Numbered from the stretch's first letter, positions 1 through 64,000 are shown. The stretch is 64,000 nucleotides of DNA from Janibacter sp. CX7 (GCF_024362365.1 NZ_CP101464.1:2294001-2358000), one strand, 5' to 3'. Notes: a model not told the origin generated them from the sequence alone. Program-made: numbers and translations.

Positions 1-506
1 TGCGGGACGATCCGCCCGGCGCGGGTCACCTGAAGGCCCATCCGCACGATCCGGCTCGGGTCGCGCTCGTCGACGAGCTTGGGAGCAGTCATGCCGACCC
101 CGCGGCCGGTCGCCGCGACGAGGCGGCGCAGCGCCTCGGGGTGGGGGCGTGCCCGCGAGGTGAGGATCCAGACGAGGTCGCGTCCGACGTCGGCCTTCGG
201 GAGCCGGTCGATCATCGCGGGGAGGATGCGCCGCAGACCGCGGCGGGGGCCCAGCGTCGTCGTCAGGACGTCGATGCCGGCCTCGTCGACCGGAGCGAGG
301 AGGTCGCTCGTGTCACCGAGCCCGTCGATGGCGCCGTCGACGAGGAGGAGTCGGTCCGGCAGTCGGTCCTGGGCGAGGAGGGCGCTCAGGACCTGGCCGG
401 TGGCTTCACGGGTGCGTGCGACGACGACCGCGGTGACGGTCGCCGGTGGGGCCGTCGTCCGCCGAGAGGGGGTGGCGGGGGTTGACGTGGGGCTGGGCTG
501 CGTCAC
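1..506 (-). CDS. Glycosyltransferase family 2-like protein, N-terminal part (runs off the window)
   Basis: Only the first 168 codons are present. The frame starts at a GTG (504-506) preceded by a GGCGAGG-like ribosome site and stays open to base 1. The product begins with a short polar tail and then a strand of the type TAVVVARTREATGQVLSALL, followed by LLVDGAIDGLG and DLVWILTSRARPHPEALRRL, the beta-alpha layout of the nucleotide-binding half of GT-A (GT2) enzymes. Large GT2-like membrane proteins commonly follow whiB2 in actinobacteria, which supports the call. It lies 14 bp downstream of whiB2 on the same strand and is probably co-transcribed. Substrate unknown; catalytic motifs are beyond the edge. 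Confidence 0.7.
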   Translation of the reverse strand, partial: MTQPSPTSTPATPSRRTTAPPATVTAVVVARTREATGQVLSALLAQDRLPDRLLLVDGAIDGLGDTSDLLAPVDEAGIDVLTTTLGPRRGLRRILPAMIDRLPKADVGRDLVWILTSRARPHPEALRRLVAATGRGVGMTAPKLVDERDPSRIVRMGLQVTRAGRIVP

Positions 507-520
507 GACCTCGCCGACGG

Positions 521-790
521 TCAGACCGCGCGCTTCTTGAGCTTGCGGCGCTCTCGCTCCGACAGGCCGCCCCAGATGCCGAAGCGCTCGTCGTGCTCGA
601 GGGCGTACTCGAGGCACTCCTGGCGCACCTCGCACCCGACGCAGACCTTCTTGGCCTCGCGGGTGGAGCCGCCCTTCTCCGGGAAGAAGGCCTCCGGGTC
701 CGTCTGGGCGCAGAGCGAACGCTCCTGCCAAGACAGCTCCGTGGACTCGTCGTCGATGTCACCACCGGTGATCAGCTGAAGTTCGTGCAT
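521..790 (-). CDS. whiB2: WhiB-family iron-sulfur transcription factor (WhiB2/WhmD type)
   Basis: Predicted 89-residue Wbl protein. It shows the four cluster cysteines (one in LCAQTD, two in VCVGC, one in QEC), the GIWGG turn and the basic tail ERRKLKK that contacts DNA. WhiB2/WhmD proteins bind a 4Fe-4S cluster, partner with the principal sigma factor and control septation and cell division genes. The start MHELQ (788-790) is chosen because GGAGG lies 4 nt upstream; a longer frame to 829 would put this ribosome site inside the gene. Its position next to a CofD-like gene and a glycosyltransferase matches actinobacterial whiB2 loci. Confidence 0.92.
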   Translation of the reverse strand: MHELQLITGGDIDDESTELSWQERSLCAQTDPEAFFPEKGGSTREAKKVCVGCEVRQECLEYALEHDERFGIWGGLSERERRKLKKRAV

Positions 791-966
791 GGTCCCTCCT
801 CGACCTCGGCACTCGACCCTGTACTTCACGTCACACCGTCTGGCGGCCTGACATGTCTGTAATTACATGCGTGTCATGCGTGCGTCGTCAAGCCGAGCAG
901 GCTATGGAGCGGCGAACGGTCCACCGCTGCACTGGCCTCCGACGCCCGGCTGAGAACATGTCTCCC

Positions 967-1794
967 ATGCGCATCACCGTGATCTCCGGCGGGCCCGCCG
1001 GCGCCCCCTTCGTCCGCGGCCTCGCCGACCACCTCGCCACCTCGCCCGGCGCCGACGAGGTGACCGTGGTGGCCAACACCGGCGACGACATCTCGCTCGG
1101 CGGGCTGCGCCTGTCCCCCGACGTCGACGGCCTGCTCGCCGCGCTCTCCGACGTCCCGTCGACCGCCGATACCTCCGTGGTCACCGACGAGCTCGGCGCC
1201 CTCGGCGTCCTGCCGGCGTGGTTCCCGGTCGCCGACCGCGAGGTCGCCACCCACCTCGCCCGCACCGCCTGGCTGGGCCGGGGCGCCACCCCGAGCGAGG
1301 TCACCGCACGCCTGGCCGAGCGGCACGGCCTCCCGGCGAAGGGGGTCCGGCTGCTGCCGATGAGCGACGTCCCCGTCGAGACGCACGTCGTCCTCGACGA
1401 CGAGGAGGGCCAGAGCGCCGTCCACGTGCAGCAGTGGCGTCACGAGCTCGGCCGCCCCGCCGCCACGCGCTTCGTCGTCGCGGGCATGGACCGCGCCGCC
1501 GCGGCCCCCGGCGTCCTCGACGCCGTCCGCGAGGCCGACCTCGTCGTCCTCGCCCCCGGCGACCCCGTGCTGTCGATCGGCATCGTCCTCGGTGTCCCCG
1601 GCGTCCGCGATGCCCTGCGCGGCACCTCGGCGAAGATCGTCGGCGTCACCCCCGACCTCACCGACCTCGGCCCCTCCCTCGCCGCCGTCGGCCTCGAGCC
1701 CACCGCCGACGCCGTCTCCGCCCTGTACCGCGACCTGCGCGCCACCTGGCTCCCCGCCGACGCCTCCCCCGCCGACGTCCTCACGCACGCCTGA
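967..1794 (+). CDS. Short, divergent CofD/FbiA-like 2-phospho-L-lactate transferase
   Basis: Predicted 275 residues, shorter than the roughly 310-330 usual for CofD/FbiA, which transfers a phospholactate-type moiety to the deazaflavin Fo in coenzyme F420 synthesis. Recognisable blocks are TVVANTGDD, LRLSPDVDGLL, WFPVADREVATHLART, LLPMSDVPVETHV, APGVLDAVREADLVVLAPGDPVLSIG and VPGVRDAL. The N-terminal glycine loop reads SGGPAGAPFVRG instead of the usual GG(V/T)GGAK, the tryptophan/aspartate-rich segment after YTLAG is shortened, and the C-terminal SPIIGG-type segment reads TPDLTDLG. No CofE/FbiB follows. A weak -10 (GAACAT) ends 7 nt before ATG 967, whereas ATG 958 has no such support. It may be an altered or non-F420 member. 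Confidence 0.7.
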   Translation: MRITVISGGPAGAPFVRGLADHLATSPGADEVTVVANTGDDISLGGLRLSPDVDGLLAALSDVPSTADTSVVTDELGALGVLPAWFPVADREVATHLARTAWLGRGATPSEVTARLAERHGLPAKGVRLLPMSDVPVETHVVLDDEEGQSAVHVQQWRHELGRPAATRFVVAGMDRAAAAPGVLDAVREADLVVLAPGDPVLSIGIVLGVPGVRDALRGTSAKIVGVTPDLTDLGPSLAAVGLEPTADAVSALYRDLRATWLPADASPADVLTHA

Positions 1795-1815
1795 CCCGCG
1801 GGTGCAGCTGAAGGA

Positions 1816-1927
1816 GCGGACGACACCGGGGTGGCCCGACTCATGGGCGAAGCCGGCCGACGGACCGACGCACGCTGCGGGGAGACCCGCCGGCTTCGTC
1901 CTTAGGGCCACCCCGGTCGTCGTCCGC
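1816..1927. repeat. 112-bp nested inverted repeat between convergent genes
   Basis: An outer arm at 1816-1837 (ending GACACCGGGGTGGCCC) pairs with 1905-1927 (starting GGGCCACCCCGGTCGTC) with one bulge, and an inner arm GAAGCCGGC (1849-1857) pairs with GCCGGCTTC (1889-1897). It fills the gap between the CofD-like gene and the convergent glycosylase. It could act as a bidirectional terminator but is much larger than needed, so a small mobile element or structured RNA is also possible. Confidence 0.6.
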
Positions 1928-1951
1928 GACGGAGACCGATCCGACCCGGGC

Positions 1952-2878
1952 TCAGAAGCGCGTCGGGAGGTGCGTGGGCAGGGAGCGGCGCGGGCCGCGT
2001 CGGGGTCGGTGGCCGGCGGTGGCGGTGATGACGACCTGGGCCCGGTAGCGCTGACCGGCGTAGGGCTCGAGCAGCTCGGCCATGCGGGCGTCGTCGCCGA
2101 CGACGCCGTCGAGGGCGAGGGTGACGTCCTTGGCGACGTGGTAGTCGCCGAAGCTCGGTGAGTCGGCGTCGCCCAGTGCCCGCTGGGCGACCTCCGCAGC
2201 GGTCCAGACGCCGACGCCGGGGAGCGAGCGCATCCGCGCGTGGGCCTGCTCCAGCGGCAGGTCGGCGCACTCGTCGAGGCGACCGGCGACCCGCATCGCG
2301 GTGACGACGACCCGCGAGCGGGCGCCGTCGACGCCGGCGCGCAGCCACGCCCACGACGGGATCCGGGCCCACTCCGCGGCGGTCGGCGGGCAGACGAGAC
2401 CGAGCTCCTCCCCCGGCCCGGGCGCCGGCGAGCCGAAGCGCCGCACCAGCTGCCGCTGGCTGCTGAAGGCCTCGCGACCGGTGACCTTCTGCTCGAGGAC
2501 GGAGCACACGAGCATCTGGGCGACGAGCCCGTTGGCCGGGACCCGCCAGGTGCGCAGCCGCGGCCACCCACGCGCGACGAGGTCGTGGTGCGGGACGAAG
2601 CCGCTCGGGTCGTCGCGCCCCCCGACGAGGTCCGGCAGCCGGTCGAGGATCCAGTCGGCACCGTCTCCCCACGCCGAGGCGACGACCTCACCCCCTTCGT
2701 CGGTCAGGAGCAGGGTCACCGTGCCCGCCGGCGTCGTCCACGCGAACCACCAGTCGCGGCCCGCCCGGTGGCTCGTCGGGTCACCGCCACCCCGGACGAA
2801 GGGGGGCAGCACCAGTCCGAGGTCGACGGGCGCGGGCGGGCGGTGGCACCGCGTCGTCGGGTCGGGGTGGCTGGTCAC
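1952..2878 (-). CDS. DNA-3-methyladenine glycosylase II family protein (AlkA-like HhH-GPD)
   Basis: The product has about 308 residues and a helix-hairpin-helix glycosylase core: the hairpin SLPGVGVWTAAEVAQ followed by ALGDADSPSFGDYHVAKDV, whose GDYH aspartate fits the catalytic position of AlkA/HhH-GPD enzymes. These excise alkylated purines to start base-excision repair. A poorly conserved N-terminal domain precedes the core. I place the start at GTG 2878 because CACAAT (complement of 2886-2891) ends 7 nt upstream, the leaderless spacing seen across this window; an ATG at 2908 would add ten residues and leave almost no room for divergent promoters. Such genes often sit near whiB2/cofD in actinobacteria. 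Confidence 0.82.
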   Translation of the reverse strand: MTSHPDPTTRCHRPPAPVDLGLVLPPFVRGGGDPTSHRAGRDWWFAWTTPAGTVTLLLTDEGGEVVASAWGDGADWILDRLPDLVGGRDDPSGFVPHHDLVARGWPRLRTWRVPANGLVAQMLVCSVLEQKVTGREAFSSQRQLVRRFGSPAPGPGEELGLVCPPTAAEWARIPSWAWLRAGVDGARSRVVVTAMRVAGRLDECADLPLEQAHARMRSLPGVGVWTAAEVAQRALGDADSPSFGDYHVAKDVTLALDGVVGDDARMAELLEPYAGQRYRAQVVITATAGHRPRRGPRRSLPTHLPTRF

Positions 2879-2885
2879 GCCGACG

Positions 2886-2913
2886 ATTGTGCCGGTCGCA
2901 GGTGACATAGCGT
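2886..2913. promoter_or_regulatory. Divergent leaderless -10 boxes
   Basis: TAGCGT (2908-2913) ends 6 nt before the ATG at 2920 on the plus strand. On the minus strand CACAAT (complement of 2886-2891) ends 7 nt before GTG 2878. Neither gene has a ribosome-binding site, so both transcripts are predicted to begin at or next to the start codon. Confidence 0.5.
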
Positions 2914-2919
2914 GAGGCC

Positions 2920-3738
2920 ATGCGACCGACCGAGCACGTGCTCGACATGTTCGCGGTGCCGGGCGCCCTCGAGCCCGTGACCGGCGGGCAGGGCCGCAGT
3001 GTGCGCGCCGGCGACCTGCTCCTCTCCCCCGGCCGCGAGCCGCGCGTCCAGGACCGGCTCAGCCCACCGCTCGCCCGGCTCGCCGTCGAGCTCGACACCC
3101 GGCCCGGGCGGGACCACCGGGACCTGCGGATCGCGATGCCGGTGCCCGCGCGCGACGGCAGCTGGGTCGTCGACGGGTGGGCCGCCACGCGCTACGAGCC
3201 CGGCACCCTCCCGCTCACCGACCTCACGGCCACGCTCGCGGTCGGTGCCGTGCTGCACGCGGAGCTCGCCCGGGCGGTCACCGCGTGGCCCCTCGGCGAC
3301 GAGCCACCGATAGGACGCTGGGCCGTGGCCGAGCGGGTGGCCTTCGGCGAACGCCCGCTCCCCGACGACGCCCTCGACGCGGAGGGCCGGGACCTGCTCG
3401 CCCGCCTGGCCGCAGCCCGTGACGACACCGACCTCGGGCCCGCGCAGCTCGTCCACGGCGACCTCGCCGGCAACGTCCTGCTCGACCCGCAGGGGGCCCC
3501 GGTCGTCATCGACGTCTCGCCCTACTGGCGGCCGGCGCTGTGGGCGCAGGCCGTCGCGGTGCTCGACGCGGTCATGCGCTCCCTCGCACCCGCACACGTC
3601 ATGGACGAGTGGGCCACCGGTCGGCGCGGGCAGGCGATGCTGCGGGCGGCGATCTTCCGCCTCCTCAGCGACCGACCGGCGGACCTGCCCGCCTACGAGT
3701 CGGCACTCGGCTCGCTGCTCGCGAGGAGTGCGCGCTGA
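2920..3738 (+). CDS. TIGR02569 family protein (aminoglycoside phosphotransferase-like fold)
   Basis: A 272-residue actinobacterial protein of unknown role. The motif LVHGDLAGNVLLD followed by VVIDVSPYWRP near residues 185-210 matches the HGDxxxxN and Asp metal loops of aminoglycoside phosphotransferase/choline-kinase-like enzymes, and the conserved DVSPYWRP is a signature of TIGR02569. The family is restricted to actinobacteria, so a kinase acting on an unidentified small molecule is plausible but unproven. The start is the ATG set 6 nt after TAGCGT, a leaderless arrangement, diverging from the glycosylase gene. Confidence 0.85.
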   Translation: MRPTEHVLDMFAVPGALEPVTGGQGRSVRAGDLLLSPGREPRVQDRLSPPLARLAVELDTRPGRDHRDLRIAMPVPARDGSWVVDGWAATRYEPGTLPLTDLTATLAVGAVLHAELARAVTAWPLGDEPPIGRWAVAERVAFGERPLPDDALDAEGRDLLARLAAARDDTDLGPAQLVHGDLAGNVLLDPQGAPVVIDVSPYWRPALWAQAVAVLDAVMRSLAPAHVMDEWATGRRGQAMLRAAIFRLLSDRPADLPAYESALGSLLARSAR

Positions 3739-3808
3739 CCCGTGTCACCCCGCGCGGGCCCGTGTCACCCCAAACGGTGACGCGGGCGCGCAGAGGGTGA
3801 CACGGGTC
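3737..3808. repeat. 72-bp GTGTCACCC-type inverted repeat between convergent genes
   Basis: Outer arms GACCCGTGTCACCC (3737-3750) and GGGTGACACGGGTC (3795-3808) are perfectly complementary. An inner pair of related CCCGTGTCACC / GGTGACGCGGG arms surrounds a CCAAAC loop, giving four copies of the same core. It overlaps the stop codon of the TIGR02569 gene and ends 7 bp before the convergent methyltransferase stop, so it can terminate both transcripts; the duplicated core looks like a dispersed repeat. Confidence 0.6.
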
Positions 3809-3815
3809 GGTCTGG

Positions 3816-4664
3816 TCAGCGCTTGCGGAAGGTCAGCAGGATGAAGGTGTAGTCGAGGTCGACCCTCGACCAGTGCACCGGGCGTTCGCTGTGCGCCAGC
3901 GTCGCGTCGTCGACGGTGCCGACGAGCTCGAGACCGTGGCGGTCGGCGAGCGCGACGAGCTCGCGGATCTCCTCGGGCGAGAAGATGTGGACCTGCGAGC
4001 CGTAGATGACCTTGCCCGTCGTGTCCGGCGGGTCCTGGTCGTAGTCGGTCGAGACGACGAGCACGCCACCGGGGCGCAGCAGGCGCGCCGACTCGGAGAC
4101 GAAGCCCTCGAGCGGCACGCCGTGCTCGATGACCGACATGCACGTGATCGCGTCGAGGTGGGCCGTCGGCAGACCCGTGTCGGTGACGTCGCCGTAGCGG
4201 AAGGCCACCCCGTCGCGGGTCACCTGCGACCCGAACTCGAGGTTGATGCCGATGAGCGAGCCGGGCGCGGCACCGAAACCGTAGAGCCGCAGCCACGGCA
4301 GCACCGGCGAGTAGCGGGCGCTGCCGGCGTCCATGACCCGCGCGCTGCGGGTGCCGTCGTCGGCGAGGTCGAGGACGGCGGCGACGGCGCCGAGGGCGTC
4401 CCAGTTCTTCGGCAGGTCACGGTGCAGCGGCAGGCGCAGGCGCTTGGCCTCGGCGACGGCCCGCCGCCACGTCGCGCCGTCGGTGAGCACGGCGGTCGGC
4501 GGCACGGTCGTCGGCGCGGGACGACCCCCCTTCGCCCGGGCCTCGAGCCGTCGCTGGACGGCGACCCGACCCCACAGGAGGTGCTCGGCCCCGCGCTTGG
4601 CGACGGCCAGCAGACGCCCGCCGGGGGGCGCCGCGACCTGGCCGGAGGTCGTGGGATCGGACAT
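3816..4664 (-). CDS. Class I SAM-dependent methyltransferase
   Basis: Predicted 282 residues. The Rossmann core includes ARVMDAGSARYSPVLPWL (motif I region), CMSVIEHGVPLEGFVSESARLLRPGGVLVVSTDY (motifs of the class I methyltransferase fold) and a terminal YTFILLTFRKR strand. The acceptor is unknown. The ATG at 4662-4664 has AAGGAG 8 nt upstream and lies 2 nt beyond the stop of the UPF0104 gene, so translation is probably coupled. As the last gene of a four-gene minus-strand glycan operon it may methylate a surface sugar or a related intermediate; this is inference from context. Confidence 0.82.
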   Translation of the reverse strand: MSDPTTSGQVAAPPGGRLLAVAKRGAEHLLWGRVAVQRRLEARAKGGRPAPTTVPPTAVLTDGATWRRAVAEAKRLRLPLHRDLPKNWDALGAVAAVLDLADDGTRSARVMDAGSARYSPVLPWLRLYGFGAAPGSLIGINLEFGSQVTRDGVAFRYGDVTDTGLPTAHLDAITCMSVIEHGVPLEGFVSESARLLRPGGVLVVSTDYDQDPPDTTGKVIYGSQVHIFSPEEIRELVALADRHGLELVGTVDDATLAHSERPVHWSRVDLDYTFILLTFRKR

Positions 4665-4666
4665 GG

Positions 4667-5689
4667 TCAGTCTCCTTGCGGGGAGGGTGTCGGGTCGGGG
4701 CCCGCCGTCCCGGGGGACGAAGGGAGCAGATGGTGCGTCTTCGCCCAGAGCCAGCCGATGGCCGCCCACACGACGTCCGCGAGGACGGTGAGGAATCGGG
4801 CGACGACGACGACGGCCGTCGCCGCGGACACCGGCATCGTCGTCGCCAGCAGCACGACGAGGACGACGTCGCGCACGCCGACGCCGGCGGGCACGACGAT
4901 GCTGAACATCCCGATCCCGGCCGCGAGCAGGTAGCCCGAGACGGCGACGAGGAGCAGGCGGGAGGCGTCGGCGTCGTCGGGCGCGAGGTTGCGCGCCATG
5001 ACCCACACCGACAGGCCGCCGACGAGCCACGAGGTGGCGAACCACAGGCTCGACAGGCCGACCGCAGCGTGGGTGAGGTCGTGCTCGAGCGGGTCGCGGC
5101 GCAGCAGGCGAAGCATCGTGCGGATGCCGAGGTTGAGCACCGGGGGCCACAGCAGCACCCCGAGGACGGCGATGATGGCCAGCAGGACCCACCACGGCAC
5201 GACCGCGTCGCCGCGGGTGAGCAGCACCGGCAGTGCCGGCAGGCCGAGGATCATGCCGGTGAGCGCGGAGAGGGCGATCGTCAGCAGGCCGACGATCGCC
5301 GTGCGTCGCCGGGGCACGCCGAGCCGGTGGGCCATGTCGGTCTGGACGACGACCGACCACACCGAGCCGGGCAGGTACTTGCCGAGCTGGCCGACGAAGA
5401 AGACCCCGCTCGCCGGCGCGATGTGCAGCCGTGAGCCGAGGTCGGCGAGCAGCACCCGCCACCCGAGCACCGTGAAGAAGGGCGAGAGCATCGCCAGGCC
5501 GGTCGCGGCGAGGAGGGTCACGGGTCCGATGCGTCCGAGGTCGCCGCGCACCTCGGCCCAGTTGCGCCACAGCGCGATGCCGACGGCGACGAGGACGAGG
5601 ACGAGGAAGCCGATGCGCAGCACGTCGAGCGCGCGCTTGCGCGTCGTGCGCCCGGGCGCCGGGGGCGCCCCCGCCTCGTCGCGGTTCAT
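4667..5689 (-). CDS. UPF0104/lysylphosphatidylglycerol synthase TM-region family membrane protein
   Basis: A 340-residue integral membrane protein with about eight hydrophobic segments. It carries the family pattern around LGWRVLLADLG and FFVGQLGKYLPGSVWSVVVQ, then VPAGVGVRDVVLVVLL near the end. Related proteins share the membrane domain of MprF and are often found in glycan clusters, where a lipid or polyprenyl-linked transport role is suspected. The start codon overlaps the stop of the upstream GT4 gene by 4 nt (ATGA), so the two are translationally coupled. The C-terminus is a short proline-rich tail. Confidence 0.85.
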   Translation of the reverse strand: MNRDEAGAPPAPGRTTRKRALDVLRIGFLVLVLVAVGIALWRNWAEVRGDLGRIGPVTLLAATGLAMLSPFFTVLGWRVLLADLGSRLHIAPASGVFFVGQLGKYLPGSVWSVVVQTDMAHRLGVPRRRTAIVGLLTIALSALTGMILGLPALPVLLTRGDAVVPWWVLLAIIAVLGVLLWPPVLNLGIRTMLRLLRRDPLEHDLTHAAVGLSSLWFATSWLVGGLSVWVMARNLAPDDADASRLLLVAVSGYLLAAGIGMFSIVVPAGVGVRDVVLVVLLATTMPVSAATAVVVVARFLTVLADVVWAAIGWLWAKTHHLLPSSPGTAGPDPTPSPQGD

Positions 5690-7587
5690 CGGCGTCGCAG
5701 GGTGAGCCGGACGAGGGCGTGCGCCGCGTCGGGGTCGGCGCTCACGCGCGAGGCGTGCCGCAGCCGGGCCGTGAGGTCTCCGTCGACGTCGCCGACGAGG
5801 GCGAAGCCGACGTCGGCCGCGCGCGCGATGACCGCCCGCAGGTCGGCCGCTCCGCCGATGACGTCGTCGCCCTGACCACCCACGGGCAGGGTCAGGCACA
5901 GCAGGCCGCCGGAGCGCAGCGCCCACCCGGCCTGGGTGAAGGTCTCGTCGATGTCGGCGGCGGAGGCGTCGTCCGGGTGCAGCCGGGTGACGACGTCGAG
6001 GGTCGCGGTGTCGACGTCGAGCAGCGTCATCGACGAGCGGGCGCCGGTGAGCTCGACCTCGACCGGCGCGTAGCCGGCGGCCCGGGCCCAGCGGCCGAAG
6101 GGGGACCCGCTGCCGGATGCGTCGATGATCAGGGCCTCGCGCCGGCCCTCGTCGCGCATGCCGATGAGCACCTCGAGGGCACCGAGCGCGGCCCACTCGC
6201 TGATCTCGTCGGCGCCGCGCGGCAGGCCGAGGTCGCGGGCCAGCTCGCGGGCGCGGCGGGCCTCGTCGTCGTGGGCGAGGACGTCGGTGGCGCGCAACCA
6301 CGAGGGGAAGTCGCCGGGGGTCAGCTCGAGGCGCGGGCGCCGCCGGTCGCGGGCGAGCCGGGCGAGGGCGACGACGTCCTCGGCGCGGTCGGCGACGCGC
6401 CCCAGGCGCGACTGGCGTCGCACGGGCGCGGCGAGCGTCGGGTCGGCGAGGACGTCGGGGGCGCTCAGGGCCTCGAGGGTGCCGACGTAGCGGGCCCAGG
6501 GGGCCTGCAGGTCGGGTGGGGTGACCCCGGCGCGCAGGCGGGCGACCTCGTCGGGGTCGCGCAGCCGCTCGAGCACGGCGACGATCGCGTCCTCGTCCTC
6601 GGGCGGCACGAGGTGCCCGTCGACGCCGTCGTCGACCTGGTCGCCGAAGGTCCCCACGTCGGAGGCGAGGACGGCCAGCCCGTGCTGGTGCGCGAGCAGG
6701 ACATTTTGGCTCGCGGTGGCGCTGCGATAGGTGAGGGAGAGCACGTCGTGCTGCGCGAGCAGCGGGGCGATCCGCTCGGCGGGGACGTAGCCGCTGTGGA
6801 TCTGCACCCGGTCGCGCAGGCTGCGGTGCTCGGCCAGCCGCCGGATCTCGTCGCCGGCGTCGCCCCAGATCTCCCCTGCGACGGTGAGCGTCACGTCGGG
6901 CACGCGGAGCATCGCCCGCATGAGGACGTCGATGCCCTTGTAGCCCCGCACGAGGCCGAGGGCGAGCAGCCGGGCCGGGCCGCGGTGCTCGGGGCGCTCG
7001 ACGGGCTCGCCGCCCGGCAGGTGCGGCGGCAGGTCGGTGACGACGACGTGCTCGGCGTCGAGCTCGCGGGCGAGCCGGGACTGCTCGGCGGAGTGGACGA
7101 CGACCGCGTCGACCCGGCGGAAGAAGGTGCGCATGAGCGCCGCGTCACCGGGGTGCGGCTCGTGCGGCAGGACGTTGTGCGCGATGACGACGCTGCGCGG
7201 CCCGCGCCCGGTCATCGCGGTGCGCCCGACGCCGGCGGCCCGCAGCAGGGTGAGGTGCAGCGGCACGACGGGCGGGATGACGTGCACGACGACGATGATG
7301 TCGACGTCGCGCAGCCGCCGCCCGGCCCGCACGAGCGAGTCGGGGCGGGCCCACGACAGCGCCCGCACCGTGCGGGGGAAGGGCGGCACGTCCGGGTCCC
7401 CCGAGCTCGGCACGGACTGCTCGCCGGGGTAGAAGAAGCTCGGGTAGAGGTGGCTCCACGACACGAGCGTCACGTCGTGACCGGCCGCCTCGAGCTCGTG
7501 GGCGAGGGTCGTCGTGTGCGAGGCGACGCCGCCCTTGTAGGGGTGCGTCGGCCCGACGACCGCGATCTTCAACGTGGCGTCATCCAT
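5686..7587 (-). CDS. GT4 glycosyltransferase with a C-terminal methyltransferase-like domain
   Basis: The 633-residue product has two parts. Residues 1 to about 385 form a GT-B glycosyltransferase of family 4: the glycine loop VGPTHPYKGGVASHTTTLAHEL, then LLALGLVRGYKGIDVLMRAM and GLAVLASDVGTFGDQVDDGVDGHLVPPEDEDAI, which binds the sugar nucleotide. Residues about 430-633 resemble a Rossmann fold (LEVLIGMRDEGRREALIIDASGSG, LRSGGLLCLTLPVGG) reminiscent of a degenerate SAM methyltransferase. TAGGCT lies 9 nt before the ATG at 7587, so the gene may also have its own promoter inside the operon. The donor and acceptor sugars cannot be read from the sequence. Confidence 0.85.
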   Translation of the reverse strand: MDDATLKIAVVGPTHPYKGGVASHTTTLAHELEAAGHDVTLVSWSHLYPSFFYPGEQSVPSSGDPDVPPFPRTVRALSWARPDSLVRAGRRLRDVDIIVVVHVIPPVVPLHLTLLRAAGVGRTAMTGRGPRSVVIAHNVLPHEPHPGDAALMRTFFRRVDAVVVHSAEQSRLARELDAEHVVVTDLPPHLPGGEPVERPEHRGPARLLALGLVRGYKGIDVLMRAMLRVPDVTLTVAGEIWGDAGDEIRRLAEHRSLRDRVQIHSGYVPAERIAPLLAQHDVLSLTYRSATASQNVLLAHQHGLAVLASDVGTFGDQVDDGVDGHLVPPEDEDAIVAVLERLRDPDEVARLRAGVTPPDLQAPWARYVGTLEALSAPDVLADPTLAAPVRRQSRLGRVADRAEDVVALARLARDRRRPRLELTPGDFPSWLRATDVLAHDDEARRARELARDLGLPRGADEISEWAALGALEVLIGMRDEGRREALIIDASGSGSPFGRWARAAGYAPVEVELTGARSSMTLLDVDTATLDVVTRLHPDDASAADIDETFTQAGWALRSGGLLCLTLPVGGQGDDVIGGAADLRAVIARAADVGFALVGDVDGDLTARLRHASRVSADPDAAHALVRLTLRRR

Positions 7588-7619
7588 GTCGTGGGCAGCC
7601 TATGCGACGGTCCCCCGGG

Positions 7620-9761
7620 TCACCGGGCGACACGACCCGTCCACACGGTGAGGTGCAACGGGTCCAGCCGCTCGGGGCGGGTCGTCAGCACGTGGGGGTC
7701 CTCCATGAGGGTCGTGTCGAGCACCGTGCGCACGTCCGTCGCGCCGATGTCGTCCAGGCTGGCGCGCTCCCGGTGGGCCACGAGGAGCAGCCGGCCACCC
7801 CGCTCGCGCACCCGCTCGTCGAGCCGCTCGGCTGCGGCCCGCACCTGCTGCGGGTCGTCGCGCAGCCGGCCCGTCGTCGCGATGCTCGGCACGCCGCACA
7901 TGCCGCGAGTGATCTGGGTCCAGTGGTTGACCGCCCAGTCGTCGACGGCGAGGACGACGTCGCCCGGCGCGAGGGCGTCGCAATAGGTCCGGGCGGCCGC
8001 CAGTCCCCCGTCCTCGACGCGCTCCGTGCGGTGCGGCCAGGTCGCCAGGGCCGTGGGCACGGCGGTGACGGCGAGCGCGACGGCGAGGACCGCGCCGCCG
8101 ATGGCTCGCCCGTGCCGGGCACCGGCCCACCGTCCGGCCCACACGGCGCCGGCGACGGCCAGGACGATCGCGAGCGGCAGCGCGACGAGCAGGCGCCGGT
8201 CCGCCCACGGGTGGTCGGGGGTGATCCCCGGGCGCCACAGCGTGAGCAGCGTCGAGCCGGTCGTGACGACGAGGGCCGGACCCCACGACGGGAGGGGTAC
8301 CCCCTTCGCCCACCAGGTACCGAGGGCACGCCACAGGCCGGCGAGGACGACGAGCGAGATGACCACGGCCGCGGGTCCGACCCACCAGGCGAGCCAGTCG
8401 ACGGAGTGCTCGGCATAGGTGCGGCCGCCGTCGACGGGCAGGCCCAGCTCGGCCTGCATCCGGGCGACGTACATCGCGCCGGGGTCGCGGGGGTCCTGCC
8501 GCACCGTCATGACGAGCGGGCGAAGGGAGAGCCCCACCCCGACGAGGACGACGAGGGCCGGGAGGAGCACCGGCAGGCTCGACGTCACCGCGACCGGCAG
8601 CGACCAGCCGCGCCGCGAGCGCCGTAGCAGCCACCAGCACAGCAGGGACATGAGGACGACGAGCCCGACGAGCGGGACGAGGGAGGCGCCGATCTCGCCG
8701 AGGTAGCGCCAGCTCATCGCCCCGGCGACGGCGAAGCCGGCGAGCGTCGTCCCGATGGCGCCGACGAGCAGGTGCCGCCCCCAGCCACGCCCGCGGGCGA
8801 GGAGGGCGGCGGCGACGGGGATGAGCAGCATCGTCTCGCGCAGGGCGTCGATGCGCACGATCGAGGTGCCGCCGACGAGCGCGCCCGCGAGCACCGCCGC
8901 TCCGGCCCACGCCCCCGAACCCCGCAAGACCCTAGGGTTTTGCGATGTCGTGGTCCCGGAACGTCGCAAGACCCTGGGGTCTTGCGACGTGTGGGGCTCG
9001 TCGGCGGCGCGGGCGAGGAGCGTCAGGGCGAGGAAGCCCGCGGCCAGGGTCAGCCCCGCCAGCGGCTCGGAGTAGGTCGAGCGCGAGGTGTGCAACCACG
9101 GGAAGCAGAGCCCGACGAGCACAGCGGCCACCGGCGCCGCCCACGGCGCGACCGTCCGGGCGACGAGCAGCCCGATCGCGAGCAGGGCGAGACCTCCGAG
9201 GACGGCCGGCGCCCACAGGGTCGGGGTCGCTCCCCCGGCCCACCACGGCAGCGAGTAGACGAGCGCGGGGCCGGGCATGAACTGCGGCTGGACCGTCGGG
9301 TCCTGCGGCGACCCGGTCTCGTAGAAGGCCGGCGACTCCAGGGTCAGCCCCTCGTCGGCGAGCGTCTGCGGTCCGCCGATCGTCTCGGGGTCGATCGCGA
9401 CCGGCCGCACCCCGGTCTCGGCGAGGTAGATCGTCGCCTGCAGATAGCTCGCGGAGTCGCGCCGCGGCATGACCTGCTCGGAGTGCGTCACGCCGGTCCA
9501 CACGGTGACGGCGAGCACCCCGACGACGAGGGCCGCGGCCGGCGCAGGACGAAGGGGGGTCCCCCCGGGCCGCGGGAGCAGCGCCGACAGGCGCCAGGCG
9601 AGGGCCGCGGCGATGAGCGCGGTGAGCAGGCCCACGAGCGGCACCCAGGCACCCAGCCAGGCGATGACCGCCCCGGCGAAGCCGAGGAGGAGGACCCACA
9701 GCGCCGCGGTGACGACGAGACGCTCGAGCGGCGGGGCGAGATCACGCGGGGCGGGGTCCAC
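7620..9761 (-). CDS. Large polytopic membrane protein, possible GT-C glycosyltransferase
   Basis: Predicted 713 residues with about 12 hydrophobic segments and a periplasmic-type C-terminal domain of roughly 170 residues. HSEQVMPRRDSASYLQATIYLAETG fits the first extracytoplasmic loop of GT-C (ArnT/PMT-like) transferases, where an acidic residue is catalytic; the family assignment is tentative. The start GTG 9761 is chosen because TAGCGT (complement of 9769-9774) ends 7 nt upstream; a longer frame to 9875 would overlap the divergent gene. Around residues 255-280 an in-frame palindromic repeat pair (8923-8990) adds two PRVLR peptides. First gene of the minus-strand glycan operon. Confidence 0.72.
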   Translation of the reverse strand: MDPAPRDLAPPLERLVVTAALWVLLLGFAGAVIAWLGAWVPLVGLLTALIAAALAWRLSALLPRPGGTPLRPAPAAALVVGVLAVTVWTGVTHSEQVMPRRDSASYLQATIYLAETGVRPVAIDPETIGGPQTLADEGLTLESPAFYETGSPQDPTVQPQFMPGPALVYSLPWWAGGATPTLWAPAVLGGLALLAIGLLVARTVAPWAAPVAAVLVGLCFPWLHTSRSTYSEPLAGLTLAAGFLALTLLARAADEPHTSQDPRVLRRSGTTTSQNPRVLRGSGAWAGAAVLAGALVGGTSIVRIDALRETMLLIPVAAALLARGRGWGRHLLVGAIGTTLAGFAVAGAMSWRYLGEIGASLVPLVGLVVLMSLLCWWLLRRSRRGWSLPVAVTSSLPVLLPALVVLVGVGLSLRPLVMTVRQDPRDPGAMYVARMQAELGLPVDGGRTYAEHSVDWLAWWVGPAAVVISLVVLAGLWRALGTWWAKGVPLPSWGPALVVTTGSTLLTLWRPGITPDHPWADRRLLVALPLAIVLAVAGAVWAGRWAGARHGRAIGGAVLAVALAVTAVPTALATWPHRTERVEDGGLAAARTYCDALAPGDVVLAVDDWAVNHWTQITRGMCGVPSIATTGRLRDDPQQVRAAAERLDERVRERGGRLLLVAHRERASLDDIGATDVRTVLDTTLMEDPHVLTTRPERLDPLHLTVWTGRVAR
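8923..8990. repeat. Pair of GCAAGACCC palindromes inside a coding sequence
   Basis: An imperfect 22-nt palindrome (8923-8944) and a 30-nt palindrome (8961-8990) are separated by 16 nt. The shared core is GCAAGACCCTAGGGTYTTGC, also found twice at 28207-28280. Here the pair sits in frame inside the membrane-protein gene and is translated as two copies of a peptide with the core PRVLR. Confidence 0.8.
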
Positions 9762-9768
9762 GGCGGCC

Positions 9769-9804
9769 ACGCTATCCGGCGCGGGTGGGCGCGGTTCGTA
9801 GGCT
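9769..9804. promoter_or_regulatory. Divergent leaderless -10 boxes for the glycan operon and the TIGR03089 gene
   Basis: On the minus strand TAGCGT (complement of 9769-9774) is 7 nt before GTG 9761. On the plus strand TAGGCT (9799-9804) is 6 nt before ATG 9811. Neither start has a ribosome-binding site. Confidence 0.55.
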
Positions 9805-9810
9805 GGGCGC

Positions 9811-10524
9811 ATGCCCACTCCCGCAGAGGTCCTCGCCACCGTCAACCGCACCGACTCCGCCGCCCCGCGGATCACCTGCTACGACGACCAGCCGGGCCCG
9901 ACGGCCGGAGAGCGGGTCGAGCTGTCGGGCCGCGTGCTCGGCACCTGGGTGAGCAAGGCGGCCAATGCGATGCAGGAGGAGTGGGACCTCGAGCCCGGCT
10001 CGGTCGTGCGGCTCGCGATGCGCCCGCACTGGCGCCTCCTCTACTGGGCGTGGGCCGCGTGGTCCGTCGGCGCGGTCGTCGACCTCGAGGGCGCCGGCCC
10101 CGCCGACCTCGTCGTCACCGATGACCCCGAGCGGCTGCCCGACGACGCACCCGCAGTGCTCGTGACCCGGGCAGCCCTGGCCCGCCGCGCGGACGCGCCG
10201 GTCCCCGACGGGGTGATGGACGAGGCCGCCGACCTCGCGACCCACGGCGACCTCTTCACGCCCTGGGCCGAGCCCGAGGGCGACGACACCGCCCTTCGTC
10301 TGGCCGACGAGGAGACCTCCTACGCGGACGTCGTCGACATGGCCCGCTCCGGCTCGACGATCGACGACGGCGCCCGGGTGCAGCTCGTCGACCCCTCGGC
10401 CCAGGCCCTGCTCGTCACGGCCCTGGCGGTGTGGTCCGCCGGCGGCTCGCTCGTCGTCCACCTCGGTGCGGTCGACGAGGAGACCCTCGCCCGCCGGGCG
10501 CAGACGGAGGGCGTCACCGCCTGA
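9811..10524 (+). CDS. TIGR03089 family protein
   Basis: The 237-residue product belongs to the small actinobacterial family TIGR03089, which resembles the N-terminal part of acyl-CoA synthetases/adenylating enzymes. Typical segments are PRITCYDDQPGPTAGERVELSGRVLGTWVSKAANAMQ and PHWRLLYWAWAAWSVGAVVD. The C-terminal adenylation half is absent, so it is probably not an autonomous ligase; function unknown. In mycobacteria a member sits beside the LCP gene, and here an LCP gene lies about 7 kb away. The ATG is 6 nt after a TAGGCT box and appears leaderless. Confidence 0.88.
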   Translation: MPTPAEVLATVNRTDSAAPRITCYDDQPGPTAGERVELSGRVLGTWVSKAANAMQEEWDLEPGSVVRLAMRPHWRLLYWAWAAWSVGAVVDLEGAGPADLVVTDDPERLPDDAPAVLVTRAALARRADAPVPDGVMDEAADLATHGDLFTPWAEPEGDDTALRLADEETSYADVVDMARSGSTIDDGARVQLVDPSAQALLVTALAVWSAGGSLVVHLGAVDEETLARRAQTEGVTA

Positions 10525-10560
10525 GCGGTGACGCCCTCCGTCGGGGTGCCGTGCCGTGGC

Positions 10561-12171
10561 TCAGCCGCGACGCGCGCGGACCTCGCGCTCGAGGGCCTGC
10601 CACGTGACGGCCCCGACGTAGCCGGTGCGGGAGAGCCCGTGGCGGCCCTGCAGGGCACGCACGGCGTCCTGGGTGGCGGTGCCGAACTTCCCGTCCGCGG
10701 GCAGTCCGAGGTAGCGCTGCACGAGCTCGACGGGGTAGCCGGTCGAGCCGGGCTTGAGCACCGTGCGGCGGTAGGAGAGGAAGGGGTACTGCCTCGCCTC
10801 GAGGGCTGCCCAGGTGCGCTCCTCGACGATGCCCGTCTCGCGCAGGCCCGCCGACTTCTGGAAGCTGCGGACCGCCCGCTCCGTCCCGCTGCCGAAGGCG
10901 CCGTCGACGGCCACGCCGCCGAGAGCGCGCTGCAGCACCTTGACCGCGGCGCCGCGCGCGCCGGTGGCCAGGACCGTCGAGCGCAGGTCGGCGAACTCGG
11001 TCCTGGTGACGACGACCGCCGAGGCCGGCGGCGCCGAGCCCTTGGGCGTGGTGATCTTCGGGTGCTCGGTCGTGTCCTCGGTGGCCGGGGGCGTGCCGTT
11101 CTTCGTGTAGGGGACGCCGGCGAGCGCCTTCCACACGTTGTTGGTGACGATGCCGTCGACGCGCAGCTGCTTGTCGGTCTGGAAGTTGCGCACGGCCTTC
11201 TCCGTCGCGGGCCCGAAGGCGCCGTCGACGGTGATCCGCAGGGTGCGCTGCAGGGCCTTGACCGCCTCGCCCGTCGACCCGAGGCGGATCGAGGTGTTCA
11301 TGTGCTCCGCGAGGTCGCCGCCCTTGTCGTCGCCGCGGGCGGGGATCTTGCCGAGCAGGACCATGCGGTTCCACGTCGCCTCGTCGAGGACGCCGGTGAC
11401 GGGCACGCCGTTGGCCTTCTGCCAGGTCTTGAGGGCCGACTCGGTCGCCGGGCCGAAGACACCGTCGGCGGTGACGCCGATGACGCCCTGGGCCAGCTGC
11501 ACGTCGGGGCCGGAGGCGCCCACCCTCAGGGTCGGGTAGGAGTCCGGGTCGACGACCGGGCCGGCGGGGCCACCCGGGGTCGTCGTCACCCCGGTCCAGG
11601 CCTTGCCGGTCCACCACGACGTGCGCTGCATCGCGCCGTCCCAGCTGAAGGAGAAGTGGATGTGGTCGGTGTGCGGGCTGACGCCGTTGTAGGCACGCCA
11701 GCCGGCGCTCATGTTGTAGGTCCCCCAGATCTGGCGGTTCCAGATGATGTACATGATCCCGAAGCGGCGCGCCATGGCCGCCGGGCGGCCCTCGGCGTCG
11801 GGCGCGAGCAGCCAGGTGATGACGCCATCGGCGACCGCCCGCTCGTGGGGGTCGTAGGCGTTGAGCATCCAGTCGAGGGCACGGCCCTCGGAGTGCTCGG
11901 TCAGGCCGTAGTTGCAGGCCCGGGAGATGCCGTAGTTGAACTCGTCGTAGTGGTTGGCCATGAGCCGGGCGAAGGCGGTGACGCCGGGCTTGGGGTCCGG
12001 GTCGCACACCGACTGCGGGATGTATGGCGAGGCGACATCCAGCTCCTTCGGCAGGTTGTTGTTGACGGGAGGCTCCGGGACGGCGCTGGTCCGGGCGGTG
12101 GCCGCAGTGGCCGCGGGCAGGGTGAAGGCCGGGATGAGAGCGGCACCGACCAGGCGGACGGAACGTGACAC
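10561..12171 (-). CDS. Secreted protein with an M15-like/ARB_07466-type domain and four peptidoglycan-binding domains
   Basis: Predicted 536 residues. A signal peptide (VSRSVRLVGAALIPAFTLP) ends around residue 25. Residues about 45-190 resemble the ARB_07466-type domain, with the metal-ligand-like patterns HSEGRALDW and HTDHIHFSF seen in M15-like amidase folds. Four PG_binding_1 modules follow, each with a V-DG-FG-T--AV--FQ core (DGVFGPATESAL, DGAFGPATEKAV, DGAFGSGTERAV, DGKFGTATQDAV). The start is GTG 12171, with AAGGAG about 8 nt upstream. It likely acts on or anchors to cell-wall peptidoglycan. A tandem GTCAC box upstream suggests MtrA-type control. Confidence 0.85.
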   Translation of the reverse strand: MSRSVRLVGAALIPAFTLPAATAATARTSAVPEPPVNNNLPKELDVASPYIPQSVCDPDPKPGVTAFARLMANHYDEFNYGISRACNYGLTEHSEGRALDWMLNAYDPHERAVADGVITWLLAPDAEGRPAAMARRFGIMYIIWNRQIWGTYNMSAGWRAYNGVSPHTDHIHFSFSWDGAMQRTSWWTGKAWTGVTTTPGGPAGPVVDPDSYPTLRVGASGPDVQLAQGVIGVTADGVFGPATESALKTWQKANGVPVTGVLDEATWNRMVLLGKIPARGDDKGGDLAEHMNTSIRLGSTGEAVKALQRTLRITVDGAFGPATEKAVRNFQTDKQLRVDGIVTNNVWKALAGVPYTKNGTPPATEDTTEHPKITTPKGSAPPASAVVVTRTEFADLRSTVLATGARGAAVKVLQRALGGVAVDGAFGSGTERAVRSFQKSAGLRETGIVEERTWAALEARQYPFLSYRRTVLKPGSTGYPVELVQRYLGLPADGKFGTATQDAVRALQGRHGLSRTGYVGAVTWQALEREVRARRG

Positions 12172-12246
12172 GCGGAGGCTCCTTGGGTGGGAAGCGGGCA
12201 GGGGAACCCGACGGGCGGTGGCGTGGTGTCTCGTCCCGACCGTCTC

Positions 12247-12264
12247 GTCACACTCGTCACAGCG
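12247..12264. promoter_or_regulatory. Tandem 9-mer GTCACActc/GTCACAgcg, candidate MtrA box
   Basis: GTCACACTC (12247-12255) is followed directly by GTCACAGCG (12256-12264), two 9-bp direct repeats. MtrA of mycobacteria is reported to bind direct repeats of GTCACAgcg upstream of cell-wall hydrolase genes. The site lies about 76-93 bp upstream of the peptidoglycan-binding hydrolase start, with further GTCAC half sites near 12283 and 12301. Confidence 0.5.
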
Positions 12265-12455
12265 ATCCCAGACATCACAGCCAGTCACTCTTATTCCACG
12301 AGTCACACAAGACACGCCAGCCCCACTGAGCTAATTACGTCCCTGTGGTTTGGGTGCGGCGGCGACCCCGGCCGTCGACGACGAGTGGCGCGGGAGCCCC
12401 CTTCGCCCCGGGATCGGTGTGGCGGGGCCCCATCCGTGGCCACGTGGCGAGGGAC

Positions 12456-12461
12456 TACGGT
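12456..12461 (+). promoter_or_regulatory. -10 box of scoAB (leaderless)
   Basis: TACGGT ends 7 nt before the ATG at 12469, and no ribosome-binding site precedes that ATG. The rest of the gap back to 12172 holds the hydrolase promoter region and no gene. Confidence 0.5.
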
Positions 12462-12468
12462 CGGGACC

Positions 12469-13290
12469 ATGGACAAGGTCGTCTCCTCACCAGCCGAGGC
12501 CGTCGCGGACATCCCCGACGGTGCCACGCTCGCGGTGGGCGGCTTCGGGCTCTGCGGGATCCCGAGCGTGCTCATCGCCCAGCTGCAGGCGAAGGGGGTG
12601 AAGGAGCTCGAGTGCGTCTCCAACAACTGCGGCGTCGACGACTGGGGCCTGGGCCTGCTCCTCCAGGGCGGCCAGATCCGCCGGATGGTCTCCTCCTACG
12701 TCGGGGAGAACAAGGAGTTCGCCCGGCAGTACCTCTCCGGTGAGCTCGAGGTCGAGCTGACCCCCCAGGGCACCCTGGCGGAGAAGCTGCGCGCCGGCGG
12801 CGCCGGCATCGCCGGCTTCTGGACCCGCACGGGCGTCGGCACCCAGATCGCCGACGGCGGCCTGCCGTGGCGCTACGACGACGCGGGCAACATCGCGATC
12901 GCCTCCCCCGCCAAGGAGACCCGCAGCTTCGCCGTCGCCTCGCGTCAGGCCGACGGCACGACGGTGACCGAGGACCACGAGTTCGTCCTCGAGGAGGCCA
13001 TCGCCACCGACTTCGCCCTCGTGCGCGCCTGGAAGGGCGACCGTCACGGCAACCTCGTCTTCCGGACGACCTCGCGCAACTTCAACCCCCTGTGCGCCAT
13101 GGCCGGGCGGTTGACGGTCGCCGAGGTCGAGGAGCTCGTCGAGCCGGGCGAGCTCGACCCCGACGCGATCCACCTGCCCGGCATCTACGTCCAGCGGGTC
13201 GTGCCCCTGACCCCTGAGCAGGCCGCCGACAAGCGCATCGAGAAGCGCACCGTGACGACGAAGACCGACGCGACGAAGGAAGGTGCCTGA
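12469..13290 (+). CDS. scoA: 3-oxoacid CoA-transferase subunit A
   Basis: The 273-residue alpha subunit of a succinyl-CoA:3-ketoacid CoA-transferase. It carries the family segment [21 protein letters not shown] near the N-terminus, then [36 protein letters not shown] and the ending IYVQRVVPL. With subunit B it moves CoA from succinyl-CoA to acetoacetate or another 3-oxoacid, letting ketone bodies or 3-ketoacids be used. ATG 12469 is 7 nt after TACGGT, so the operon is probably leaderless; a longer frame upstream would cross the promoter region. The basic C-terminal tail is longer than usual. Forms an operon with scoB. Confidence 0.93.
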
Positions 13291-13291
13291 C

Positions 13292-13930
13292 ATGGCGCGC
13301 ACCCGTGAGCAGATGGCCGCCCGCGCCGCCGCGGAGCTGTCCGACGGCGACTACGTCAACCTCGGCATCGGGCTGCCCACGCTCGTGCCCAACTACGTGC
13401 CCGACGACGTCGAGATCGTCCTGCAGTCCGAGAACGGGATCCTCGGGGTCGGGGCCTACCCCGCCGACGAGGACGTCGACGCCGACCTCATCAACGCGGG
13501 CAAGGAGACGGTGACCCTGCGCAAGGGCGCCTCGATCTTCGACTCCGCCACGAGCTTCGGCATGATCCGCGGCGGCAAGGTCGACGCGGCGATCCTCGGC
13601 GCGATGCAGGTGGCCGCCAACGGCGACATCGCCAACTGGATGATCCCCGGCAAGATGGTCAAGGGCATGGGCGGCGCGATGGACCTCGTCCACGGCGCCC
13701 GCAAGGTCTTCGTCCTCATGGAGCACGTCGCCAAGGACGGCTCGCACAAGATCCTGCAGGAGTGCGAGCTGCCCCTCACCGGCAAGGGCGTCGTCCAGCG
13801 GATCATCACCGACCTCGCCGTCATCGACGTCACGCCCGACGGGCTCGTGCTGCGCGAGGTCGCCGAGGGCGTCACCGTCGACGAGGTCGTCGAGCGCACG
13901 GGCGCCCCCCTGCGCATCGAGCTCGACTGA
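13292..13930 (+). CDS. scoB: 3-oxoacid CoA-transferase subunit B
   Basis: The 212-residue beta subunit. It contains [22 protein letters not shown] and [11 protein letters not shown], whose glutamate is the catalytic residue that forms the glutamyl-CoA thioester, then [25 protein letters not shown] and [22 protein letters not shown] 13292 is chosen over GTG 13283 because GGAAGG lies 8 nt upstream and the ATG begins one base after the scoA stop. Transcription is expected to end at the hairpin 13985-14022. Confidence 0.94.
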
Positions 13931-13984
13931 CGAGCCACCGACACACCGCGGGTCGCACCCGCACGGCGGGCACGGCCCGCGCCA

Positions 13985-14022
13985 CGCTCACCCGGGTCAG
14001 GCATCCCTGACCCGGGTGAGCG
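13985..14022. terminator. Bidirectional hairpin terminator with 17-bp perfect stem
   Basis: Arms CGCTCACCCGGGTCAGG (13985-14001) and its exact complement (14006-14022) flank a 4-nt loop CATC. The right arm contains the last codons of the convergent SpoIID gene. There is no T tract, as is common for GC-rich actinobacterial terminators. Confidence 0.75.
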
Positions 14023-16180
14023 TCGTCGATCCCACCCGAGCGCTCGGACCGAAGGCCACGACGGTGGGCCACTGAGGCTGGCGCTGGACGAGGGTGGTGA
14101 CCGACGCTCCCGGAGCGGTCGTGACGACGAGGACCGGCGCGCGGTAGCCCGCCGCGAGCGCGGCATCGCTCGTGCGGTCCGACGAGGTGCGGGCGAGCAC
14201 GACGCGGGTGCCGGTGTAGGAGTTGCGGAAGTACTCGGCCAGCTCCGCGGAGACGTCGCCGTGCCCGGCGCCGGCAAAGCGCATGATCCGCAGCCCGTGA
14301 CCCGTGAGGTCCTGGGCGACCGCGGTGGAGATCCGGCTCGACGGGCCGAGCAGACGCACCGTCGTCACCCCGGCGCGGCGCAGCGCCGCCCGCGACTGCC
14401 ACCCGACGCGGGTGGCGCCCGCCCACACGACCGGCTCGCGCCGCGGCCCCGCGACGGCGCCGAAGGCTCCGGCAGCCGGCACGCTCGCCTGCGTCGAGAC
14501 GCCCGCGACGGTGATCGGCCCCTGCTGGCGCATGAGGTCGACGACGGCCGCACCCGTGGCGTCCTTGTCCGCCTGGCCGACCCGGGTGACGGTGATGCCG
14601 CGCGCCCGCAGCTGGCTGACGACGGGCGACCCGACGAGGGTCGATCCCCCGACGACGTAGGCGCGGGTGATCCGCGAGCCGCGACGGTCGAGCTCGCGGA
14701 CCGTCGCCGAGGTCAGCTGCCCCCGCCCCGAGAGCAGGAGCGGCGCCCGCAGGGCACCGGCCAGGGGCCGGGCCATGACGAGGTGGGCGACGTCCTCCTC
14801 GTAGGTGCTGGCGATGACGACCGTCGACGCCGTGCTCGGCGCCGCCCGCGCGGTGGCCGCGGCGAGGTCGCTCGCGCTGCTGCCGCCCACCCGCTCGGTC
14901 GCCCGGTGGATCGACGAGGAGGACAGGCCGAGCGCCCGGCGCAGCGCCTCACCGCCGAGGCTGCGCACGGCACCGGTCGACGAGGTCGCGACGGCCGTGC
15001 GCACGGTCCCTGCCGAGGTGCGCTGGGACAGGTCGAGCCGCACGACGTCGGTCAGCCCGAAGGCCCGGGCGAGCTGGGCCCCGGTCACCGTCGTCGTCCA
15101 GCGGCGCCGGGGGTTGTCCGCGGTCGTGCTCCACGGGTCGCTCACCGAGCGCAGGTAGGGCACGGGCGTCGCGCCGGGGAAGGCGTCCTCGTTGTTGACG
15201 GTGCGGCCTCCGGAGGAGGACGAGTAGAGCGCCTCGATGAGTTGCCCGCCGTAGCGGGGGACGAAGCCGGTCGTCGCGCTGCCGCCCGCCCGCACCGCCG
15301 TCTGCCAGCGGGGCCAGAAGGAGGCCTCGCTGCCCTCGGGCACGGGTCCGTAGACCTGGTCACCGACGCCGTCGACGACGTGGCAGGCGCACTCCGCTCG
15401 CACGCCGGCCTGGACCTTGCGCAGGGCATAGCTGCGGGCCGCGGCCGCCTGCGCCTCGAGGGCCGCCTCGGGCCAGGCCCACGGCACCTCGCGCACCTGG
15501 TCGAGGTACTCGTCGGCCAGCCGCAGCTGCAGCACACCCTGGATCGTGGCCGCACCCGGTGTCGGCGTGACGACGAAGGGGGCGTGACGGTACCTCCTCG
15601 TGCCGAGCCCGAGGTCGGTGCGTGACTGGTCCCAGGTCACCTGCACCGAGGTCCCGCTCACCGAGGTCGTCGAGCAGGTCGAGCACGTGGCGGCGACCGC
15701 GCTGCCGCTGCGGCGCAGCGTGACCGACTGGCCCGCGGGCGCGGTGAGCGTGCGGCCGCCGGCGGTGACGGTCAGCTTCCCGCCGTTGGTGCCGGTGGAG
15801 CGGCCGCTCACGGTCGTCGTCGTCGCCCCGCTGACGATGTTGACGAGGATCGTCTGGGTGTCGGGCACCTGGTCGTAGGTCGTGCCGGTGTAGTAGCTCG
15901 CGAGGATCTGCCCTGCACTGCGGCCGGCCTTGGCCTGGGCGAGCGCGCCGTACTGGCTCATGCCGACCCCGTGGCCGAAGCCGCTGCCCGACAGCGTCCA
16001 GGACGCGGGGGCCGCCGAGGTCGCGGCGCTCCTGGCAGCAGCCGAGCCGGCCGCGCCGGTCGCGGCACCAGTCGGACGTGCGGAAGCCACGACCGGGGTC
16101 GCGAGCACGGCGGTCATCACGAGTGACCCCACCGCCGCGACCACGGAGCGTGCCGTACGGCCGGCGCCGAGCCTGTCCAT
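13997..16180 (-). CDS. Secreted SpoIID/LytB-domain protein with C-terminal CWB2 cell-wall-binding repeats
   Basis: Predicted 727 residues. A signal peptide (residues 1 to about 33) precedes the SpoIID core: GSGFGHGVGMSQYGALAQAKAG and ILASYYTGTTYDQV, later ARSYALRKVQAG and SSSSGGRTVNNEDAFPG. SpoIID is a lytic transglycosylase in sporulating Firmicutes; actinobacterial members lack a sporulation role and probably remodel the wall. From about residue 425 the protein has repeats typical of putative cell-wall-binding repeat 2 (PF04122), such as ERVGGSSASDLAAATARA and RAYVVGGSTLVGSPVVSQL, which would hold it at the surface. GGGGAGGA precedes the ATG at 16180. The last codons lie within the terminator stem. 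Confidence 0.88.
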   Translation of the reverse strand: MDRLGAGRTARSVVAAVGSLVMTAVLATPVVASARPTGAATGAAGSAAARSAATSAAPASWTLSGSGFGHGVGMSQYGALAQAKAGRSAGQILASYYTGTTYDQVPDTQTILVNIVSGATTTTVSGRSTGTNGGKLTVTAGGRTLTAPAGQSVTLRRSGSAVAATCSTCSTTSVSGTSVQVTWDQSRTDLGLGTRRYRHAPFVVTPTPGAATIQGVLQLRLADEYLDQVREVPWAWPEAALEAQAAAARSYALRKVQAGVRAECACHVVDGVGDQVYGPVPEGSEASFWPRWQTAVRAGGSATTGFVPRYGGQLIEALYSSSSGGRTVNNEDAFPGATPVPYLRSVSDPWSTTADNPRRRWTTTVTGAQLARAFGLTDVVRLDLSQRTSAGTVRTAVATSSTGAVRSLGGEALRRALGLSSSSIHRATERVGGSSASDLAAATARAAPSTASTVVIASTYEEDVAHLVMARPLAGALRAPLLLSGRGQLTSATVRELDRRGSRITRAYVVGGSTLVGSPVVSQLRARGITVTRVGQADKDATGAAVVDLMRQQGPITVAGVSTQASVPAAGAFGAVAGPRREPVVWAGATRVGWQSRAALRRAGVTTVRLLGPSSRISTAVAQDLTGHGLRIMRFAGAGHGDVSAELAEYFRNSYTGTRVVLARTSSDRTSDAALAAGYRAPVLVVTTAPGASVTTLVQRQPQWPTVVAFGPSARVGSTTLTRVRDA

Positions 16181-16198
16181 GGACCGAGTGTCCTCCCC

Positions 16199-17179
16199 TC
16201 AGGTCCGGGGCGGAAGACCCTCGGACAGGTGCGCGGGGCTCGTGAGGAAGCCGATGCCCCACGCCCAGTGCATCGTCGCGATGGCGGCCGGGACCCGCAC
16301 GCGCACGGCGGGGTCCTCCCCCTTCGAGATGATCCATCCACCGACGGTCACGGCCGCGGCGTACCCGGCCGGCACGAGCCAGGCGGGACGCCACGCGGCA
16401 CCGAGCGCCGTCGCGGCGAGGGTGCCGGCGACCATCGTCGGCGGCGCGAGATAGCGGGCACTGGCCGTGCCGGGGTGGCGGCGGGCGACGACCCGGCGCC
16501 AGCGGCCGTAGTTGAGGTACTGGTCGGCCAGCCGGCGAAGGGAGGACCGCGGGCGATAGGTGACGACGAGCTCGGGGGTGAACCACACGCGACCACCGCT
16601 CTCGCGGATGCGGTGGTTCATCTCCCAGTCCTGGGCACGGGCGAAGTGCGGGTCGTAGCCGCCGACCCGCTCCAGCGCCGAGCGACGGAAGACGCCGAGG
16701 TAGACCGTGTCGGCCTCGCCGGCGCCACCGCCGGTGTGGAAGCGCGCTCCCCCGACGCCGAGGGGGCTCTTCATCGCGCAGGCGATCGCCCGCTCCAGCG
16801 GAGTGGTGCCGACGGCGTCCATGATCCCGCCGACGTTGTCGGCCCCGGTCTCCTCGAGGGCGGCGACAGCCCGGCTCAGGTAGTCGACGGGGATCTCGGC
16901 GTGCGCGTCGACCCGGGCGACGACCTCACCGGTCGACACGCCGATCGCCGCGTTGAGCGCGTCCGGGGTGCGGCCGCTGGGGTTGGCGACGGTGCGCACC
17001 CGCGCGTCGGCCGCCGCCAGCCGGGCCGCGACCTCGTCCGTGCGGTCGGAGGAGGGCCCGAGCGCGAGGACGACCTCGAGCTCGCCGGGCCAGTCCTGAC
17101 CGAGGACCATCCGGACCGAGTCGGCGAGATGACGCTCCTCGTTGAGCACGGGCATGACGACGCTGACTCGGGGGGACAC
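16199..17179 (-). CDS. Family 2 glycosyltransferase
   Basis: Predicted 326 residues. The GT-A fold starts at once with VSVVMPVLNEERHLADSV; then LNAAIGVSTGEVVARVDAHAEI supplies the DxD-like metal motif, and VGGYDPHFARAQDWEMNHRIRE is the ED-type acceptor motif. Two C-terminal hydrophobic segments suggest membrane association. GTG 17179 is chosen because CATACT (complement of 17187-17192) ends 7 nt upstream; an alternative GTG at 17203 would add eight residues. This resembles succinoglycan-type (ExoA-like) transferases. It lies 18 bp upstream of the SpoIID gene on the same strand, so both may be one unit. Sugar unknown. Confidence 0.87.
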   Translation of the reverse strand: MSPRVSVVMPVLNEERHLADSVRMVLGQDWPGELEVVLALGPSSDRTDEVAARLAAADARVRTVANPSGRTPDALNAAIGVSTGEVVARVDAHAEIPVDYLSRAVAALEETGADNVGGIMDAVGTTPLERAIACAMKSPLGVGGARFHTGGGAGEADTVYLGVFRRSALERVGGYDPHFARAQDWEMNHRIRESGGRVWFTPELVVTYRPRSSLRRLADQYLNYGRWRRVVARRHPGTASARYLAPPTMVAGTLAATALGAAWRPAWLVPAGYAAAVTVGGWIISKGEDPAVRVRVPAAIATMHWAWGIGFLTSPAHLSEGLPPRT

Positions 17180-17186
17180 GCGCTCC

Positions 17187-17265
17187 AGTATGAAGGTCGT
17201 CACCGTCGCTTCATCTCGGACTCGCCGCTCTCGTCCGGCGACCTGCCAGCCTTTGCTCTTATCCT
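17187..17265. promoter_or_regulatory. Divergent leaderless -10 boxes for the GT2 and LCP genes
   Basis: CATACT (complement of 17187-17192) serves GTG 17179 on the minus strand. TATCCT (17260-17265) ends 7 nt before an ATG at 17273 on the plus strand. The second box argues that LCP translation begins at 17273, upstream of the longest LCP frame. Confidence 0.5.
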
Positions 17266-17559
17266 CGTCGGCATGCCTGAACGCCCCTCCCGCCCGCGTC
17301 GGCCCTCCGGCGACCGCTCGTCCGGCCGTCGGCCCGACGACGACGCGATGACCTTCGACGTCCGTCGCGGCCGTGCCGACGACGAGACCGCGCGGGCCAT
17401 CCCGACCGGCAAGCGGCGCGCACCCGGCCGCCCGTCCCCGCCTCCGGCGAGCGCCCCGCCCTCCAGCAGCGCCCGCGCCAGCAGCCGGCTGCCCAGGGGC
17501 GCCCCCGCCCGGCCGCGGCCTCGTCCCGCCGGCCCGTCGAGGAGCCCCGGACGCGGGTC

Positions 17560-18660
17560 ATGCCCGCCGGGACTCCCCCTTCGCGCCCCGCGGTGGAGCG
17601 CCCCCGTCGTCCGGCCAGCGGTGGTCCCGCCGGCCCGAAGGCACCCGGAGGTCCCCGCCGCCCGGCAGCCCGCCCCGCGGACACCGGCGGACCCGGCCGA
17701 CGGCGCCGCCCGCTGCGCACCTTGGGGATCTGCGTCCTCGTCCTCGCCCTCGTGTGGGGCGGCGCGATGGTCTGGGCGGTCAACAGCGCCTGGTCCAACG
17801 TCGCGAAGGTCGACGCCACCCCGCCCGGGCCGCACCCCGACAGCGAGGGGCGCAATGTCCTGCTCGTCGGCAGCGACTCCCGCGCCGGTCTGACCGACGA
17901 GGAGCGTCGCGAGCTCGGCACCGGCTCCGACACCGGCGGGGCCCGCACCGACTCGATCCTCGTGCTGCACACCGGCGGCGGGAAGTCGACGCTGCTGTCG
18001 ATCCCCCGCGACTCCTACGTCGAGATCCCGGGCAACGGCATGAACAAGATCAATGCCGCCTTCAGCATCGGCGGGCCCAAGCTGCTCAGCCAGACCATCG
18101 AGCACAACACCGGGCTCGAGATGGACGGCTACATGGAGATCGGCTTCGGCGGCTTCGCGCAGGTCGTCGACGCGGTCGACGGGGTCAACATCTGCGTCAA
18201 GAACGACATGGACGACCCCAAGGCGCACATCAACCTCAAGAAGGGCTGCCAGGACATGGACGGCAAGACCGCCCTGGGCTATGTGCGCGCCCGCTACTCC
18301 GACCCCGAGGGTGACCTCGGGCGGGCGAAGCGGCAGCGGCAGTTCCTCGGTGCCCTCATGGGCAAGATCGCCACGCCCTCGACGGTGCTGCAGCCGTGGA
18401 AGATCCACTCCCTCGGCAAGGACAGCGCCGGCGCCCTCACCGTCGGCGAGGACGACTCGATGTTCGGCACGGCGCGTGCCTTCTGGGCCTTCCGCAGCAT
18501 CGCCAAGGGCGACGGCAACTCGGTGACCGTGCCGATCTCCAACAACAACCTGCCCACGCCCGTCGGCTCGGCGGTGCAGTGGGACGAGGAGCAGGCGCCG
18601 AAGCTCTTCGACGACCTGAAGAACGACCGGTCGATCACCGTCGAGCCCGACGACAGCTGA
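17560..18660 (+). CDS. LytR-CpsA-Psr (LCP) family protein, possibly frameshifted near its N-terminus
   Basis: The frame from ATG 17560 gives 366 residues: a proline/arginine-rich cytoplasmic part, one membrane helix (LGICVLVLALVWGGAMVWAV, about residues 55-74) and an extracytoplasmic LCP domain with NVLLVGSDSRAGL, ARTDSILVLH, LLSIPRDSYVEIPG, KINAAFSIGG, LGYVRARYSDPEGDLGRAKRQRQFL. LCP enzymes attach teichoic acid, arabinogalactan or other glycopolymers to peptidoglycan. The only promoter-like box, TATCCT, points to ATG 17273, whose frame reads MPERPSRPRRPSGDRSSG and DDDAMTFDVRRGRADDE before losing register; loss of one base near 17430-17450 would join the two frames. Convergent with lutC. Confidence 0.85.
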   Translation: MPAGTPPSRPAVERPRRPASGGPAGPKAPGGPRRPAARPADTGGPGRRRRPLRTLGICVLVLALVWGGAMVWAVNSAWSNVAKVDATPPGPHPDSEGRNVLLVGSDSRAGLTDEERRELGTGSDTGGARTDSILVLHTGGGKSTLLSIPRDSYVEIPGNGMNKINAAFSIGGPKLLSQTIEHNTGLEMDGYMEIGFGGFAQVVDAVDGVNICVKNDMDDPKAHINLKKGCQDMDGKTALGYVRARYSDPEGDLGRAKRQRQFLGALMGKIATPSTVLQPWKIHSLGKDSAGALTVGEDDSMFGTARAFWAFRSIAKGDGNSVTVPISNNNLPTPVGSAVQWDEEQAPKLFDDLKNDRSITVEPDDS

Positions 18661-18663
18661 GCC

Positions 18664-18780
18664 CACCCGCTCCCTGAGGAGGCCGCCCGCGGGTGTCACC
18701 CACCCGCTCCCTGAGGAGGCCGCCCGCGGCCGTCACCACCCGCTCCCTGAGGAGGCCGCCCGCGGCCGTCTCGAAGGGAG
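18664..18780. repeat. Three tandem units of a CTCCCTGAGGAGGCCGCCCG palindromic repeat
   Basis: Units start at 18664, 18701 and 18737, a period of 36-37 bp. Each carries CACCCGCTCCCTGAGGAGGC; only the third runs on to TCTCGAAGGGA, which pairs with TCCCT at its start to form a long hairpin. Related copies are at 55210-55253 and near 55400. The array lies between convergent LCP and lutC and could end both transcripts. Confidence 0.75.
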
Positions 18781-18784
18781 CGCC

Positions 18785-19411
18785 TCAGTCGCCGACGAGC
18801 AGGACGACGAGGGTGCGCGGTCCGTGCACGCCCTCGACGCGGCTCAGCTCGATGTCGCTCGTGGCGCTGGGCCCGCTGATCCACGTCTGCGGGCGAAGGG
18901 GGTCCAGGCGCCGCACGGCGTGGGGCACGTCGGGGACGACCTGGCTGGCGCGCACGATGACGACGTGCCGGTCGGGCAGCAGGGTGAGCGCCCGACGCCC
19001 CTGGCCCTCGCCGTGGTCGAGCACGACGGTGCCGGTCGCGGCGATGCCGGCGGCGCACGTCGTGACGACGCTGTCGAAGCCCTCGACGTCGTGGTCGTCG
19101 ACATCTCCCGTCGACACCGCGTCCTCGCCCAGCCGGCCGACGACCGCCTCACGGACGGCGTCGGGGACCCCGTCGGGGACGAGGACCCGCTCGGCGCCGC
19201 GCAACGCGGTGAGCACCTGCACGGGCACGTCGTGGGAGCGGCAGCGCACGACGGTCGCCCGGTAGTCGCTCACCAGCTCGGCGAAGCGGTCGAGCATCTG
19301 CCCCGGGTCGGGCGGCGGCAGGGTCGGCTGCGGCTCGGGGGCCTCGACCTGCTCGGCCCCGCGGACCGCGTCACGCACCGCGGCCAAGATCTCCTCACGT
19401 GCGCTGCTCAT
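18785..19411 (-). CDS. lutC: Lactate utilization protein C (LUD domain)
   Basis: Predicted 208 residues of the LutC/YkgG (LUD) family. It contains VEGFDSVVTTCAAGIAATGTVVLDHGEGQGRRALTLLPD, the typical LUD core, and HAVRRLDPLRPQTWISGPSATSDIELSRVEGVHGPRTLVVLLV at the C-terminus. With LutA and LutB it forms the iron-sulfur complex that oxidises L-lactate to pyruvate. GGGGAGG lies 7 nt before the ATG, which overlaps the lutB stop by 4 nt (ATGA), so translation is coupled. The gene ends 4 bp from the tandem palindrome array. Confidence 0.93.
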   Translation of the reverse strand: MSSAREEILAAVRDAVRGAEQVEAPEPQPTLPPPDPGQMLDRFAELVSDYRATVVRCRSHDVPVQVLTALRGAERVLVPDGVPDAVREAVVGRLGEDAVSTGDVDDHDVEGFDSVVTTCAAGIAATGTVVLDHGEGQGRRALTLLPDRHVVIVRASQVVPDVPHAVRRLDPLRPQTWISGPSATSDIELSRVEGVHGPRTLVVLLVGD

Positions 19412-20880
19412 CGCGACCTCCCCTTCCACCACTGCCGGAAGGACTGCCGGGGCGGGACCGGCATGTCCCGTGACTGCGTCCACTTGTGCCCCACCGAGGG
19501 CAGCCAGCCGAGCATCGGTCTGCCGGAGGCGTTGTCGCGTCGGCTGACCCGGTCGAGCACCCGGCCGGCGAGCCCGCTCGCGCGCTGCCCGAGCGAGAGC
19601 CGGCGAGCATCGGAGAAGGCCCAGGCCGTGGCCTTCATCGCGGCCGCCTCGGGACCCGGGATCCGATCCTCCCGGTGGGCGTCGACGACCTGCGCGCGCA
19701 GGTCGACGAGGACGCTCGGGATGTCGATCTTCACCGGGCAGACCTCGTAGCAGGCACCGCACAGGCTGGAGGCGAAGGGGAGGGAGTCCACCTGCTCGCT
19801 CTCGCCGACCCCCTTGAGCAGCGGGTTGAGGATCGCGCCGATCGGCCCCGGGTAGACGGAGCCGTAGGCGTGGCCGCCGGTGCGCTCGTAGACGGGGCAG
19901 ATGTTGAGGCAGGCCGAGCAGCGGATGCAGCGCAGGGCCTGCCGGCCGACCTCGTCGGCGAGCGCCCGGGTGCGGCCGTTGTCGAGCAGCACGACGTGAC
20001 ACTGCTGCGGGCCGTCGCCCTCGGTGACCCCCGACCAGGTCGAGGTGTAGGGGTTCATCCGCTCACCCGTGCTCGAGCGCGGCAGCAGCTGGAGGAAGAC
20101 GTCGAGGTCGTCCCAGGTGGGCACGACCTTTTCGATCCCCACGACGCTGACGAGGACCTCGGGCAGCGTGAGGCACATCCGTCCGTTGCCCTCGGACTCG
20201 ACGACGACGAGCGAGCCCGTCTCCGCGACAGCGAAGTTGGCGCCGGAGACGGCGACCTTGGCCCGTAGGAACTTCTCCCGCAGGTGCAGCCGGCTGGCCT
20301 CGGCGAGCGCGGCCGGGTCGTCGGTGAGGTCGTCGGGGGCCGGCCGGCCGACCTGCCCCATCTCGCGGGTGAAGATGTCGCGGATCTCGGTGCGGTTGCG
20401 GTGGATCGCGGGCACGAGGATGTGGCTCGGCAGGTCGTGCCCGAGCTGGACGATGAGCTCGGCGAGGTCGGTCTCCCACGCGGAGATCCCGCGGGCCTCG
20501 AGGGCCTCGTTGAGCTGGATCTCCTGGGTGGCCATCGACTTGACCTTGACGACCTCGTCGACGCCGTGGCCCTCGGCGATGTCGCCGACGATCCGGCAGG
20601 CCTCCTCGGCGTCGCGGGCCCAGTGCACGGTCACCCCGCGCTCGGTGAGCCGCTCCTCGAGCCGCACGAGCTGGGTGTCGAGGTCGTGCAGGGCGCGGTC
20701 CTTGAGGCTCGCGGCCCGCGTGCGCAGGCCCTCCCAGTCGTCGAGCTCGCCGATGACGTCGGCGCGCTTGTCACGGATGGTGTGGGTGGCCTTGTGCAGG
20801 TTGCGCCGCAGCTGGTCGTCGGCCAGCGCGTCGACGGCCGCCTCCGGGAAGGGCGGCATCCCGAGGAAGGTGGCGCTCAT
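19408..20880 (-). CDS. lutB: Lactate utilization protein B, 4Fe-4S iron-sulfur protein
   Basis: Predicted 490 residues. The N-terminal LUD domain includes VVKVKSMATQEIQLNEAL, FAVAETGSLVVVESEGNGRM and LTLPEVLVSVVGIEKVVPTW. Two ferredoxin-type clusters follow: CIRCSACLNICPVY and CGACYEVCPVKIDIP. The C-terminal WKGRSR is typical. It carries electrons from lactate in the LutABC complex. ATG 20880 overlaps the lutA stop (ATGA). A far longer frame through lutA is an artefact of absent stops on the same strand. Confidence 0.94.
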   Translation of the reverse strand: MSATFLGMPPFPEAAVDALADDQLRRNLHKATHTIRDKRADVIGELDDWEGLRTRAASLKDRALHDLDTQLVRLEERLTERGVTVHWARDAEEACRIVGDIAEGHGVDEVVKVKSMATQEIQLNEALEARGISAWETDLAELIVQLGHDLPSHILVPAIHRNRTEIRDIFTREMGQVGRPAPDDLTDDPAALAEASRLHLREKFLRAKVAVSGANFAVAETGSLVVVESEGNGRMCLTLPEVLVSVVGIEKVVPTWDDLDVFLQLLPRSSTGERMNPYTSTWSGVTEGDGPQQCHVVLLDNGRTRALADEVGRQALRCIRCSACLNICPVYERTGGHAYGSVYPGPIGAILNPLLKGVGESEQVDSLPFASSLCGACYEVCPVKIDIPSVLVDLRAQVVDAHREDRIPGPEAAAMKATAWAFSDARRLSLGQRASGLAGRVLDRVSRRDNASGRPMLGWLPSVGHKWTQSRDMPVPPRQSFRQWWKGRSR

Positions 20881-21617
20881 GCGGGCACCTCCTCGGTCGC
20901 GGCGAGCACCTCGGCGAGGTGCATCGTGCGCACTGGCGACCCCTGACGGGAGAGGATCCCGCCGATCTGCATGAGGCAGGAGGAGTCCCCGGCGACGAGC
21001 ACCTCGGCGCCGGACTCGATGGCGTGGGCCGCCTTGTCCTGCCCCATGGCGGCGGAGACGTCGGCATTCTTCACGGCGAAGGTGCCGCCGAAGCCGCAGC
21101 ACTCCCGCTCCTGCGGCAGCTCGCGCAGCTCGAGGCCGCGGACCGCCTCGAGGAGCCGTCGTGGCCGGTCCCCGACACCGAGCATCCGCAGCGAGTGGCA
21201 GGTCGGGTGGTAGGCGACCGAGTGCGGGAAGGACGCTCCGACGTCGGTGACCCCGAGGACGTCGACGAGGAACTCCGACAGCTCGTGGGCACGCGGTCCG
21301 TGGCGCTCCACCGCGGCGACGAGCTCCGCGTCGCCGGAGCGCCGCGCGATGATCTCGTGCTGGTGGCGGACGCTTCCGGCGCAGGAGCCCGAAGGGAGGA
21401 CGACGGCGTCGTAGTCGGCGAAGGTGCTCGCGTAGGAGCGCACGACGGGCTCGGCCTCGTCGAAGTAGCCGGTGTTGATCATCGGCTGGCCGCAGCAGGT
21501 CTGCCCCGGTGGCACGTCGACCTCCACTCCCAACCTTTCCAGCAGTCGGACGGTGGCCTTCGCGACGTCCGGGAACATCGTGTCCCCGATGCACGTGGCC
21601 ATGAGGGCGACTCTCAT
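20877..21617 (-). CDS. lutA: Lactate utilization protein A, cysteine-rich CCG-domain protein
   Basis: Predicted 246 residues with two CCG domains: QTCCGQPMINTGYFDEA around residue 40 and ERECCGFGGTFAVKNADVSAAM around residue 185, the cysteine motifs that bind clusters in LutA and heterodisulfide-reductase-like proteins. GAGGAGG lies 4 nt before the ATG at 21617, and a TAGCCT box about 35 nt upstream suggests a short leader. First gene of lutABC, with all junctions overlapping by 4 nt. It diverges from the 3-hydroxyacyl-CoA dehydrogenase gene. No LldR/LutR-like regulator is seen nearby. Confidence 0.94.
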   Translation of the reverse strand: MRVALMATCIGDTMFPDVAKATVRLLERLGVEVDVPPGQTCCGQPMINTGYFDEAEPVVRSYASTFADYDAVVLPSGSCAGSVRHQHEIIARRSGDAELVAAVERHGPRAHELSEFLVDVLGVTDVGASFPHSVAYHPTCHSLRMLGVGDRPRRLLEAVRGLELRELPQERECCGFGGTFAVKNADVSAAMGQDKAAHAIESGAEVLVAGDSSCLMQIGGILSRQGSPVRTMHLAEVLAATEEVPA

Positions 21618-21694
21618 CTGACCTCCTCGACGGTGGTGACCTCCCCTGCAGGCTATGCCCGGATCCCGGTGGGTGAGGGGTGTCACACACCGGA

Positions 21695-21700
21695 TACCGT
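21695..21700 (+). promoter_or_regulatory. -10 box of the 3-hydroxybutyryl-CoA dehydrogenase gene (leaderless)
   Basis: TACCGT ends 6 nt before ATG 21707, and no ribosome site is present. GTG 21680 is in frame but lies upstream of this box. Confidence 0.5.
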
Positions 21701-21706
21701 GAGCGC

Positions 21707-22567
21707 ATGGACAACACGCTGCAGAAGATCGGGGTGGTCGGGTGCGGCCTCATGGGTGCCGGCATCGCCGAGGTGTGCGCCCGAGCCGGCTCCGACGTCG
21801 TCGTCGTCGAGTCCGACCAGGAGCGGGCGGACGCCGGGCGCGGCCGCCTCGAGAAGTCGCTGCGACGCGCGCAGGAGCGCGGCCGCATCGAGTCGGCCGA
21901 CGAGGTGCTGGGCCGGATCCGGGTCGTCACCGAGCTCACCGAGCTCGCCGACCGCGAGATGGTCGTCGAGGCGATCCTCGAGGACGAGGCGGCCAAGGTC
22001 GAGCTCTTCAAGCAGCTCGACGAGATCGTCTCCTCGCCCGAGGCGATCCTCGCGTCCAACACCAGCTCGATCCCGATCATGAAGCTCGCGACGGTCACCA
22101 AGCGCCCGGCCAACGTGCTCGGCGTCCACTTCTTCAACCCCGTGCCGGTCCTCAAGCTCGTCGAGCTCGTGCCCTCGCTCATGACCGCCGACGAGACGGT
22201 CGAGCGCGCCCGGGCCTACGTCGACGGTGACCTCGGCAAGCACGCCATCACCTGCCAGGACCGCGCCGGCTTCGTCGTCAACAGCCTGCTCATCCCCTTC
22301 ATCCTCAGCGCGATCCGTATGTACGAGTCGGGCTTCGCCACCGCCGAGGACATCGACCAGGGCTTCGTGCTCGGTGCCGCGCACCCGCAGGGCCCGCTCG
22401 CCCTCGCCGACCTCATCGGTCTCGACACGACGATGGCCGTCGCCCAGTCGCTCTACGAGGAGTTCAAGGAGCCGCTCTACGCTCCCCCGCCGCTCCTGCA
22501 GCGCATGGTCGACGCCAACCTCCTCGGCCGCAAGGCCGGTCGCGGCTTCTACACCTACGAAGGCTGA
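21707..22567 (+). CDS. 3-hydroxybutyryl-CoA dehydrogenase
   Basis: The 286-residue product is a 3-hydroxyacyl-CoA dehydrogenase of the FadB2/Hbd type. It has the NAD loop GVVGCGLMGAGIAEVCARAG, the NTSSIPI segment, the catalytic region GVHFFNPVPVLKLVELV, and the C-terminal domain motifs DRAGFVVNSLLIPF and GRKAGRGFYTYEG. It interconverts acetoacetyl-CoA and 3-hydroxybutyryl-CoA in beta-oxidation or butyrate-type metabolism. Near scoAB and acyl-CoA dehydrogenases it fits fatty acid and ketoacid use. The leaderless ATG is favoured over GTG 21680. A strong hairpin follows at 22592-22627. Confidence 0.94.
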   Translation: MDNTLQKIGVVGCGLMGAGIAEVCARAGSDVVVVESDQERADAGRGRLEKSLRRAQERGRIESADEVLGRIRVVTELTELADREMVVEAILEDEAAKVELFKQLDEIVSSPEAILASNTSSIPIMKLATVTKRPANVLGVHFFNPVPVLKLVELVPSLMTADETVERARAYVDGDLGKHAITCQDRAGFVVNSLLIPFILSAIRMYESGFATAEDIDQGFVLGAAHPQGPLALADLIGLDTTMAVAQSLYEEFKEPLYAPPPLLQRMVDANLLGRKAGRGFYTYEG

Positions 22568-22591
22568 GCCCCGCCCACACCGTCAGACCGA

Positions 22592-22627
22592 CGAAGGGCC
22601 CGAGTCCGGATGGACTCGGGCCCTTCG
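22592..22627. terminator. Bidirectional hairpin terminator, 16-bp perfect stem
   Basis: CGAAGGGCCCGAGTCC (22592-22607) and its exact complement (22612-22627) flank a 4-nt loop. It lies between the convergent dehydrogenase genes, and its arm ends are variants (CGAAGGG/CCCTTCG) of the octamer repeated across the window. Confidence 0.8.
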
Positions 22628-22676
22628 TCGTGCGCCGGGCGGCGCCGGGGATCTCGCCCCGCGCGGGGGCGCGTAG

Positions 22677-23855
22677 TCAGCGCGCGGTGGGCAGACCCTT
22701 GAGCAGCTGCCGCGCCATGACGACCCGCTGGACCTGGTTGGTGCCCTCGTAGATCTGGGTGATCTTGGCGTCGCGCATCATCCGCTCGAGCGGGAAGTCG
22801 CGGGTGTAGCCCGCCCCGCCGAGCAGCTGGACGGCGTCGGTCGTGACCTTCATGGCGACGTCCGAGGCGAAGCACTTCGCCGCGGCACCGAAGAAGGACA
22901 GGTCGGCGTCGTGGCGCTCGGACTTCGCCGCCGCGACGTAGACCATCTGGCGGGCGGCCTCGAGCTCCATCGCCATGTCGGCGAGCATGAACTGGATGCC
23001 CTGGAAGTCGGCGATGTGCTTGCCGAACTGCTGGCGCTCCTTGACGTAGGCCAGCGCCTCGTCGAGCGCGCCCTGGGCGATGCCGACGGCCTGGGCGCCG
23101 ATCGTCACGCGGGTGTGGTCGAGGGTGCGCAGGGCGATCTTCAGGCCCTCGCCCTCGGCGCCGACGATGCGGTCGCCGGGGATGCGGCAGTTGTCGAAGT
23201 GCAGCTCACGCGTCGGGCTGCCCTTGATGCCGAGCTTGCGCTCCTTCTCCGAGAAGCCGAAGCCCTCGTCGGACTTCTCGACGACGAAGGCCGAGATGTT
23301 GTTGCCGCGCGGGCCGTCGGGGTCGGTGACCGCGAGGACCGTGTAGAGCTCGGACTCGCCGGCATTGGTGATCCAGGCCTTCTGGCCGTTGAGGATCCAG
23401 TCGTCGCCGTCCTTGGTGGCCTTGCACTTCATGCCCGCGGTGTCGGAGCCGGCCTCACGCTCGGAGAGGCCGTAGCTGAAGCCCTCCCCCTTCGCCAGGC
23501 GCGGCATGTAGCGGGCGTTGATCTCCTCGGACCCGCCGAGGATCACCGGCATCGAGCCGAGCTTGTTGACCGCGGGGATGAGCGAGGACGACGCACAGAC
23601 GCGGGCGACCTCCTCGATGATGATGCACACGGCGAGGGCGTCGGCACCGACGCCGCCGTGCTCCTCCGCCACGTGGGCGGCGTGGAAGTCGCTCGCGATG
23701 AGGGCCTCGTTGGCCTCCTTCGGGAAGCGGGACTCCTCGTCGACCTCGGCGGCGAAGGGCTTGATCTTCGCCTCCGCGACGGCCCTGACGGCCTCACGGA
23801 TCGCCTCGTGGTCCTCGGAGGTACGGAACATGTCGAAGTCGGGATTCGCGCTCAC
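22677..23855 (-). CDS. Acyl-CoA dehydrogenase (FadE25-like)
   Basis: Predicted 392 residues. Signatures are FSYGLSEREAGSDTAGMKCKA (acyl-CoA/FAD binding), WILNGQKAWITNAGES, VKERQQFGKHIADFQGIQFMLADM and QLLGGAGYTRDFPLERMMRDAKITQIYEGTNQVQR, whose YEGT glutamate is the likely catalytic base. It introduces the 2,3 double bond in acyl-CoA oxidation, passing electrons to ETF. Start GTG 23855 sits 7 nt after TAGCAT (complement of 23863-23868); the frame open to 23915 has no support. In mycobacteria fadE25 neighbours purE and purK, and here ugd and a CoA-binding gene intervene. Confidence 0.93.
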   Translation of the reverse strand: MSANPDFDMFRTSEDHEAIREAVRAVAEAKIKPFAAEVDEESRFPKEANEALIASDFHAAHVAEEHGGVGADALAVCIIIEEVARVCASSSLIPAVNKLGSMPVILGGSEEINARYMPRLAKGEGFSYGLSEREAGSDTAGMKCKATKDGDDWILNGQKAWITNAGESELYTVLAVTDPDGPRGNNISAFVVEKSDEGFGFSEKERKLGIKGSPTRELHFDNCRIPGDRIVGAEGEGLKIALRTLDHTRVTIGAQAVGIAQGALDEALAYVKERQQFGKHIADFQGIQFMLADMAMELEAARQMVYVAAAKSERHDADLSFFGAAAKCFASDVAMKVTTDAVQLLGGAGYTRDFPLERMMRDAKITQIYEGTNQVQRVVMARQLLKGLPTAR

Positions 23856-24057
23856 GGCCGTGATGCTACCGGCCGCCCCAACGGCCTTGCACAGGTGTTC
23901 AACGACAAGACCCACGACGACGTCTGTCGCCTACCCACAACACGCCGACGCCAGTCATGATCAGGCGCAGGTCGAAGGGGGATGGCTGCGCACATCAAGC
24001 CGAAGTCGGTCACGCCACCGTGAGGCATGTACGCAACGCAGGACTTCGGCGGGCGCA

Positions 24058-24102
24058 GCCGTCCCCCTTCGACCGGAGCAACCGGAGCGAAGGGGGGACG
24101 GC
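24058..24102. terminator. Hairpin made of inverted CCCCTTCG motifs downstream of ugd
   Basis: GCCGTCCCCCTTCG (24058-24071) pairs with the complement at 24088-24102 with one bulged base; the loop is 16 nt. It begins 9 bp past the ugd stop on the minus strand. The remainder of the gap 23856-24057 holds the acyl-CoA dehydrogenase promoter and another CGAAGGGG copy, and no gene was recognised there. Confidence 0.65.
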
Positions 24103-24110
24103 GAAACGGC

Positions 24111-25286
24111 TCAGCTGTCGGTGCCGAAGAGGTCGCGGGTGTAGACCTTGTCGGCGACGTCCTCGAGGTCCGCGGTGCGGCGGTTGGCGATGATGACGTC
24201 GGAGACGGACTTGAAGTCCTCGAGGTCGCGGTAGACCTTCGACCCGAAGAACTCGTCCTCCTGCAGGGCGGGCTCGAAGATGACGACCTGCACGCCCTTG
24301 CCCTTGAGGCGCTTCATGATCCCCTGGATCGAGGAGGCGCGGAAGTTGTCCGAGCCGGACTTCATGATCAGGCGGTGGACGCCGACGACCTTGGGCTGGC
24401 GACGCAGGATGTCCTCGGCGACGAAGTCCTTGCGGGTGCGGTTGGAGTCGACGACCGCCTGCATGAGGTTCTGCGGGACGTCCTGGTAGTTGGCCAGCAG
24501 CTGCTTGGTGTCCTTGGGCAGGCAGTAGCCGCCGTAGCCGAAGGACGGGTTGTTGTAGTGCGTGCCGATGCGCGGGTCGTGGCCGACGCCGTCGATGATC
24601 TGGCGGGTGTTGAGCCCGTGCGTCGCGGCGAAGGTGTCGAGCTCGTTGAAGTAGGCGACGCGCATCGCGAGGTAGGTGTTGGCGAAGAGCTTGATCGCCT
24701 CGGCCTCGGTGGAGTCGGTGAGCAGCACCGGGGTGTCGGTGTCCTCGGCGCCCTCGACGAGCAGGTCGGCGAAGCGCTGCGCGCGGTCGCTCACCTCGCC
24801 GACGACGATGCGGCTGGGGTGGAGGTTGTCCTCCAGGGCCTTGCCCTCGCGCAGGAACTCGGGGCTGAAGATCAGGTTGTCGGTCCCGAGCTTCTCCCGC
24901 AGACCGGCGGTGAAGCCGACGGGGATCGTGGACTTGACGACCATGACGGCGTCGGGGTTGATCTCCATGACGTCGCGCACGACGCCCTCGACCGAGCTGG
25001 TGTTGAAGTAGTTGGTGTCCGGGTCGTAGTCCGTCGGCGTCGCGATGACGACGAAGTCGGCGCCCGCGTAGGCCTGCTCCTTGTCGAGGGTGAAGGTCAG
25101 GTCGAGCTCACGGTGGGCGAGGAAGTCGATGATCTTCTCGTCCTGGATCGGGCTGGTGCCGGCATTGAGCATCTCGACGCGGCGTGCGTCGATGTCGAAA
25201 CCGACCACCTCGTTGTGCTGGGCCAGCAGGACGGCCATGGACAGGCCGACATAACCGGTCCCGACGACGGCGATCTTGGTAGTCAC
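24111..25286 (-). CDS. ugd: UDP-glucose 6-dehydrogenase
   Basis: Predicted 391 residues. The NAD-binding start is [19 protein letters not shown]; later come [54 protein letters not shown] and the catalytic cysteine segment [18 protein letters not shown]. It oxidises UDP-glucose to UDP-glucuronate for surface polysaccharides. The length (about 390) and the GYCLPKD form match the short capsule-type enzymes rather than the longer RkpK/TuaD type. GTG 25286 has GAGG 7 nt upstream; GTG 25298 would overlap that site. Inserted between fadE25 and purE relative to mycobacteria, it may have been acquired with glycan genes. Confidence 0.93.
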
Positions 25287-25329
25287 GTGATTCCTCACTG
25301 CGCTCGGGTCTGGGGTGTACTCCCGGGCG

Positions 25330-25336
25330 CATTATG
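25330..25336. promoter_or_regulatory. Possible shared -10 region between ugd and the CoA-binding gene
   Basis: CATTATG reads CATAAT on the minus strand, a good -10 for ugd, and CATTAT on the plus strand. ugd would have a leader of about 40 nt with a GAGG site. The gap 25287-25415 contains no gene. Confidence 0.35.
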
Positions 25337-25415
25337 TCCGACCGGCATGACATTCCGCGTCCCGGCGTGGCGTGGGCCGTTGATTCCCCCGGCGCGGGGG
25401 CGTTGGATGGGTCAC

Positions 25416-25868
25416 ATGAGCCTGACGCACAAGAACGACACGGAGATCATGCGGCGCCTCATCGCGGACCCGGGCACCTGGGTGGTCGTGGGCCTGAGCA
25501 GCAACACCGACCGCGATGCCTACCGCGTGGCCCGCTGGCTGAAGTACGAGATGCACAAGGCGATCATCCCCGTGCACCACTCGGCCGAGGCGGTCGACGG
25601 CGACCAGGGATATGCCTCGATCTCCGACATCCCCGACGGCGACGTCAAGGTCATCGACCTCTTCGTCAACAGCGGCGAGGTCGGCGCCCTCGTCGACGAG
25701 GCGATCGCCAACAAGGACCGCCTCCAGATCGACGCCATCTGGATGCAGCTCGGCGTCGAGGACCCGGCCGCGGCCGACCGCGCCAAGGAGGCCGGCCTGC
25801 AGGTCGTCATGAACACCTGCCCCAAGATCGAGTGGCGCCAGCTGCGCAACGAGGGCGCCGCGCGCTGA
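25416..25868 (+). CDS. CoA-binding protein (YccU-like)
   Basis: The 150-residue product is a CoA_binding (succinyl-CoA ligase-like Rossmann) domain protein, with TWVVVGLSSNTDRDAYRVARWLKYEMHKAIIPVH, VKVIDLFVNSGEVGALVDEAI, IDAIWMQLGV and VVMNTCPKIEW. It lacks catalytic domains, so a CoA or acyl-CoA sensing role is only a guess. ATG 25416 follows a weak GGATGGG; an in-frame ATG at 25347, 11 nt after the CATTAT box, would add 23 residues and cannot be excluded. Convergent with purE. Confidence 0.85.
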   Translation: MSLTHKNDTEIMRRLIADPGTWVVVGLSSNTDRDAYRVARWLKYEMHKAIIPVHHSAEAVDGDQGYASISDIPDGDVKVIDLFVNSGEVGALVDEAIANKDRLQIDAIWMQLGVEDPAAADRAKEAGLQVVMNTCPKIEWRQLRNEGAAR

Positions 25869-25887
25869 CCGACCCGAGCGAAGGGGG

Positions 25888-26448
25888 TCAGGCCCGCTCG
25901 GAGGTCTCCGGCGCCGGCGCACGACCGGCGGCCACCCGCTGACGCAGGCGCTCCCCCTTCGCATGGGCCTGGGCCGACAGGTCCGCGGCGAAGTTCGCCA
26001 GGGCCGACCGCAGACGCTGCGCCTCCTCGCCCTCGCCGGCGGCGAGGATGCGCACGGCCATCAGCCCCGCGTTGCGGGCTCCCCCGACGGCCATCGTCGC
26101 CACGGGGATGCCGGCCGGCATCTGCACGATCGACAGCAGCGAGTCCATGCCGTCGAGGTGCTTGAGGGGCACGGGCACGCCGACGACCGGCAGGGTCGTC
26201 ACCGACGCGAGCATGCCGGGCAGGTGCGCGGCGCCGCCGGCGCCGGCGATGATCACCCGCAGGCCCCTCCCTTCGGCCTGCTGCCCGTACTCGACCATCT
26301 CGGTGGGCATGCGGTGCGCGGAGACGACATCGGCCTCGAAGGCGATGCCGAAGTCCTCGAGCACCTCGGCGGCCGCCTCCATCGTCGGCCAGTCGCTGTC
26401 GCTGCCCATGACGAGACCGACGCGCGGGCTGCTGCTGTCACTGGTCAT
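25888..26448 (-). CDS. purE: N5-carboxyaminoimidazole ribonucleotide mutase
   Basis: The 186-residue class I PurE has [58 protein letters not shown] and [14 protein letters not shown]. It converts N5-CAIR to CAIR in purine synthesis. ATG 26448 overlaps the purK stop by 4 nt (ATGA), so the two are translated together. The C-terminus is extended by about 20 mostly Ala/Arg/Pro residues compared with the usual 160-170 length. Confidence 0.96.
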
Positions 26449-27617
26449 TCGGTGATCACTCCCTGGATGTAGTCCGCCGCGTGACGGGCCCGCTCGCGCA
26501 GGTCCGCCAGGTCGGTGCCGCTGACGTTGACGTGGCCGATCTTGCGGCCGGGGCGCACGGCCTTGCCGTAGAGGTGCACCTTGAGCTCCGGGTCGCGGGC
26601 CATGAGGTGCCGGTAGGTCGGGTAGAGGTCGGTGGGCTCGCCGCCGAGGACATTGCCCATGACGGTCCACGGCTCGCGGGCACGCGGCGAGCCGAGCGGA
26701 AGGTCGAGCACGGCCCGCAGGTGCTGCTCGAACTGCCCGGTCACCGCCCCGTCCATGCTCCAGTGGCCGGAGTTGTGCGGACGCATCGCGAGCTCGTTGA
26801 CGACGACCGAGCCGTCGGCGAGCTCGAAGAGCTCGACGGCCATGACCCCGGTGACGCCCAGGGCCGCGGCGATGTCGAGCCCGACGAGGGTGGCCGCCTC
26901 GGCGGCCTCGGCCGGCAGGTCCGGCGCCGGGGCGATGACCTCGGTGCAGATCCCGTCGGTCTGCACGGTCTCGACGACGGGCCAGGCGGCGGCCTGACCG
27001 GAGGGGCTGCGGGCGAGGAGCACCGCGAGCTCACGGACGAAGGGGACGGCCTCCTCGAGCAGCAGCTGCTCGCCGCGCTCGGCCGCAGCGGCGAGCCAGT
27101 CGCGCACGTCGTCGATGCCGTCGGCGACGAGCACGCCCTTGCCGTCGTAGCCGCCGCGGGGGGTCTTGACGACGACCGGCCAGCCGACCTCCTCCGCGAA
27201 GGCGAGGACCTCCCCTTCGCTCTCCGCCGGGGCCCACCGCGGGCAGGGGACGCCGGCGTCGGTGAGAGCCCGCCGCATGACGAGCTTGTCCTGCGCGTGC
27301 ACGAGGGCCTCGGGGGTCGGGTGGACGGCGACGCCGTCGGCGACGAGGGACTGCAGCACCGGCGCGGGCACGTGCTCGTGGTCGAAGGTGACCACGTCGC
27401 AGTGGCGGGCGAAGTCGCGGACCGTCTCGACGTCGGTGTGGTCCCCGACCGGGGCGAAGGGGGTGACGAGCGCCGCCGAGGCATCGCTCGCCTCGGCGAG
27501 GACCGCCAGCGTCACGCCGAGCTCGGCCGCGGGGCCGGCGCACATCCGCGCCAGCTGACCACCACCGATCACACCGACGACTGGGAAACCTCCGGGGGCA
27601 CGTGGGGGGATCGACAC
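26445..27617 (-). CDS. purK: 5-(carboxyamino)imidazole ribonucleotide synthase
   Basis: Predicted 390 residues of the ATP-grasp superfamily: [97 protein letters not shown] and KIGHVNVSG. It makes N5-CAIR from AIR, bicarbonate and ATP, the substrate of PurE. GTG 27617 lies 6 nt after TATCCT (complement of 27624-27629), which favours it over the upstream frame to 27641. First gene of purK-purE. Confidence 0.96.
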
Positions 27618-27623
27618 GTGCCG

Positions 27624-27664
27624 AGGATACGGTGCCACCAAGTGTCACCGTCGCGGATTACCCT
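27624..27664. promoter_or_regulatory. Divergent leaderless -10 boxes for purK and gtrA
   Basis: TATCCT (complement of 27624-27629) ends 6 nt before GTG 27617. TACCCT (27659-27664) ends 7 nt before ATG 27672. I see no purine riboswitch or PurR-like palindrome in this short gap. Confidence 0.5.
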
Positions 27665-27671
27665 GCACGAG

Positions 27672-28205
27672 ATGCCCGACTCCACCCAGGCGGCCCCCGA
27701 CACCGCGGACGACGTGACCCCGGCACGCCGCCGCGGCGGCCTCGGGCGCCTCGTCGACACGATCTGGCACGAGGTCGCGAAGTTCGGCCTCGTCGGCGCG
27801 ATCTCCTTCGTCATCGACCTCGGTGGGATGAACCTGCTGACCCACACCGTCCTCGAGGGCAAGCCGACGACGGCCCGCCTCCTCAGCGGCGTCGCGGCGA
27901 CCCTCTTCGCGTGGTTCGGCAACCGCAGCTGGACCTTCGCGCACCGGCGCTCCCGCCCGGTCCACCACGAGGTGACGCTCTTCTTCGTCGTCAACGGCCT
28001 GGCCCTGGTCATCTCGACGGCCTGCCTCGTCATCTCGCACTACGTCCTGGGCTTCGAGACCCGGCTCGCGGACAACATCGCGACGGTCATCGGCATCGGC
28101 CTGGGCACGCTCTTCCGCTTCTGGACCTACCGGCGCTTCGTCTTCGCCAACGAACCGATGGACGTCGACACCTCACCCCTCGAGAGCGACGACTCCCCCA
28201 CCTGA
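27672..28205 (+). CDS. GtrA family membrane protein
   Basis: The 177-residue GtrA-like protein has four hydrophobic segments, starting with EVAKFGLVGAISFVIDLGGMNLL and including ATLFAWFGNRSWTFAHRR and ATVIGIGLGTLFRFWTYRRFVF, the family signature. GtrA proteins are thought to flip polyprenyl-phosphate-linked sugars. A member lies next to purK in mycobacteria too (Rv3277). The polar N-terminal 35 residues are typical of actinobacterial members. The palindrome pair begins one base after its stop and may end transcription. Confidence 0.9.
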   Translation: MPDSTQAAPDTADDVTPARRRGGLGRLVDTIWHEVAKFGLVGAISFVIDLGGMNLLTHTVLEGKPTTARLLSGVAATLFAWFGNRSWTFAHRRSRPVHHEVTLFFVVNGLALVISTACLVISHYVLGFETRLADNIATVIGIGLGTLFRFWTYRRFVFANEPMDVDTSPLESDDSPT

Positions 28206-28206
28206 C

Positions 28207-28280
28207 AACTCTGCAAGACCCTAGGGTCTTGCAGAGTTCACCGGGTCCAACTCCGCAAGACCCTAGGGTTTTGCGGAGTC
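28207..28280. repeat. Pair of 32-nt GCAAGACCC palindromes
   Basis: The first unit (28207-28238) is a perfect palindrome with centre GCAAGACCCTAGGGTCTTGC. The second (28249-28280) has the same core with small mismatches, and 10 nt separate them. The same paired layout occurs at 8923-8990. It lies between convergent gtrA and a histidine kinase gene and can fold as two terminator hairpins. Confidence 0.85.
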
Positions 28281-28297
28281 TTACGGCTTCGGGCCTG

Positions 28298-29302
28298 TCA
28301 GCGGCTGCCGGGGCCGGAGAGGAAGACGCAGAAGACCGCCGGCTGGGCCTGGACGAGCTCGAGACGGCCACCGTTGCGCTCGGCGAGCTGGCGCGCGAGG
28401 CCGAGCCCGAGGCCCGAGCCGTGCGAGGTCACCGAGCGCTCGAAGATGTGCGGCGCGATCGCTGCAGGGATCCCCTCTCCCTCGTCGCTCACCTCGATGA
28501 CCACCGAGGTCCCCGAGCTGCGGATCTCGATCTCGACCCGACCGGCGCCGTGGGCCAGCGCATTTTCGATCAGGGTCTGCAGGATCTGCGACAGGTCGAC
28601 CGGCGAGGCGCGCACGGCGAGCCCGGGCGGACCGTCGACACGCATGGCGCGACGAGCGGCGGTGAAGGCCGGCTGGTACTCGCGCTGAAGGCCGGCGAGA
28701 ACGGAGTCGAGGGAGATCTCGGGCAGCTGGGCCTCCTCCCCCTTCGACCTCGTGCGCATCGTGTCGACGACGCCGGTGAGGCGCTCGACCTGGGTGACGG
28801 CAACAGCCGCCTCGTCGCGGATCGCGGCGAGGTCGTCGGTCTGGCCGATCTCCTCCAGCCGCATGAGCAGTGCCGTCAGCGGCGTGCGCAGCTGGTGCGA
28901 GGCGTCGGCGGCGAAGTCGCGGTCGAGGGCCCGCTGCCGCGCCAGCTCGCCGGCGAGCCGGGCGAGGTCGCCGGTGACCTGGTCGATGTCGCGCAGCCCG
29001 ACGACCGAGCGCGGCAGCGCTCCGTCACCGTCGCGGATCGCCGCCACCTGGCGCTCGATGAAGGCCATGCCCTCCGCCCGGCGCCGCTCGAGGACCCGCA
29101 GGACGAGGAAGGCGCCGCCACCGACGGTGACGACCCCGACGAAGGGGGCGACGACCGTCCAGCCGACGAGGTCGAGACCGAGGACGTGCTCGCCCCCGTC
29201 ACCGGAGACCAGCGCCACGCTCCCGAGCACGAGAGCCGTGACGACAGCGACCCCGATGACCGCCGCGAGGAGGAGCCGACGGGCCTGACCCGCGAAGGTC
29301 AC
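28298..29302 (-). CDS. Sensor histidine kinase
   Basis: Predicted 334 residues. Two membrane helices (about 10-32 and 44-66) enclose only about a dozen residues, the layout of intramembrane-sensing kinases. A linker leads to HisKA with the phospho-acceptor in FAADASHQLRTPLTALLMRL, then the ATPase domain: LIENALAHGAG (N box), VSDEGEGIP (G1) and GSGLGLGLARQLAERNGG (G2). GTG 29302 overlaps the response-regulator stop by 4 nt. The signal is unknown. Confidence 0.92.
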   Translation of the reverse strand: MTFAGQARRLLLAAVIGVAVVTALVLGSVALVSGDGGEHVLGLDLVGWTVVAPFVGVVTVGGGAFLVLRVLERRRAEGMAFIERQVAAIRDGDGALPRSVVGLRDIDQVTGDLARLAGELARQRALDRDFAADASHQLRTPLTALLMRLEEIGQTDDLAAIRDEAAVAVTQVERLTGVVDTMRTRSKGEEAQLPEISLDSVLAGLQREYQPAFTAARRAMRVDGPPGLAVRASPVDLSQILQTLIENALAHGAGRVEIEIRSSGTSVVIEVSDEGEGIPAAIAPHIFERSVTSHGSGLGLGLARQLAERNGGRLELVQAQPAVFCVFLSGPGSR

Positions 29303-29967
29303 GAGTCGAAGCGGAAGCCGACGCCACGCACCGTCGCGATGTGGCGCGGGTCGGCGACGTCGTCACCGAGCTTCCGGCGCAGGACAGAGATGTGCATGTC
29401 GAGCGCCTTCGTCGAGCCGTACCACTCGGTCTCCCAGACCTCACCCATGAGCTGCTCACGGGTGACGACCCGGCCGGCCTCCCGGACGAGGACGCTGAGG
29501 ACCGCGAACTCCTTGGCCGTCAGGGCCAGCTCCTCGCCGTGGAACCACACGCGTCGGCTGTCGACGTCGATGCGCAGCGGACCGGTCGGCTCGACGGTGT
29601 CGTCGGAGCGACGACGCAGCAGCGCACGCACCCGCGCCATGAGCTCGGCGAGGCGGAAGGGCTTCGTGACGTAGTCGTCGGCGCCGGCGTCCAGACCCAC
29701 GACGGTGTCGACCTCGTCGGCCCGCGCGGTGAGGATGAGCACCGGCACGTCGGAGCCGGTGGCGCGCATCCGACGGCACACCTCGAGGCCGTCGAGCGTG
29801 GGCAGCCCGAGGTCGAGGACCAGCAGGTCGGGCGGGGTGCCGATCGCCGCATCGAGCGCATCGCGCCCGTCCTCGTGGACCGTCACCTCGTAGCCCTCGC
29901 GGACGAGGGCCCGGGCCAAGGGGTCGGAGATGGCAGCGTCGTCCTCGGCCAGCAGCACTCGTGTCAT
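29299..29967 (-). CDS. OmpR-family response regulator
   Basis: The 222-residue protein has a receiver domain with acidic pair EDD, phospho-acceptor aspartate in LLVLDLGLPTLDGLE, the switch threonine in LILTAR and lysine in VTKPF. The winged-helix output domain includes LTAKEFAVLSVLVREAGRVVTREQLM and ISVLRRKLGDD. ATG 29967 is 7 nt after a near-consensus TATGAT (complement of 29975-29980), so I prefer it to ATG 29979, which lies inside that box. It is coupled to the kinase gene. Target genes are unknown. Confidence 0.94.
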   Translation of the reverse strand: MTRVLLAEDDAAISDPLARALVREGYEVTVHEDGRDALDAAIGTPPDLLVLDLGLPTLDGLEVCRRMRATGSDVPVLILTARADEVDTVVGLDAGADDYVTKPFRLAELMARVRALLRRRSDDTVEPTGPLRIDVDSRRVWFHGEELALTAKEFAVLSVLVREAGRVVTREQLMGEVWETEWYGSTKALDMHISVLRRKLGDDVADPRHIATVRGVGFRFDS

Positions 29968-29974
29968 GGGTCGG

Positions 29975-29980
29975 ATCATA
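29975..29980 (-). promoter_or_regulatory. -10 box of the response regulator operon
   Basis: TATGAT on the minus strand is one mismatch from TATAAT and ends 7 nt before ATG 29967. It is the strongest -10 match found in the window. Confidence 0.6.
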
Positions 29981-29991
29981 GGAACTGCAGC

Positions 29992-31140
29992 TCAGACGTG
30001 CGCGGTGACATGCGCAGGGCCGCGCACACCGGTGACCCGCACGAGCCGGCTGGGGGCGACCTCGCCGATGCCACGCAGCGAGCGCGGGCGGGTCGGCAGG
30101 GTCGAAAATCCGCTGAGCGGCTCCAGCAGGCGGGCCAGCGCGTCGTCGACGAAGACACCACCGGGCGGCGCGACCGCGGTGAGCCGGCTGGCGCGGTTGA
30201 CCGTCGTTCCGAAGACGTCGCCCAGACGCCGCACGACCGGCCCGTGGGCCATGCCGACGCGCGCCGACGGGAGCAGGTCGTCCTCGCTCATCGCCTCGAC
30301 GAGGTCGAGCGAGATGGCCGCGGCGGGCGCGACCTCGAAGGTCTGGAAGAGCACCTCGTCGCCCACGGTCTTGACGACGCGGCCACCGTGGGCGGTGACG
30401 ACGTCGGTGCACAGGTCCTCGAAGCGCTGGACCATGCGGGCGAGGTCGCGCTCGGTGAGTCGACGCACGACGGACGTGAAGTTGACCAGGTCGGCGAAGC
30501 CGATGACCGAGGCACGGCTGCCGTCCTCCTCGACGGTCAGCAGGCGCTGGATCGTCGCCGTGAGCTGGCGGCGCCACACGTAGACGACGAGCGGCTCGAG
30601 CTCGTCGGACAGGTCGGCGAGCCAGGTGGCGGCGGCCTCGGCATCGCGGGTCGACGCGGCGGCCGCACCGAGCGGGGTCGCGTCGTCCTCGGCCCCCGAC
30701 GGGGCCTGGCCGGAGTCGTCACCGGTCGACTCGCCGTCACCCTGCCGCTGGCGGGCGATCTCCTCGCTGACCAGCTGCCCCTGCCAGGCGGCGAGCCGGT
30801 CCATCGTGCGTGCGATCGCCCGGGTCATCGCGAGCGCGAACTCCTCGGGGATGTCGTCCTCGCGGACCATCGTCGCCACCCGCGTGAGCGCCTCGAGGTC
30901 GGCCTCGGTGAACATCGTGTCGCCCTCCTGGACGACCGGGAACCCCATGGCGTGCCAGAACTTGCGAGCCGAGCGTATCGAGACGCCCGCCTCGCGGGAG
31001 ACCTCGCGTCGCCCCATGCTCGCGGGCCGACCGAGCATCGCCCGCTCGAAGGCCTCGAGCGCCGGGTCGTGCCCGGGGTCGTGTCCGTCGGCGTGCGCCG
31101 CCGCCGCGGCGGTGGGGTCGTCAGTGGGATCGCTCGACAC
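29992..31140 (-). CDS. Class III adenylate/guanylate cyclase-domain protein with MerR-like HTH
   Basis: Predicted 382 residues. Residues about 40-90 resemble a helix-turn-helix (GRREVSREAGVSIRSARKFWHAMGFPVVQEGD), a linker of charged residues follows, and the C-terminal part is a class III cyclase domain: VIGFADLVNFTSVVRRL (metal aspartate), GGRVVKTVGDEVLFQT and ARVGMAHGPVVRRLGDVFGTTVNRASRLTAVA (transition-state Asn/Arg). Actinobacteria often carry such a gene beside birA. GTG 31140 is chosen because GGAGG lies 5 nt upstream. Whether it is an active cyclase or a nucleotide-binding regulator cannot be told by eye. Confidence 0.85.
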   Translation of the reverse strand: MSSDPTDDPTAAAAAHADGHDPGHDPALEAFERAMLGRPASMGRREVSREAGVSIRSARKFWHAMGFPVVQEGDTMFTEADLEALTRVATMVREDDIPEEFALAMTRAIARTMDRLAAWQGQLVSEEIARQRQGDGESTGDDSGQAPSGAEDDATPLGAAAASTRDAEAAATWLADLSDELEPLVVYVWRRQLTATIQRLLTVEEDGSRASVIGFADLVNFTSVVRRLTERDLARMVQRFEDLCTDVVTAHGGRVVKTVGDEVLFQTFEVAPAAAISLDLVEAMSEDDLLPSARVGMAHGPVVRRLGDVFGTTVNRASRLTAVAPPGGVFVDDALARLLEPLSGFSTLPTRPRSLRGIGEVAPSRLVRVTGVRGPAHVTAHV

Positions 31141-31181
31141 TGCCACCTCCACGCTCCGGGGGACGCGTGACCGGCCCCCGG

Positions 31182-31970
<789 letters not shown>

Positions 31971-31977
31971 GCGCGCA

Positions 31978-31987
31978 AGGCTAGGCT
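31978..31987. promoter_or_regulatory. Overlapping divergent -10 boxes for birA and accD5
   Basis: AGGCTAGGCT holds TAGGCT on the plus strand (31982-31987), 7 nt before ATG 31995, and TAGCCT on the minus strand (complement of 31978-31983), 7 nt before ATG 31970. The two boxes share the TA at 31982-31983. Both genes lack ribosome sites, so one 10-bp core appears to start two leaderless transcripts. Confidence 0.6.
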
Positions 31988-31994
31988 GCGCGTC

Positions 31995-33635
31995 ATGTCC
32001 CAGAGCACCGAGACCACTGACGCTCAGGCGATCGGTGGCACCGACGTCCCCGACGGCATCGACATCCACACGACGGCCGGCAAGCTCGCCGACCTGAAGC
32101 GTCGGGTGGCCGAGGTCGCGCATGCCGGATCCGAGCGTGCCATCGAGAAGCAGCACGCCCGCGGCAAGAAGACCGCCCGAGAGCGGATCGCGCTCCTCCT
32201 CGACGAGGACAGCTTCGTCGAGATGGACAAGTACGCGCGCCACCGCTCGACCGCCTTCGGCCAGGAGGCCAACCGCCCCTACGGCGACGGCGTCGTCACC
32301 GGCTACGGCACGGTCGACGGTCGTCAGGTCGCGGTCTTCGCGCAGGACTTCACGGTCTTCGGCGGGTCCCTCGGTGAGGTCTTCGGCGAGAAGATCACCA
32401 AGGTCATGGACTTCGCGATGAAGATCGGCTGCCCCGTCGTCGGGCTCAACGACTCCGGCGGCGCGCGCATCCAGGAGGGTGTCGTCTCCCTCGGTCTCTA
32501 CGGCGAGATCTTCAAGCGCAACGTGCACGCCTCAGGCGTCATCCCGCAGATCTCGCTCATCATGGGCCCCTGCGCCGGCGGCGCCGTCTACTCCCCCGCC
32601 GTCACCGACTTCACCGTCATGGTCGACCAGACCTCGCACATGTTCATCACCGGCCCCGACGTCATCAAGACCGTCACCGGTGAGGACGTGGAGTTCGAGG
32701 ACCTCGGCGGCGCCCGCTCGCACAACACCAAGTCGGGTGTCGCGCACTACATGGGCACCGACGAGGAGGACGCCATCGACTACGTCAAGGCGCTCCTGTC
32801 GTACCTGCCGAGCAACAACCTCGAGACGGCGCCCGTCTTCGGCGGCGAGCTCGACCTCGCGGTCAACGACACCGACCTGGCGCTCGACACGATCATCCCC
32901 GACTCGGCGAACATGCCCTACGACATGAAGGCCGTCATCGAGACCGTCGTCGACGACGGCGAGTTCCTCGAGGTGCACCCGCTCTTCGCGCCGAACATCA
33001 TCTGCGGCTTCGCCCGCGTCGAGGGCCAGTCGGTCGGCATCGTCGCCAACAACCCGATGCAGTTCGCCGGCACCCTCGACATCGACGCCTCGGAGAAGGC
33101 CGCCCGCTTCGTGCGCACCTGCGACGCCTTCAACGTCCCGGTCCTCACCTTCGTCGACGTCCCCGGCTTCCTCCCCGGCACCGACCAGGAGTGGAACGGC
33201 ATCATCCGCCGCGGCGCGAAGCTCATCTACGCCTACGCCGAGGCGACCGTCCCGCTCGTCACGGTCATCACCCGCAAGGCCTACGGGGGCGCCTACGACG
33301 TCATGGGCTCCAAGCACCTCGGCGCCGACATCAACCTCGCGTGGCCGACCGCCCAGATCGCCGTCATGGGCGCGCAGGGCGCGGTCAACATCCTCTACCG
33401 CAAGCAGATCGCCGCGGCCGAGTCCGAGGGCCGCGACGTCGAGGCGGCCCGGCAGGAGTTCATCACCGCCTACGAGGACGCCCTCGCCAACCCCTACGTC
33501 GCCGCCGAGCGTGGCTACATCGACACCGTCATCACGCCGAGCAACACGCGGATGAACATCTCCAAGGCGCTGCGGGCCCTGCGCACCAAGCGGGAGACCC
33601 TGCCGCCCAAGAAGCACGGGAACATTCCGCTGTGA
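31995..33635 (+). CDS. accD5: Acyl-CoA (propionyl-CoA) carboxylase beta subunit
   Basis: The 546-residue carboxyltransferase has [42 protein letters not shown] (first oxyanion region), [61 protein letters not shown] and [23 protein letters not shown]. It transfers CO2 from biotin on AccA3 to propionyl- or acetyl-CoA, making methylmalonyl/malonyl-CoA for lipid synthesis. It is leaderless from the birA/accD5 shared -10 and followed by overlapping accE, as in mycobacteria. Confidence 0.95.
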
Positions 33636-33892
33636 TGGCTTCGCAGGAGCAGTCGTCCGAGCAGGGCGAGCAGCCCGAGGCTGCGGCGCCCGCGGGCCCG
33701 CGCATCGAGGTCCTCGGCGACGCCTCGCCGGAGCAGGTCGCGGCGCTCGTCGCGGTCCTGTCCGGGCTGGGTGGCGGCGAGGAGGAGGCCCCGGCGGGTC
33801 CCCCTTCGCGCTGGTCCTCGCCCGAGCGGCTGGTCCGCCCGGCGGTGCACCCCTCGCGAGGCGGCTGGGCGGCCTCCGCCCTCCCCCGCTGA
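33635..33892 (+). CDS. accE: Acyl-CoA carboxylase epsilon subunit
   Basis: The 85-residue protein has the short conserved core GPRIEVLGDASPEQVAALVAVLSGLGGG followed by a tail ending VHPSRGGWAASALPR, where the W and final PR are typical of AccE/PccE proteins. These stabilise the AccA-AccD complex in actinobacteria. The ATG shares one base with the accD5 stop (TGATG), so translation is coupled. A CCCCTTCG copy lies inside at 33801 and uses the rare proline codon CCT. Confidence 0.88.
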   Translation: MASQEQSSEQGEQPEAAAPAGPRIEVLGDASPEQVAALVAVLSGLGGGEEEAPAGPPSRWSSPERLVRPAVHPSRGGWAASALPR

Positions 33893-33940
33893 CCTGACAC
33901 CCGATTCACCCGGCCCGCTGCTGCCCAGGGGCCGCGCATT

Positions 33941-33980
33941 CGAAGAAGGAACGCCCGCTCGAGCGGGCGTTCCTTCTTCG
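33941..33980. repeat. 40-bp perfect palindrome, copy 1
   Basis: The half site is CGAAGAAGGAACGCCCGCTC and the second half is its exact complement. It begins 48 bp after accE and ends 2 bp before the convergent DUF559 stop. Copy 2 (35036-35075) differs by one base in each arm, and pairing is kept. It can act as a terminator here. Confidence 0.9.
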
Positions 33981-33982
33981 AT

Positions 33983-34939
33983 TCAGGCACTCCTGCGCGA
34001 CCGCTCCCTGAGCATCCGGTAGGCCTCGACCACCTGGTCGAGGAACTCCTCGCGGACGACGCGCAGCCCGATCAGACTCATCCGCAGGACGAGGTGGTCA
34101 TCCATGACCAGCGAGTTCTGCCGCAGATGGTCGTGCGCCACCTCCAGGCCCTCGGTGTGGGCCGCGCCGTCGATCTCGAGCGCCAACCCCACGTCGTCCC
34201 AGCACACGTCGAGGTACCTGGTGCGGCCCCCGACCGCACGCACGGACTGCCGGCTGGGCATCGGCAGACCCCGAGCGCGCAGCCACGGCCCGATGTCGAG
34301 CTCCCCCAGGGAGTGGGCGCCGTCGGCGATGTCGGCGACGAGGTCGCGGATGACCGCGCACCGGCGCCTGCCCCGGTAGAGCTCCGCGGCGGCGACGAGG
34401 TGGCCACCCGTGATGATGCGCTGCTGCACGGGCATCACGAGGAAGAGAGCCGCCTGCCGGTCCGAGGCAGCCCAGCTCGCAGCGCGAACGGCCGCCAGGG
34501 CCGGTGGCGTCCGAGGGACACCGGCGCTCACCCCTTCGCCCTCGACCCGTCGGGACACCTTGTGCTGGACGACGCCCGCGATCTGCCGCGTCTGGCACAG
34601 GTGGTGCAACGAGACGTGGACGGCCTCATCGGTCAGTCCCCGCACCCCGGCAAGCTGCAAGCTGGTGACCCCGTCGACGAGTGCATCTCCTCCGCTCTCG
34701 TGCACGGCCGACCACGCTCGCGCCGTCGTGGAGAGCTCGCCCGTGTGCACGGCCACCGATTGCCGCCCGTGCAGGCGCCACCGCCCGGCGGACACCTCAC
34801 GCGCCACGCGGTTGCGGTCGATCCCGAGCTCTCGCAGCTGCGCACGCGCGAGCAGCCCGTCGCTGGCGAGGGCAGCATCGCAGGCGGCCGCCCGCAGCGC
34901 GGCCGCGGTCTCCGTCCGGCTCGCTGGCTTGTCTCCCAC
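33983..34939 (-). CDS. DUF559 domain protein with AbiEi-like N-terminal helix-turn-helix
   Basis: Predicted 318 residues. The N-terminal part (DGLLARAQLRELGIDRNRVAREVSAGRWRLHGRQSVAVH) resembles the HTH of AbiEi-type antitoxins. The C-terminal part (RTRYLDVCWDDVGLALEIDGAAHTEGLEVAHDHLRQN, LRMSLIGLRVVREEFLDQVVEAYRML) is a DUF559/Vsr-like endonuclease fold with a D...EIDG acidic core. Such genes are common accessory genes in actinobacteria, of unproven function. GTG 34939 is set 7 nt after CATCGT. The gene is bracketed by the two 40-bp palindromes and is absent from the canonical accE-maf order, which suggests acquisition as a unit. Confidence 0.75.
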   Translation of the reverse strand: MGDKPASRTETAAALRAAACDAALASDGLLARAQLRELGIDRNRVAREVSAGRWRLHGRQSVAVHTGELSTTARAWSAVHESGGDALVDGVTSLQLAGVRGLTDEAVHVSLHHLCQTRQIAGVVQHKVSRRVEGEGVSAGVPRTPPALAAVRAASWAASDRQAALFLVMPVQQRIITGGHLVAAAELYRGRRRCAVIRDLVADIADGAHSLGELDIGPWLRARGLPMPSRQSVRAVGGRTRYLDVCWDDVGLALEIDGAAHTEGLEVAHDHLRQNSLVMDDHLVLRMSLIGLRVVREEFLDQVVEAYRMLRERSRRSA

Positions 34940-35035
34940 AGCCGCCACGATGGCGCCCCGGCACGCACCGAGTCCTCCACGGGGACCAACATGTGGATGT
35001 CGCCCAGCCCTCGATCCGGGCTGTGGATCCCCCTT

Positions 35036-35075
35036 CGAAGAAGGAACGCTCGCTCGAGCGAGCGTTCCTTCTTCG
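35036..35075. repeat. 40-bp perfect palindrome, copy 2
   Basis: The half site is CGAAGAAGGAACGCTCGCTC with an exactly complementary second half. It lies between two diverging genes, where no terminator is needed, and overlaps a CCCCTTCG copy (35030-35037). Confidence 0.9.
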
Positions 35076-35118
35076 ACCCGGAGGCGAGGTCGGGCCGGGA
35101 CGGCGACCGCCCGAGACG

Positions 35119-35124
35119 TAGGCT
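35119..35124 (+). promoter_or_regulatory. -10 box of the MOSC gene (leaderless)
   Basis: TAGGCT ends 6 nt before GTG 35131, with no ribosome site. Confidence 0.5.
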
Positions 35125-35130
35125 CCACGG

Positions 35131-35787
35131 GTGCCCCTCCCCCGCGTCCTGAGCGTCAACGTCGGCCGACCCATGCTCCAGCGCGTGCCGAAGGGGAGGC
35201 CCACCGGCATCGGCAAGCAGCCCGTCGACGTCATCACCGTCGCCGACCCCGGGCCCAAGCGCGTCGAGGACGGCGCAGGAGTCTCCGGCGTCGAGGGCGA
35301 CCACATCGGCGACGGACGCCACCACGGCGGGAGCGACCAGGCGGTCTACGCCTTCGCCCGCGAGGAGCTCGATGCCTGGGCGGCAGCCCTGGGACGAGAG
35401 CTGCCCGATGGCATGTTCGGGGAGAACCTCACGACGAGCGGCCTCGACGTCGACGCGAGCGAGATCGGCGACGTGTGGCACGTCGGGAGCGCCGTGCTCG
35501 AGGTGCGCGGGCCCCGCGTGCCCTGCGCGACCTTCGCCGAGCGGATGGGCGAGCGGGGCTGGGTCAAGCGCTTCGCCGCGCACGGCCGCAGCGGCGCCTA
35601 CCTTCAGGTCGTGCAATCCGGCGAGATCCGACCGGGCGACCAGATCACCGTGACCCCGTCGGGCTCGGGCCTCGACGTGCCGACCCTGCTGCGCGCCTTC
35701 CTCGGTGACCGGGACGCCACCCGGCTCGCCATCGACTCCGGCACCCTCGCCGAGCACCGCCGCGAGGAGCTGCTCGGCCGGCTCTGA
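35131..35787 (+). CDS. MOSC domain-containing protein
   Basis: The 218-residue MOSC protein has GDHIGDGRHHGGSDQAVYAFAREELDAW, LPDGMFGENLTTSGLDV, GDVWHVGSAVLEVRGPRVPCATFAERMGE (the conserved cysteine) and GRSGAYLQVVQSGEIRPGDQITV. MOSC domains bind or handle molybdenum cofactor sulfur; free-standing YiiM-like members are thought to reduce N-hydroxylated compounds or move sulfur. It is leaderless from TAGGCT. Rare for this family, no molybdenum gene is nearby. Convergent with RNase HI, 10 bp away. Confidence 0.9.
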   Translation: MPLPRVLSVNVGRPMLQRVPKGRPTGIGKQPVDVITVADPGPKRVEDGAGVSGVEGDHIGDGRHHGGSDQAVYAFAREELDAWAAALGRELPDGMFGENLTTSGLDVDASEIGDVWHVGSAVLEVRGPRVPCATFAERMGERGWVKRFAAHGRSGAYLQVVQSGEIRPGDQITVTPSGSGLDVPTLLRAFLGDRDATRLAIDSGTLAEHRREELLGRL

Positions 35788-35797
35788 CCCCGGACCC

Positions 35798-36343
35798 TCA
35801 GAAGAGCGACAGCGGCTCGTCCGGCGCCTCGGTGGTGGTGGGCTCGGCCGAGGGAGCCGGCGTCGCAGGACCCGACCCGGCGCCCGGGATGCCGGGGCCG
35901 GGCTCGGGGGCAGCCCCCTTCGACCAGGCAGCGGCGGCGCTCGTGGCCAGCCGGTCGGCGTGCTCGTTGAGCTCGTGGCCGGCGTGCCCCTTGACCCACT
36001 CGAAGCTCACCCGCCGGCCCTGCATCGCCGCGTCGAGCGCCTGCATGATCTCGACGTTGAGGACCGGCTTGCCGTCCTTCTTGCGCCAGCCCTTGCGCTT
36101 CCAGCCGGGCATCCACTGGGTGATCGAGTTGATGACGTACTTGCTGTCGCAGATGACGTGCAGCTCCTCGTCGAGGTGCGCCGTCTGCTGCAGCAGGTCG
36201 AGGACGGCGGTCAGCTCGCCCATGTTGTTGGTGCCGTGCGGCCAGCCTCCGCGCGCCCATCGGTCCTCGTCGATGTACCAGCCCCAGCCGGCCGGGCCGG
36301 GGTTGCCGAGGGCGGAGCCGTCAACGGCGGCGGTGATCGTCAT
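35798..36343 (-). CDS. rnhA: Ribonuclease HI with an acidic/proline C-terminal tail
   Basis: Predicted 181 residues. The four catalytic acids are visible: Asp in AAVDGSALGNPGPAGWGWY, Glu in GTNNMGELTAVLDLL, Asp in HVICDSKYVINSITQWMPGWKRKGW and Asp in GHAGHELNEHADRLA. It cuts RNA in RNA-DNA hybrids. After residue 140 there is a tail of about 40 residues rich in Pro, Ala, Gly and Thr ending PDEPLSLF, not needed for catalysis and possibly a protein-binding tip. GGAG lies about 8 nt before ATG 36343. Confidence 0.93.
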   Translation of the reverse strand: MTITAAVDGSALGNPGPAGWGWYIDEDRWARGGWPHGTNNMGELTAVLDLLQQTAHLDEELHVICDSKYVINSITQWMPGWKRKGWRKKDGKPVLNVEIMQALDAAMQGRRVSFEWVKGHAGHELNEHADRLATSAAAAWSKGAAPEPGPGIPGAGSGPATPAPSAEPTTTEAPDEPLSLF

Positions 36344-36404
36344 GCAGGCACTCCAGGAGGACGAAGGGGGGTCACGGGCGGCCCCGAGTATCGCACCGGG
36401 GTCG

Positions 36405-37214
36405 TCAGTCGGCGGCAGACACCCGGGCGAGCACCTCGCCGTGCACGACGACGAACCACCCGTCGGGCGAGTGCGTCCACGCCCGCCACCCCTCGACGAC
36501 GTCGGCGATGCCCGCTGCGTCGGACAGGCCCTGGCGCAGGACCTCGTCGTGGAACCCGGACTCGACCGCCCGGCGCTGCCACTGCCCGCCCCACCACTCA
36601 CGCGCCTCGTCGTCGGCGTAGCACCACACCGAGGCCGTCGCCGTGACGTCGGTGAGGCCGGCGGCGTGCGCCCACCCGAGCAGGTGGCGGCCGGCGTCGG
36701 GCTCGGCCCCGGTGCCCCGCGCTGCCGCCCGGTAGAGCTCGAGCCAGCGGGTGAGCCCCGGGTGCGCCGGCGCCCAGGTCATCGCCTCGTAGTCCGCATC
36801 GCGCGCGGCGACGAGACCACCCGGACGGGTCACCCGCGCCATCTCGCGCAGCAGCCCCACGGGGTCGACCACGTGCTGGAGCACCTGATGGGCGTGCACG
36901 ACGTCGAAGGAGTCGTCCGCCCAGGGCAGCGCCATCGCGTCCGCCACCTCGAAGCTCGTGCGCTCGTCCCCGGCCTCGCGGGCGGCGGCCCGGGCAGTCT
37001 CGACGACCTCGGCCGACGCGTCGACGCCGACCGCCTCACCCGGCGCGACCCGCTGCGCGAGGTCGAGGGTGATCGAGCCGGGGCCGCACCCGACGTCGAG
37101 GACCCGCTGGCCCGGCCGCAGGTGCGGCAGGAGGTAGCCGGCGGAGGTCTCGGCGGTGCGGGCCGCGTGCGAGGACACGACCGGAGCGGCATGGCCGTGG
37201 AGGTAGCGGGTCAT
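36405..37214 (-). CDS. Class I SAM-dependent methyltransferase (UbiE-like)
   Basis: The 269-residue protein has QRVLDVGCGPGSITLDLAQRV (motif I), AVGVDASAEVVETARA, FEVADAMALPWADDSFDVVHAHQVLQHVVDP (motif II/III) and VTRPGGLVAARDADYEAMTW. The type resembles UbiE/arsenite or small-molecule methyltransferases; the substrate is unknown. CACGAT ends 6 nt before ATG 37214, again suggesting leaderless expression, divergent from the antiporter gene. Confidence 0.88.
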   Translation of the reverse strand: MTRYLHGHAAPVVSSHAARTAETSAGYLLPHLRPGQRVLDVGCGPGSITLDLAQRVAPGEAVGVDASAEVVETARAAAREAGDERTSFEVADAMALPWADDSFDVVHAHQVLQHVVDPVGLLREMARVTRPGGLVAARDADYEAMTWAPAHPGLTRWLELYRAAARGTGAEPDAGRHLLGWAHAAGLTDVTATASVWCYADDEAREWWGGQWQRRAVESGFHDEVLRQGLSDAAGIADVVEGWRAWTHSPDGWFVVVHGEVLARVSAAD

Positions 37215-37296
37215 CCAGCGATCGTGGCACCGGTCCGGCGACGGCCCGAGGCGCCGTCGCATCCCGAGACGCCCTCCGGAGGACGACAATGCCTTC

Positions 37297-39186
37297 GTGG
37301 ACCTCGCCCTCACCCTCCTCGCCGTCGCCGTCGCCTCCCTGCTGGTCCACGGGTTGGCCTCGCGGCTCGGCGCGCTCTCCCCGCTGCTGCTCCTCGCCGC
37401 CGGCGCGGCGGCCTCCTTCGTCCCGTGGGTCCCCGAGGTCACCCTCTCGTCCGAGGTCGTCCTCATCGGGCTGCTGCCCCCGCTGCTCTACGCGACGGCG
37501 ATCTCGACCTCGCTCGTCGACCTCAAGGCGCAGCGGGTGGCGATCGCGGGCCTGTCGGTGGGGCTCGTGCTCTTCACGGCGCTCGGCGTCGCGGTTGTCG
37601 CGAGCGCGCTGCTGCCGATCTCCTTCGCCCTGGCCTTCGCGCTCGGCGCGATCGTCGCCCCGCCCGACGCGGTCGCCGCGACGGCGGTCGCCCGGGCGAT
37701 CGGGCTGCCGCGCCGGGCCGTCACCCTCCTCGAGGGCGAGTCCCTCCTCAACGACGCGACCGCCCTCGTCTCGCTGCGCACCGCGCTGACCGCCGCCGGC
37801 CTGGCCGCGGGCCACGGCAGCCATGGCGCCTTCGAGGTCACGGTGACCTCGGTGGGCATCGACTTCGTGCGCGCCGCCGTCGGCGGCGTGCTCATCGGCA
37901 TGGTCGCCTACAAGGTCCTCGCCGTCGTGCGCAAGCACGTCAACGCACCGGTGGCCGACACGACGCTGAGCTTCATCGCCCCCTTCGCCGCCTACCTGCC
38001 CGCCGAGCTGCTGCACTCCTCCGGGGTCCTGTCGGTCGTCACGACCGGCCTGCTGCTCGGCCACCGCGCCCCGGTCCTGCAGAATGCCCGCTCCCGCCTC
38101 GCCGAGCGGTGGAACTGGGCGAGCGTGCAGTTCATCCTCGAAAATGCCGTCTTCCTCGTCATCGGCCTCCAGCTGAGCTCGCTCGTCACCGACGTGCAGG
38201 ACTCGCAGCTCGGCCTCGGCCGGACCCTCCTCGTGGGCCTGGCGATCCTCGTCACCGTGCTGGTGCTGCGACCCCTGTGGGTCTTTCCCTTCCGCTGGCT
38301 GCGCGCCATGGCCTCCCGCCGGGAGCGCGACCGGCTCGCCCCGGCCGGCGAGGGCGCGGTCGTCAGCTGGGCCGGCATGCGAGGGGTCGTCACCCTGGCC
38401 GCCGCCCTGCTCCTGCCCCCGGACACCCCGCACCGACCGACCCTCGTGCTCATCGCCATGGTCGTCACCATCGGCACGCTGCTCATCCAGGGCACGACCC
38501 TGCCCGCCCTCGCCCGGGCCCTCGGCGTCAGCGGCCCCGACCCGCGCGAGGACGCGCTGCAGGAGGCCACGGTGACCCAGGCCGCCGTCGGCGCCGGGCT
38601 GCGTCGTCTCGACGAGCTGCCCGACGTCGACCGGGACGTCGCCGACCGCCTGCGCGAGCAGGCCCGCATGCGGGTCAACCGGGTGTGGGAACGCCTCGGC
38701 CACGGCGACGCGGAGTCGCCGAGCGACACCTATCGGCGGCTGCGGCTGCCGATGCTCCAGGCCGAGCGCGCCGAGCTGCTGCGCATCCGCGACGAGGGGC
38801 TCGTCGACCACGAGGTGCTCACGACGGTCCTGGCCGCCCTCGACGTCGAGGAGTCCACCCTCGAGTCGATCGGCGCCCGGGCCGAGGCGCTGCGCGGCAC
38901 GCAGCTCGTCGCGCCCCCGAGCGTCACCGGCGAGTGCACCCACCAGCAGCAGCTGCCCGAGTGCGTCGTCCCCCGCGAGCCCGAGGGATGCGAGGAGTGC
39001 CTGCTCGAGGGCACGACCTGGCTGCACCTGCGGGTGTGCCTGACCTGCGGCCACGTCGGCTGCTGCGACTCCTCGCACGGGCACGCGACGACGCACTTCG
39101 AGCGCACCGGACACCCCGTCATGCGCTCCCTCGAGCCGGGCGAGGCGTGGCGCTGGTGCTTCGTCGACGAGACCCTCGTGCAGTGA
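37297..39186 (+). CDS. Na+/H+ antiporter (CPA1) with C-terminal UBP-type zinc finger
   Basis: Predicted 629 residues. Residues 1 to about 405 form a CPA1 exchanger with 11-12 membrane helices, including ALGAIVAPPDAVAATAVARAIG (ion-site aspartate), LLEGESLLNDATALV and VVSWAGMRGVVTLAAALLLP. A cytoplasmic helical part follows. Residues about 546-629 form a ZnF-UBP domain: GECTHQQQ, GCEECLLEG, WLHLRVCLTCGHVGCCDSSHGHATTHFERTGHP, holding the Cys/His ligands. GTG 37297 is 6 nt after GACAAT. The zinc finger may sense or bind a partner; ubiquitin is absent in bacteria. Confidence 0.92.
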   Translation: MDLALTLLAVAVASLLVHGLASRLGALSPLLLLAAGAAASFVPWVPEVTLSSEVVLIGLLPPLLYATAISTSLVDLKAQRVAIAGLSVGLVLFTALGVAVVASALLPISFALAFALGAIVAPPDAVAATAVARAIGLPRRAVTLLEGESLLNDATALVSLRTALTAAGLAAGHGSHGAFEVTVTSVGIDFVRAAVGGVLIGMVAYKVLAVVRKHVNAPVADTTLSFIAPFAAYLPAELLHSSGVLSVVTTGLLLGHRAPVLQNARSRLAERWNWASVQFILENAVFLVIGLQLSSLVTDVQDSQLGLGRTLLVGLAILVTVLVLRPLWVFPFRWLRAMASRRERDRLAPAGEGAVVSWAGMRGVVTLAAALLLPPDTPHRPTLVLIAMVVTIGTLLIQGTTLPALARALGVSGPDPREDALQEATVTQAAVGAGLRRLDELPDVDRDVADRLREQARMRVNRVWERLGHGDAESPSDTYRRLRLPMLQAERAELLRIRDEGLVDHEVLTTVLAALDVEESTLESIGARAEALRGTQLVAPPSVTGECTHQQQLPECVVPREPEGCEECLLEGTTWLHLRVCLTCGHVGCCDSSHGHATTHFERTGHPVMRSLEPGEAWRWCFVDETLVQ

Positions 39187-39209
39187 GCCCACCCCCGGCC
39201 GAAGGGAGG

Positions 39210-39215
39210 TAGCGT
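39210..39215 (+). promoter_or_regulatory. -10 box of the DUF885 gene (leaderless)
   Basis: TAGCGT ends 6 nt before GTG 39222. The preceding GAAGGGAGG resembles a ribosome site but is a variant of the dispersed octamer and is too far from the start. Confidence 0.45.
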
Positions 39216-39221
39216 CCCGGT

Positions 39222-40898
39222 GTGACCGCCGAGACCCACCGCCCGCAGACCGACGTCGACCGCATCGCCGAGGCCCACCTCGACGCGGAGGTGGCCCTCT
39301 CCCCCATCTCCGCGACCCACCTCGGGCTGCCGGGCCACGACGCCGACCTCGACGACCTGTCCCCCGACGGCCATGCCGCGCACTCGCGCCTGCGCCGCCA
39401 GACCCTCGCCGCCCTCGCCGACGCCACACCCGTCGACGACGTCGACCGGGTGACCGTCGAGGCGATGCAAGAGCGCCTCGGCCTCGCCGAGGAGATCCAC
39501 GAGGCCGGCCTCGACCTCGGTGAGCTCAACGTCATCGCCTCGCCGCTGCAGGGCGTGCGCGACGTCTTCGACATCATGCCGACGGCGACGACCGACGACT
39601 GGGCGACCTTCGCCAGCCGGATGGCCAAGGTGCCCGCCGCCCTCGGGCAGTGGGTGCAGTCGCTCACCGTCGCCGCCGACCGGGGGCAGGTCTCCCCCCT
39701 TCGTCAGTACGACCGGTGCATCGAGCAGTGCGCCGACCTCACCGCACCCGACGGCTACTTCGCCGGGGTGCTCGCCGGCGCGAGCGTCGACGGCGCTCCC
39801 CTGCCCGAGGCCCTCGCCACCGACCTGCGCCGCTCCGTCGAGGCCGCCGCCGGCGCCTACCGCGACCTGGCCACGCAGCTGACGCCCCTGCGGGAGCGGG
39901 CGCCCGAGGCCGACGCGTGCGGACGCGAGCACTACCAGCTGTACTCGCGCTCCTTCCTCGGCGCGACGATCGACCTCGAGGAGACCTATGCGTGGGGGCA
40001 GGAGGAGCTCGCCCGGATCACCGCCGAGATGGCCGCCGTCGCCGAGCAGGTGCGACCCGGCGCCACCGTCCGCGAGGCGGTCGAGGCCCTCGACGCCGAC
40101 CCGCGCTACCAGCTGCACGGCACCGACGCGCTGCGCGAGTGGATGCAGGGCAAGGCCGACGAGGCCATCGAGCTGCTCGACGGCCACCTCGACATCCCCG
40201 AGCCGGTGCGCACCATCGAGTGCCGCATCGCGCCGACCGAGACCGGCGGCATCTACTACACCGGGCCGAGCGACGACTTCTCCCGGCCCGGGCGCATGTG
40301 GTGGTCGGTGCCCAAGGGGGTCACCGACTTCGGCACCTGGCGCGAGCTGACGACCGTCTACCACGAGGGCGTCCCCGGCCACCACCTCCAGATCGGCCAG
40401 ACCGTCCACCGCAAGGAGCTGCTCAACCGGTGGCGCCGCCTCGCGTCGTGGACCTCCGGGCACGGCGAGGGCTGGGCGCTCTACGCGGAGTGGCTCATGG
40501 CCGAGCTCGGGCACATGGACGACCCGGGCAACCGCATGGGTCTGCTCGACGGGCAGTCGCTGCGCGCCGCCCGCGTCGTCCTCGACGTCGGCGTCCACTG
40601 CGGCTTCGAGGCGCCCGCCGAGGTCGGTGGTGGCGCGTGGACCTACGACAAGGCCTGGGAATTCCTCTCGGCGCACGCCAACATGGACGAGGGCTTCCTG
40701 CGCTTCGAGCTCGACCGCTACCTCGGGTGGCCCGGCCAGGCGCCGAGCTACAAGATCGGCGAGCGGCTGTGGCTGCAGCTGCGGGAGGAGACCGCCCGGC
40801 GCGAGGGCGCCGACTTCGACCTGCGCGCCTTCCACCGCCGCGCCCTCGACATCGGCGGCGTCGGCCTCGACACCCTGCGCGCTGCCGTCCTGCGCTGA
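39222..40898 (+). CDS. DUF885 family putative metallopeptidase
   Basis: The 558-residue DUF885 protein has the zinc-type motif TTVYHEGVPGHHLQIGQ (HExxxGHH), downstream SWTSGHGEGWALYAEWLMAELG with the third-ligand glutamate region, and LDRYLGWPGQAPSYKIGERLW near the end. Related proteins are uncharacterised M1/M32-like peptidases, with no signal peptide here, so cytoplasmic. GTG 39222 is leaderless from TAGCGT. It stands alone on the plus strand between the antiporter and a lipoprotein gene. Confidence 0.88.
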   Translation: MTAETHRPQTDVDRIAEAHLDAEVALSPISATHLGLPGHDADLDDLSPDGHAAHSRLRRQTLAALADATPVDDVDRVTVEAMQERLGLAEEIHEAGLDLGELNVIASPLQGVRDVFDIMPTATTDDWATFASRMAKVPAALGQWVQSLTVAADRGQVSPLRQYDRCIEQCADLTAPDGYFAGVLAGASVDGAPLPEALATDLRRSVEAAAGAYRDLATQLTPLRERAPEADACGREHYQLYSRSFLGATIDLEETYAWGQEELARITAEMAAVAEQVRPGATVREAVEALDADPRYQLHGTDALREWMQGKADEAIELLDGHLDIPEPVRTIECRIAPTETGGIYYTGPSDDFSRPGRMWWSVPKGVTDFGTWRELTTVYHEGVPGHHLQIGQTVHRKELLNRWRRLASWTSGHGEGWALYAEWLMAELGHMDDPGNRMGLLDGQSLRAARVVLDVGVHCGFEAPAEVGGGAWTYDKAWEFLSAHANMDEGFLRFELDRYLGWPGQAPSYKIGERLWLQLREETARREGADFDLRAFHRRALDIGGVGLDTLRAAVLR

Positions 40899-40934
40899 GC
40901 ACGGCTACCCATCCACGAGCCCGCGCGGTGGGCC

Positions 40935-40940
40935 TACCAT
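40935..40940 (+). promoter_or_regulatory. -10 box of the lipoprotein gene (leaderless)
   Basis: TACCAT ends 7 nt before GTG 40948. The in-frame ATG at 40939 overlaps this box, which argues for the GTG. Confidence 0.45.
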
Positions 40941-40947
40941 GCTTCGC

Positions 40948-41838
40948 GTGAAGCACATCAGGGGGACCGTGTCCGTCGTCGCCGCCGCGGCGCTGCTCAC
41001 CGCCTGCTCGTCGGGACCCGACGAGCGCGAGGCGTCCAGCACCGTGACGGTGACCTACTCCAGCTCGACGAGCAATGCACCGACGACCCAGACGGTGACC
41101 AGCTCGCCCTCCCCCGGCGGGGGCCGGGGCACCTCGCCCGACGCCGCGAGCACGAACGGCCCGCCCGGCAACTCATCGGGCACCAGCACCGGCGGGCCCG
41201 ACGCATCACCCGGCGGGCCGACGAGCACCGACGCCCCGTCGTCCCCGCCCAAGGACATCGGCGCCTACGCCGACACCTTCGTGCGGGCGTGGGGGCGAGG
41301 TGACCGGGCCGTCGCCTCGACCTACGGCACCCCCACCGCCGTGAGCTCGCTCTTCGGTCAGCGCTCCTCGGGCGGGGGCGGCTGGCAGCGTCGGGGCATG
41401 TCCGGTGACGGCGGCTCGATGGTCGTCACCTACGGCGACGGCTCCGACGTGCTCACCGTGCGGATCGACGCGGGCACCGCCGCCTCCGGCGGCGAGCACG
41501 CCGTCACCAGCGCCTCCCTCGACGTGACCGACGGTGGCGAGAACGGCGACGACACCTCCGGCGCCGGGCTGCCGACGTCGACCACCGCCTACGCCGATGC
41601 CTTCGTGCGCGCCTGGGGCAAGGGCGACTCGAGCGCGTGGACCTATGCCACCGATGGCGTCGAGTCCGGCTTCGGCGCAGCCCACCCCTCCGGCGGCCCC
41701 CGTTGGTCGCGGACCTCGAGCACCGCGACGAGCGCCACCTACACCGACCGCGAGGGCGGCACGCTCGTGCTCACCCTCGACCCGTCACGTGTCTCCTTCG
41801 GCGCCGAGGACGGCATCACCGGGGCCTCGCTCACCTGA
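40948..41838 (+). CDS. Lipoprotein with two related C-terminal repeats, function unknown
   Basis: Predicted 296 residues. VKHIRGTVSVVAAAALLTAC is a lipoprotein signal with lipobox LTAC (cysteine about residue 20). A Ser/Thr/Pro/Gly-rich stretch (about 25-105) follows, then two similar domains beginning AYADTFVRAWGRGDRAVASTY and AYADAFVRAWGKGDSSAWTYA, an internal duplication whose second unit ends VSFGAEDGITGASLT. The repeat pattern is like small extracytoplasmic nuclear-transport-factor-2-like modules, but this is not certain. I do not recognise the family. Ends at a 40-nt terminator. Confidence 0.78.
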   Translation: MKHIRGTVSVVAAAALLTACSSGPDEREASSTVTVTYSSSTSNAPTTQTVTSSPSPGGGRGTSPDAASTNGPPGNSSGTSTGGPDASPGGPTSTDAPSSPPKDIGAYADTFVRAWGRGDRAVASTYGTPTAVSSLFGQRSSGGGGWQRRGMSGDGGSMVVTYGDGSDVLTVRIDAGTAASGGEHAVTSASLDVTDGGENGDDTSGAGLPTSTTAYADAFVRAWGKGDSSAWTYATDGVESGFGAAHPSGGPRWSRTSSTATSATYTDREGGTLVLTLDPSRVSFGAEDGITGASLT

Positions 41839-41846
41839 CGGCATGA

Positions 41847-41886
41847 CGAAGGGGGTGGGACCGGTCGACCGGTCCCACCCCCTTCG
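41847..41886. terminator. Bidirectional terminator built from inverted CGAAGGGG motifs
   Basis: The half site is CGAAGGGGGTGGGACCGGTC with an exact complement after it, a perfect 40-nt palindrome. It lies between the convergent lipoprotein and lipase genes. Confidence 0.8.
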
Positions 41887-41902
41887 CCGTGCGTGGCGCT
41901 GA

Positions 41903-43174
41903 TCAGAGGCGCCAGCAGCTGCTCGCCTGGTTGAGACCGGCGAAGCGGGCCTCGAAGAAGAGCATCGACTTCTCCACGTGCGGGAGGAAGCCACCGACGT
42001 GGGTGGGCGTCACGCCGGCGTTGAAGGAGACGCGGGTGCCCTTGTCGCACCAGTCGCTGGCCAGCTGCTTGCCGACCGCGTAGGGGATGACGTCGTCACC
42101 CAGCGAGTGGTTGATCTGCACCGGCGCGTTGGGCTTGCGCTTGCCGATCCGCTGCTCGGCGATCGCCGACTTGAAGGGCTCCTCGTCGAGCAGCTCCGAG
42201 AGCTTCTTGCCGCTCGTCGTGTACTTCGAGGAGTCGAGATTGGCGTAGGAGAAGAGGTCGAAGACGCAGGCGCTCTCCACCTTGCTCGCGAGCTCCAGAC
42301 CCTGCGCGTTGAGGAAGGGCTTGGGGTCGACGTGCTCCGTCGTGGCCACGCCGAGGGTGGCGAAGAGGGCGAAGAGCGAGTAGGTCGTGCCGTCGATGTT
42401 GGCCCCGACCTTGGCCAGGTCCGCCGGCGGGGCGCCGATGGCCGAGCCCTTGATGTTCAGCTCCGGAGCGTAGCTCGGCGCCAGCTCGGCCGCAGCAGCC
42501 GCGGCGCCGCCACCCTGGGAGTAGCCCATGAGGCCGATCGGGGTCTTGTTGTCGAGGCCGCTGCCCTGCAGGTTCTTGGCGGCGCGAGCCAGGTCGAGGG
42601 TCGCGCGGCCCTGGGGCTCGCGGGCCATGTAGGTGTGCGAGCCGGGCGTGCCGAGGCCCTGGAAGTCGGTGATGCCGACCGCGTAGCCACGGGCGACGGC
42701 CCGGCCGACACCGATGCCCTCGTACTCGAAGAAGCTCTCCATCTGCCGCGACGGGGCGCAGGAGTCGCCCATGCCCTGGGTGCCGGGCGCATAGGAGATC
42801 AGGGGGCGCTGGGAGGCGCCGACGTAGCTCGTCTTGGGGACGAAGACCGTGCCCGTGACGGCGATCGGGGTGCCGTCGGCGTCGGTGGAGGAGTACATGA
42901 TGCGGGTCGCGGTGACGACCGACGAGGACAGGTCGAAGGGGTCGAGCAGCAGCGGGGCCGGCTCGCTGCGGATGATCGTGCCGGGCGTGCTCGGGATCGT
43001 CGCCGGCGGCTCGTAGAAGGCGGGGCGAGCGGCCTCGGGGGTGTCGGTCAGGGTCTTGGCCCCAGCGGTGCCCGGGACGTCGTGGGGTCCGGCGACGGCA
43101 TTGCCGGCCAGCGGGAGGCCGACGGCGACGGCGAGTGCCGCAGCCGCAACGGCACGCTTCTTCTTTGAAAACAT
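41903..43174 (-). CDS. Secreted lipase of the LIP (secretory lipase) family
   Basis: Predicted 423 residues. MFSKKKRAVAAAALAVAVGLPL is a signal peptide. The alpha/beta-hydrolase core has LISYAPGTQGMGDSCAPS, YAVGITDFQGLGTPGSHTYM and the nucleophile elbow IGLMGYSQGGGAAAAAAELA; a later NHSLGDDVIPYAVGKQLA and a histidine in GVTPTHVGGFLPHVE complete the likely Ser-Asp-His triad. This matches the Candida-type secretory lipase family seen in actinobacteria. AGGA lies about 6 nt before ATG 43174. A GTTAC-N6-GTCAC box is about 100 bp upstream, like that of the subtilase gene. Confidence 0.9.
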   Translation of the reverse strand: MFSKKKRAVAAAALAVAVGLPLAGNAVAGPHDVPGTAGAKTLTDTPEAARPAFYEPPATIPSTPGTIIRSEPAPLLLDPFDLSSSVVTATRIMYSSTDADGTPIAVTGTVFVPKTSYVGASQRPLISYAPGTQGMGDSCAPSRQMESFFEYEGIGVGRAVARGYAVGITDFQGLGTPGSHTYMAREPQGRATLDLARAAKNLQGSGLDNKTPIGLMGYSQGGGAAAAAAELAPSYAPELNIKGSAIGAPPADLAKVGANIDGTTYSLFALFATLGVATTEHVDPKPFLNAQGLELASKVESACVFDLFSYANLDSSKYTTSGKKLSELLDEEPFKSAIAEQRIGKRKPNAPVQINHSLGDDVIPYAVGKQLASDWCDKGTRVSFNAGVTPTHVGGFLPHVEKSMLFFEARFAGLNQASSCWRL

Positions 43175-43268
43175 GCGAGTCCTGTCGTGGGAAGGGAAGG
43201 GACGAGACCTTCCCCAGCCGACGATGGCGCGCCTGACCGGGATGGCCTCGGGTGTGGCGACGACCATG

Positions 43269-43284
43269 GTTACCTACGAGTCAC
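43269..43284. promoter_or_regulatory. GTTAC-N6-GTCAC direct-repeat box upstream of the lipase gene
   Basis: GTTAC (43269-43273) and GTCAC (43280-43284) repeat with an 11-bp period, the spacing expected for an OmpR-type dimer such as MtrA or PhoP. The same layout lies before the subtilase gene at 45025-45040. Confidence 0.5.
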
Positions 43285-43312
43285 ATCCCGGCAACCGGTG
43301 CATGCTGTGGGC

Positions 43313-43939
43313 ATGGTCTCCCTCGTCCTCGCGTCCGCCTCCCCCGCCCGTCTGGGACTCTTGCGTGCCAGCGGCATTGCCCCTGATGTCGTCGTCAGCG
43401 ATGTCGACGAGCACGCGGTGGAGTCCCTTGCGCGGCAACGGGATCCGCAGCTGTCTCCGGTGCAGCTGGCGCAGCTGCTGGCCGAGGCGAAGGGAGCGGC
43501 CGTCGCCTCGCGCCTGGCCGGGCAGACCCCCTTCGTCCTCGCCTGCGACTCGGTCCTCGAGGTCGACGGGCAGGTCCACGGCAAGCCGGGCACGCCCGAG
43601 GTCGCCCGCGAGCGGTGGGAGCAGGTGCGTGGCCGCTCGGCGGTCCTGCACACCGGCCACCACCTCGTCGACATGCGTGACGGCCGCACCGCCGGGGGTC
43701 CGGCGAGTGCGACCGTCAGGTTCGCATCGGTGACCGATGCCGAGGTCGAGGGCTACGTCGCGACGGGCGAGCCGCTCCACGTGGCCGGCGGGTTCACCCT
43801 CGACGGGCTGGGCGCTCCCTTCGTCGAGTCGATCGAGGGCCACCCGAGCACCGTCGTCGGGCTGTGCCTGCCCCTGCTGCGTCGGCTGCTCACCGACCTT
43901 GGCACCGACTGGTGGTCGGTGGCTCAGTCGCGGGCGTAG
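43313..43939 (+). CDS. maf: Maf family nucleotide pyrophosphatase
   Basis: The 208-residue Maf/YhdE protein has LVLASASPARLGLL, FVLACDSVLEVDGQVHGKPGTPEVARERWEQ and GHHLVDMRDG, ending with AGGFTLDGLGAPFVESIEGHPSTVVGL. It hydrolyses non-canonical or modified nucleoside triphosphates, probably dTTP/UTP-like. ATG 43313 follows CATGCT by 6 nt. In mycobacteria it sits between accE and accA3; here both gaps hold many extra genes. It overlaps the convergent subtilase end by 16 bp. Confidence 0.93.
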   Translation: MVSLVLASASPARLGLLRASGIAPDVVVSDVDEHAVESLARQRDPQLSPVQLAQLLAEAKGAAVASRLAGQTPFVLACDSVLEVDGQVHGKPGTPEVARERWEQVRGRSAVLHTGHHLVDMRDGRTAGGPASATVRFASVTDAEVEGYVATGEPLHVAGGFTLDGLGAPFVESIEGHPSTVVGLCLPLLRRLLTDLGTDWWSVAQSRA

Positions 43940-44997
43940 GCCACCGCGGCCTCGGCGTCGACGATGCCGCGGCCGTAGAGCGCGCTGTAGCCGCCGCGGG
44001 TGCCGAGCAGCGGGTGCCGCGAGGTCGACAGGATCGCCTGCTCGACGTTGGCCATGCTGCGGCCCTGGCCGAAGAGGATCGCGGCGACCCCGGCGACGTG
44101 CGGGGTGGCCATCGAGGTGCCGGCGAAGGCCGCGTAGTCCTTGCCCTCACCGCACTCGTCGGTGCCGGTGCCGCGCGGCACGGTCGAGAGGATGTCCTCG
44201 GAGCAGTCGCCGCCGAGGAGTCGGCCGGAGCCGCCCGGTGCCGCGACGCCCGTGCCGCTGAGCTTGACCGGCAGCTCGGAGAAGTAGGACTTCATCTCGT
44301 TCTTGTCCGTGGCCCCGACGCAGATCGAGTCGCTGCTGAAGGCCGGGTCGTTGCACAGCAGGGTCGAGGTGTTGCCCGCCGCGGCCACCGTGAGGGTGCC
44401 CTTGTCGCGGGCGTACTGGATCGCGTCCTTCATCGTCGTGTCGAGACCGAGGATGGAGAAGATCTGGGTGCCCGGCAGGCCACCCAGGCTGAGGTTGATG
44501 ACGTCGGCACCGTTGTCCGCCGCGTAGCGGATGCCCTCGGCGATGTCCTCGGCGGTGCCCGACCCGTCCTCGAGGACCTTGATCGGCATGACCTTGGCGT
44601 CGGGGGCGACACCGGCGACGCCGATCCCGTTGTCAGCGGTGGCGGCGATGGTGCCCGCGACGTGGGTGCCGTGGACGTCGGGCTCCTGGCCCTCGCCGTC
44701 CTGGCCCTTCCAGCTGCCGTCGCCGCACGAGCCGGCCTGCTCGCCGCAGACGAAGTCGGCGCCCGGCACGAGCCTGCCCTGCAGGTCGGGGTGACCGAGG
44801 TCGACACCGGTATCGACGACGGCGACGACGGTGCCGGCACCGCGGCTGCTCGACCAGGCCTGCTCGGCATGGACCTGGTCCAGCCCGTAGAGCTTGTCGC
44901 GCAGCGGATCGTCGGTGGCGGCACCGGCCGAGCCGGCGGTGACGACGAGGCCGACCGCACAGGCAGCGGCGGCGAAGGGGGCGGTCCAGGTCTTCAT
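43924..44997 (-). CDS. Secreted S8 family (subtilisin-like) serine peptidase
   Basis: Predicted 357 residues. A signal peptide ends near residue 26 (TAGSAGAA). The catalytic triad is Asp in VVAVVDTGVDLGHPDL, His in DVHGTHVAGTIAA and Ser in GTSMATPHVAGVAA; the oxyanion asparagine lies in LTVAAAGNTS. The pro-region is only about 15 residues, unusually short for a secreted subtilase. AAGGA lies about 9 nt before the ATG. A GTTAC-N6-GTAAC box lies 28-43 bp upstream. No TM anchor is seen at the C-terminus, so it is probably released. Confidence 0.93.
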   Translation of the reverse strand: MKTWTAPFAAAACAVGLVVTAGSAGAATDDPLRDKLYGLDQVHAEQAWSSSRGAGTVVAVVDTGVDLGHPDLQGRLVPGADFVCGEQAGSCGDGSWKGQDGEGQEPDVHGTHVAGTIAATADNGIGVAGVAPDAKVMPIKVLEDGSGTAEDIAEGIRYAADNGADVINLSLGGLPGTQIFSILGLDTTMKDAIQYARDKGTLTVAAAGNTSTLLCNDPAFSSDSICVGATDKNEMKSYFSELPVKLSGTGVAAPGGSGRLLGGDCSEDILSTVPRGTGTDECGEGKDYAAFAGTSMATPHVAGVAAILFGQGRSMANVEQAILSTSRHPLLGTRGGYSALYGRGIVDAEAAVAYARD

Positions 44998-45024
44998 CGA
45001 GGTGTCCTTCGTCAGGGAACGTTG

Positions 45025-45040
45025 GTTACCCCAAGGTAAC
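45025..45040. promoter_or_regulatory. GTTAC-N6-GTAAC box upstream of the subtilase gene
   Basis: GTTAC (45025-45029) and GTAAC (45036-45040) have the same spacing as the box before the lipase gene. The core is also an inverted repeat (GTTACC and GGTAAC separated by CCAA). This fits an OmpR-type regulator such as MtrA, or a palindrome-binding repressor. Confidence 0.5.
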
Positions 45041-45120
45041 GACGAGGCGGCGCCTCCGCAGCGCGAGCCGGCGAGGCCTGGGTCACGCCCCCTTCGCCCC
45101 GACCTCACGGCCACGGCCGG

Positions 45121-46683
45121 TCAGACCGGCGGGATTCCCCGCCGACGCTCTGAGAAGCGGCGGTCGCGACCACGGGCGTGCCGCAGGCGGGCGAGCAGCT
45201 CCTCGCGCAGGGCCTCGGGCTCGATAACCTGGTCGATGACGAGGTCCGCGGCCAGCCGCTCGAGGTCGACGTCCTCGAGGTACTCGGCGCGACGCGCGGC
45301 GATGAACTCGTCGCGGGCGGCCTCCCCTTCGTCGGCCTCGATCTGCGCGATCTTGTTGGCGTAGACGGCGTTGACCGCGGCCTCCGGACCCATGACCGCG
45401 ACGCGGGCGGTGGGCAGCGCGATCGTCGCGTCGGGGGCGAAGCCGGGCCCGCCCATGGCGTAGAGACCGGCGCCGTAGGCCTTGCGCACGATGACGCAGA
45501 ACTGCGGGACGGTCGCCGAGGCGACGGCCGAGACCATCTTCGCGCCGTGGCGGATGATCCCGCCGCGCTCGACCTCGGAGCCGATCATGAAGCCCGGGAC
45601 GTCGGCGAGGTAGATCAGCGGGATCGAGTAGGCATCGCACAGCCAGATGAAGCGCGCGGCCTTGTCGGCACTGTCGGTGAAGAGCACGCCGCCCTTGGCC
45701 ATCGAGTTGTTGGCGACGATGCCGACGGTCTCCCCCGCCATCCGGCCGAGGCCGACGACCAGCTCGGTCGCGAAGAGCTCCTTGACCTCGAAGAAGGAGT
45801 CGTCGTCGACGAGGCCGTCGATGACGTCGTGCACGTCGAAGGGCTGCGACTCGCGCTCGGGGATGGTCGCGGCGGTGAGCGGCGCGGCCGGCTCCTCCGG
45901 CTGGTACGAAGGGAGGTCGCTGTGCCAGTTCTGCGGCAGATAGCTCAGCCACAGGCGGGCCGCCTCGATGGCCTCGGTGTCGTCGGCGACGAGCACGTCA
46001 CCGACACCGCTCACGGTGCAGTGCATGCGGGCGCCGCCCATCTCATCGAGGGAGACCCGCTCGCCGACGACCATCTCGGCCATGCGCGGGCTGCCGAGGT
46101 ACATCGACGCATTGCCCTCGACCATGATCACGAGGTCGGTGAAGGAGGGGATGTAGGCGCCGCCGGCGGCGCTCGGGCCGAAGAGGCAGCAGATCTGCGG
46201 GACCTTGCCCGACAGGGCGACCTGGTTGTGGAAGATGTGCCCGGCGCCGCGGCGTCCCGGGAACATCTCGACCTGGTCGGTGATGCGCGCGCCCGCGGAG
46301 TCGACGAGCCAGAAGACCGGCAGCTCCTCGCGCAGCGCGGTCTCGGTGGCGCGCACGATCTTCTCCACCGTGCGGGCGCCCCACGAGCCGGCCTTGACCG
46401 TCGGGTCGTTGGCGATGACGATGACCGGCCGGTCGTCGACGAGCCCGCGGCCGGTGACGACGCCGTCGGCCGGCAGCCCGGGCGCGAGCGCATTGGCATA
46501 GCGCCCGTCCTCGACGAAGCTGCCCTCGTCGACGAGCAGTGCGATGCGGTCGCGGACGTAGAGCTTGCCCTGGGACTCGAGCTTCGCCGCGGCCTTGTCG
46601 GTCGGGCGCTCGGAGGCCTCGTGCGCCTCGCGGATACGGCGGCGGACGTCCTCGACCGCGGGGTCGAGCGGATAGCTGCTCAC
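45121..46683 (-). CDS. Acyl-CoA carboxylase subunit beta (MCC/PCC-like), second copy
   Basis: The 520-residue carboxyltransferase has VEDGRYANALAPGLPADGVVTG, VFWLVDSAGARITDQVEMFPGRRGAGHIFHNQVALSG (methylcrotonyl/geranyl-type oxyanion region), GPSAAGGAYIPSFTDLVIMV, GVLFTDSADKAARFIWLCDA, VPGFMIGSEVERGGIIRHGAKMV and RKAYGAGLYAMGGPGFAPD. Linked to an acyl-CoA dehydrogenase and a MerR regulator, it fits a leucine/branched-chain or similar acyl-CoA pathway. No partner alpha subunit is in the operon, so it may use AccA3 (56999). AAGGAG precedes GTG 46683. Confidence 0.9.
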   Translation of the reverse strand: MSSYPLDPAVEDVRRRIREAHEASERPTDKAAAKLESQGKLYVRDRIALLVDEGSFVEDGRYANALAPGLPADGVVTGRGLVDDRPVIVIANDPTVKAGSWGARTVEKIVRATETALREELPVFWLVDSAGARITDQVEMFPGRRGAGHIFHNQVALSGKVPQICCLFGPSAAGGAYIPSFTDLVIMVEGNASMYLGSPRMAEMVVGERVSLDEMGGARMHCTVSGVGDVLVADDTEAIEAARLWLSYLPQNWHSDLPSYQPEEPAAPLTAATIPERESQPFDVHDVIDGLVDDDSFFEVKELFATELVVGLGRMAGETVGIVANNSMAKGGVLFTDSADKAARFIWLCDAYSIPLIYLADVPGFMIGSEVERGGIIRHGAKMVSAVASATVPQFCVIVRKAYGAGLYAMGGPGFAPDATIALPTARVAVMGPEAAVNAVYANKIAQIEADEGEAARDEFIAARRAEYLEDVDLERLAADLVIDQVIEPEALREELLARLRHARGRDRRFSERRRGIPPV

Positions 46684-46708
46684 TGGGACTCTCCTTCGTC
46701 CGGGCGGC

Positions 46709-47905
<1,197 letters not shown>

Positions 47906-47949
47906 GGCCGACCTCTCCCGGCGCCCCGGGGTCACCGGCAGCACCATTG

Positions 47950-47973
47950 CTTGACGTTGACGTCAACGTAAAG
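47950..47973. promoter_or_regulatory. MerR-type operator between the acyl-CoA operon and its regulator
   Basis: ACGTTGACGTCAACGT (47954-47969) is a perfect palindrome, extended by CTT and AAG with one mismatch to 24 bp. On the plus strand TTGACG (47951-47956) and CATCAT (47974-47979) give a promoter with a 17-bp spacer, 8 nt before ATG 47988. The palindrome covers the spacer of both divergent promoters, so the MerR protein would control itself and the operon. Confidence 0.65.
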
Positions 47974-47987
47974 CATCATCTCGGGTC

Positions 47988-48416
47988 ATGACAAGCCGGA
48001 CGAAGGGGGCGACTCCCCCGAGCGCAGATGCTCCCGACGAGCACGCGCGGACGTGGACGATCCGCGAGGTCGCCGACGAGTTCGGCATCACCACGCGCAC
48101 GGTCCGGCACTACGAGGACATCGGGCTCATCTCGCCCGAGCGGCAGGGCACGACGCGCCTCTTCCACCGGCGCGACCGCACCCGGCTGTCTCTGGTGCTG
48201 CGCGGCAAGCGGCTCGGCTTCCCGCTCGACGAGATCGCCAAGATCATCGACCTCTACGACGCACCGCGCGGTCGCCGCAGCCAGCTCGAGTACGTGCTCG
48301 GCCAGATCGACGAGCGCCGCGCGGACCTGGAGCAGCGGCGGCGCGACATCGACGACGCGCTCGCCGAGCTCGACACCTTCGAGCAGCGCTGCCGCACCGA
48401 GCTCCGCACGCGCTGA
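47988..48416 (+). CDS. MerR family transcriptional regulator of the acyl-CoA operon
   Basis: The 142-residue MerR protein has TWTIREVADEFGITTRTVRHYEDIGLISPERQGTTRLFHRRDRTRL (winged helix), GKRLGFPLDEIAKIIDLYD, and a long coiled-coil dimer helix up to residue 142. No metal-binding cysteine cluster is present. The sequence fits the acyl-CoA-responsive LiuR-like group that controls branched-chain acid catabolism. It diverges from the acyl-CoA dehydrogenase gene with a 24-bp palindrome between them. An N-terminal tail of about 20 residues is unusual; a later start is possible. Confidence 0.87.
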   Translation: MTSRTKGATPPSADAPDEHARTWTIREVADEFGITTRTVRHYEDIGLISPERQGTTRLFHRRDRTRLSLVLRGKRLGFPLDEIAKIIDLYDAPRGRRSQLEYVLGQIDERRADLEQRRRDIDDALAELDTFEQRCRTELRTR

Positions 48417-48502
48417 CCCATCCGTTCCTCCCTTCGCCCCGAACTCCTGCCACGAGGCCTCCGGTCATCCGAGATCGGCCGGCCACGACGAAGGAGTCAG
48501 GT

Positions 48503-49294
48503 ATGCACACCCTCACCAAGGCCGCCCTCGCCACCCCGGCCGCGTGCGCGATCCTCCTCGCGGGAGCCAACGGCGCGAGCGCCGACGAGAAGTGGACGAT
48601 GAAGCTCACCGACACGATGGGCAACGACAGCGGGTCCTCGTCGACCGCACAGCTGTCGCTCGCCGGCGACCAGCTGACGGTCGACATCACGGGCACGGGG
48701 TTCACCCCCAACTCGCCCCACGCCCAGCACTTCCACGGGTCCTTCGACGAGAACAAGGACTTCACCTGCCCGACGTCGGCTGCCGACGCGGACGGCGACG
48801 GCCAGGTCAACACCGAGGAGGGCCTGCCGACCTACGGCGACATCATGATCTCGCTGACGACGAAGGGGGACACGAGCCCTGACAGCGGTCTCGCCGTCGA
48901 CCGCATGCCGACCGCCGACGCGAACGGCAACCTGTCGTACTCGCGCACGATCACCCTGCCCGAGGGCGCCGGCGCCAAGCTGAAGAACCTGCACATCGTG
49001 CAGCACGGCCTCGACGCCAACGGCAACGACAAGTACGACCTCGACGCGCTCGGCGAGTCGAGCTTCGCGAAGTCCGTCGGGGTCAAGGGCATCCCCGAGG
49101 AGGCCACCAACCCGGCGACGTGCGGCACGGTCACCGGCGCGGCCGTCGGCGCTCCGCCCACGGGTGGCGTCGAGACGGGCGGCGGGAGCACCGAGGGTGT
49201 CGAGGCGAAGGGCGCCCTGGGCGCCGGCGCCTTCGCCATGGTCGGCGCGGTCGGCCTGCTCGCCTACCGCCGTCGCCTGACGCGGGAGAGCTGA
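48503..49294 (+). CDS. Secreted CHRD-like surface protein with a C-terminal sorting-like tail
   Basis: Predicted 263 residues. A signal peptide (MHTLTKAALATPAACAILLAG) precedes a domain with LSLAGDQLTVDITGTGFTPNSPHAQHFHGSFDENKDF, resembling CHRD folds, then NTEEGLPTYGDIMISL, ITLPEGAGAKLKNLHIVQHGLDANGN. The C-terminus ([27 protein letters not shown]) is a hydrophobic helix plus arginines as in sortase substrates, but no LPxTG is present; GAPPTGG lies about 30 residues before the helix. AAGGAG lies 6 nt before ATG 48503. The class F sortase gene begins 7 bp later, so the pair probably forms substrate and enzyme. Confidence 0.78.
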   Translation: MHTLTKAALATPAACAILLAGANGASADEKWTMKLTDTMGNDSGSSSTAQLSLAGDQLTVDITGTGFTPNSPHAQHFHGSFDENKDFTCPTSAADADGDGQVNTEEGLPTYGDIMISLTTKGDTSPDSGLAVDRMPTADANGNLSYSRTITLPEGAGAKLKNLHIVQHGLDANGNDKYDLDALGESSFAKSVGVKGIPEEATNPATCGTVTGAAVGAPPTGGVETGGGSTEGVEAKGALGAGAFAMVGAVGLLAYRRRLTRES

Positions 49295-49301
49295 GCCGGT
49301 C

Positions 49302-50054
49302 GTGCGTGAGCGCACCCGGGGCCGCGGCCGTCGCGCGCAGGTCGTGACGGTCGCGGTCGTGGCCCTCGCCGTCGTCGGGGGCAGCCTGACGGCCTTCGGC
49401 CTGTCGCAGCAGGAGACCCGCATGCCCCCGCCGGCCGCCGTGTCCGAGGGCGGGCACGCCGGGCACGGCCGCTCGAGCACGAGCTCGTCACCGTCGGCCA
49501 GCCCGACCTCCGGGTCCGGCCACGCGGGGCACCACATGGGCCCGGGGACGAGCAGCCCGGCGAGCCCGAGCGCGGCCGCACCGGCCACCACCGCACGGAT
49601 GGCCCGCTCGCGGCCGACGTCGGTGTCCATCCCCTCGCTGGGGGTCACCAGCTCGGTCATCGACCTCGGCCTGCAACCGGACGACACCATGGAGGTGCCC
49701 CAGGACGCCACGAGCACCGGGTGGTTCACCGGCAGCCCCACCCCCGGGGAGCTCGGTCCGGCCGTCCTCGCCGGTCACGTCACGTGGGACAAGCGGCCCG
49801 CGGTCTTCTTCGAGCTGGGCTCGATGCGCGACGGGCAGCGGGTCGAGGTCTCCCGCGCGGACGGGTCGACCGCGGTCTTCGAGGTGACCGACGTCGGCCA
49901 GTACCCCAAGACGGACTTTCCCACCGACGAGGTCTACGGGGAGGTCGACCACGCCGCACTGCGGCTGATCACCTGCGGCGGTCACTTCGACGGCGAGACG
50001 GGTCACCACGTCGACAATGTCGTGGTCTACGCCGAGCTCGTCGACGAGCGCTGA
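49302..50054 (+). CDS. Class F sortase
   Basis: The 250-residue protein has one N-terminal membrane helix (QVVTVAVVALAVVGGSLTAFG), a Ser/His/Pro-rich linker to about residue 105, and a sortase domain: SVSIPSLGVTSSVIDLGLQPDDTMEVP, AVLAGHVTWDKRPAVFFEL (catalytic His) and LRLITCGGHFDGETGHHVDNVVVYA (catalytic Cys). Where family members have Arg before DNVVV (YRDN) this protein has Val, so the third catalytic residue may be missing. Starts at GTG 49302, 7 bp after its presumed substrate gene. Confidence 0.87.
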   Translation: MRERTRGRGRRAQVVTVAVVALAVVGGSLTAFGLSQQETRMPPPAAVSEGGHAGHGRSSTSSSPSASPTSGSGHAGHHMGPGTSSPASPSAAAPATTARMARSRPTSVSIPSLGVTSSVIDLGLQPDDTMEVPQDATSTGWFTGSPTPGELGPAVLAGHVTWDKRPAVFFELGSMRDGQRVEVSRADGSTAVFEVTDVGQYPKTDFPTDEVYGEVDHAALRLITCGGHFDGETGHHVDNVVVYAELVDER

Positions 50055-50086
50055 GCCAACGGCGGTCGGGGCCACACCCTCGCGCT

Positions 50087-50121
50087 GGTCGAGGAGCGTG
50101 CGCAGCAAGCGTCTCGAGACC
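50087..50121. repeat. GGTCGAGGAGCG/CGTCTCGAGACC dispersed palindrome
   Basis: GGTCGAGGAGCGTGC (50087-50101) is roughly complementary to the end CGTCTCGAGACC with a short loop. This hairpin type is common as an actinobacterial intergenic repeat. It lies between the convergent sortase and kinase genes and can end both. Confidence 0.7.
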
Positions 50122-50126
50122 CGCGC

Positions 50127-51050
50127 TCAGCCCCGCTGGGCGAGGTAGGCGTCGATCTCCGCCGCGGTGGGGGCGGTCGTCGGGCCCTTGCGGGTGACCT
50201 TGATGGCCCCGGCCGCATTGGCCCGGCGGCAGGCATCGGGCCAGGCCACCCCCTTCGCCACCTCCGCGAGCAGGACTCCGGTGTGGGTGTCGCCGGCGCC
50301 ATTGGTGTCAACCGGCGTCTCGGGGTACCCGGGCACGACGGTCGTCACGCCGTCGGTGTGCACCGCACACCCCTGCTCACCGTCACGGACGACGGCGACG
50401 GCACCCGGCTTCAGCAGTGCGGCCACGGCCTCGGCGGCCGGCCCCATCCCCTTCGCCCCGCCGAAGTCCTCGGACTCCTCGGCGTTGCCGGTCCACACGT
50501 CGGTGAGCGCGACGACCCGGGAGCGAAGGGAGGGCTCCAGCTCGGCGAAGACCGCACCGGGGTCGAGGACGACGAGGACCTCGTCGGGCAGCGACTCCAG
50601 CCAGGCGAGGAGCGGGTCGCGGGTGCGGCCCACGAGGCTGTAGCCGCTGACGCACACGAGGTCCCCCGCGACCGGCGCGCTCGTCGCGAGCGACTCGACG
50701 CTGATGTGCCGCTCGGCCTCCTGCGTCGTGACGAAGGTCCGCTCCGCGGAGGGCTCGACCATGACGATGCAGACACCCGTGTCGAGGTCCTCGACGACGG
50801 GGGCCGAGAGCGTGACGCCGTCGGCGGTGAGGGTCTCGCGGACGAGGTCACCGTTCGGGCCGCGCCCGTGGGCCCCCGCATGGACGGCCGCGGCGCCGGA
50901 GCGCACGGCCGCGAGCAGGATCGTCACCGCTCCCCCGGCGTAGCGCGCCACGGAGGTGGCCATCGAGTTGCCGCCGCGGCGGGGCAGGTCGGGCACCTCG
51001 ACGACGACGTCGACGAGCGCCTGTGCGGTGTGGATCACCCTCGGGCTCAT
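50127..51050 (-). CDS. PfkB family carbohydrate kinase
   Basis: Predicted 307 residues of the ribokinase/PfkB superfamily: VVEVPDLPRRGGNSMATSVARYAGGAVTILLAAVRSG (substrate and lid region), FVTTQEAERHI, VLVVLDPGAVFAELEP, VVRDGEQGCAVHTDG and the signature TNGAGDTHTGVLLAEV with the catalytic Asp in GAGD. The sugar is unknown. TAGCGT (complement of 51059-51064) is 8 nt before ATG 51050, divergent from the MoxR gene. Confidence 0.9.
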   Translation of the reverse strand: MSPRVIHTAQALVDVVVEVPDLPRRGGNSMATSVARYAGGAVTILLAAVRSGAAAVHAGAHGRGPNGDLVRETLTADGVTLSAPVVEDLDTGVCIVMVEPSAERTFVTTQEAERHISVESLATSAPVAGDLVCVSGYSLVGRTRDPLLAWLESLPDEVLVVLDPGAVFAELEPSLRSRVVALTDVWTGNAEESEDFGGAKGMGPAAEAVAALLKPGAVAVVRDGEQGCAVHTDGVTTVVPGYPETPVDTNGAGDTHTGVLLAEVAKGVAWPDACRRANAAGAIKVTRKGPTTAPTAAEIDAYLAQRG

Positions 51051-51058
51051 GGGGGCAC

Positions 51059-51088
51059 ACGCTACCGACGGACGCGGTCCGGCAGACT
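51059..51088. promoter_or_regulatory. Divergent -10 boxes for the PfkB kinase and MoxR genes
   Basis: TAGCGT (complement of 51059-51064) ends 8 nt before ATG 51050. CAGACT (51083-51088) ends 6 nt before ATG 51095. The second is a weaker match. Confidence 0.4.
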
Positions 51089-51094
51089 GCGGGC

Positions 51095-52003
51095 ATGACG
51101 CACACCCCCCGCTTCGCCTCGGTCGACGACGTCACGGAGCGCCTGGCCGAGCACGGCTACCTCGCCTCCGACGAGATCGCGACGACCGTCTACCTCGCCG
51201 ACCAGCTCGGCAAGCCGCTGCTCATCGAGGGCCCGGCGGGTGTCGGCAAGACCGCGCTCTCCGCGGCCGTGTCGGCGGCGACGGACGGCGAGCTCGTGCG
51301 CCTGCAGTGCTACGAGGGCGTCGACGAGGCGCGCGCGCTCTACGAGTGGAACCACGCCAAGCAGCTGCTGCGCATCACCGCCGCAGGCGCCCACCACGAC
51401 TCCGCGGGCGCCGACGAGGCGGACTGGACGTCGGTCAAGGAGGACATCTTCACCGACGAGTTCCTCCTCTCCCGGCCGCTGCTCACCGCGATCCGCAACG
51501 AGCACCCGACGGTGCTGCTCATCGACGAGCTCGACAAGGCCGACGTCGAGATCGAGGGGCTGCTGCTCGAGGTGCTCTCCGACTTCCAGGTGACCGTGCC
51601 CGAGCTCGGGACGATCCGGGCGAGCCAGACCCCCTTCGTCGTCCTGACCTCCAATGCCACCCGTGAGCTGTCCGAGGCCCTGCGCCGACGCTGCCTCTAC
51701 CTGCACATCGACTACCCCGAGTCCGACCTCGAGCTGCGGATCGTGCGCCTGACCGTGCCCGACCTCGACGAGACGCTCGCCGCCTCCGTCGTGCGGCTCG
51801 TCGGCGCGCTGCGCGAGATGCGGCTGCGCAAGTCGCCCTCGGTCGCCGAGACCATCGACTGGGCCCGCACGCTCGTCAGCCTGGGCACCGACGGCGAGCT
51901 GCAGCCGGAGCTCGTGCGCTCGACCCTCGGCGTCGTCCTCAAGCACCGCGAGGACATCGAGCTCGCGGTGCAGACCCTGGACCTGGACCGTGCCCTCGCC
52001 TGA
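51095..52003 (+). CDS. MoxR-type AAA+ ATPase
   Basis: The 302-residue ATPase has Walker A LLIEGPAGVGKTALSAAV, Walker B TVLLIDELDKADVEIEG, sensor 1 VVLTSNATRELSEALRRRC, and the usual lid domain. MoxR ATPases work as chaperone-like remodelers paired with VWA proteins, e.g. in CO dehydrogenase CoxD/CoxE or metal cofactor maturation. The following VWA gene overlaps by 14 bp, so a joint complex is likely; no cox or other client gene is seen nearby. Confidence 0.92.
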   Translation: MTHTPRFASVDDVTERLAEHGYLASDEIATTVYLADQLGKPLLIEGPAGVGKTALSAAVSAATDGELVRLQCYEGVDEARALYEWNHAKQLLRITAAGAHHDSAGADEADWTSVKEDIFTDEFLLSRPLLTAIRNEHPTVLLIDELDKADVEIEGLLLEVLSDFQVTVPELGTIRASQTPFVVLTSNATRELSEALRRRCLYLHIDYPESDLELRIVRLTVPDLDETLAASVVRLVGALREMRLRKSPSVAETIDWARTLVSLGTDGELQPELVRSTLGVVLKHREDIELAVQTLDLDRALA

Positions 52004-53477
52004 CCCGCTCGGCGAGCGGCTCGTCGACCTCGCCCGGGCGCTGCGCCGGCACGGCGTGACGGTCGGGACCTCAGAGGTGGCCGACGCCGCCTCTGCCGCA
52101 AGGGCGCTCGGCCTCGACGACCGCGAGCGCCTGCGCACCGGTCTCGCCGCGACGATGATGCGACGGTCCGCGGACCGGGCCGTCTTCGACCAGCTCTTCG
52201 ACATCCACTTCCCCCCTGCCGTGGGTCACCGCACCGGCGACGCGGCCGACCTCGAGCCGACGGACACCGCGGGCGCCCGCGAGCGCGCGGCCGCGATCCG
52301 CGAGGAGCTCGTCGAGGCCCTCGCGCGCGGTGACCAGCAGGAGCTCGACCGGCTCGCCGCGCGGGCGGTCGGCGAGCTGGGCCGGCTGGCCAACGAGTCG
52401 TCGACCGGCGGCTGGTCGGCCAACCAGACCATCGAGCGGCTCGCCCCGCAGACCGCGATCGCGGCGGCCCTGCAGCGGGCCCGCGACGCCGGCGACGTCA
52501 CCGGCGGGTCCGGCGAGGGCTCGGGCGGATCGGGCGAAGGGAGCGGCGGCGCCACCGGCAGCGGTGGCGGCGGCGCGGGCAGCGCCTGGCGGCCCGAGCA
52601 GCTGAGCGACCGCTACGACCGCGACGAGATCCGGCGCCGGGTCGGCGCCTTCCGTCGCAAGATCGAGACCGAGTCGGCGCGACGCAATGCCGAGGTCCGC
52701 GGACGCGACCGCATCTCGCGCTACGGCGTGCGAGACCCCTTGGAGCGCAAGGACTTCCTGCTCACCGGCAAGACCGAGGCGGCCGAGCTGCACGCGGTCA
52801 TCGCTCCCCTGTCGCGCAAGCTCGCGGCCAAGCTCGCCGCCCGCCAGCGGCGGCAGTCGCGGGGCACCATCGACATCCGCCGGACCCTGCGCGCGGCGAT
52901 GTCGACCGGTGGGGTGCCGGTGCGCCCGGCCTACAAGCGCCGCACCCGCAGCCGGGCCGACATCGTCCTGCTGTGCGACATGTCCGGGTCGGTGGCGGGC
53001 TTCTCCCGGTTCACGATGCTGCTGCTGCAGTCGCTCGCGGGGACCTTCCGCCGGGTGCGGTTCATCGGCTTCGTCAACACGTGCGACGACATCACCGAGC
53101 TGGTGCGCGAGGCGCAGTTCGGCGAGGACATCAGCGAGCGCGTCGCCCGCGAGGCGCAGATGACGCGCTGGCACGGGTCGAGCGACTACGGCGCCGCCTT
53201 CGTCGACGCCGTCGACCACCACCTCGACGCCATCGGTCCGCGGTCGACGGTCCTCGTCCTCGGCGACGCCCGGACCAACGGCACCAACCCGCAGGTCGAC
53301 GCCCTGCGCGAGCTCGTCTCCCGTGCCCGGTACGCCGCCTGGCTCAACCCCGAGTCCGCCCGCATGTGGGACACCGGCGACTCCGTGGCCAGTCGCTACG
53401 CCGAGGTCGTCGACATGCACGAGGTGCGCAACATCGAGCAGCTGCGGCAGTTCGTCTCCCGCCTGCCGGTGGGCTGA
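51990..53477 (+). CDS. VWA domain protein (CoxE-like)
   Basis: The 495-residue protein has an N-terminal part like CoxE (LVDLARALRRHGVTVGTSEVADAA, TMMRRSADRAVFDQLFDIHF), a low-complexity Gly/Ser linker (GGSGEGSGGSGEGSGG at about 172-195), and a C-terminal VWA domain starting with the MIDAS motif LLCDMSGSVAGFSRF, followed by TRWHGSSDYGAAF and LVLGDARTNGTNPQ. It partners the overlapping MoxR ATPase. The start GTG 51990 lies inside moxR, so coupling is probable. Confidence 0.88.
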   Translation: MPSPDPLGERLVDLARALRRHGVTVGTSEVADAASAARALGLDDRERLRTGLAATMMRRSADRAVFDQLFDIHFPPAVGHRTGDAADLEPTDTAGARERAAAIREELVEALARGDQQELDRLAARAVGELGRLANESSTGGWSANQTIERLAPQTAIAAALQRARDAGDVTGGSGEGSGGSGEGSGGATGSGGGGAGSAWRPEQLSDRYDRDEIRRRVGAFRRKIETESARRNAEVRGRDRISRYGVRDPLERKDFLLTGKTEAAELHAVIAPLSRKLAAKLAARQRRQSRGTIDIRRTLRAAMSTGGVPVRPAYKRRTRSRADIVLLCDMSGSVAGFSRFTMLLLQSLAGTFRRVRFIGFVNTCDDITELVREAQFGEDISERVAREAQMTRWHGSSDYGAAFVDAVDHHLDAIGPRSTVLVLGDARTNGTNPQVDALRELVSRARYAAWLNPESARMWDTGDSVASRYAEVVDMHEVRNIEQLRQFVSRLPVG

Positions 53478-53550
53478 GGCCACTACCCCTTCGTCCAGAT
53501 CTGCAGAGGATCTCCAGATCTCCCACCGGGGATCCACCGGTGGGGCTCCC

Positions 53551-53556
53551 TAGCCT
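53551..53556 (+). promoter_or_regulatory. -10 box of the two-component operon (leaderless)
   Basis: TAGCCT ends 6 nt before ATG 53563, with no ribosome site. The gap 53478-53550 has a CCCCTTCG copy at 53486 and an imperfect repeat of ATCTGCAGAGGATCTCCAGA that could be a regulator site. Confidence 0.5.
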
Positions 53557-53562
53557 GATCCC

Positions 53563-54261
53563 ATGACCGCTCCCGCACCGTGCGTGCTCGTCGTCGAGGA
53601 CGACCCGACGATCAACCAGGCCCTGGCCGACCGCTTCACGGCGGAGGGCTTCGAGGTGGTGCAGGCGCACGACGGGCCGGGGGCGGTCGCCGCCCACGCC
53701 GAGCACGACCCCGCGGTCGTCGTGCTCGACCTCATGCTGCCCGGCTTCGACGGGCTCGAGGTGTGCCGCCGGATCCAGGCCGACCGCCCCGTGCCGGTGC
53801 TCATGCTCACCGCCCGCGACGACGAGAGCGACATCATCGTCGGGCTCGGGGTGGGCGCCGACGACTACCTCACCAAGCCATTTCGCATGCGCGAGGTCGT
53901 CGCCCGGGTCCGGGCCCTGCTGCGCCGCGTCGAGCGCGCTGCCGAGCTCGGGCGCCCCACCGAGACGATCACCCACCACGCCGGGCTCACCCTCGACGAG
54001 CGCACCCGTCGGTGCACCGTCGACGGCCACGCGGTCCACCTCACGCCGACGGAGTTCGACCTGCTCGCCCTCCTCGCCCGCGAGCCCGGCGCGGTGCTGC
54101 GCCGCGAGCGGATCGTTGCCGACCTGTGGGGCTGGGACGACGGTCTCGGCCGCGGCAGCCTCGACAGCCACGTCAAGTCGCTGCGGGCCAAGGTCGGCAG
54201 CCACCGGATCCGCACGGTCCACGGCGTCGGCTACGCCCTCGACGACGGGAACGACCGATGA
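53563..54261 (+). CDS. OmpR-family response regulator
   Basis: The 232-residue protein has receiver acidic residues VVEDDPT, phospho-acceptor Asp in VVVLDLMLPGFDGLEV, LMLTARDDESD, YLTKPFRMREVV and a winged-helix domain with LTPTEFDLLALLAREPGAVLRRERI and LDSHVKSLRAKVG. Leaderless. Overlaps the kinase start by 4 nt (ATGA). Regulon unknown; presumably includes its own operon. Confidence 0.94.
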   Translation: MTAPAPCVLVVEDDPTINQALADRFTAEGFEVVQAHDGPGAVAAHAEHDPAVVVLDLMLPGFDGLEVCRRIQADRPVPVLMLTARDDESDIIVGLGVGADDYLTKPFRMREVVARVRALLRRVERAAELGRPTETITHHAGLTLDERTRRCTVDGHAVHLTPTEFDLLALLAREPGAVLRRERIVADLWGWDDGLGRGSLDSHVKSLRAKVGSHRIRTVHGVGYALDDGNDR

Positions 54262-56894
54262 ACCGCTCCGCTCCACTACTCGAGCTCACCTCGATCCGCA
54301 CCCGCCTCGCCGTCCTCGTCGGCGTGAGCGTCGTCGTCGCGGCGGTCGTCGGCACGGTCGGCACCGATGCCGGGGTCCCCCTGTGGATCGGCCTGCCCGC
54401 GACGATCGGCCTCGCCCTCGTCGTCACCCGCTGGCTGGCGACCGGCATGACGACCCCGCTCACCCAGATGACCGAGGCCGCACGGCGGATGGCGAAGGGG
54501 GACTACGGCGCCCGGATCACGACGTCGAGCCAGGACGAGGTCGGTGAGCTGGCCCGTGCCTTCGCGAGCATGGCCGCCGAGCTGGAGCAGGGCGAGGAGC
54601 ACCGACGGCGTCTCGTCGCCACCGTCGCCCACGAGCTGCGCACGCCCCTGTCGGCGCAGCAGGCCCTGCTCGAGAACCTCGCCGACGGCGTCACCACCCC
54701 CGACGAGGCGACCCTGCGCGCCGCCCTCGCCCAGTCGGAGCGCCTCGGGTCGCTCGTCACCGACCTGCTCGACCTCTCCAGGCCCGACGGCAGGGGAATC
54801 CCCCTCTCCCCCAGCCGGATCCGCGTCGGTGACCTGCTCGACGACGCCATCGGCGAGACCACCCTCCAGGGCCGGGACGTCGCACTCGTCGCCGATGTCG
54901 AGCCCGCCGACCTCGTCGTCACCGGCGACCGCGCGCGCCTCGCCCAGGTCACCGCCAACCTCCTCGACAACGCGGTGCGGCACAGCCCGAGCGGCGGCAC
55001 CGTCACCCTCACCGCCCGCGCCAGCGACGACGCGTGGACCCTCACCGTCGCCGACGACGGACCCGGCCTGACCCCGGAGCGGGCGGAGCGGCTCTTCCAC
55101 CGCTTCCGTCCCGGCGGGGACGAAGGGGGTGGCACCGGCCTCGGCCTCGCCATCGCCGCGTGGGTCGCCTCGATGCACGGCGGCACCATCCGGGCGCTGC
55201 CCACCCCACTCCCTGAGGAGCGAGTCCGCGCAGCGGGCGAGCGTCTCGAGGGGTCCGGGGCCCGGCTCCAGCTCCGCCTCCCGCTCACCCCGCCGACCTC
55301 CCCTTCGCCCGCACCGCTCACCACCCAGGAGACCGTCATGACTGCTGCACAGCCCGCGCACGACCCCCTTCGAGGCTCGGCCGCGAACGGCCTCGCACCG
55401 GGTCCTGAGGAGGCGCGCCAGCGCCGTCTCGAAGGGCAGGGAACGGGACTCTCGTTGTCGCGGTGGTGGCCCGAGCGGATCACGCAGGGGCAGCCGCGGC
55501 TGCTGCTCGCCGCGCTCGCCGTCGGCCTGCTCGCCGCGATCCTGCTGCCGGGCAACGCGATCGGGCTCGGGCTGCTCGTCGTGCTCACCGCCGGAGGTGC
55601 GGCCCTGTGGCTCGCCTCGGCCCGCCGGGCGAAGCCGTGGTCGTGGGTCACCGCCGCCCTGGCCCTCCCCCTCGGCCTGACGACGGTCCTGCGTGACGAC
55701 CCGGTGATGAGCTTCTTCGCCGTCGCCGTCGCCGGGGTGCTCGCCGCCGCCGCGTGCACCGACGCGCGCACGGTCACCGGCATGATCGCCTCGGTCATCG
55801 CCTGGCCGCTCTCCGCGCTGCGCGGGCTGCCCCTGCTCGACCGGACGATCCGCACGCTCGCCCGCCGCGGCAGCGCGTGGTCGGTGCTGCGCACCGGGGT
55901 CGTCAGCCTCGCGCTGCTCCTCGTCTTCGGCGGGCTGCTCTCCTCGGCCGACGCCGTCCTCGGCTCCTGGGCCTCGGCCCTCGTGCCCGACATCAGCGAC
56001 ATGGCGATCTTCCGCGTCTTCGTGCTCGTCTTCTTCGCCGGCGTCACGCTCGCCGGTCTCTACCTCGCGATCAACCCGCCGACCGTCGACGGGGCACGCC
56101 TGTCGCCTCGCATCCCGGAGCGCGAGTGGCAGGTCCCGCTCGGCGTCGTCATCGCGATCTTCGTCGCCTTCGTCGTCGCCCAGGCCGCGGCGGTCGTCGG
56201 CGGGCACGACTACGTCGTGCGCACGGCGGGCGTGACCTATGCCGAGTCGGCCCGGCAGGGCTTCGGCCAGCTCACCGTCGCCACCGCGCTCGTCCTGCTG
56301 CTCGTCGCCGGGGTTCGAGCGCTCGGCCGCACGAGCACCGACCGCGACCGCCGGGTCATGACCGCGATGAACGCGACCCTGTGCGTCCTCACCCTGCTCG
56401 TCGTCGCCTCCGCGCTGCGCCGCATGGCGCTCTACCAGGACGCCTACGGCTACACGACGCTGCGGATCAACGCCGACCTCTTCGAGATCTGGCTCGGGCT
56501 CGTCGTCCTCGCGGTGCTCGTCTCCCTCTTCACCCCGACCCGGCGCTGGCTCGGCCGCGCGGTCCTCGTCGCGGCCGCCGTGCTCACCATCGTCGGCACC
56601 GTCGGCAACACGAGCGCCTGGGTCGCCGACCGCAACATCGAGCGGTGGCAGTCCACGGGCAAGATCGACACCTGGTACCTCAGCAGCCTGCCCGCCGACG
56701 CCGTGCCGACCATCGAGTCGAGCGCCCTGCCCGCGCACATCAAGCAGTGCGCGCTGTCGATGCACCAGGTGTACGGCGCCGGCGACGAGGACACCCTCGC
56801 CGGATGGAACCTCGCCCGCTCCCGCGCCGACGAGATCCGGCAGCGCTACGACGACCCGACCCGGTGCACCGACTCCCGCGGCTGGTCGAGGTGA
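54258..56894 (+). CDS. Sensor histidine kinase fused in frame to a DUF4153/DUF4173-like membrane protein
   Basis: One frame of 878 codons. Residues 1 to about 360 form a kinase: two TM helices (14-32, 38-58) with almost no loop, HAMP (about 59-111), HisKA with His125 in [16 protein letters not shown], and ATPase motifs [33 protein letters not shown] and [11 protein letters not shown]. No stop follows: the frame runs into MTAAQPAH at 55338, which has its own AGGAG, and then about 11 membrane helices. A palindromic repeat (55210-55253) lies in the last part of the ATPase domain, between GGTIRA and [10 protein letters not shown]. In relatives these are normally two genes, so a stop has probably been lost. 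Confidence 0.8.
55210..55253. repeat. Palindromic repeat inserted in the kinase coding sequence
   Basis: TCCCTGAGGAGCGAG at the left pairs with GCGTCTCGAGGGG at the right, the same family as at 18664-18780. It is translated in frame as [15 protein letters not shown] between the conserved GGTIRA and GARLQL segments of the kinase. Confidence 0.75.
55338..56894 (+). CDS. DUF4153/DUF4173-like polytopic membrane protein (internal start within the kinase frame)
   Basis: From ATG 55338 the product has 518 residues. AGGAG lies 7 nt upstream, which supports independent initiation. An N-terminal soluble stretch of about 50 residues includes another palindromic repeat peptide ([11 protein letters not shown]). 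About 11 hydrophobic segments follow, and a conserved C-terminal soluble part begins around [18 protein letters not shown]4153/DUF4173 proteins often accompany two-component systems and may sense or modulate the kinase; no enzymatic role is known. The same bases are also read as part of the fused kinase frame. Confidence 0.75.
55364..55438. repeat. Second palindromic repeat (inverted pair) in the membrane-protein N-terminus
   Basis: CCCCCTTCGAGGCTCGGCCG on the left is roughly the inverse of the right part, which contains CTGAGGAGGCG and CGTCTCGAAGGG, so two inverted units of the same family face each other, as in REPIN elements. Translated in frame. Confidence 0.6.
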
Positions 56895-56902
56895 CGGGCA
56901 CC

Positions 56903-56935
56903 CCCCTTCGCCTCCGCAGGGGGTGGGCGAAGGGG
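56903..56935. terminator. Terminator made of inverted CCCCTTCG motifs
   Basis: CCCCTTCGCC (from 56903) and GGCGAAGGGG (to 56935) form the stem; flanking C and G tracts extend it to 13 bp. It ends the two-component operon before accA3. Confidence 0.7.
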
Positions 56936-56985
56936 GTGTGCGGCGCCACGATGCGGGCGACCCGCCGGGGGTGGCAGGCACGCAG

Positions 56986-56991
56986 TAGTCT
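56986..56991 (+). promoter_or_regulatory. -10 box of accA3 (leaderless)
   Basis: TAGTCT ends 7 nt before ATG 56999, with no ribosome site. Confidence 0.55.
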
Positions 56992-56998
56992 GCGGCCC

Positions 56999-58768
56999 AT
57001 GGCCATCAGCAAAGTCCTCATCGCGAACCGCGGCGAGATCGCCGTCCGCATCGCCCGTGCCTGCGCCGACGCCGGCATCGGCTCCGTCGCCGTCTACGCC
57101 GAGCCCGACCGTGACGCCCTGCACGTCAAGGTCGCCGACGAGGCTTATGCCCTCGGCGGCCAGACGCCCGCCGACAGCTACCTGCTCCAGGACAAGCTCC
57201 TGCAGGTCGCCAAGGACGCCGGCGCCGACGCGGTCCACCCGGGCTACGGCTTCCTCGCGGAGAATGCCGACTTCGCCCAGGCCGTCCTCGACGCCGGGCT
57301 GATCTGGATCGGCCCGAGCCCCCAGGCCATCGACGCGCTGGGTGACAAGGCCAAGGCCAAGCACATCGCCGTCAAGGCCAACGCGCCGCTGGCCCCCGGC
57401 ACCAACGACCCGGTCAAGGACGCCGACGAGGTCGTCGCCCTCGCCGAGGAGTTCGGCCTGCCCATCGCCATCAAGGCCGTCTACGGCGGTGGCGGTCGCG
57501 GGCTCAAGGTCGCCTACACGATGGAGGAGATCCCGGAGCTCTACGAGTCCGCCGTCCGCGAGGCCGTCACGGCCTTCGGCCGCGGCGAGTGCCTCGTCGA
57601 GAAGTTCCTCGACAAGCCGCGCCACGTCGAGACCCAGTGCCTCGCCGACCAGCACGGCAACGTCGTCGTCGTCTCGACGCGTGACTGCTCGCTGCAGCGC
57701 CGCAACCAGAAGCTCGTCGAGGAGGCCCCCGCCCCCTTCCTCACCGAGGAGCAGCACGCCGAGCTCGTCCGCGCCTCCAAGGCGATCCTCAAGGAGGCCG
57801 GCTACGTCGGTGCCGGCACCTGCGAGTACCTCGTCGCCCAGGACGGCACCATCTCCTTCCTCGAGGTCAACACCCGCCTGCAGGTCGAGCACCCCGTGAC
57901 CGAGGAGGTCACCGGCATCGACCTCGTCCGCGAGATGCTGCGTATCGCCGACGGCGAGGAGCTCGGCTACGACGACCCGATCGCCCGCGGCCACTCCTTC
58001 GAGTTCCGCATCAACGGCGAGGACGCCGGCCGCAACTTCATGCCGGCCCCCGGCACCGTGACCAGGATGCGCGTCCCCCAGGGCCCCGGTGTCCGCTGGG
58101 ACGCCGGCATCGAGGAGGGCGACACCGTCGCCGGTGCCTTCGACTCGATGATCGCCAAGCTCATCGTCAGCGGAGCCACCCGCCAGCAGGCGCTCGAGCG
58201 CTCCCGCCGCGCCCTCGACGAGCTCGTCGTCGACGGCATGCCGACGGTCGTGCCGTTCCACCAGGCGATCGTCCGCGACCCGGCCTTCGCTCCCGAGGGT
58301 GACGCCCCCTTCTCCGTCTACACCCGCTGGATCGAGACCGAGTTCGACAACCAGATCGCCCCCTACGGCGGCGAGGTCGGCGAGGCGGCCGAGGACGACG
58401 GCGAGCGCCAGAAGATCACCGTCGAGGTCGGCGGCAAGCGCCTCGAGGTCGTCCTGCCCGGTGGCCTCTCGCTCGGTGGCGGCGGTGGCGCCGCGGCCAA
58501 GAAGAAGGCCCCCAAGCGCTCCGGCGGGGGTGGCGGCGGCGCCGCGGCCTCCGGCGACAGCCTCACCGCCCCCATGCAGGGCACGATCGTCAAGCTCGCC
58601 GTCGAGGAGGGCCAGGAGGTCGCCGAGGGTGACCTCGTCGTCGTCCTCGAGGCGATGAAGATGGAGCAGCCGATCAACGCCCACAAGGCCGGCACGATCA
58701 CCGGCCTGCAGGCCGAGGTCGGGGCCACCGTGAGCAACGGTGCGGTCCTCGCCGAGATCAAGGACTGA
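56999..58768 (+). CDS. accA3: Acyl-CoA carboxylase alpha subunit (biotin carboxylase and BCCP)
   Basis: The 589-residue protein has the biotin carboxylase start [24 protein letters not shown]-grasp loop [56 protein letters not shown] and C-domain to about residue 460. A lysine/alanine/glycine linker ([25 protein letters not shown]) leads to BCCP with the biotin lysine in [11 protein letters not shown]. It charges biotin with CO2 for AccD5 and possibly the second beta subunit. Leaderless ATG 56999. Biotinylated by BirA (31182-31970). Confidence 0.96.
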
Positions 58769-58782
58769 TCATCGCCACGGAC

Positions 58783-60750
58783 GTGACCACCGACGCCGCC
58801 CCCGGCACGCCTCCCCGGCGTGCCGGGGGCGGCGTCGTCATCGCCGTCCTCGCCCTCTGCGGCACCATCGTCTCGCTCCAGCAGACGATGGTGCTGCCGC
58901 TCGTCCCCGAGCTGCCCGACCTCATCGGCACGAGCGCCGGCAATGCCTCGTGGATGGTCACGGCCACGCTCGTCGCCGGGGCGGTCGCGACGCCGGTCAT
59001 CTCGCGCATGGCCGACATGTACGGCAAGCGGCGGATGATCCTCGTGACGCTCGGCATCGTCTCGCTCGGCGCCCTCGTCGGGGCATTCGCCCCCTCGCTG
59101 CCCTTCCTCATCCTCGCCCGCGCCCTGCAAGGCATGGGCATGGCGCTCGTGCCGGTCGGCATCGCCACGATGCGCGACGAGCTCGACCCCGAGCAGGTGC
59201 CGCTCGCCGTCGCCCTGATGAGCGCGACCCTGGCGATCGGCGCCGGCGTCGGGCTGCCTCTCGGGGGCTACCTCGCCGAGGCCTTCGACTGGCACGTCGT
59301 GCTCTGGCTGCCCGGTGTCCTCGCGCTGCTGATGATCGCGCTCGTCCTGCTGACCGTCTCGGAGTCGAGCGTGCGGACCGCGGGCGCCTTCGACGTGCGC
59401 GGCGCGGTCCTGCTCAGCCTGGCGCTCGTGCTGCTGCTCCTCGCCGTCTCCAAGGGGAGCGACTGGGGCTGGCTCGACGTGCGCACGCTCGGCTGCTTCG
59501 CCGCGGGTCTGCTGCTGCTCGGCCTCTTCGTCCCGCTCGAGCTGCGCATCCCCAACCCGCTCGTCGACATCCGCACCGCCTCGCAGCCGGTCGTCATCGC
59601 GGCCAACACGATCTCGGTCTTCATGGGCTTCGCGATGTTCGTCAACATGCTCGTGTCGACACAGCTGCTGCAGACCCCCGAGGAGACCGGCTACGGACTG
59701 GGGCTCGACGCGCTGCACGCCGGGCTGTGGATGGCCCCGTCCGCCGTGGCCTTCGGCCTGCTCGCGCCGCTCTCGGGCTGGGTGACCCGCCGCTTCGGCC
59801 CCGAGATGGCGATCGGTGCCGGCGCGGCGATCATGGCGGTCTCCTACCTCGCGCGCATCCCCTTCAGCCACTCGATCGGGCTCGTCGTGCTCGGCACGAT
59901 CACCGTGACCATCGGCACCGCGCTGGCCTACTCGGCGCTGCCGACCCTCATCATGCGCTCGGTGCCGGTCACCGAGACCGCGGCGGCCAACGGGCTCAAC
60001 ACGCTGCTCCGCTCCGTCGGCACGTCCACGGCGAGTGCGGTGACCACCGCTGTGCTCGCGGCGACGATCACGGCCACCGGGTTCCCGACCTACACCGGCA
60101 TGGCCACCGTCTTCGGCCTGGCGACGGCCGCCTCGCTCATCAGCCTCGGGCTGATCCTGCCCTTCCTGCGGCAGCGCTCCGCCGAGGTCCCGGGCCGCCC
60201 CGACGTCGAGGAGCAGAAGGCCGACCACGTCGTCCACGGCCGGATCACGGACGCTGCGGGGCAGCCTCTCCCCGGGGCCGTCGTCACGGTGCTCGGTGGC
60301 CAGGGCTCCCACGTCGACTGGTCGCACACGGACTCGGCCGGCGACTACTCGGTGGCGACGGGCGGCCCGATCAAGCACCTCTTCGTCGTCACCGCCCCCG
60401 GCTGGGCGCCCGTGAGCGCCTACGTCGACCTGGAGCAGGGGCCGAAGGTGCCGCCGCTGGTCCTGCGCGACCGGATGAGCATCTCGGGCACGGTGACCGG
60501 GGTCGACGGGCAGCCGGCGTGCGACGTCTCCGTCGTCGTCACCCGCCGGGCCGGTGGGTCGGTCGACTGGATGCGCACCGGCCCCGACGGGCGCTACGAC
60601 CTGCCGGTGCCCAAGGAGGGCACCTATGTCGTCACCGCCGTCGACCGGTCCACGAGCGCCATCGTCACCCGGACCGTCGTGGTCGGTGGGTCGGCCGTGC
60701 GCACCGACCTGCAGCTGCAGGCGGCGACGGTGACCGCGCCGGTCGACTGA
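58783..60750 (+). CDS. MFS transporter (DHA2-like) fused to two carboxypeptidase-regulatory-like domains
   Basis: The 655-residue protein has about 14 membrane helices (residues 15-455) with the MFS motif A region MADMYGKRRMILVTLG and motif C-like ATLAIGAGVGLPLGGYLAEAFDW of DHA2 drug exporters. Residues about 480-655 form two Ig-like carboxypeptidase-regulatory domains: HGRITDAAGQPLPGAVVTVLGGQGSHVDWSHTDSAGDYSV and SGTVTGVDGQPACDVSVVVTRRAGGSVDWMRTGPDGRYDLPV. Such domains usually work outside cells or bind polymers; with 14 helices the tail would be cytoplasmic. GTG 58783 follows accA3 by 14 bp, with a weak GGAC site. Confidence 0.87.
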   Translation: MTTDAAPGTPPRRAGGGVVIAVLALCGTIVSLQQTMVLPLVPELPDLIGTSAGNASWMVTATLVAGAVATPVISRMADMYGKRRMILVTLGIVSLGALVGAFAPSLPFLILARALQGMGMALVPVGIATMRDELDPEQVPLAVALMSATLAIGAGVGLPLGGYLAEAFDWHVVLWLPGVLALLMIALVLLTVSESSVRTAGAFDVRGAVLLSLALVLLLLAVSKGSDWGWLDVRTLGCFAAGLLLLGLFVPLELRIPNPLVDIRTASQPVVIAANTISVFMGFAMFVNMLVSTQLLQTPEETGYGLGLDALHAGLWMAPSAVAFGLLAPLSGWVTRRFGPEMAIGAGAAIMAVSYLARIPFSHSIGLVVLGTITVTIGTALAYSALPTLIMRSVPVTETAAANGLNTLLRSVGTSTASAVTTAVLAATITATGFPTYTGMATVFGLATAASLISLGLILPFLRQRSAEVPGRPDVEEQKADHVVHGRITDAAGQPLPGAVVTVLGGQGSHVDWSHTDSAGDYSVATGGPIKHLFVVTAPGWAPVSAYVDLEQGPKVPPLVLRDRMSISGTVTGVDGQPACDVSVVVTRRAGGSVDWMRTGPDGRYDLPVPKEGTYVVTAVDRSTSAIVTRTVVVGGSAVRTDLQLQAATVTAPVD

Positions 60751-60771
60751 CGACCGGCGCGGCGCGCTGGA

Positions 60772-61065
60772 TCAGCCGGGCAGGGCCCCGCCGCCGGTCG
60801 AGCCGTCGGCCTTCGGTTCCGTGTCGGCCTTGGGGGCCGAGTCCGCCTTGGGCTCCGCCTTCTTCCCCTCCGGCAGGCCGAGCTTGTCCTCGACGAAGTC
60901 GCCGGCCTTGTCGATGATCGACGTGAACTTGCCGCCGGTGCGCTTGTCGACGGCCTCCTGGACCTTGTCGATCGCACCGCGCGCCTGGTCGGGGTGGTCC
61001 CGGGCCGCGTCGCGCGCCTTGTCGACGTACTCGCCGCCGTTGAACTGCTGCGGGCTGTTGCTCAT
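60772..61065 (-). CDS. MT0933-like antitoxin-family small protein
   Basis: The 97-residue acidic protein resembles the MT0933/Rv0909 family (PF14013) annotated as antitoxin: YVDKARDAARDHPDQARGAIDKVQEAVDKRTGGKFTSIIDKAGDFVEDKLG, then a low-complexity tail with three repeats of PKAD (EPKAD, APKAD, EPKAD). No toxin gene lies next to it. GGAG lies 6 nt before the ATG. The protein may be a general stress-type disordered protein rather than an antitoxin. Convergent with the MFS gene. Confidence 0.8.
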   Translation of the reverse strand: MSNSPQQFNGGEYVDKARDAARDHPDQARGAIDKVQEAVDKRTGGKFTSIIDKAGDFVEDKLGLPEGKKAEPKADSAPKADTEPKADGSTGGGALPG

Positions 61066-61144
61066 CCTCGGCTCCTTCGTCGCGGGCCGCGGATCGGCCC
61101 CCTTCGACCCTAGCGGCGCACCGATGCCAGCGCGCCGGCTGCGC

Positions 61145-62560
61145 TCACTCCCCGTGCAGGGGGTGCAGCCGTCGGGCTGCCTCGGCGAGGGTGCCGGTGA
61201 GCGAGGGGTAGACGGTGAAGGTCGAGGCGACCTGGTCGACGGAGAGCCTGTTCTGCACGGCGATGGCCACGGGGAAGATCAGCTCCGAGGCGCGCGGCGC
61301 GACGACGACCCCGCCGAGCAGCGTGCCGGTCCCCCGGTAGGCGAAGAGCTTGACGAAGCCCTCCTCGATGCCGAGCATCTTGGCCCGCGGGTTGCGCGAG
61401 AGCGGCATCATCACGGCCTCCACGTCGGAGTTGTCGGCCGCGTCGGCGGCGCTCATGCCGACCGTCGCGATCTCGGGATCGGTGAAGACATTGGCCGACA
61501 CCGCCGAGAGCCGAAGGGGGGTCACCGCGTCGCCCAGAGCGTGCGCCATGGCCGTGCGGCCCTGCATCGCCGCGACGGAGGCGAGCGCGAAGACGCCGGT
61601 GCAGTCGCCCGCCGCGTAGATGCCGCGGACCGAGGTCCGCGAGACACGGTCGGTGACGATGTGGCCGGAGTCGCTGAGCTCGACGCCGACCTCCTCGAGA
61701 CCGATGTCGCGGGTGTTGGGCACGGCGCCGACGGCGATGAGCACGTGGCTGCCCTCGACCTCACGGCCGTCCTCGAGGGTGACGACGACGCCGTCGCCGC
61801 GCCGCTCGGCGGAGGCCATGCGCGAGCGGTTGAGCACCGTCATGCCCCGGCGGCGGAAGACGTCCTCGATGACCGCGGCCGCGTCCTGGTCCTCGCCCGG
61901 CAGGACGAGCTCGCGCGAGGAGATCAACGTGACGTCGGTGCCCAGGCCGAGGTAGGCCTGCGCGAGCTCGGCGCCGGTGACGCCCGAGCCGACGACGATG
62001 AGCTTGTCGGGGATCTCGGGCAGCTCGTAGATCTGCTGCCAGGTGAGGATCCGCTCACCGTCGGGCTGCGCCGTCGGCAGCACCCGCGGGGTGGCGCCCG
62101 TGCTCAGCAGGACGACGTCGGCGGCGATCGTCTCGGTGCCCCCGTCGGGACCCTCGACGACGACCTCGCTCGGCGAGGCGAGCCGGCCGGTGCCGGGCAC
62201 GACCCGCACCCCGACCTCCTGCAGCCGGGCGGTGATGTCGGCGGACTGCGCGGCCGCGAGGTTGCGCACCCGGCGGTTGATCGCGTCGAGCTCGGCGACC
62301 GTCTCGGTCGCGACGTCGCCCTCGTGGTCCTCGAGGTGCACGCCGAGGTCGGAGGCGGTCTCGATGCCGCCGAGGTAGTCGGCCGTCGCGATGAGGGTCT
62401 TGCTCGGGACGCAGTCGGTGAGCACCGCGGCCCCGCCGATGCCGTCCCGGTCGACGACGGTGACCGACGCCCCCAGGTGCGCGGCCACGAGGGCCGCCTC
62501 GTAGCCGCCCGGGCCGCCGCCGAGGATCACAACAGAGTTCGTTCGAGTCACGCCTCCCAT
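61145..62560 (-). CDS. lpdA: NAD(P)H-quinone dehydrogenase, LpdA type (flavoprotein disulfide reductase family)
   Basis: The 471-residue protein has FAD loop VVILGGGPGGYEAALVAAHLGASV, then GGAAVLTDCVPSKTLIATADYL, where the first redox cysteine is replaced (AVLTDC), as in mycobacterial LpdA, which reduces quinones. The NAD loop is LIVVGSGVTGAELAQAYLGLG; RGIYAAGDCTGVFALASVAAMQGR binds FAD. The dimer domain lacks the catalytic His-Glu pair. ATG 62560 or GTG 62551 are possible; 62560 is chosen, as a GGAGG overlapping GTG 62551 is too close. Divergent from punA through overlapping -10 boxes, in the same region as Rv3303c-Rv3307. Confidence 0.9.
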   Translation of the reverse strand: MGGVTRTNSVVILGGGPGGYEAALVAAHLGASVTVVDRDGIGGAAVLTDCVPSKTLIATADYLGGIETASDLGVHLEDHEGDVATETVAELDAINRRVRNLAAAQSADITARLQEVGVRVVPGTGRLASPSEVVVEGPDGGTETIAADVVLLSTGATPRVLPTAQPDGERILTWQQIYELPEIPDKLIVVGSGVTGAELAQAYLGLGTDVTLISSRELVLPGEDQDAAAVIEDVFRRRGMTVLNRSRMASAERRGDGVVVTLEDGREVEGSHVLIAVGAVPNTRDIGLEEVGVELSDSGHIVTDRVSRTSVRGIYAAGDCTGVFALASVAAMQGRTAMAHALGDAVTPLRLSAVSANVFTDPEIATVGMSAADAADNSDVEAVMMPLSRNPRAKMLGIEEGFVKLFAYRGTGTLLGGVVVAPRASELIFPVAIAVQNRLSVDQVASTFTVYPSLTGTLAEAARRLHPLHGE

Positions 62561-62573
62561 CCAACCACCCTTG

Positions 62574-62581
62574 TAGATTGC
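62574..62581. promoter_or_regulatory. Overlapping divergent -10 boxes for lpdA and punA
   Basis: TAGATT (62574-62579) ends 6 nt before GTG 62586 on the plus strand. CAATCT (complement of 62576-62581) lies on the minus strand, with a predicted short leader before lpdA. They share four bases. Confidence 0.5.
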
Positions 62582-62585
62582 GCCT

Positions 62586-63404
62586 GTGACCCAGACCGCT
62601 GACACCCAGGACCCCTTCGCCCTCGCCCGCGACGCAGCGGCCGTCATCGCCGAGCGCACCGGCGTCGCGACCCACGACGTCGCCCTCGTCCTCGGCTCCG
62701 GCTGGGGCCAGACCGCAGACCGGGTCGGCCGCACCGTCGCCACCGTCGAGCAGGCCGAGGTGCCCGGCTTCACCGCGGCGGCCGTCGCCGGCCACTCCGG
62801 GCAGCTGCGCTCCGTCGAGATCGCCGACACCGGCCGCCGGGCGCTCGTCTTCGGCACCCGCACGCACTTCTACGAAGGGCGTGGCGTGCGCGCCGTCGTC
62901 CACGCGGTGCGCACGGCGGCGGCCGCCGGCTGCCGCGCGATCGTCCTCACCAACGGCTGCGGCGGGCTGCGGCCGAAGTGGGGCCCGGGCACCCCGGTCC
63001 TCATCAGCGACCACATCAACCTCACGGCGACCTCGCCGATCGAGGGCGCCAACTTCGTCGACCTCACCGACCTCTACTCCCCCCGCCTGCGCGAGCTGGC
63101 CCGCGAGGTCGACGCCGACCTCGACGAGGGCGTCTACGCGCAGTTCCGCGGACCGCACTACGAGACCCCCGCCGAGGTGCGCATGGCCGGCATCCTCGGC
63201 GCCGACCTCGTCGGCATGTCGACGACGCTCGAGGCGATCGCCGCCCGCGAGGCCGGGCTCGAGGTCCTCGGCGTCTCGCTCGTCACCAATGCCGCCGCCG
63301 GCATCAGCGAGACCCCGCTGGCGCACGACGAGGTCGTCGCCGCCGGTCAGGCCGCTGCCGAGCGGTGCGGCACCCTCCTCGCCAGCATCGTCGCCAAGAT
63401 CTGA
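62586..63404 (+). CDS. punA: Purine-nucleoside phosphorylase
   Basis: The 272-residue PNP-I enzyme has [125 protein letters not shown]. It splits purine nucleosides with phosphate in salvage. Start GTG 62586 is leaderless from TAGATT. The phosphosugar mutase gene follows after 8 bp, which could use the ribose-1-phosphate product; the pair is conserved in mycobacteria. Confidence 0.94.
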
Positions 63405-63412
63405 GGACGCCC

Positions 63413-64000
63413 ATGAGCTACACCTCCCGCCACGCCGCCGACGTCTCCGACGACCTGCTCACCGCCGCGCGCGAGTGGGCTGCCGACGACCCCGACCCGG
63501 CGACCCGGGGGGAGCTCCTGACGGTCGTCTCCGCTGCCGAAGGGGGGAACCCGGCCGCCGTCGCCGACCTCGCCGACCGCTTCACCGGGCTGCTCCAGTT
63601 CGGCACCGCCGGCCTGCGCGGCGCCCTCGGCGCCGGCCCCCATCGCATGAACCGGGCCGTCGTCATCCGCGCCGCCGCGGGCCTCGTGGCCCACCTGCAG
63701 GAGGCGAGCTCCGCTCCCTTCGTCGTCATCGGCCGCGACGCGCGGTACAACTCCGACGCTTTTGCCATCGACACGGCGGCGGTCGTCACCGCCGCCGGCG
63801 GGCGCGCGGTGCTGCTGCCGGAGCCGCTGCCGACGCCGGTGCTCGCCTTCGCCATCCGGCACCTCGGCGCCGACGCGGGCGTCATGGTCACGGCCAGCCA
63901 CAACCCGCCTCAGGACAACGGCTACAAGGTCTACCTCGGCGACGGCAGCCAGATCGTGCCGCCGAGCGATGCGCAGATCGCGGCGAAGATCGACCAGGTC
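63413..64000 (+). CDS. Phospho-sugar mutase (PmmB/PgcA-like), N-terminal part
   Basis: The first 196 codons are present and the frame runs off the edge. Motifs are [21 protein letters not shown] (substrate loop), [40 protein letters not shown] and the catalytic serine [20 protein letters not shown]. This is the alpha-phosphohexomutase superfamily, phosphoglucomutase/phosphomannomutase class II, or phosphopentomutase in this context. AGGA lies 6 nt before ATG 63413. Follows punA, so ribose-1-phosphate to ribose-5-phosphate conversion is a possible role. Confidence 0.9.

Follow-up and report, generated by a model that had tools for sequence, protein, structure and literature searches.

Why does a single octamer, CCCCTTCG, recur so often in the chromosome of Janibacter sp. 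CX7, and what could keep it there? For the window, by which we mean the whole 64,000-nt stretch of DNA that was analysed, a sequence-only reading had reported an approximately tenfold over-representation on both strands, and our recount reproduced its figures exactly. We found 58 exact copies (32 on the + strand and 26 on the - strand) where independent bases lead one to expect 5.5 and a window-based third-order Markov model 7.6, which corresponds to an excess of about 10-fold or 7.6-fold, respectively. Of these, 47 are extended to the longer form CCCCCTTCG (25 +, 22 -), and a further 15 sites carry the variant CTCCCTTCG (4 +, 11 -). Across the whole 3.23-Mb genome we counted 2,588 copies of CCCCTTCG (1,315 and 1,273 on the two strands) against 124 of the reversed octamer, which served as control. 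An 864-kb sample, composed of 40 stretches of 20 kb and the window, contained 681 copies, when compared to 104 or 144 expected from third- or fourth-order Markov models, and 499 copies of CCCCCTTCG against 26 expected. Genome-wide, the octamer is thus far above Markov expectation.

The motif is sharply defined. When single bases of CCCCCTTCG were substituted in the counts for the genome of CX7, enrichment was kept only for C-to-T at positions 1 and 2 (9.3-fold and 8.7-fold), and every other substitution gave 1.9-fold or less, with the exception of one that was seen twice against 0.5 expected. The refined motif, YYCCCTTCGYC, occurs 1,852 times in the genome against 12 for its control, and positions beyond this 11-mer contribute less than 0.1 bit of information each.

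As the sequence-only reading had stated, copies lie both within and between genes: 42 of the 58 window copies fall in genes predicted by a simple in-house gene caller and 16 fall between them. Copies on the + strand are found in + genes at 1005..1012, 33801..33808 (the accE example of that reading), 37980..37987, 39696..39703, 43528..43535, 51631..51638, 55300..55307, 55365..55372 and 62612..62619, and in - genes at 2692..2699, 4527..4534, 8301..8308, 16319..16326, 23487..23494, 25954..25961, 27212..27219, 28739..28746, 31386..31393, 34531..34538, 35915..35922, 45324..45331, 50250..50257 and 50448..50455. Copies on the - strand are found in + genes at 1337..1344, 12590..12597, 35189..35196, 48001..48008, 48861..48868, 54493..54500, 55121..55128 and 63538..63545, and in - genes at 2797..2804, 6096..6103, 9550..9557, 15574..15581, 18894..18901, 27038..27045, 27455..27462, 29140..29147, 42934..42941, 44973..44980 and 61512..61519. 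Intergenic copies are located at 12398..12405, 17576..17583, 35030..35037, 45089..45096, 53486..53493 and 61099..61106 on the + strand and at 19773..19780, 23973..23980, 25879..25886 and 36362..36369 on the - strand; the remaining intergenic copies form inverted pairs (see below). In the 864-kb sample the density was 1,961 per Mb between genes and 649 per Mb within them, an approximately three-fold difference.

It is conceivable in principle that codon preference, codon-pair preference or base composition produces the word, and CCC-TTC is indeed the customary Pro-Phe pair (437 of 446). However, the 501 in-gene copies of the sample compare with 97.8 ± 9.2 after synonymous shuffling, while the reversed control octamer was unaffected (30 against 31.8). 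The motif is also built with the rare codons GAA, CCT and CTT, and it is denser between genes. The unusual codons and multiple reading frames pointed out previously recur throughout the sample, in which the codon pairs GAA-GGG (Glu-Gly; 137 observed against 10.1 expected), CCT-TCG (50 against 7.0), CCC-CTT (56 against 6.4) and AAG-GGG (Lys-Gly; 192 against 123) are all in excess. We conclude that synonymous shuffling, rare-codon use and intergenic density refute an origin of the motif in codon usage or base composition, the probability of which we regard as negligible.

With a dnaA-like gene at chromosome position 1, the copies divide between the strands 167/168 in the first chromosome half and 149/139 in the second, in agreement with the earlier remark that strong strand bias is missing; neither an origin-terminus strand bias of the KOPS type nor a leading-strand skew was detected in either half. 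Coverage of the chromosome is even, with 9-26 copies per 20-kb stretch (n = 40; mean 15.6, variance 14.2).

The arrangement of neighbouring copies depends on their orientation. Among the 49 pairs in the sample that lie 60 bp or less apart, 48 are inverted. In the window, such intergenic pairs are formed by the copies at 24064..24071 (+, left arm) and 24088..24095 (-, right arm), at 56903..56910 (+, left arm) and 56928..56935 (-, right arm), and at 41847..41854 (-, left arm) and 41879..41886 (+, right arm). The last pair makes up a terminator-like stem-loop (41841..41892) between the convergent ORFs 40627-41838 (+) and 41903-43267 (-), and the segment 41836-41900 has a folding energy of -50.4 kcal/mol (z -6.16), a stability that none of 200 shuffles attained. 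At distances of 60-1,000 bp we counted 152 same-orientation but 242 opposite-orientation pairs (p 7e-6); copies in the same orientation avoid each other over approximately 1 kb, whereas opposite copies do not. The word CGGCATAC, which is abundant in other genomes of the family, obeys the same rule (45 same against 98 opposite, p 1e-5, 11 genomes; in G022, 27 against 50, p 0.01). No such avoidance was evident for CGGCATCC (40 against 45), CGGCGTAC (27 against 32) or the variant TCCCTTCG (21 against 22), and it was not significant in the sister genus g33 alone (16 against 23). The avoidance between same-orientation copies suggests a motif reader that proceeds to one side of its site, where a nearby second copy in the same orientation would add nothing. 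Such directional spacing is compatible with a Chi-like site as well.

Some related organisms share this word, and other genera of the family have different words, CGGCATAC, CGGCATCC and CGGCGTAC, at a comparable density. YYCCCTTCGYC occurs 599-1,852 times in the 16 genomes of the genus, CX7 included, against 5-20 for its control, and CCCCTTCG is common throughout the 16 genus genomes that were searched, as it is in g33. Among 148 genomes of the family, 18 contain 1,553-3,180 copies of CCCCTTCG (all 15 of g1 and all three of g33) and the other 130 contain 84-396; none of 228 genomes from other families of the order exceeded 457, and abundance of this kind was not found in a phylum-wide draw of genomes either. 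A top octamer at log10 E ≤ -4 was obtained for 16 of 34 family genomes, and it was always CCCCTTCG, CGGCATAC, CGGCATCC, CGGCGTAC or a form of these shifted by one base. Of 20 family genomes, 11 contain 1,142-2,982 copies of CGGCATAC, when compared to 7-71 in the other nine and at most 177 in the 228 genomes outside the family. For CGGCGTAC, 10 of the 148 genomes have 1,125-4,185 copies, while its reversed control has 114-310. The word differs even between species of one genus, g26, and in several family genomes no tested word stands out. Aligned by eye, CGGCATAC, CGGCATCC, CGGCGTAC and CCCCCTTC have C..C.T.C in common, a candidate for an inner core of the dialects that may also be due to chance. 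In a tree of 20 genomes, g1 and g33 are sisters (support 0.961) and G087 groups with G038 (0.974); the node joining G049 to G087 + G038 and/or g1 + g33 has a support of 0.000, and the CGGCATAC genomes are not monophyletic.

Individual sites are retained between species: of 129 comparisons with a congener, 56 showed an identical copy, against 691 of 3,020 for octamers of the same composition, although in the most distant congener, G002, retention was not clearly above the control (3/16 against 58/374). The intergenic preference varies between dialects, for which the ratios come from small samples. The intergenic/genic density ratio is 6.3 in g33 and approximately 2 for CGGCATAC (six genomes) and for CGGCATCC; it is slight for CGGCATAC in G022 (1,545 against 1,326 per Mb, 1.2-fold), and no preference was found for CGGCGTAC (554 against 929 per Mb, 0.6-fold, with seven intergenic copies).

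A search for competence and pilus genes, suggested by the sequence-only reading, was positive. The genome of CX7 encodes ComEA- and ComEC-type proteins side by side, an assignment that rests on Pfam domains and adjacency, since the more specific NCBIfam profiles fell short of their cut-offs at 88.6 of 152 bits (ComEA) and 188.5 of 190 bits (ComEC/Rec2), and one tad locus was read, with a TadA-family ATPase and a TadE minor pilin above cut-off. A ComEC domain is present in 147 of 148 family genomes and a TadE-like pilin in all 148 (142 above cut-off). Since com and tad genes are as common in family genomes in which no tested word stands out, their presence does not discriminate within the family. 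No gene for a motif reader was found. The type IVa pilus marker PilM exceeded the cut-off in only one of 148 family genomes, which makes a ComP-like pilus reader unlikely.

Taken at the level of sequence, these data lead us to propose that YYCCCTTCGYC is probably a DNA uptake sequence of the genus, with dialects, that is upheld by biased transformation; the motif, whose core is common to the sister genus, would then likely be one dialect of a family-wide set. Transformation-competent cells would bind free DNA via a surface protein that reads sequence and belongs to the Com/Tad machinery, the parts of which may include ComEA, a ComEC channel and a Flp/Tad pilus whose minor pilin is of the TadE type. 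Fragments bearing the motif would enter and recombine more often, and biased transformation would spread chance copies wherever they are compatible with proteins and signals. An altered reader would favour another word, and thousands of sites would follow with time, giving rise to dialects. The data agree with what is expected of uptake sequences: a short word of the usual length (9-12 bases) that recurs hundreds to thousands of times, much more often than predicted, both strands used with no strong replication-strand bias, intergenic preference and inverted terminator-like hairpin pairs (for CCCCTTCG), dialects tracking phylogeny apart from the G049 node and the CGGCATAC genomes, and competence machinery in the form of Pfam ComEA/ComEC domains and tad genes. 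The resemblance to DUS and USS that had been drawn from the window holds as a likeness in density, use of both strands, absence of origin-terminus bias and the mixture of genic and intergenic copies. Neither of the two outcomes that the sequence-only reading had named as refuting it, a genome-wide count close to the Markov prediction or an explanation by codon-pair preference, was obtained. Uptake-like traits beyond those named there are the words of sister genera, inverted hairpins, com/tad genes, retention and spacing.

The main rival to the uptake-sequence reading is a Chi-like site, at which a helicase-nuclease of the RecBCD, AdnAB or AddAB type acting on intracellular broken ends would be switched by one orientation of a motif whose word varies by lineage. 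Chi sites are short, abundant, asymmetric and species-specific, and their words differ between lineages, as do the words described here between genera; their directional action fits the same-orientation spacing, which is expected of any directional reader. On the other hand, known Chi sites are skewed to the leading strand, a bias found in neither chromosome half here, and the three-fold enrichment between genes and the inverted hairpin pairs are not Chi traits. That no tested word is prominent in several family genomes would also be odd for a repair signal. We therefore consider a Chi-like site unlikely, if worth serious attention.

The remaining alternatives appear far less plausible. One is a HIP1-like by-product, in which mismatch repair with a bias, or the action of a DNA methyltransferase, would ratchet the genome towards a functionless word, with new enzymes leading to new words; according to a study on cyanobacteria, HIP words shift with methyltransferase specificity and are perhaps an epiphenomenon (PMC4390886). 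HIP1 resembles the present case as a single octamer at extreme abundance that is replaced by alternative words in some lineages. In contrast to the asymmetric YYCCCTTCGYC and CGGCATAC, however, HIP words are palindromes linked to methyltransferases, and a mutational ratchet would predict neither inverted hairpin pairs nor the mutual exclusion of like-oriented copies over approximately 1 kb; we hold such a by-product to be very improbable. A site for a chromosome-organising or segregation protein, such as a nucleoid protein or an FtsK/KOPS-like factor, would account for the even coverage. However, the site is not KOPS-like because origin-terminus polarity is absent, and swapping thousands of sites in sister genera would call for a driving force of a kind not expected from a structural site, which leaves this option with a slim chance. 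The strong hairpins of inverted pairs, including that between convergent ORFs, could indicate that the copies are mostly transcription terminators or RNA elements. As has been described for DUS (PMC3630211), a terminator role of these pairs looks secondary. With 501 of 681 sampled copies within genes, on both strands, and just 49 neighbouring pairs within 60 bp, copy position speaks against a mainly terminator function, which we judge barely credible.

As an uptake sequence, the motif can be set beside known systems. USS of the Pasteurellaceae occur at a density of about one copy per kb, as do the copies in CX7. USS have a 9-base core and two main types in one family, comparable to the word types seen here, and AT-rich flanking segments (PMC12616744), unlike the present motif with its nearly uninformative flanks (<0.1 bit per position past the 11-mer). 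Neisseriaceae DUS are short contiguous words in thousands of copies, located at permissive intergenic sites, with inverted terminator-like pairs and several dialects that track phylogeny (PMC3630211; PMC12616744), all of which is mirrored here. They differ in their unrelated sequence, in belonging to another phylum and in having the minor pilin ComP as reader, where the Janibacter genome has ComEA/ComEC-type genes, a Tad/Flp locus and no PilM above cut-off, and an uptake role that is putative. In the same phylum, Micrococcus luteus, which likewise has comEA/comEC and tad genes, requires the tad genes for transformation; it has two tad clusters against the one read in CX7, and the terms 'uptake sequence' and 'sequence-specific' are absent from that paper (PMC4322843).

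Our literature search found no report of an uptake-sequence motif in this phylum. We lean, with some reserve, towards a third independent family of DNA uptake sequences and the first in Gram-positives, which would comprise four dialects or more within a single family of actinobacteria, with a dialect switch inside one genus, and a Com/Tad reader acting one way over approximately 1 kb, recorded in the genome as same-orientation avoidance for two words. To our knowledge, uptake tags for own-kind DNA have so far been known only in two Gram-negative families; if the proposal is true, such a DNA-import tag system would also exist in an actinobacterium.

The window spans bases 2,294,001-2,358,000 of a single-contig genome of 3.23 Mb. 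The octamer CCCCTTCG occurs 58 times in it (32 copies on the plus strand and 26 on the minus strand) and its variant CTCCCTTCG 15 times, exactly as counted by eye in the sequence-only reading. Extending the count to the whole genome, as that reading had proposed, we found 2,588 copies of CCCCTTCG (1,315 and 1,273 on the two strands) versus 124 of the reversed word. Such reversed patterns serve as a composition control and not as a Markov null; for the latter we used an 864-kb sample composed of 40 spaced 20-kb stretches and the window (G+C 72.0%), in which 681 copies were seen versus 104 and 144 expected under third-order and fourth-order Markov models, respectively. In the flanks of 679 copies, the preceding base is C in 73% and T in 19%, the following base is a pyrimidine in 78% and the next one C in 76%, and information outside these flanking positions is below 0.1 bit per position. 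When the core CCCCCTTCG was changed base by base, C-to-T kept the word enriched at the first (127 vs 13.7 expected) and second place (178 vs 20.5), and all other changes fell to 0 to 1.9 times expectation, save one with 2 seen vs 0.5. Because of these flank preferences and the tolerance of C-to-T alone at places 1 and 2, we define the word of the window's genome as YYCCCTTCGYC. This 11-mer is present 1,852 times in that genome (reversal 12), and across the 16 genomes searched in its genus, itself among them, the counts range from 599 to 1,852 (reversal 5 to 20). We state the initial YY for this genome alone, as in sister genus g33 (80 kb of one genome, G047) position 1 of CCCCCTTCG allows A or T and position 2 does not allow T. 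Transposed elements were rejected as the source of the copies, since the flanks show no similarity past the 11-mer.

The suggestion that the pattern is not simply codon bias was borne out with a simple gene caller written for this analysis (800 ORFs, 89% coding). CCCCTTCG is found 501 times in genes (649 per Mb; 267 copies on the sense and 234 on the antisense strand) and 180 times between genes, where it is denser (1,961 per Mb), and the reversed word has densities of 39 and 33 per Mb, respectively. Synonymous-codon shuffling that preserved the proteins (20 shuffles) left 97.8 ± 9.2 copies of the 501, which rules out codon bias as the cause, and yielded 31.8 copies of the reversed word compared to 30 actual ones. 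Rare codons are used to spell the word, with GAA-GGG found 137 times vs 10.1 expected, CCT-TCG 50 vs 7.0 and CCC-CTT 56 vs 6.4.

Copies are spread over the chromosome with a mean of 15.6 and a variance of 14.2 per 20-kb stretch. The longest gap free of CCCCTTCG in the sample is 6.7 kb, compared to about 8 kb expected at random, and the second longest (6.5 kb, G+C 58%) covers the 16S and 23S rRNA genes (stretch L050, 6619-11859), with one copy in the 5S gene at its edge (L050 6714). Genes recognised by sequence as dnaA, dnaN, recF, gyrB and gyrA sit at the start of the contig, so that the two chromosome halves approximate the replichores. Plus and minus copies number 167/168 in one half and 149/139 in the other; the lack of strong strand bias noted earlier thus holds for each half, and KOPS were rejected on this basis. 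Among the 49 neighbouring pairs at most 60 bp apart, 28 are in minus-plus and 20 in plus-minus order and one is direct. One inverted pair (window 41,847/41,879) lies between two convergent ORFs and folds to -50.4 kcal/mol (z -6.16). Transcription termination as the main role was rejected on positions, given that 501 of the 681 sampled copies are genic and that close pairs number 49.

The spacing of copies depends on their relative orientation. Against 200 randomisations that held genic and intergenic copy numbers per stretch fixed, same-orientation pairs were depleted at 8-60 bp (1 vs 17.4 expected), 60-150 bp (19 vs 27.4), 150-300 bp (28 vs 41.4), 300-600 bp (38 vs 77.3) and 600-1,000 bp (67 vs 99.6), and in three bins past 1,000 bp reached 115 vs 121.8, 140 vs 118.8 and 216 vs 226.8. 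For opposite pairs, the count exceeded expectation within 60 bp (49 vs 18) and stayed close to it at longer range. Between 60 and 1,000 bp, 152 same-orientation and 242 opposite pairs were found (p = 7e-6), a same-orientation share of 39% compared to 48-64% for the 18 other octamers of similar abundance (600-760 copies). Gaps below 500 bp were likewise scarce among the first 100 forward copies of genomes G000 (10 vs 22.6; this list partly overlaps the sample) and G001 (6 vs 14.7). The same rule is followed by CGGCATAC, a word of other genera of the family, with 45 same vs 98 opposite pairs across 11 genomes (p = 1e-5) and 27 vs 50 in G022 alone (p = 0.01). It was absent in our samples of CGGCATCC (40 vs 45), CGGCGTAC (27 vs 32) and the variant TCCCTTCG (21 vs 22), and was not significant in g33 alone (16 vs 23). 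Pooling the congeners gave 30 vs 59, a result that we did not rely upon because the loci taken from the six species are homologous and the counts vary with distance (11 vs 7 at 60-300 bp). Since CCCCTTCG and CGGCATAC obey one spatial rule, our data suggest that one kind of directional reader stands behind both words.

All 16 genomes of the genus, the window's own among them, are rich in CCCCTTCG (1,198-2,588 copies). In a survey of 148 genomes from 48 genera of the family, 15 of the genus and three of g33 carry 1,553-3,180 copies and the remaining 130 carry 84-396. The word is not abundant in 228 genomes from the other families of the order (maximum 457), and in a phylum-wide draw of 296 genomes, 292 of them from outside the family, the maximum was 926, in an 8.6-Mb genome. 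Among related genera, g33 shares the abundant word and several others of the family carry different ones. No octamer passed log10 E -3.0 in one locus from Desulfovibrio and five from actinobacteria (the latter about 21 kb each), an amount of sequence too small to deny such words to other families.

We then scanned octamers blindly in 34 genomes from 30 genera of the family (20-80 kb each, threshold log10 E <= -4). The top octamer passed in 16, and it was always CCCCTTCG, CGGCATAC, CGGCATCC, CGGCGTAC or a one-base-shifted form. The other 18 had no octamer at this threshold, some of them represented by too little sequence; scans of 20 kb overlook weaker words (as in G038, G039 and G087), making 'none' from 20 kb a weak statement. 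Some second-ranked octamers also passed with a 2- to 5-fold excess, for example GTCGGTGA in G016 and GTCGCCGA in G047, and may reflect coding composition. By whole-genome count, CGGCATAC occurs 1,142-2,982 times in 11 of 20 family genomes and 7-71 times in the other nine (13 in G000), with a maximum of 177 among the 228 genomes outside the family. The degenerate pattern CGGCATMC, the background of which is raised by the common codon pair GGC-ATC (520 copies in G000, 13 of them CGGCATAC), reaches 5,476 in G022 (reversed control 677). CGGCGTAC reaches 1,125-4,185 copies in 10 of the 148 family genomes (G038, G039, G049, G057, G063, G077, G083, G087, G101 and G106; reversed control 114-310), an arbitrary dividing line given that G128 (1,011), G127 (870), G118 (865), G104 (785) and G034 (752) follow. 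The dominant word differs even between species of genus g26, a natural dialect switch: G040, G096 and G077 carry 1,949, 4,562 and 600 copies of CGGCATMC and 374, 177 and 1,463 of CGGCGTAC, respectively. A tree of 20 genomes built on LeuS, ComEC and LexA places the window's genus and g33 as sisters (0.961), and likewise the CGGCGTAC genomes G087 and G038 (0.974), the latter labelled 'none' in the tree though it has 2,216 copies genome-wide. G049 adjoins this pair (support 0.000), and genomes with CGGCATAC are dispersed over the tree. Aligned by eye only, the four words have C..C.T.C in common. In G035 (genus g21), CGCATACC/CCGCATAC is enriched in stretch L067 (9 vs 0.8 in 20 kb) and is possibly a further dialect, and in stretch L066 of G031 a second octamer, CCCACCAA, accompanies CGGCATCC (11 vs 0.6) and drops out of the top octamers when more sequence is pooled.

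Searching for com and Tad genes, as had been proposed, we found in the window's genome a comEA-type gene, with SLBB and helix-hairpin-helix domains, adjoining a comEC-type gene with a Competence domain, with the stricter NCBIfam models for ComEA and ComEC/Rec2 below cut-off (the latter short by 1.6 bits), as well as a tad locus. The products of this locus are an ATPase of the TadA family and a minor pilin of the TadE family, which both pass their cut-offs, along with two T2SSF proteins and an Flp-like protein of 63 aa (DUF4244) that has a G/MTTAEY site. The ComEC domain is present in 147 and a TadE-like pilin in 148 of the 148 family genomes (142 over cut-off), and their presence does not tell genomes that have an enriched word from those that lack one. 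PilM was discarded as a type IV pilus marker, as 94 of the 95 matching genomes (of 148) fall below cut-off; at three such loci that we inspected, the match is presumably an MreB-like gene, judging by sequence and neighbours. We also dropped a gene of about 205 aa that lies beside comEA in six of 20 loci and seemed dialect-linked; judging by a sequence motif, it is probably a PlsY-like acyltransferase. The com and tad genes make transformation plausible, not proven. In Micrococcus luteus, transformation is reported to require the tad genes (PMC4322843).

Two ORFs and a repeat in the same DNA are recorded here. The 1104-aa ORF at window 53580-56894 (+) combines HAMP, HisKA and HATPase_c domains with DUF4153 behind them, a seemingly unusual domain order for a histidine kinase, and the 727-aa ORF at window 13997-16180 (-) matches SpoIID and cell-wall-binding (CWB2) domains. 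A palindrome of about 32 bp, approximately AACYCYGCAARACCCTAGGGTYTTGCRRRGTT, is represented by 24 CCCTAGGG cores in the 864 kb, 23 of them intergenic, and often forms tandem pairs 42 or 32 bp apart (sites include window 8930, 28219 and 28261; L018 7138 and 7170; L020 6773 and 6815; L055 6037 and 6079); the cores at L019 3079 and L055 13528 are without outer arms. ACCCTAGGGT was not found in 56 kb of each of six congeners nor in 60-116 kb of five other family genomes, and the palindrome looks like a species-level REP-type repeat.

To assess retention, three loci were aligned to their counterparts in six congeners, at 75-84% nucleotide identity. The motif was unchanged in 56 of 129 comparisons, versus 691 of 3,020 for control octamers of equal composition, for which codon position was not matched; in G002, the congener furthest away, there was no clear difference (3/16 vs 58/374). 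Both-strand abundance, a sharp sequence and permissive positions, together with hairpin pairs, lineage dialects and competence genes, match features reported for the DNA uptake sequences of Neisseriaceae (DUS) and Pasteurellaceae (USS) (PMC3630211, PMC12616744). The exchange of thousands of sites for another word in sister genera would come naturally to biased transformation and is hard for a structural or repair signal. Uptake sequences can reportedly accumulate by drive alone, as the title of one paper has it. The main competing explanation is a Chi-like site; this would be directional too and in this respect also fits the spacing of copies, but it is disfavoured by the lack of skew between replication strands and by the higher density between genes.

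An uptake-type motif had not been known to the sequence-only reading in this group, and the open-licence literature, in the portions available, likewise gave no actinobacterial report of an uptake sequence (including PMC6370729 and PMC10526031, the latter stating that reports of such sequences are lacking for mycobacterial species). Searching text for four of the octamer strings gave nothing useful among the matches listed. If the uptake reading is true, it would represent a third evolution of self-DNA recognition, this time in Gram-positive bacteria of high G+C content whose family has a Tad-type system. The 48 sequenced genera would then supply natural dialect switches, and the reader could be found by co-variation. 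Orientation-dependent spacing offers a genome-wide test of the direction in which DNA is processed from the motif and, as a practical lead, addition of the motif may ease transformation of these organisms.
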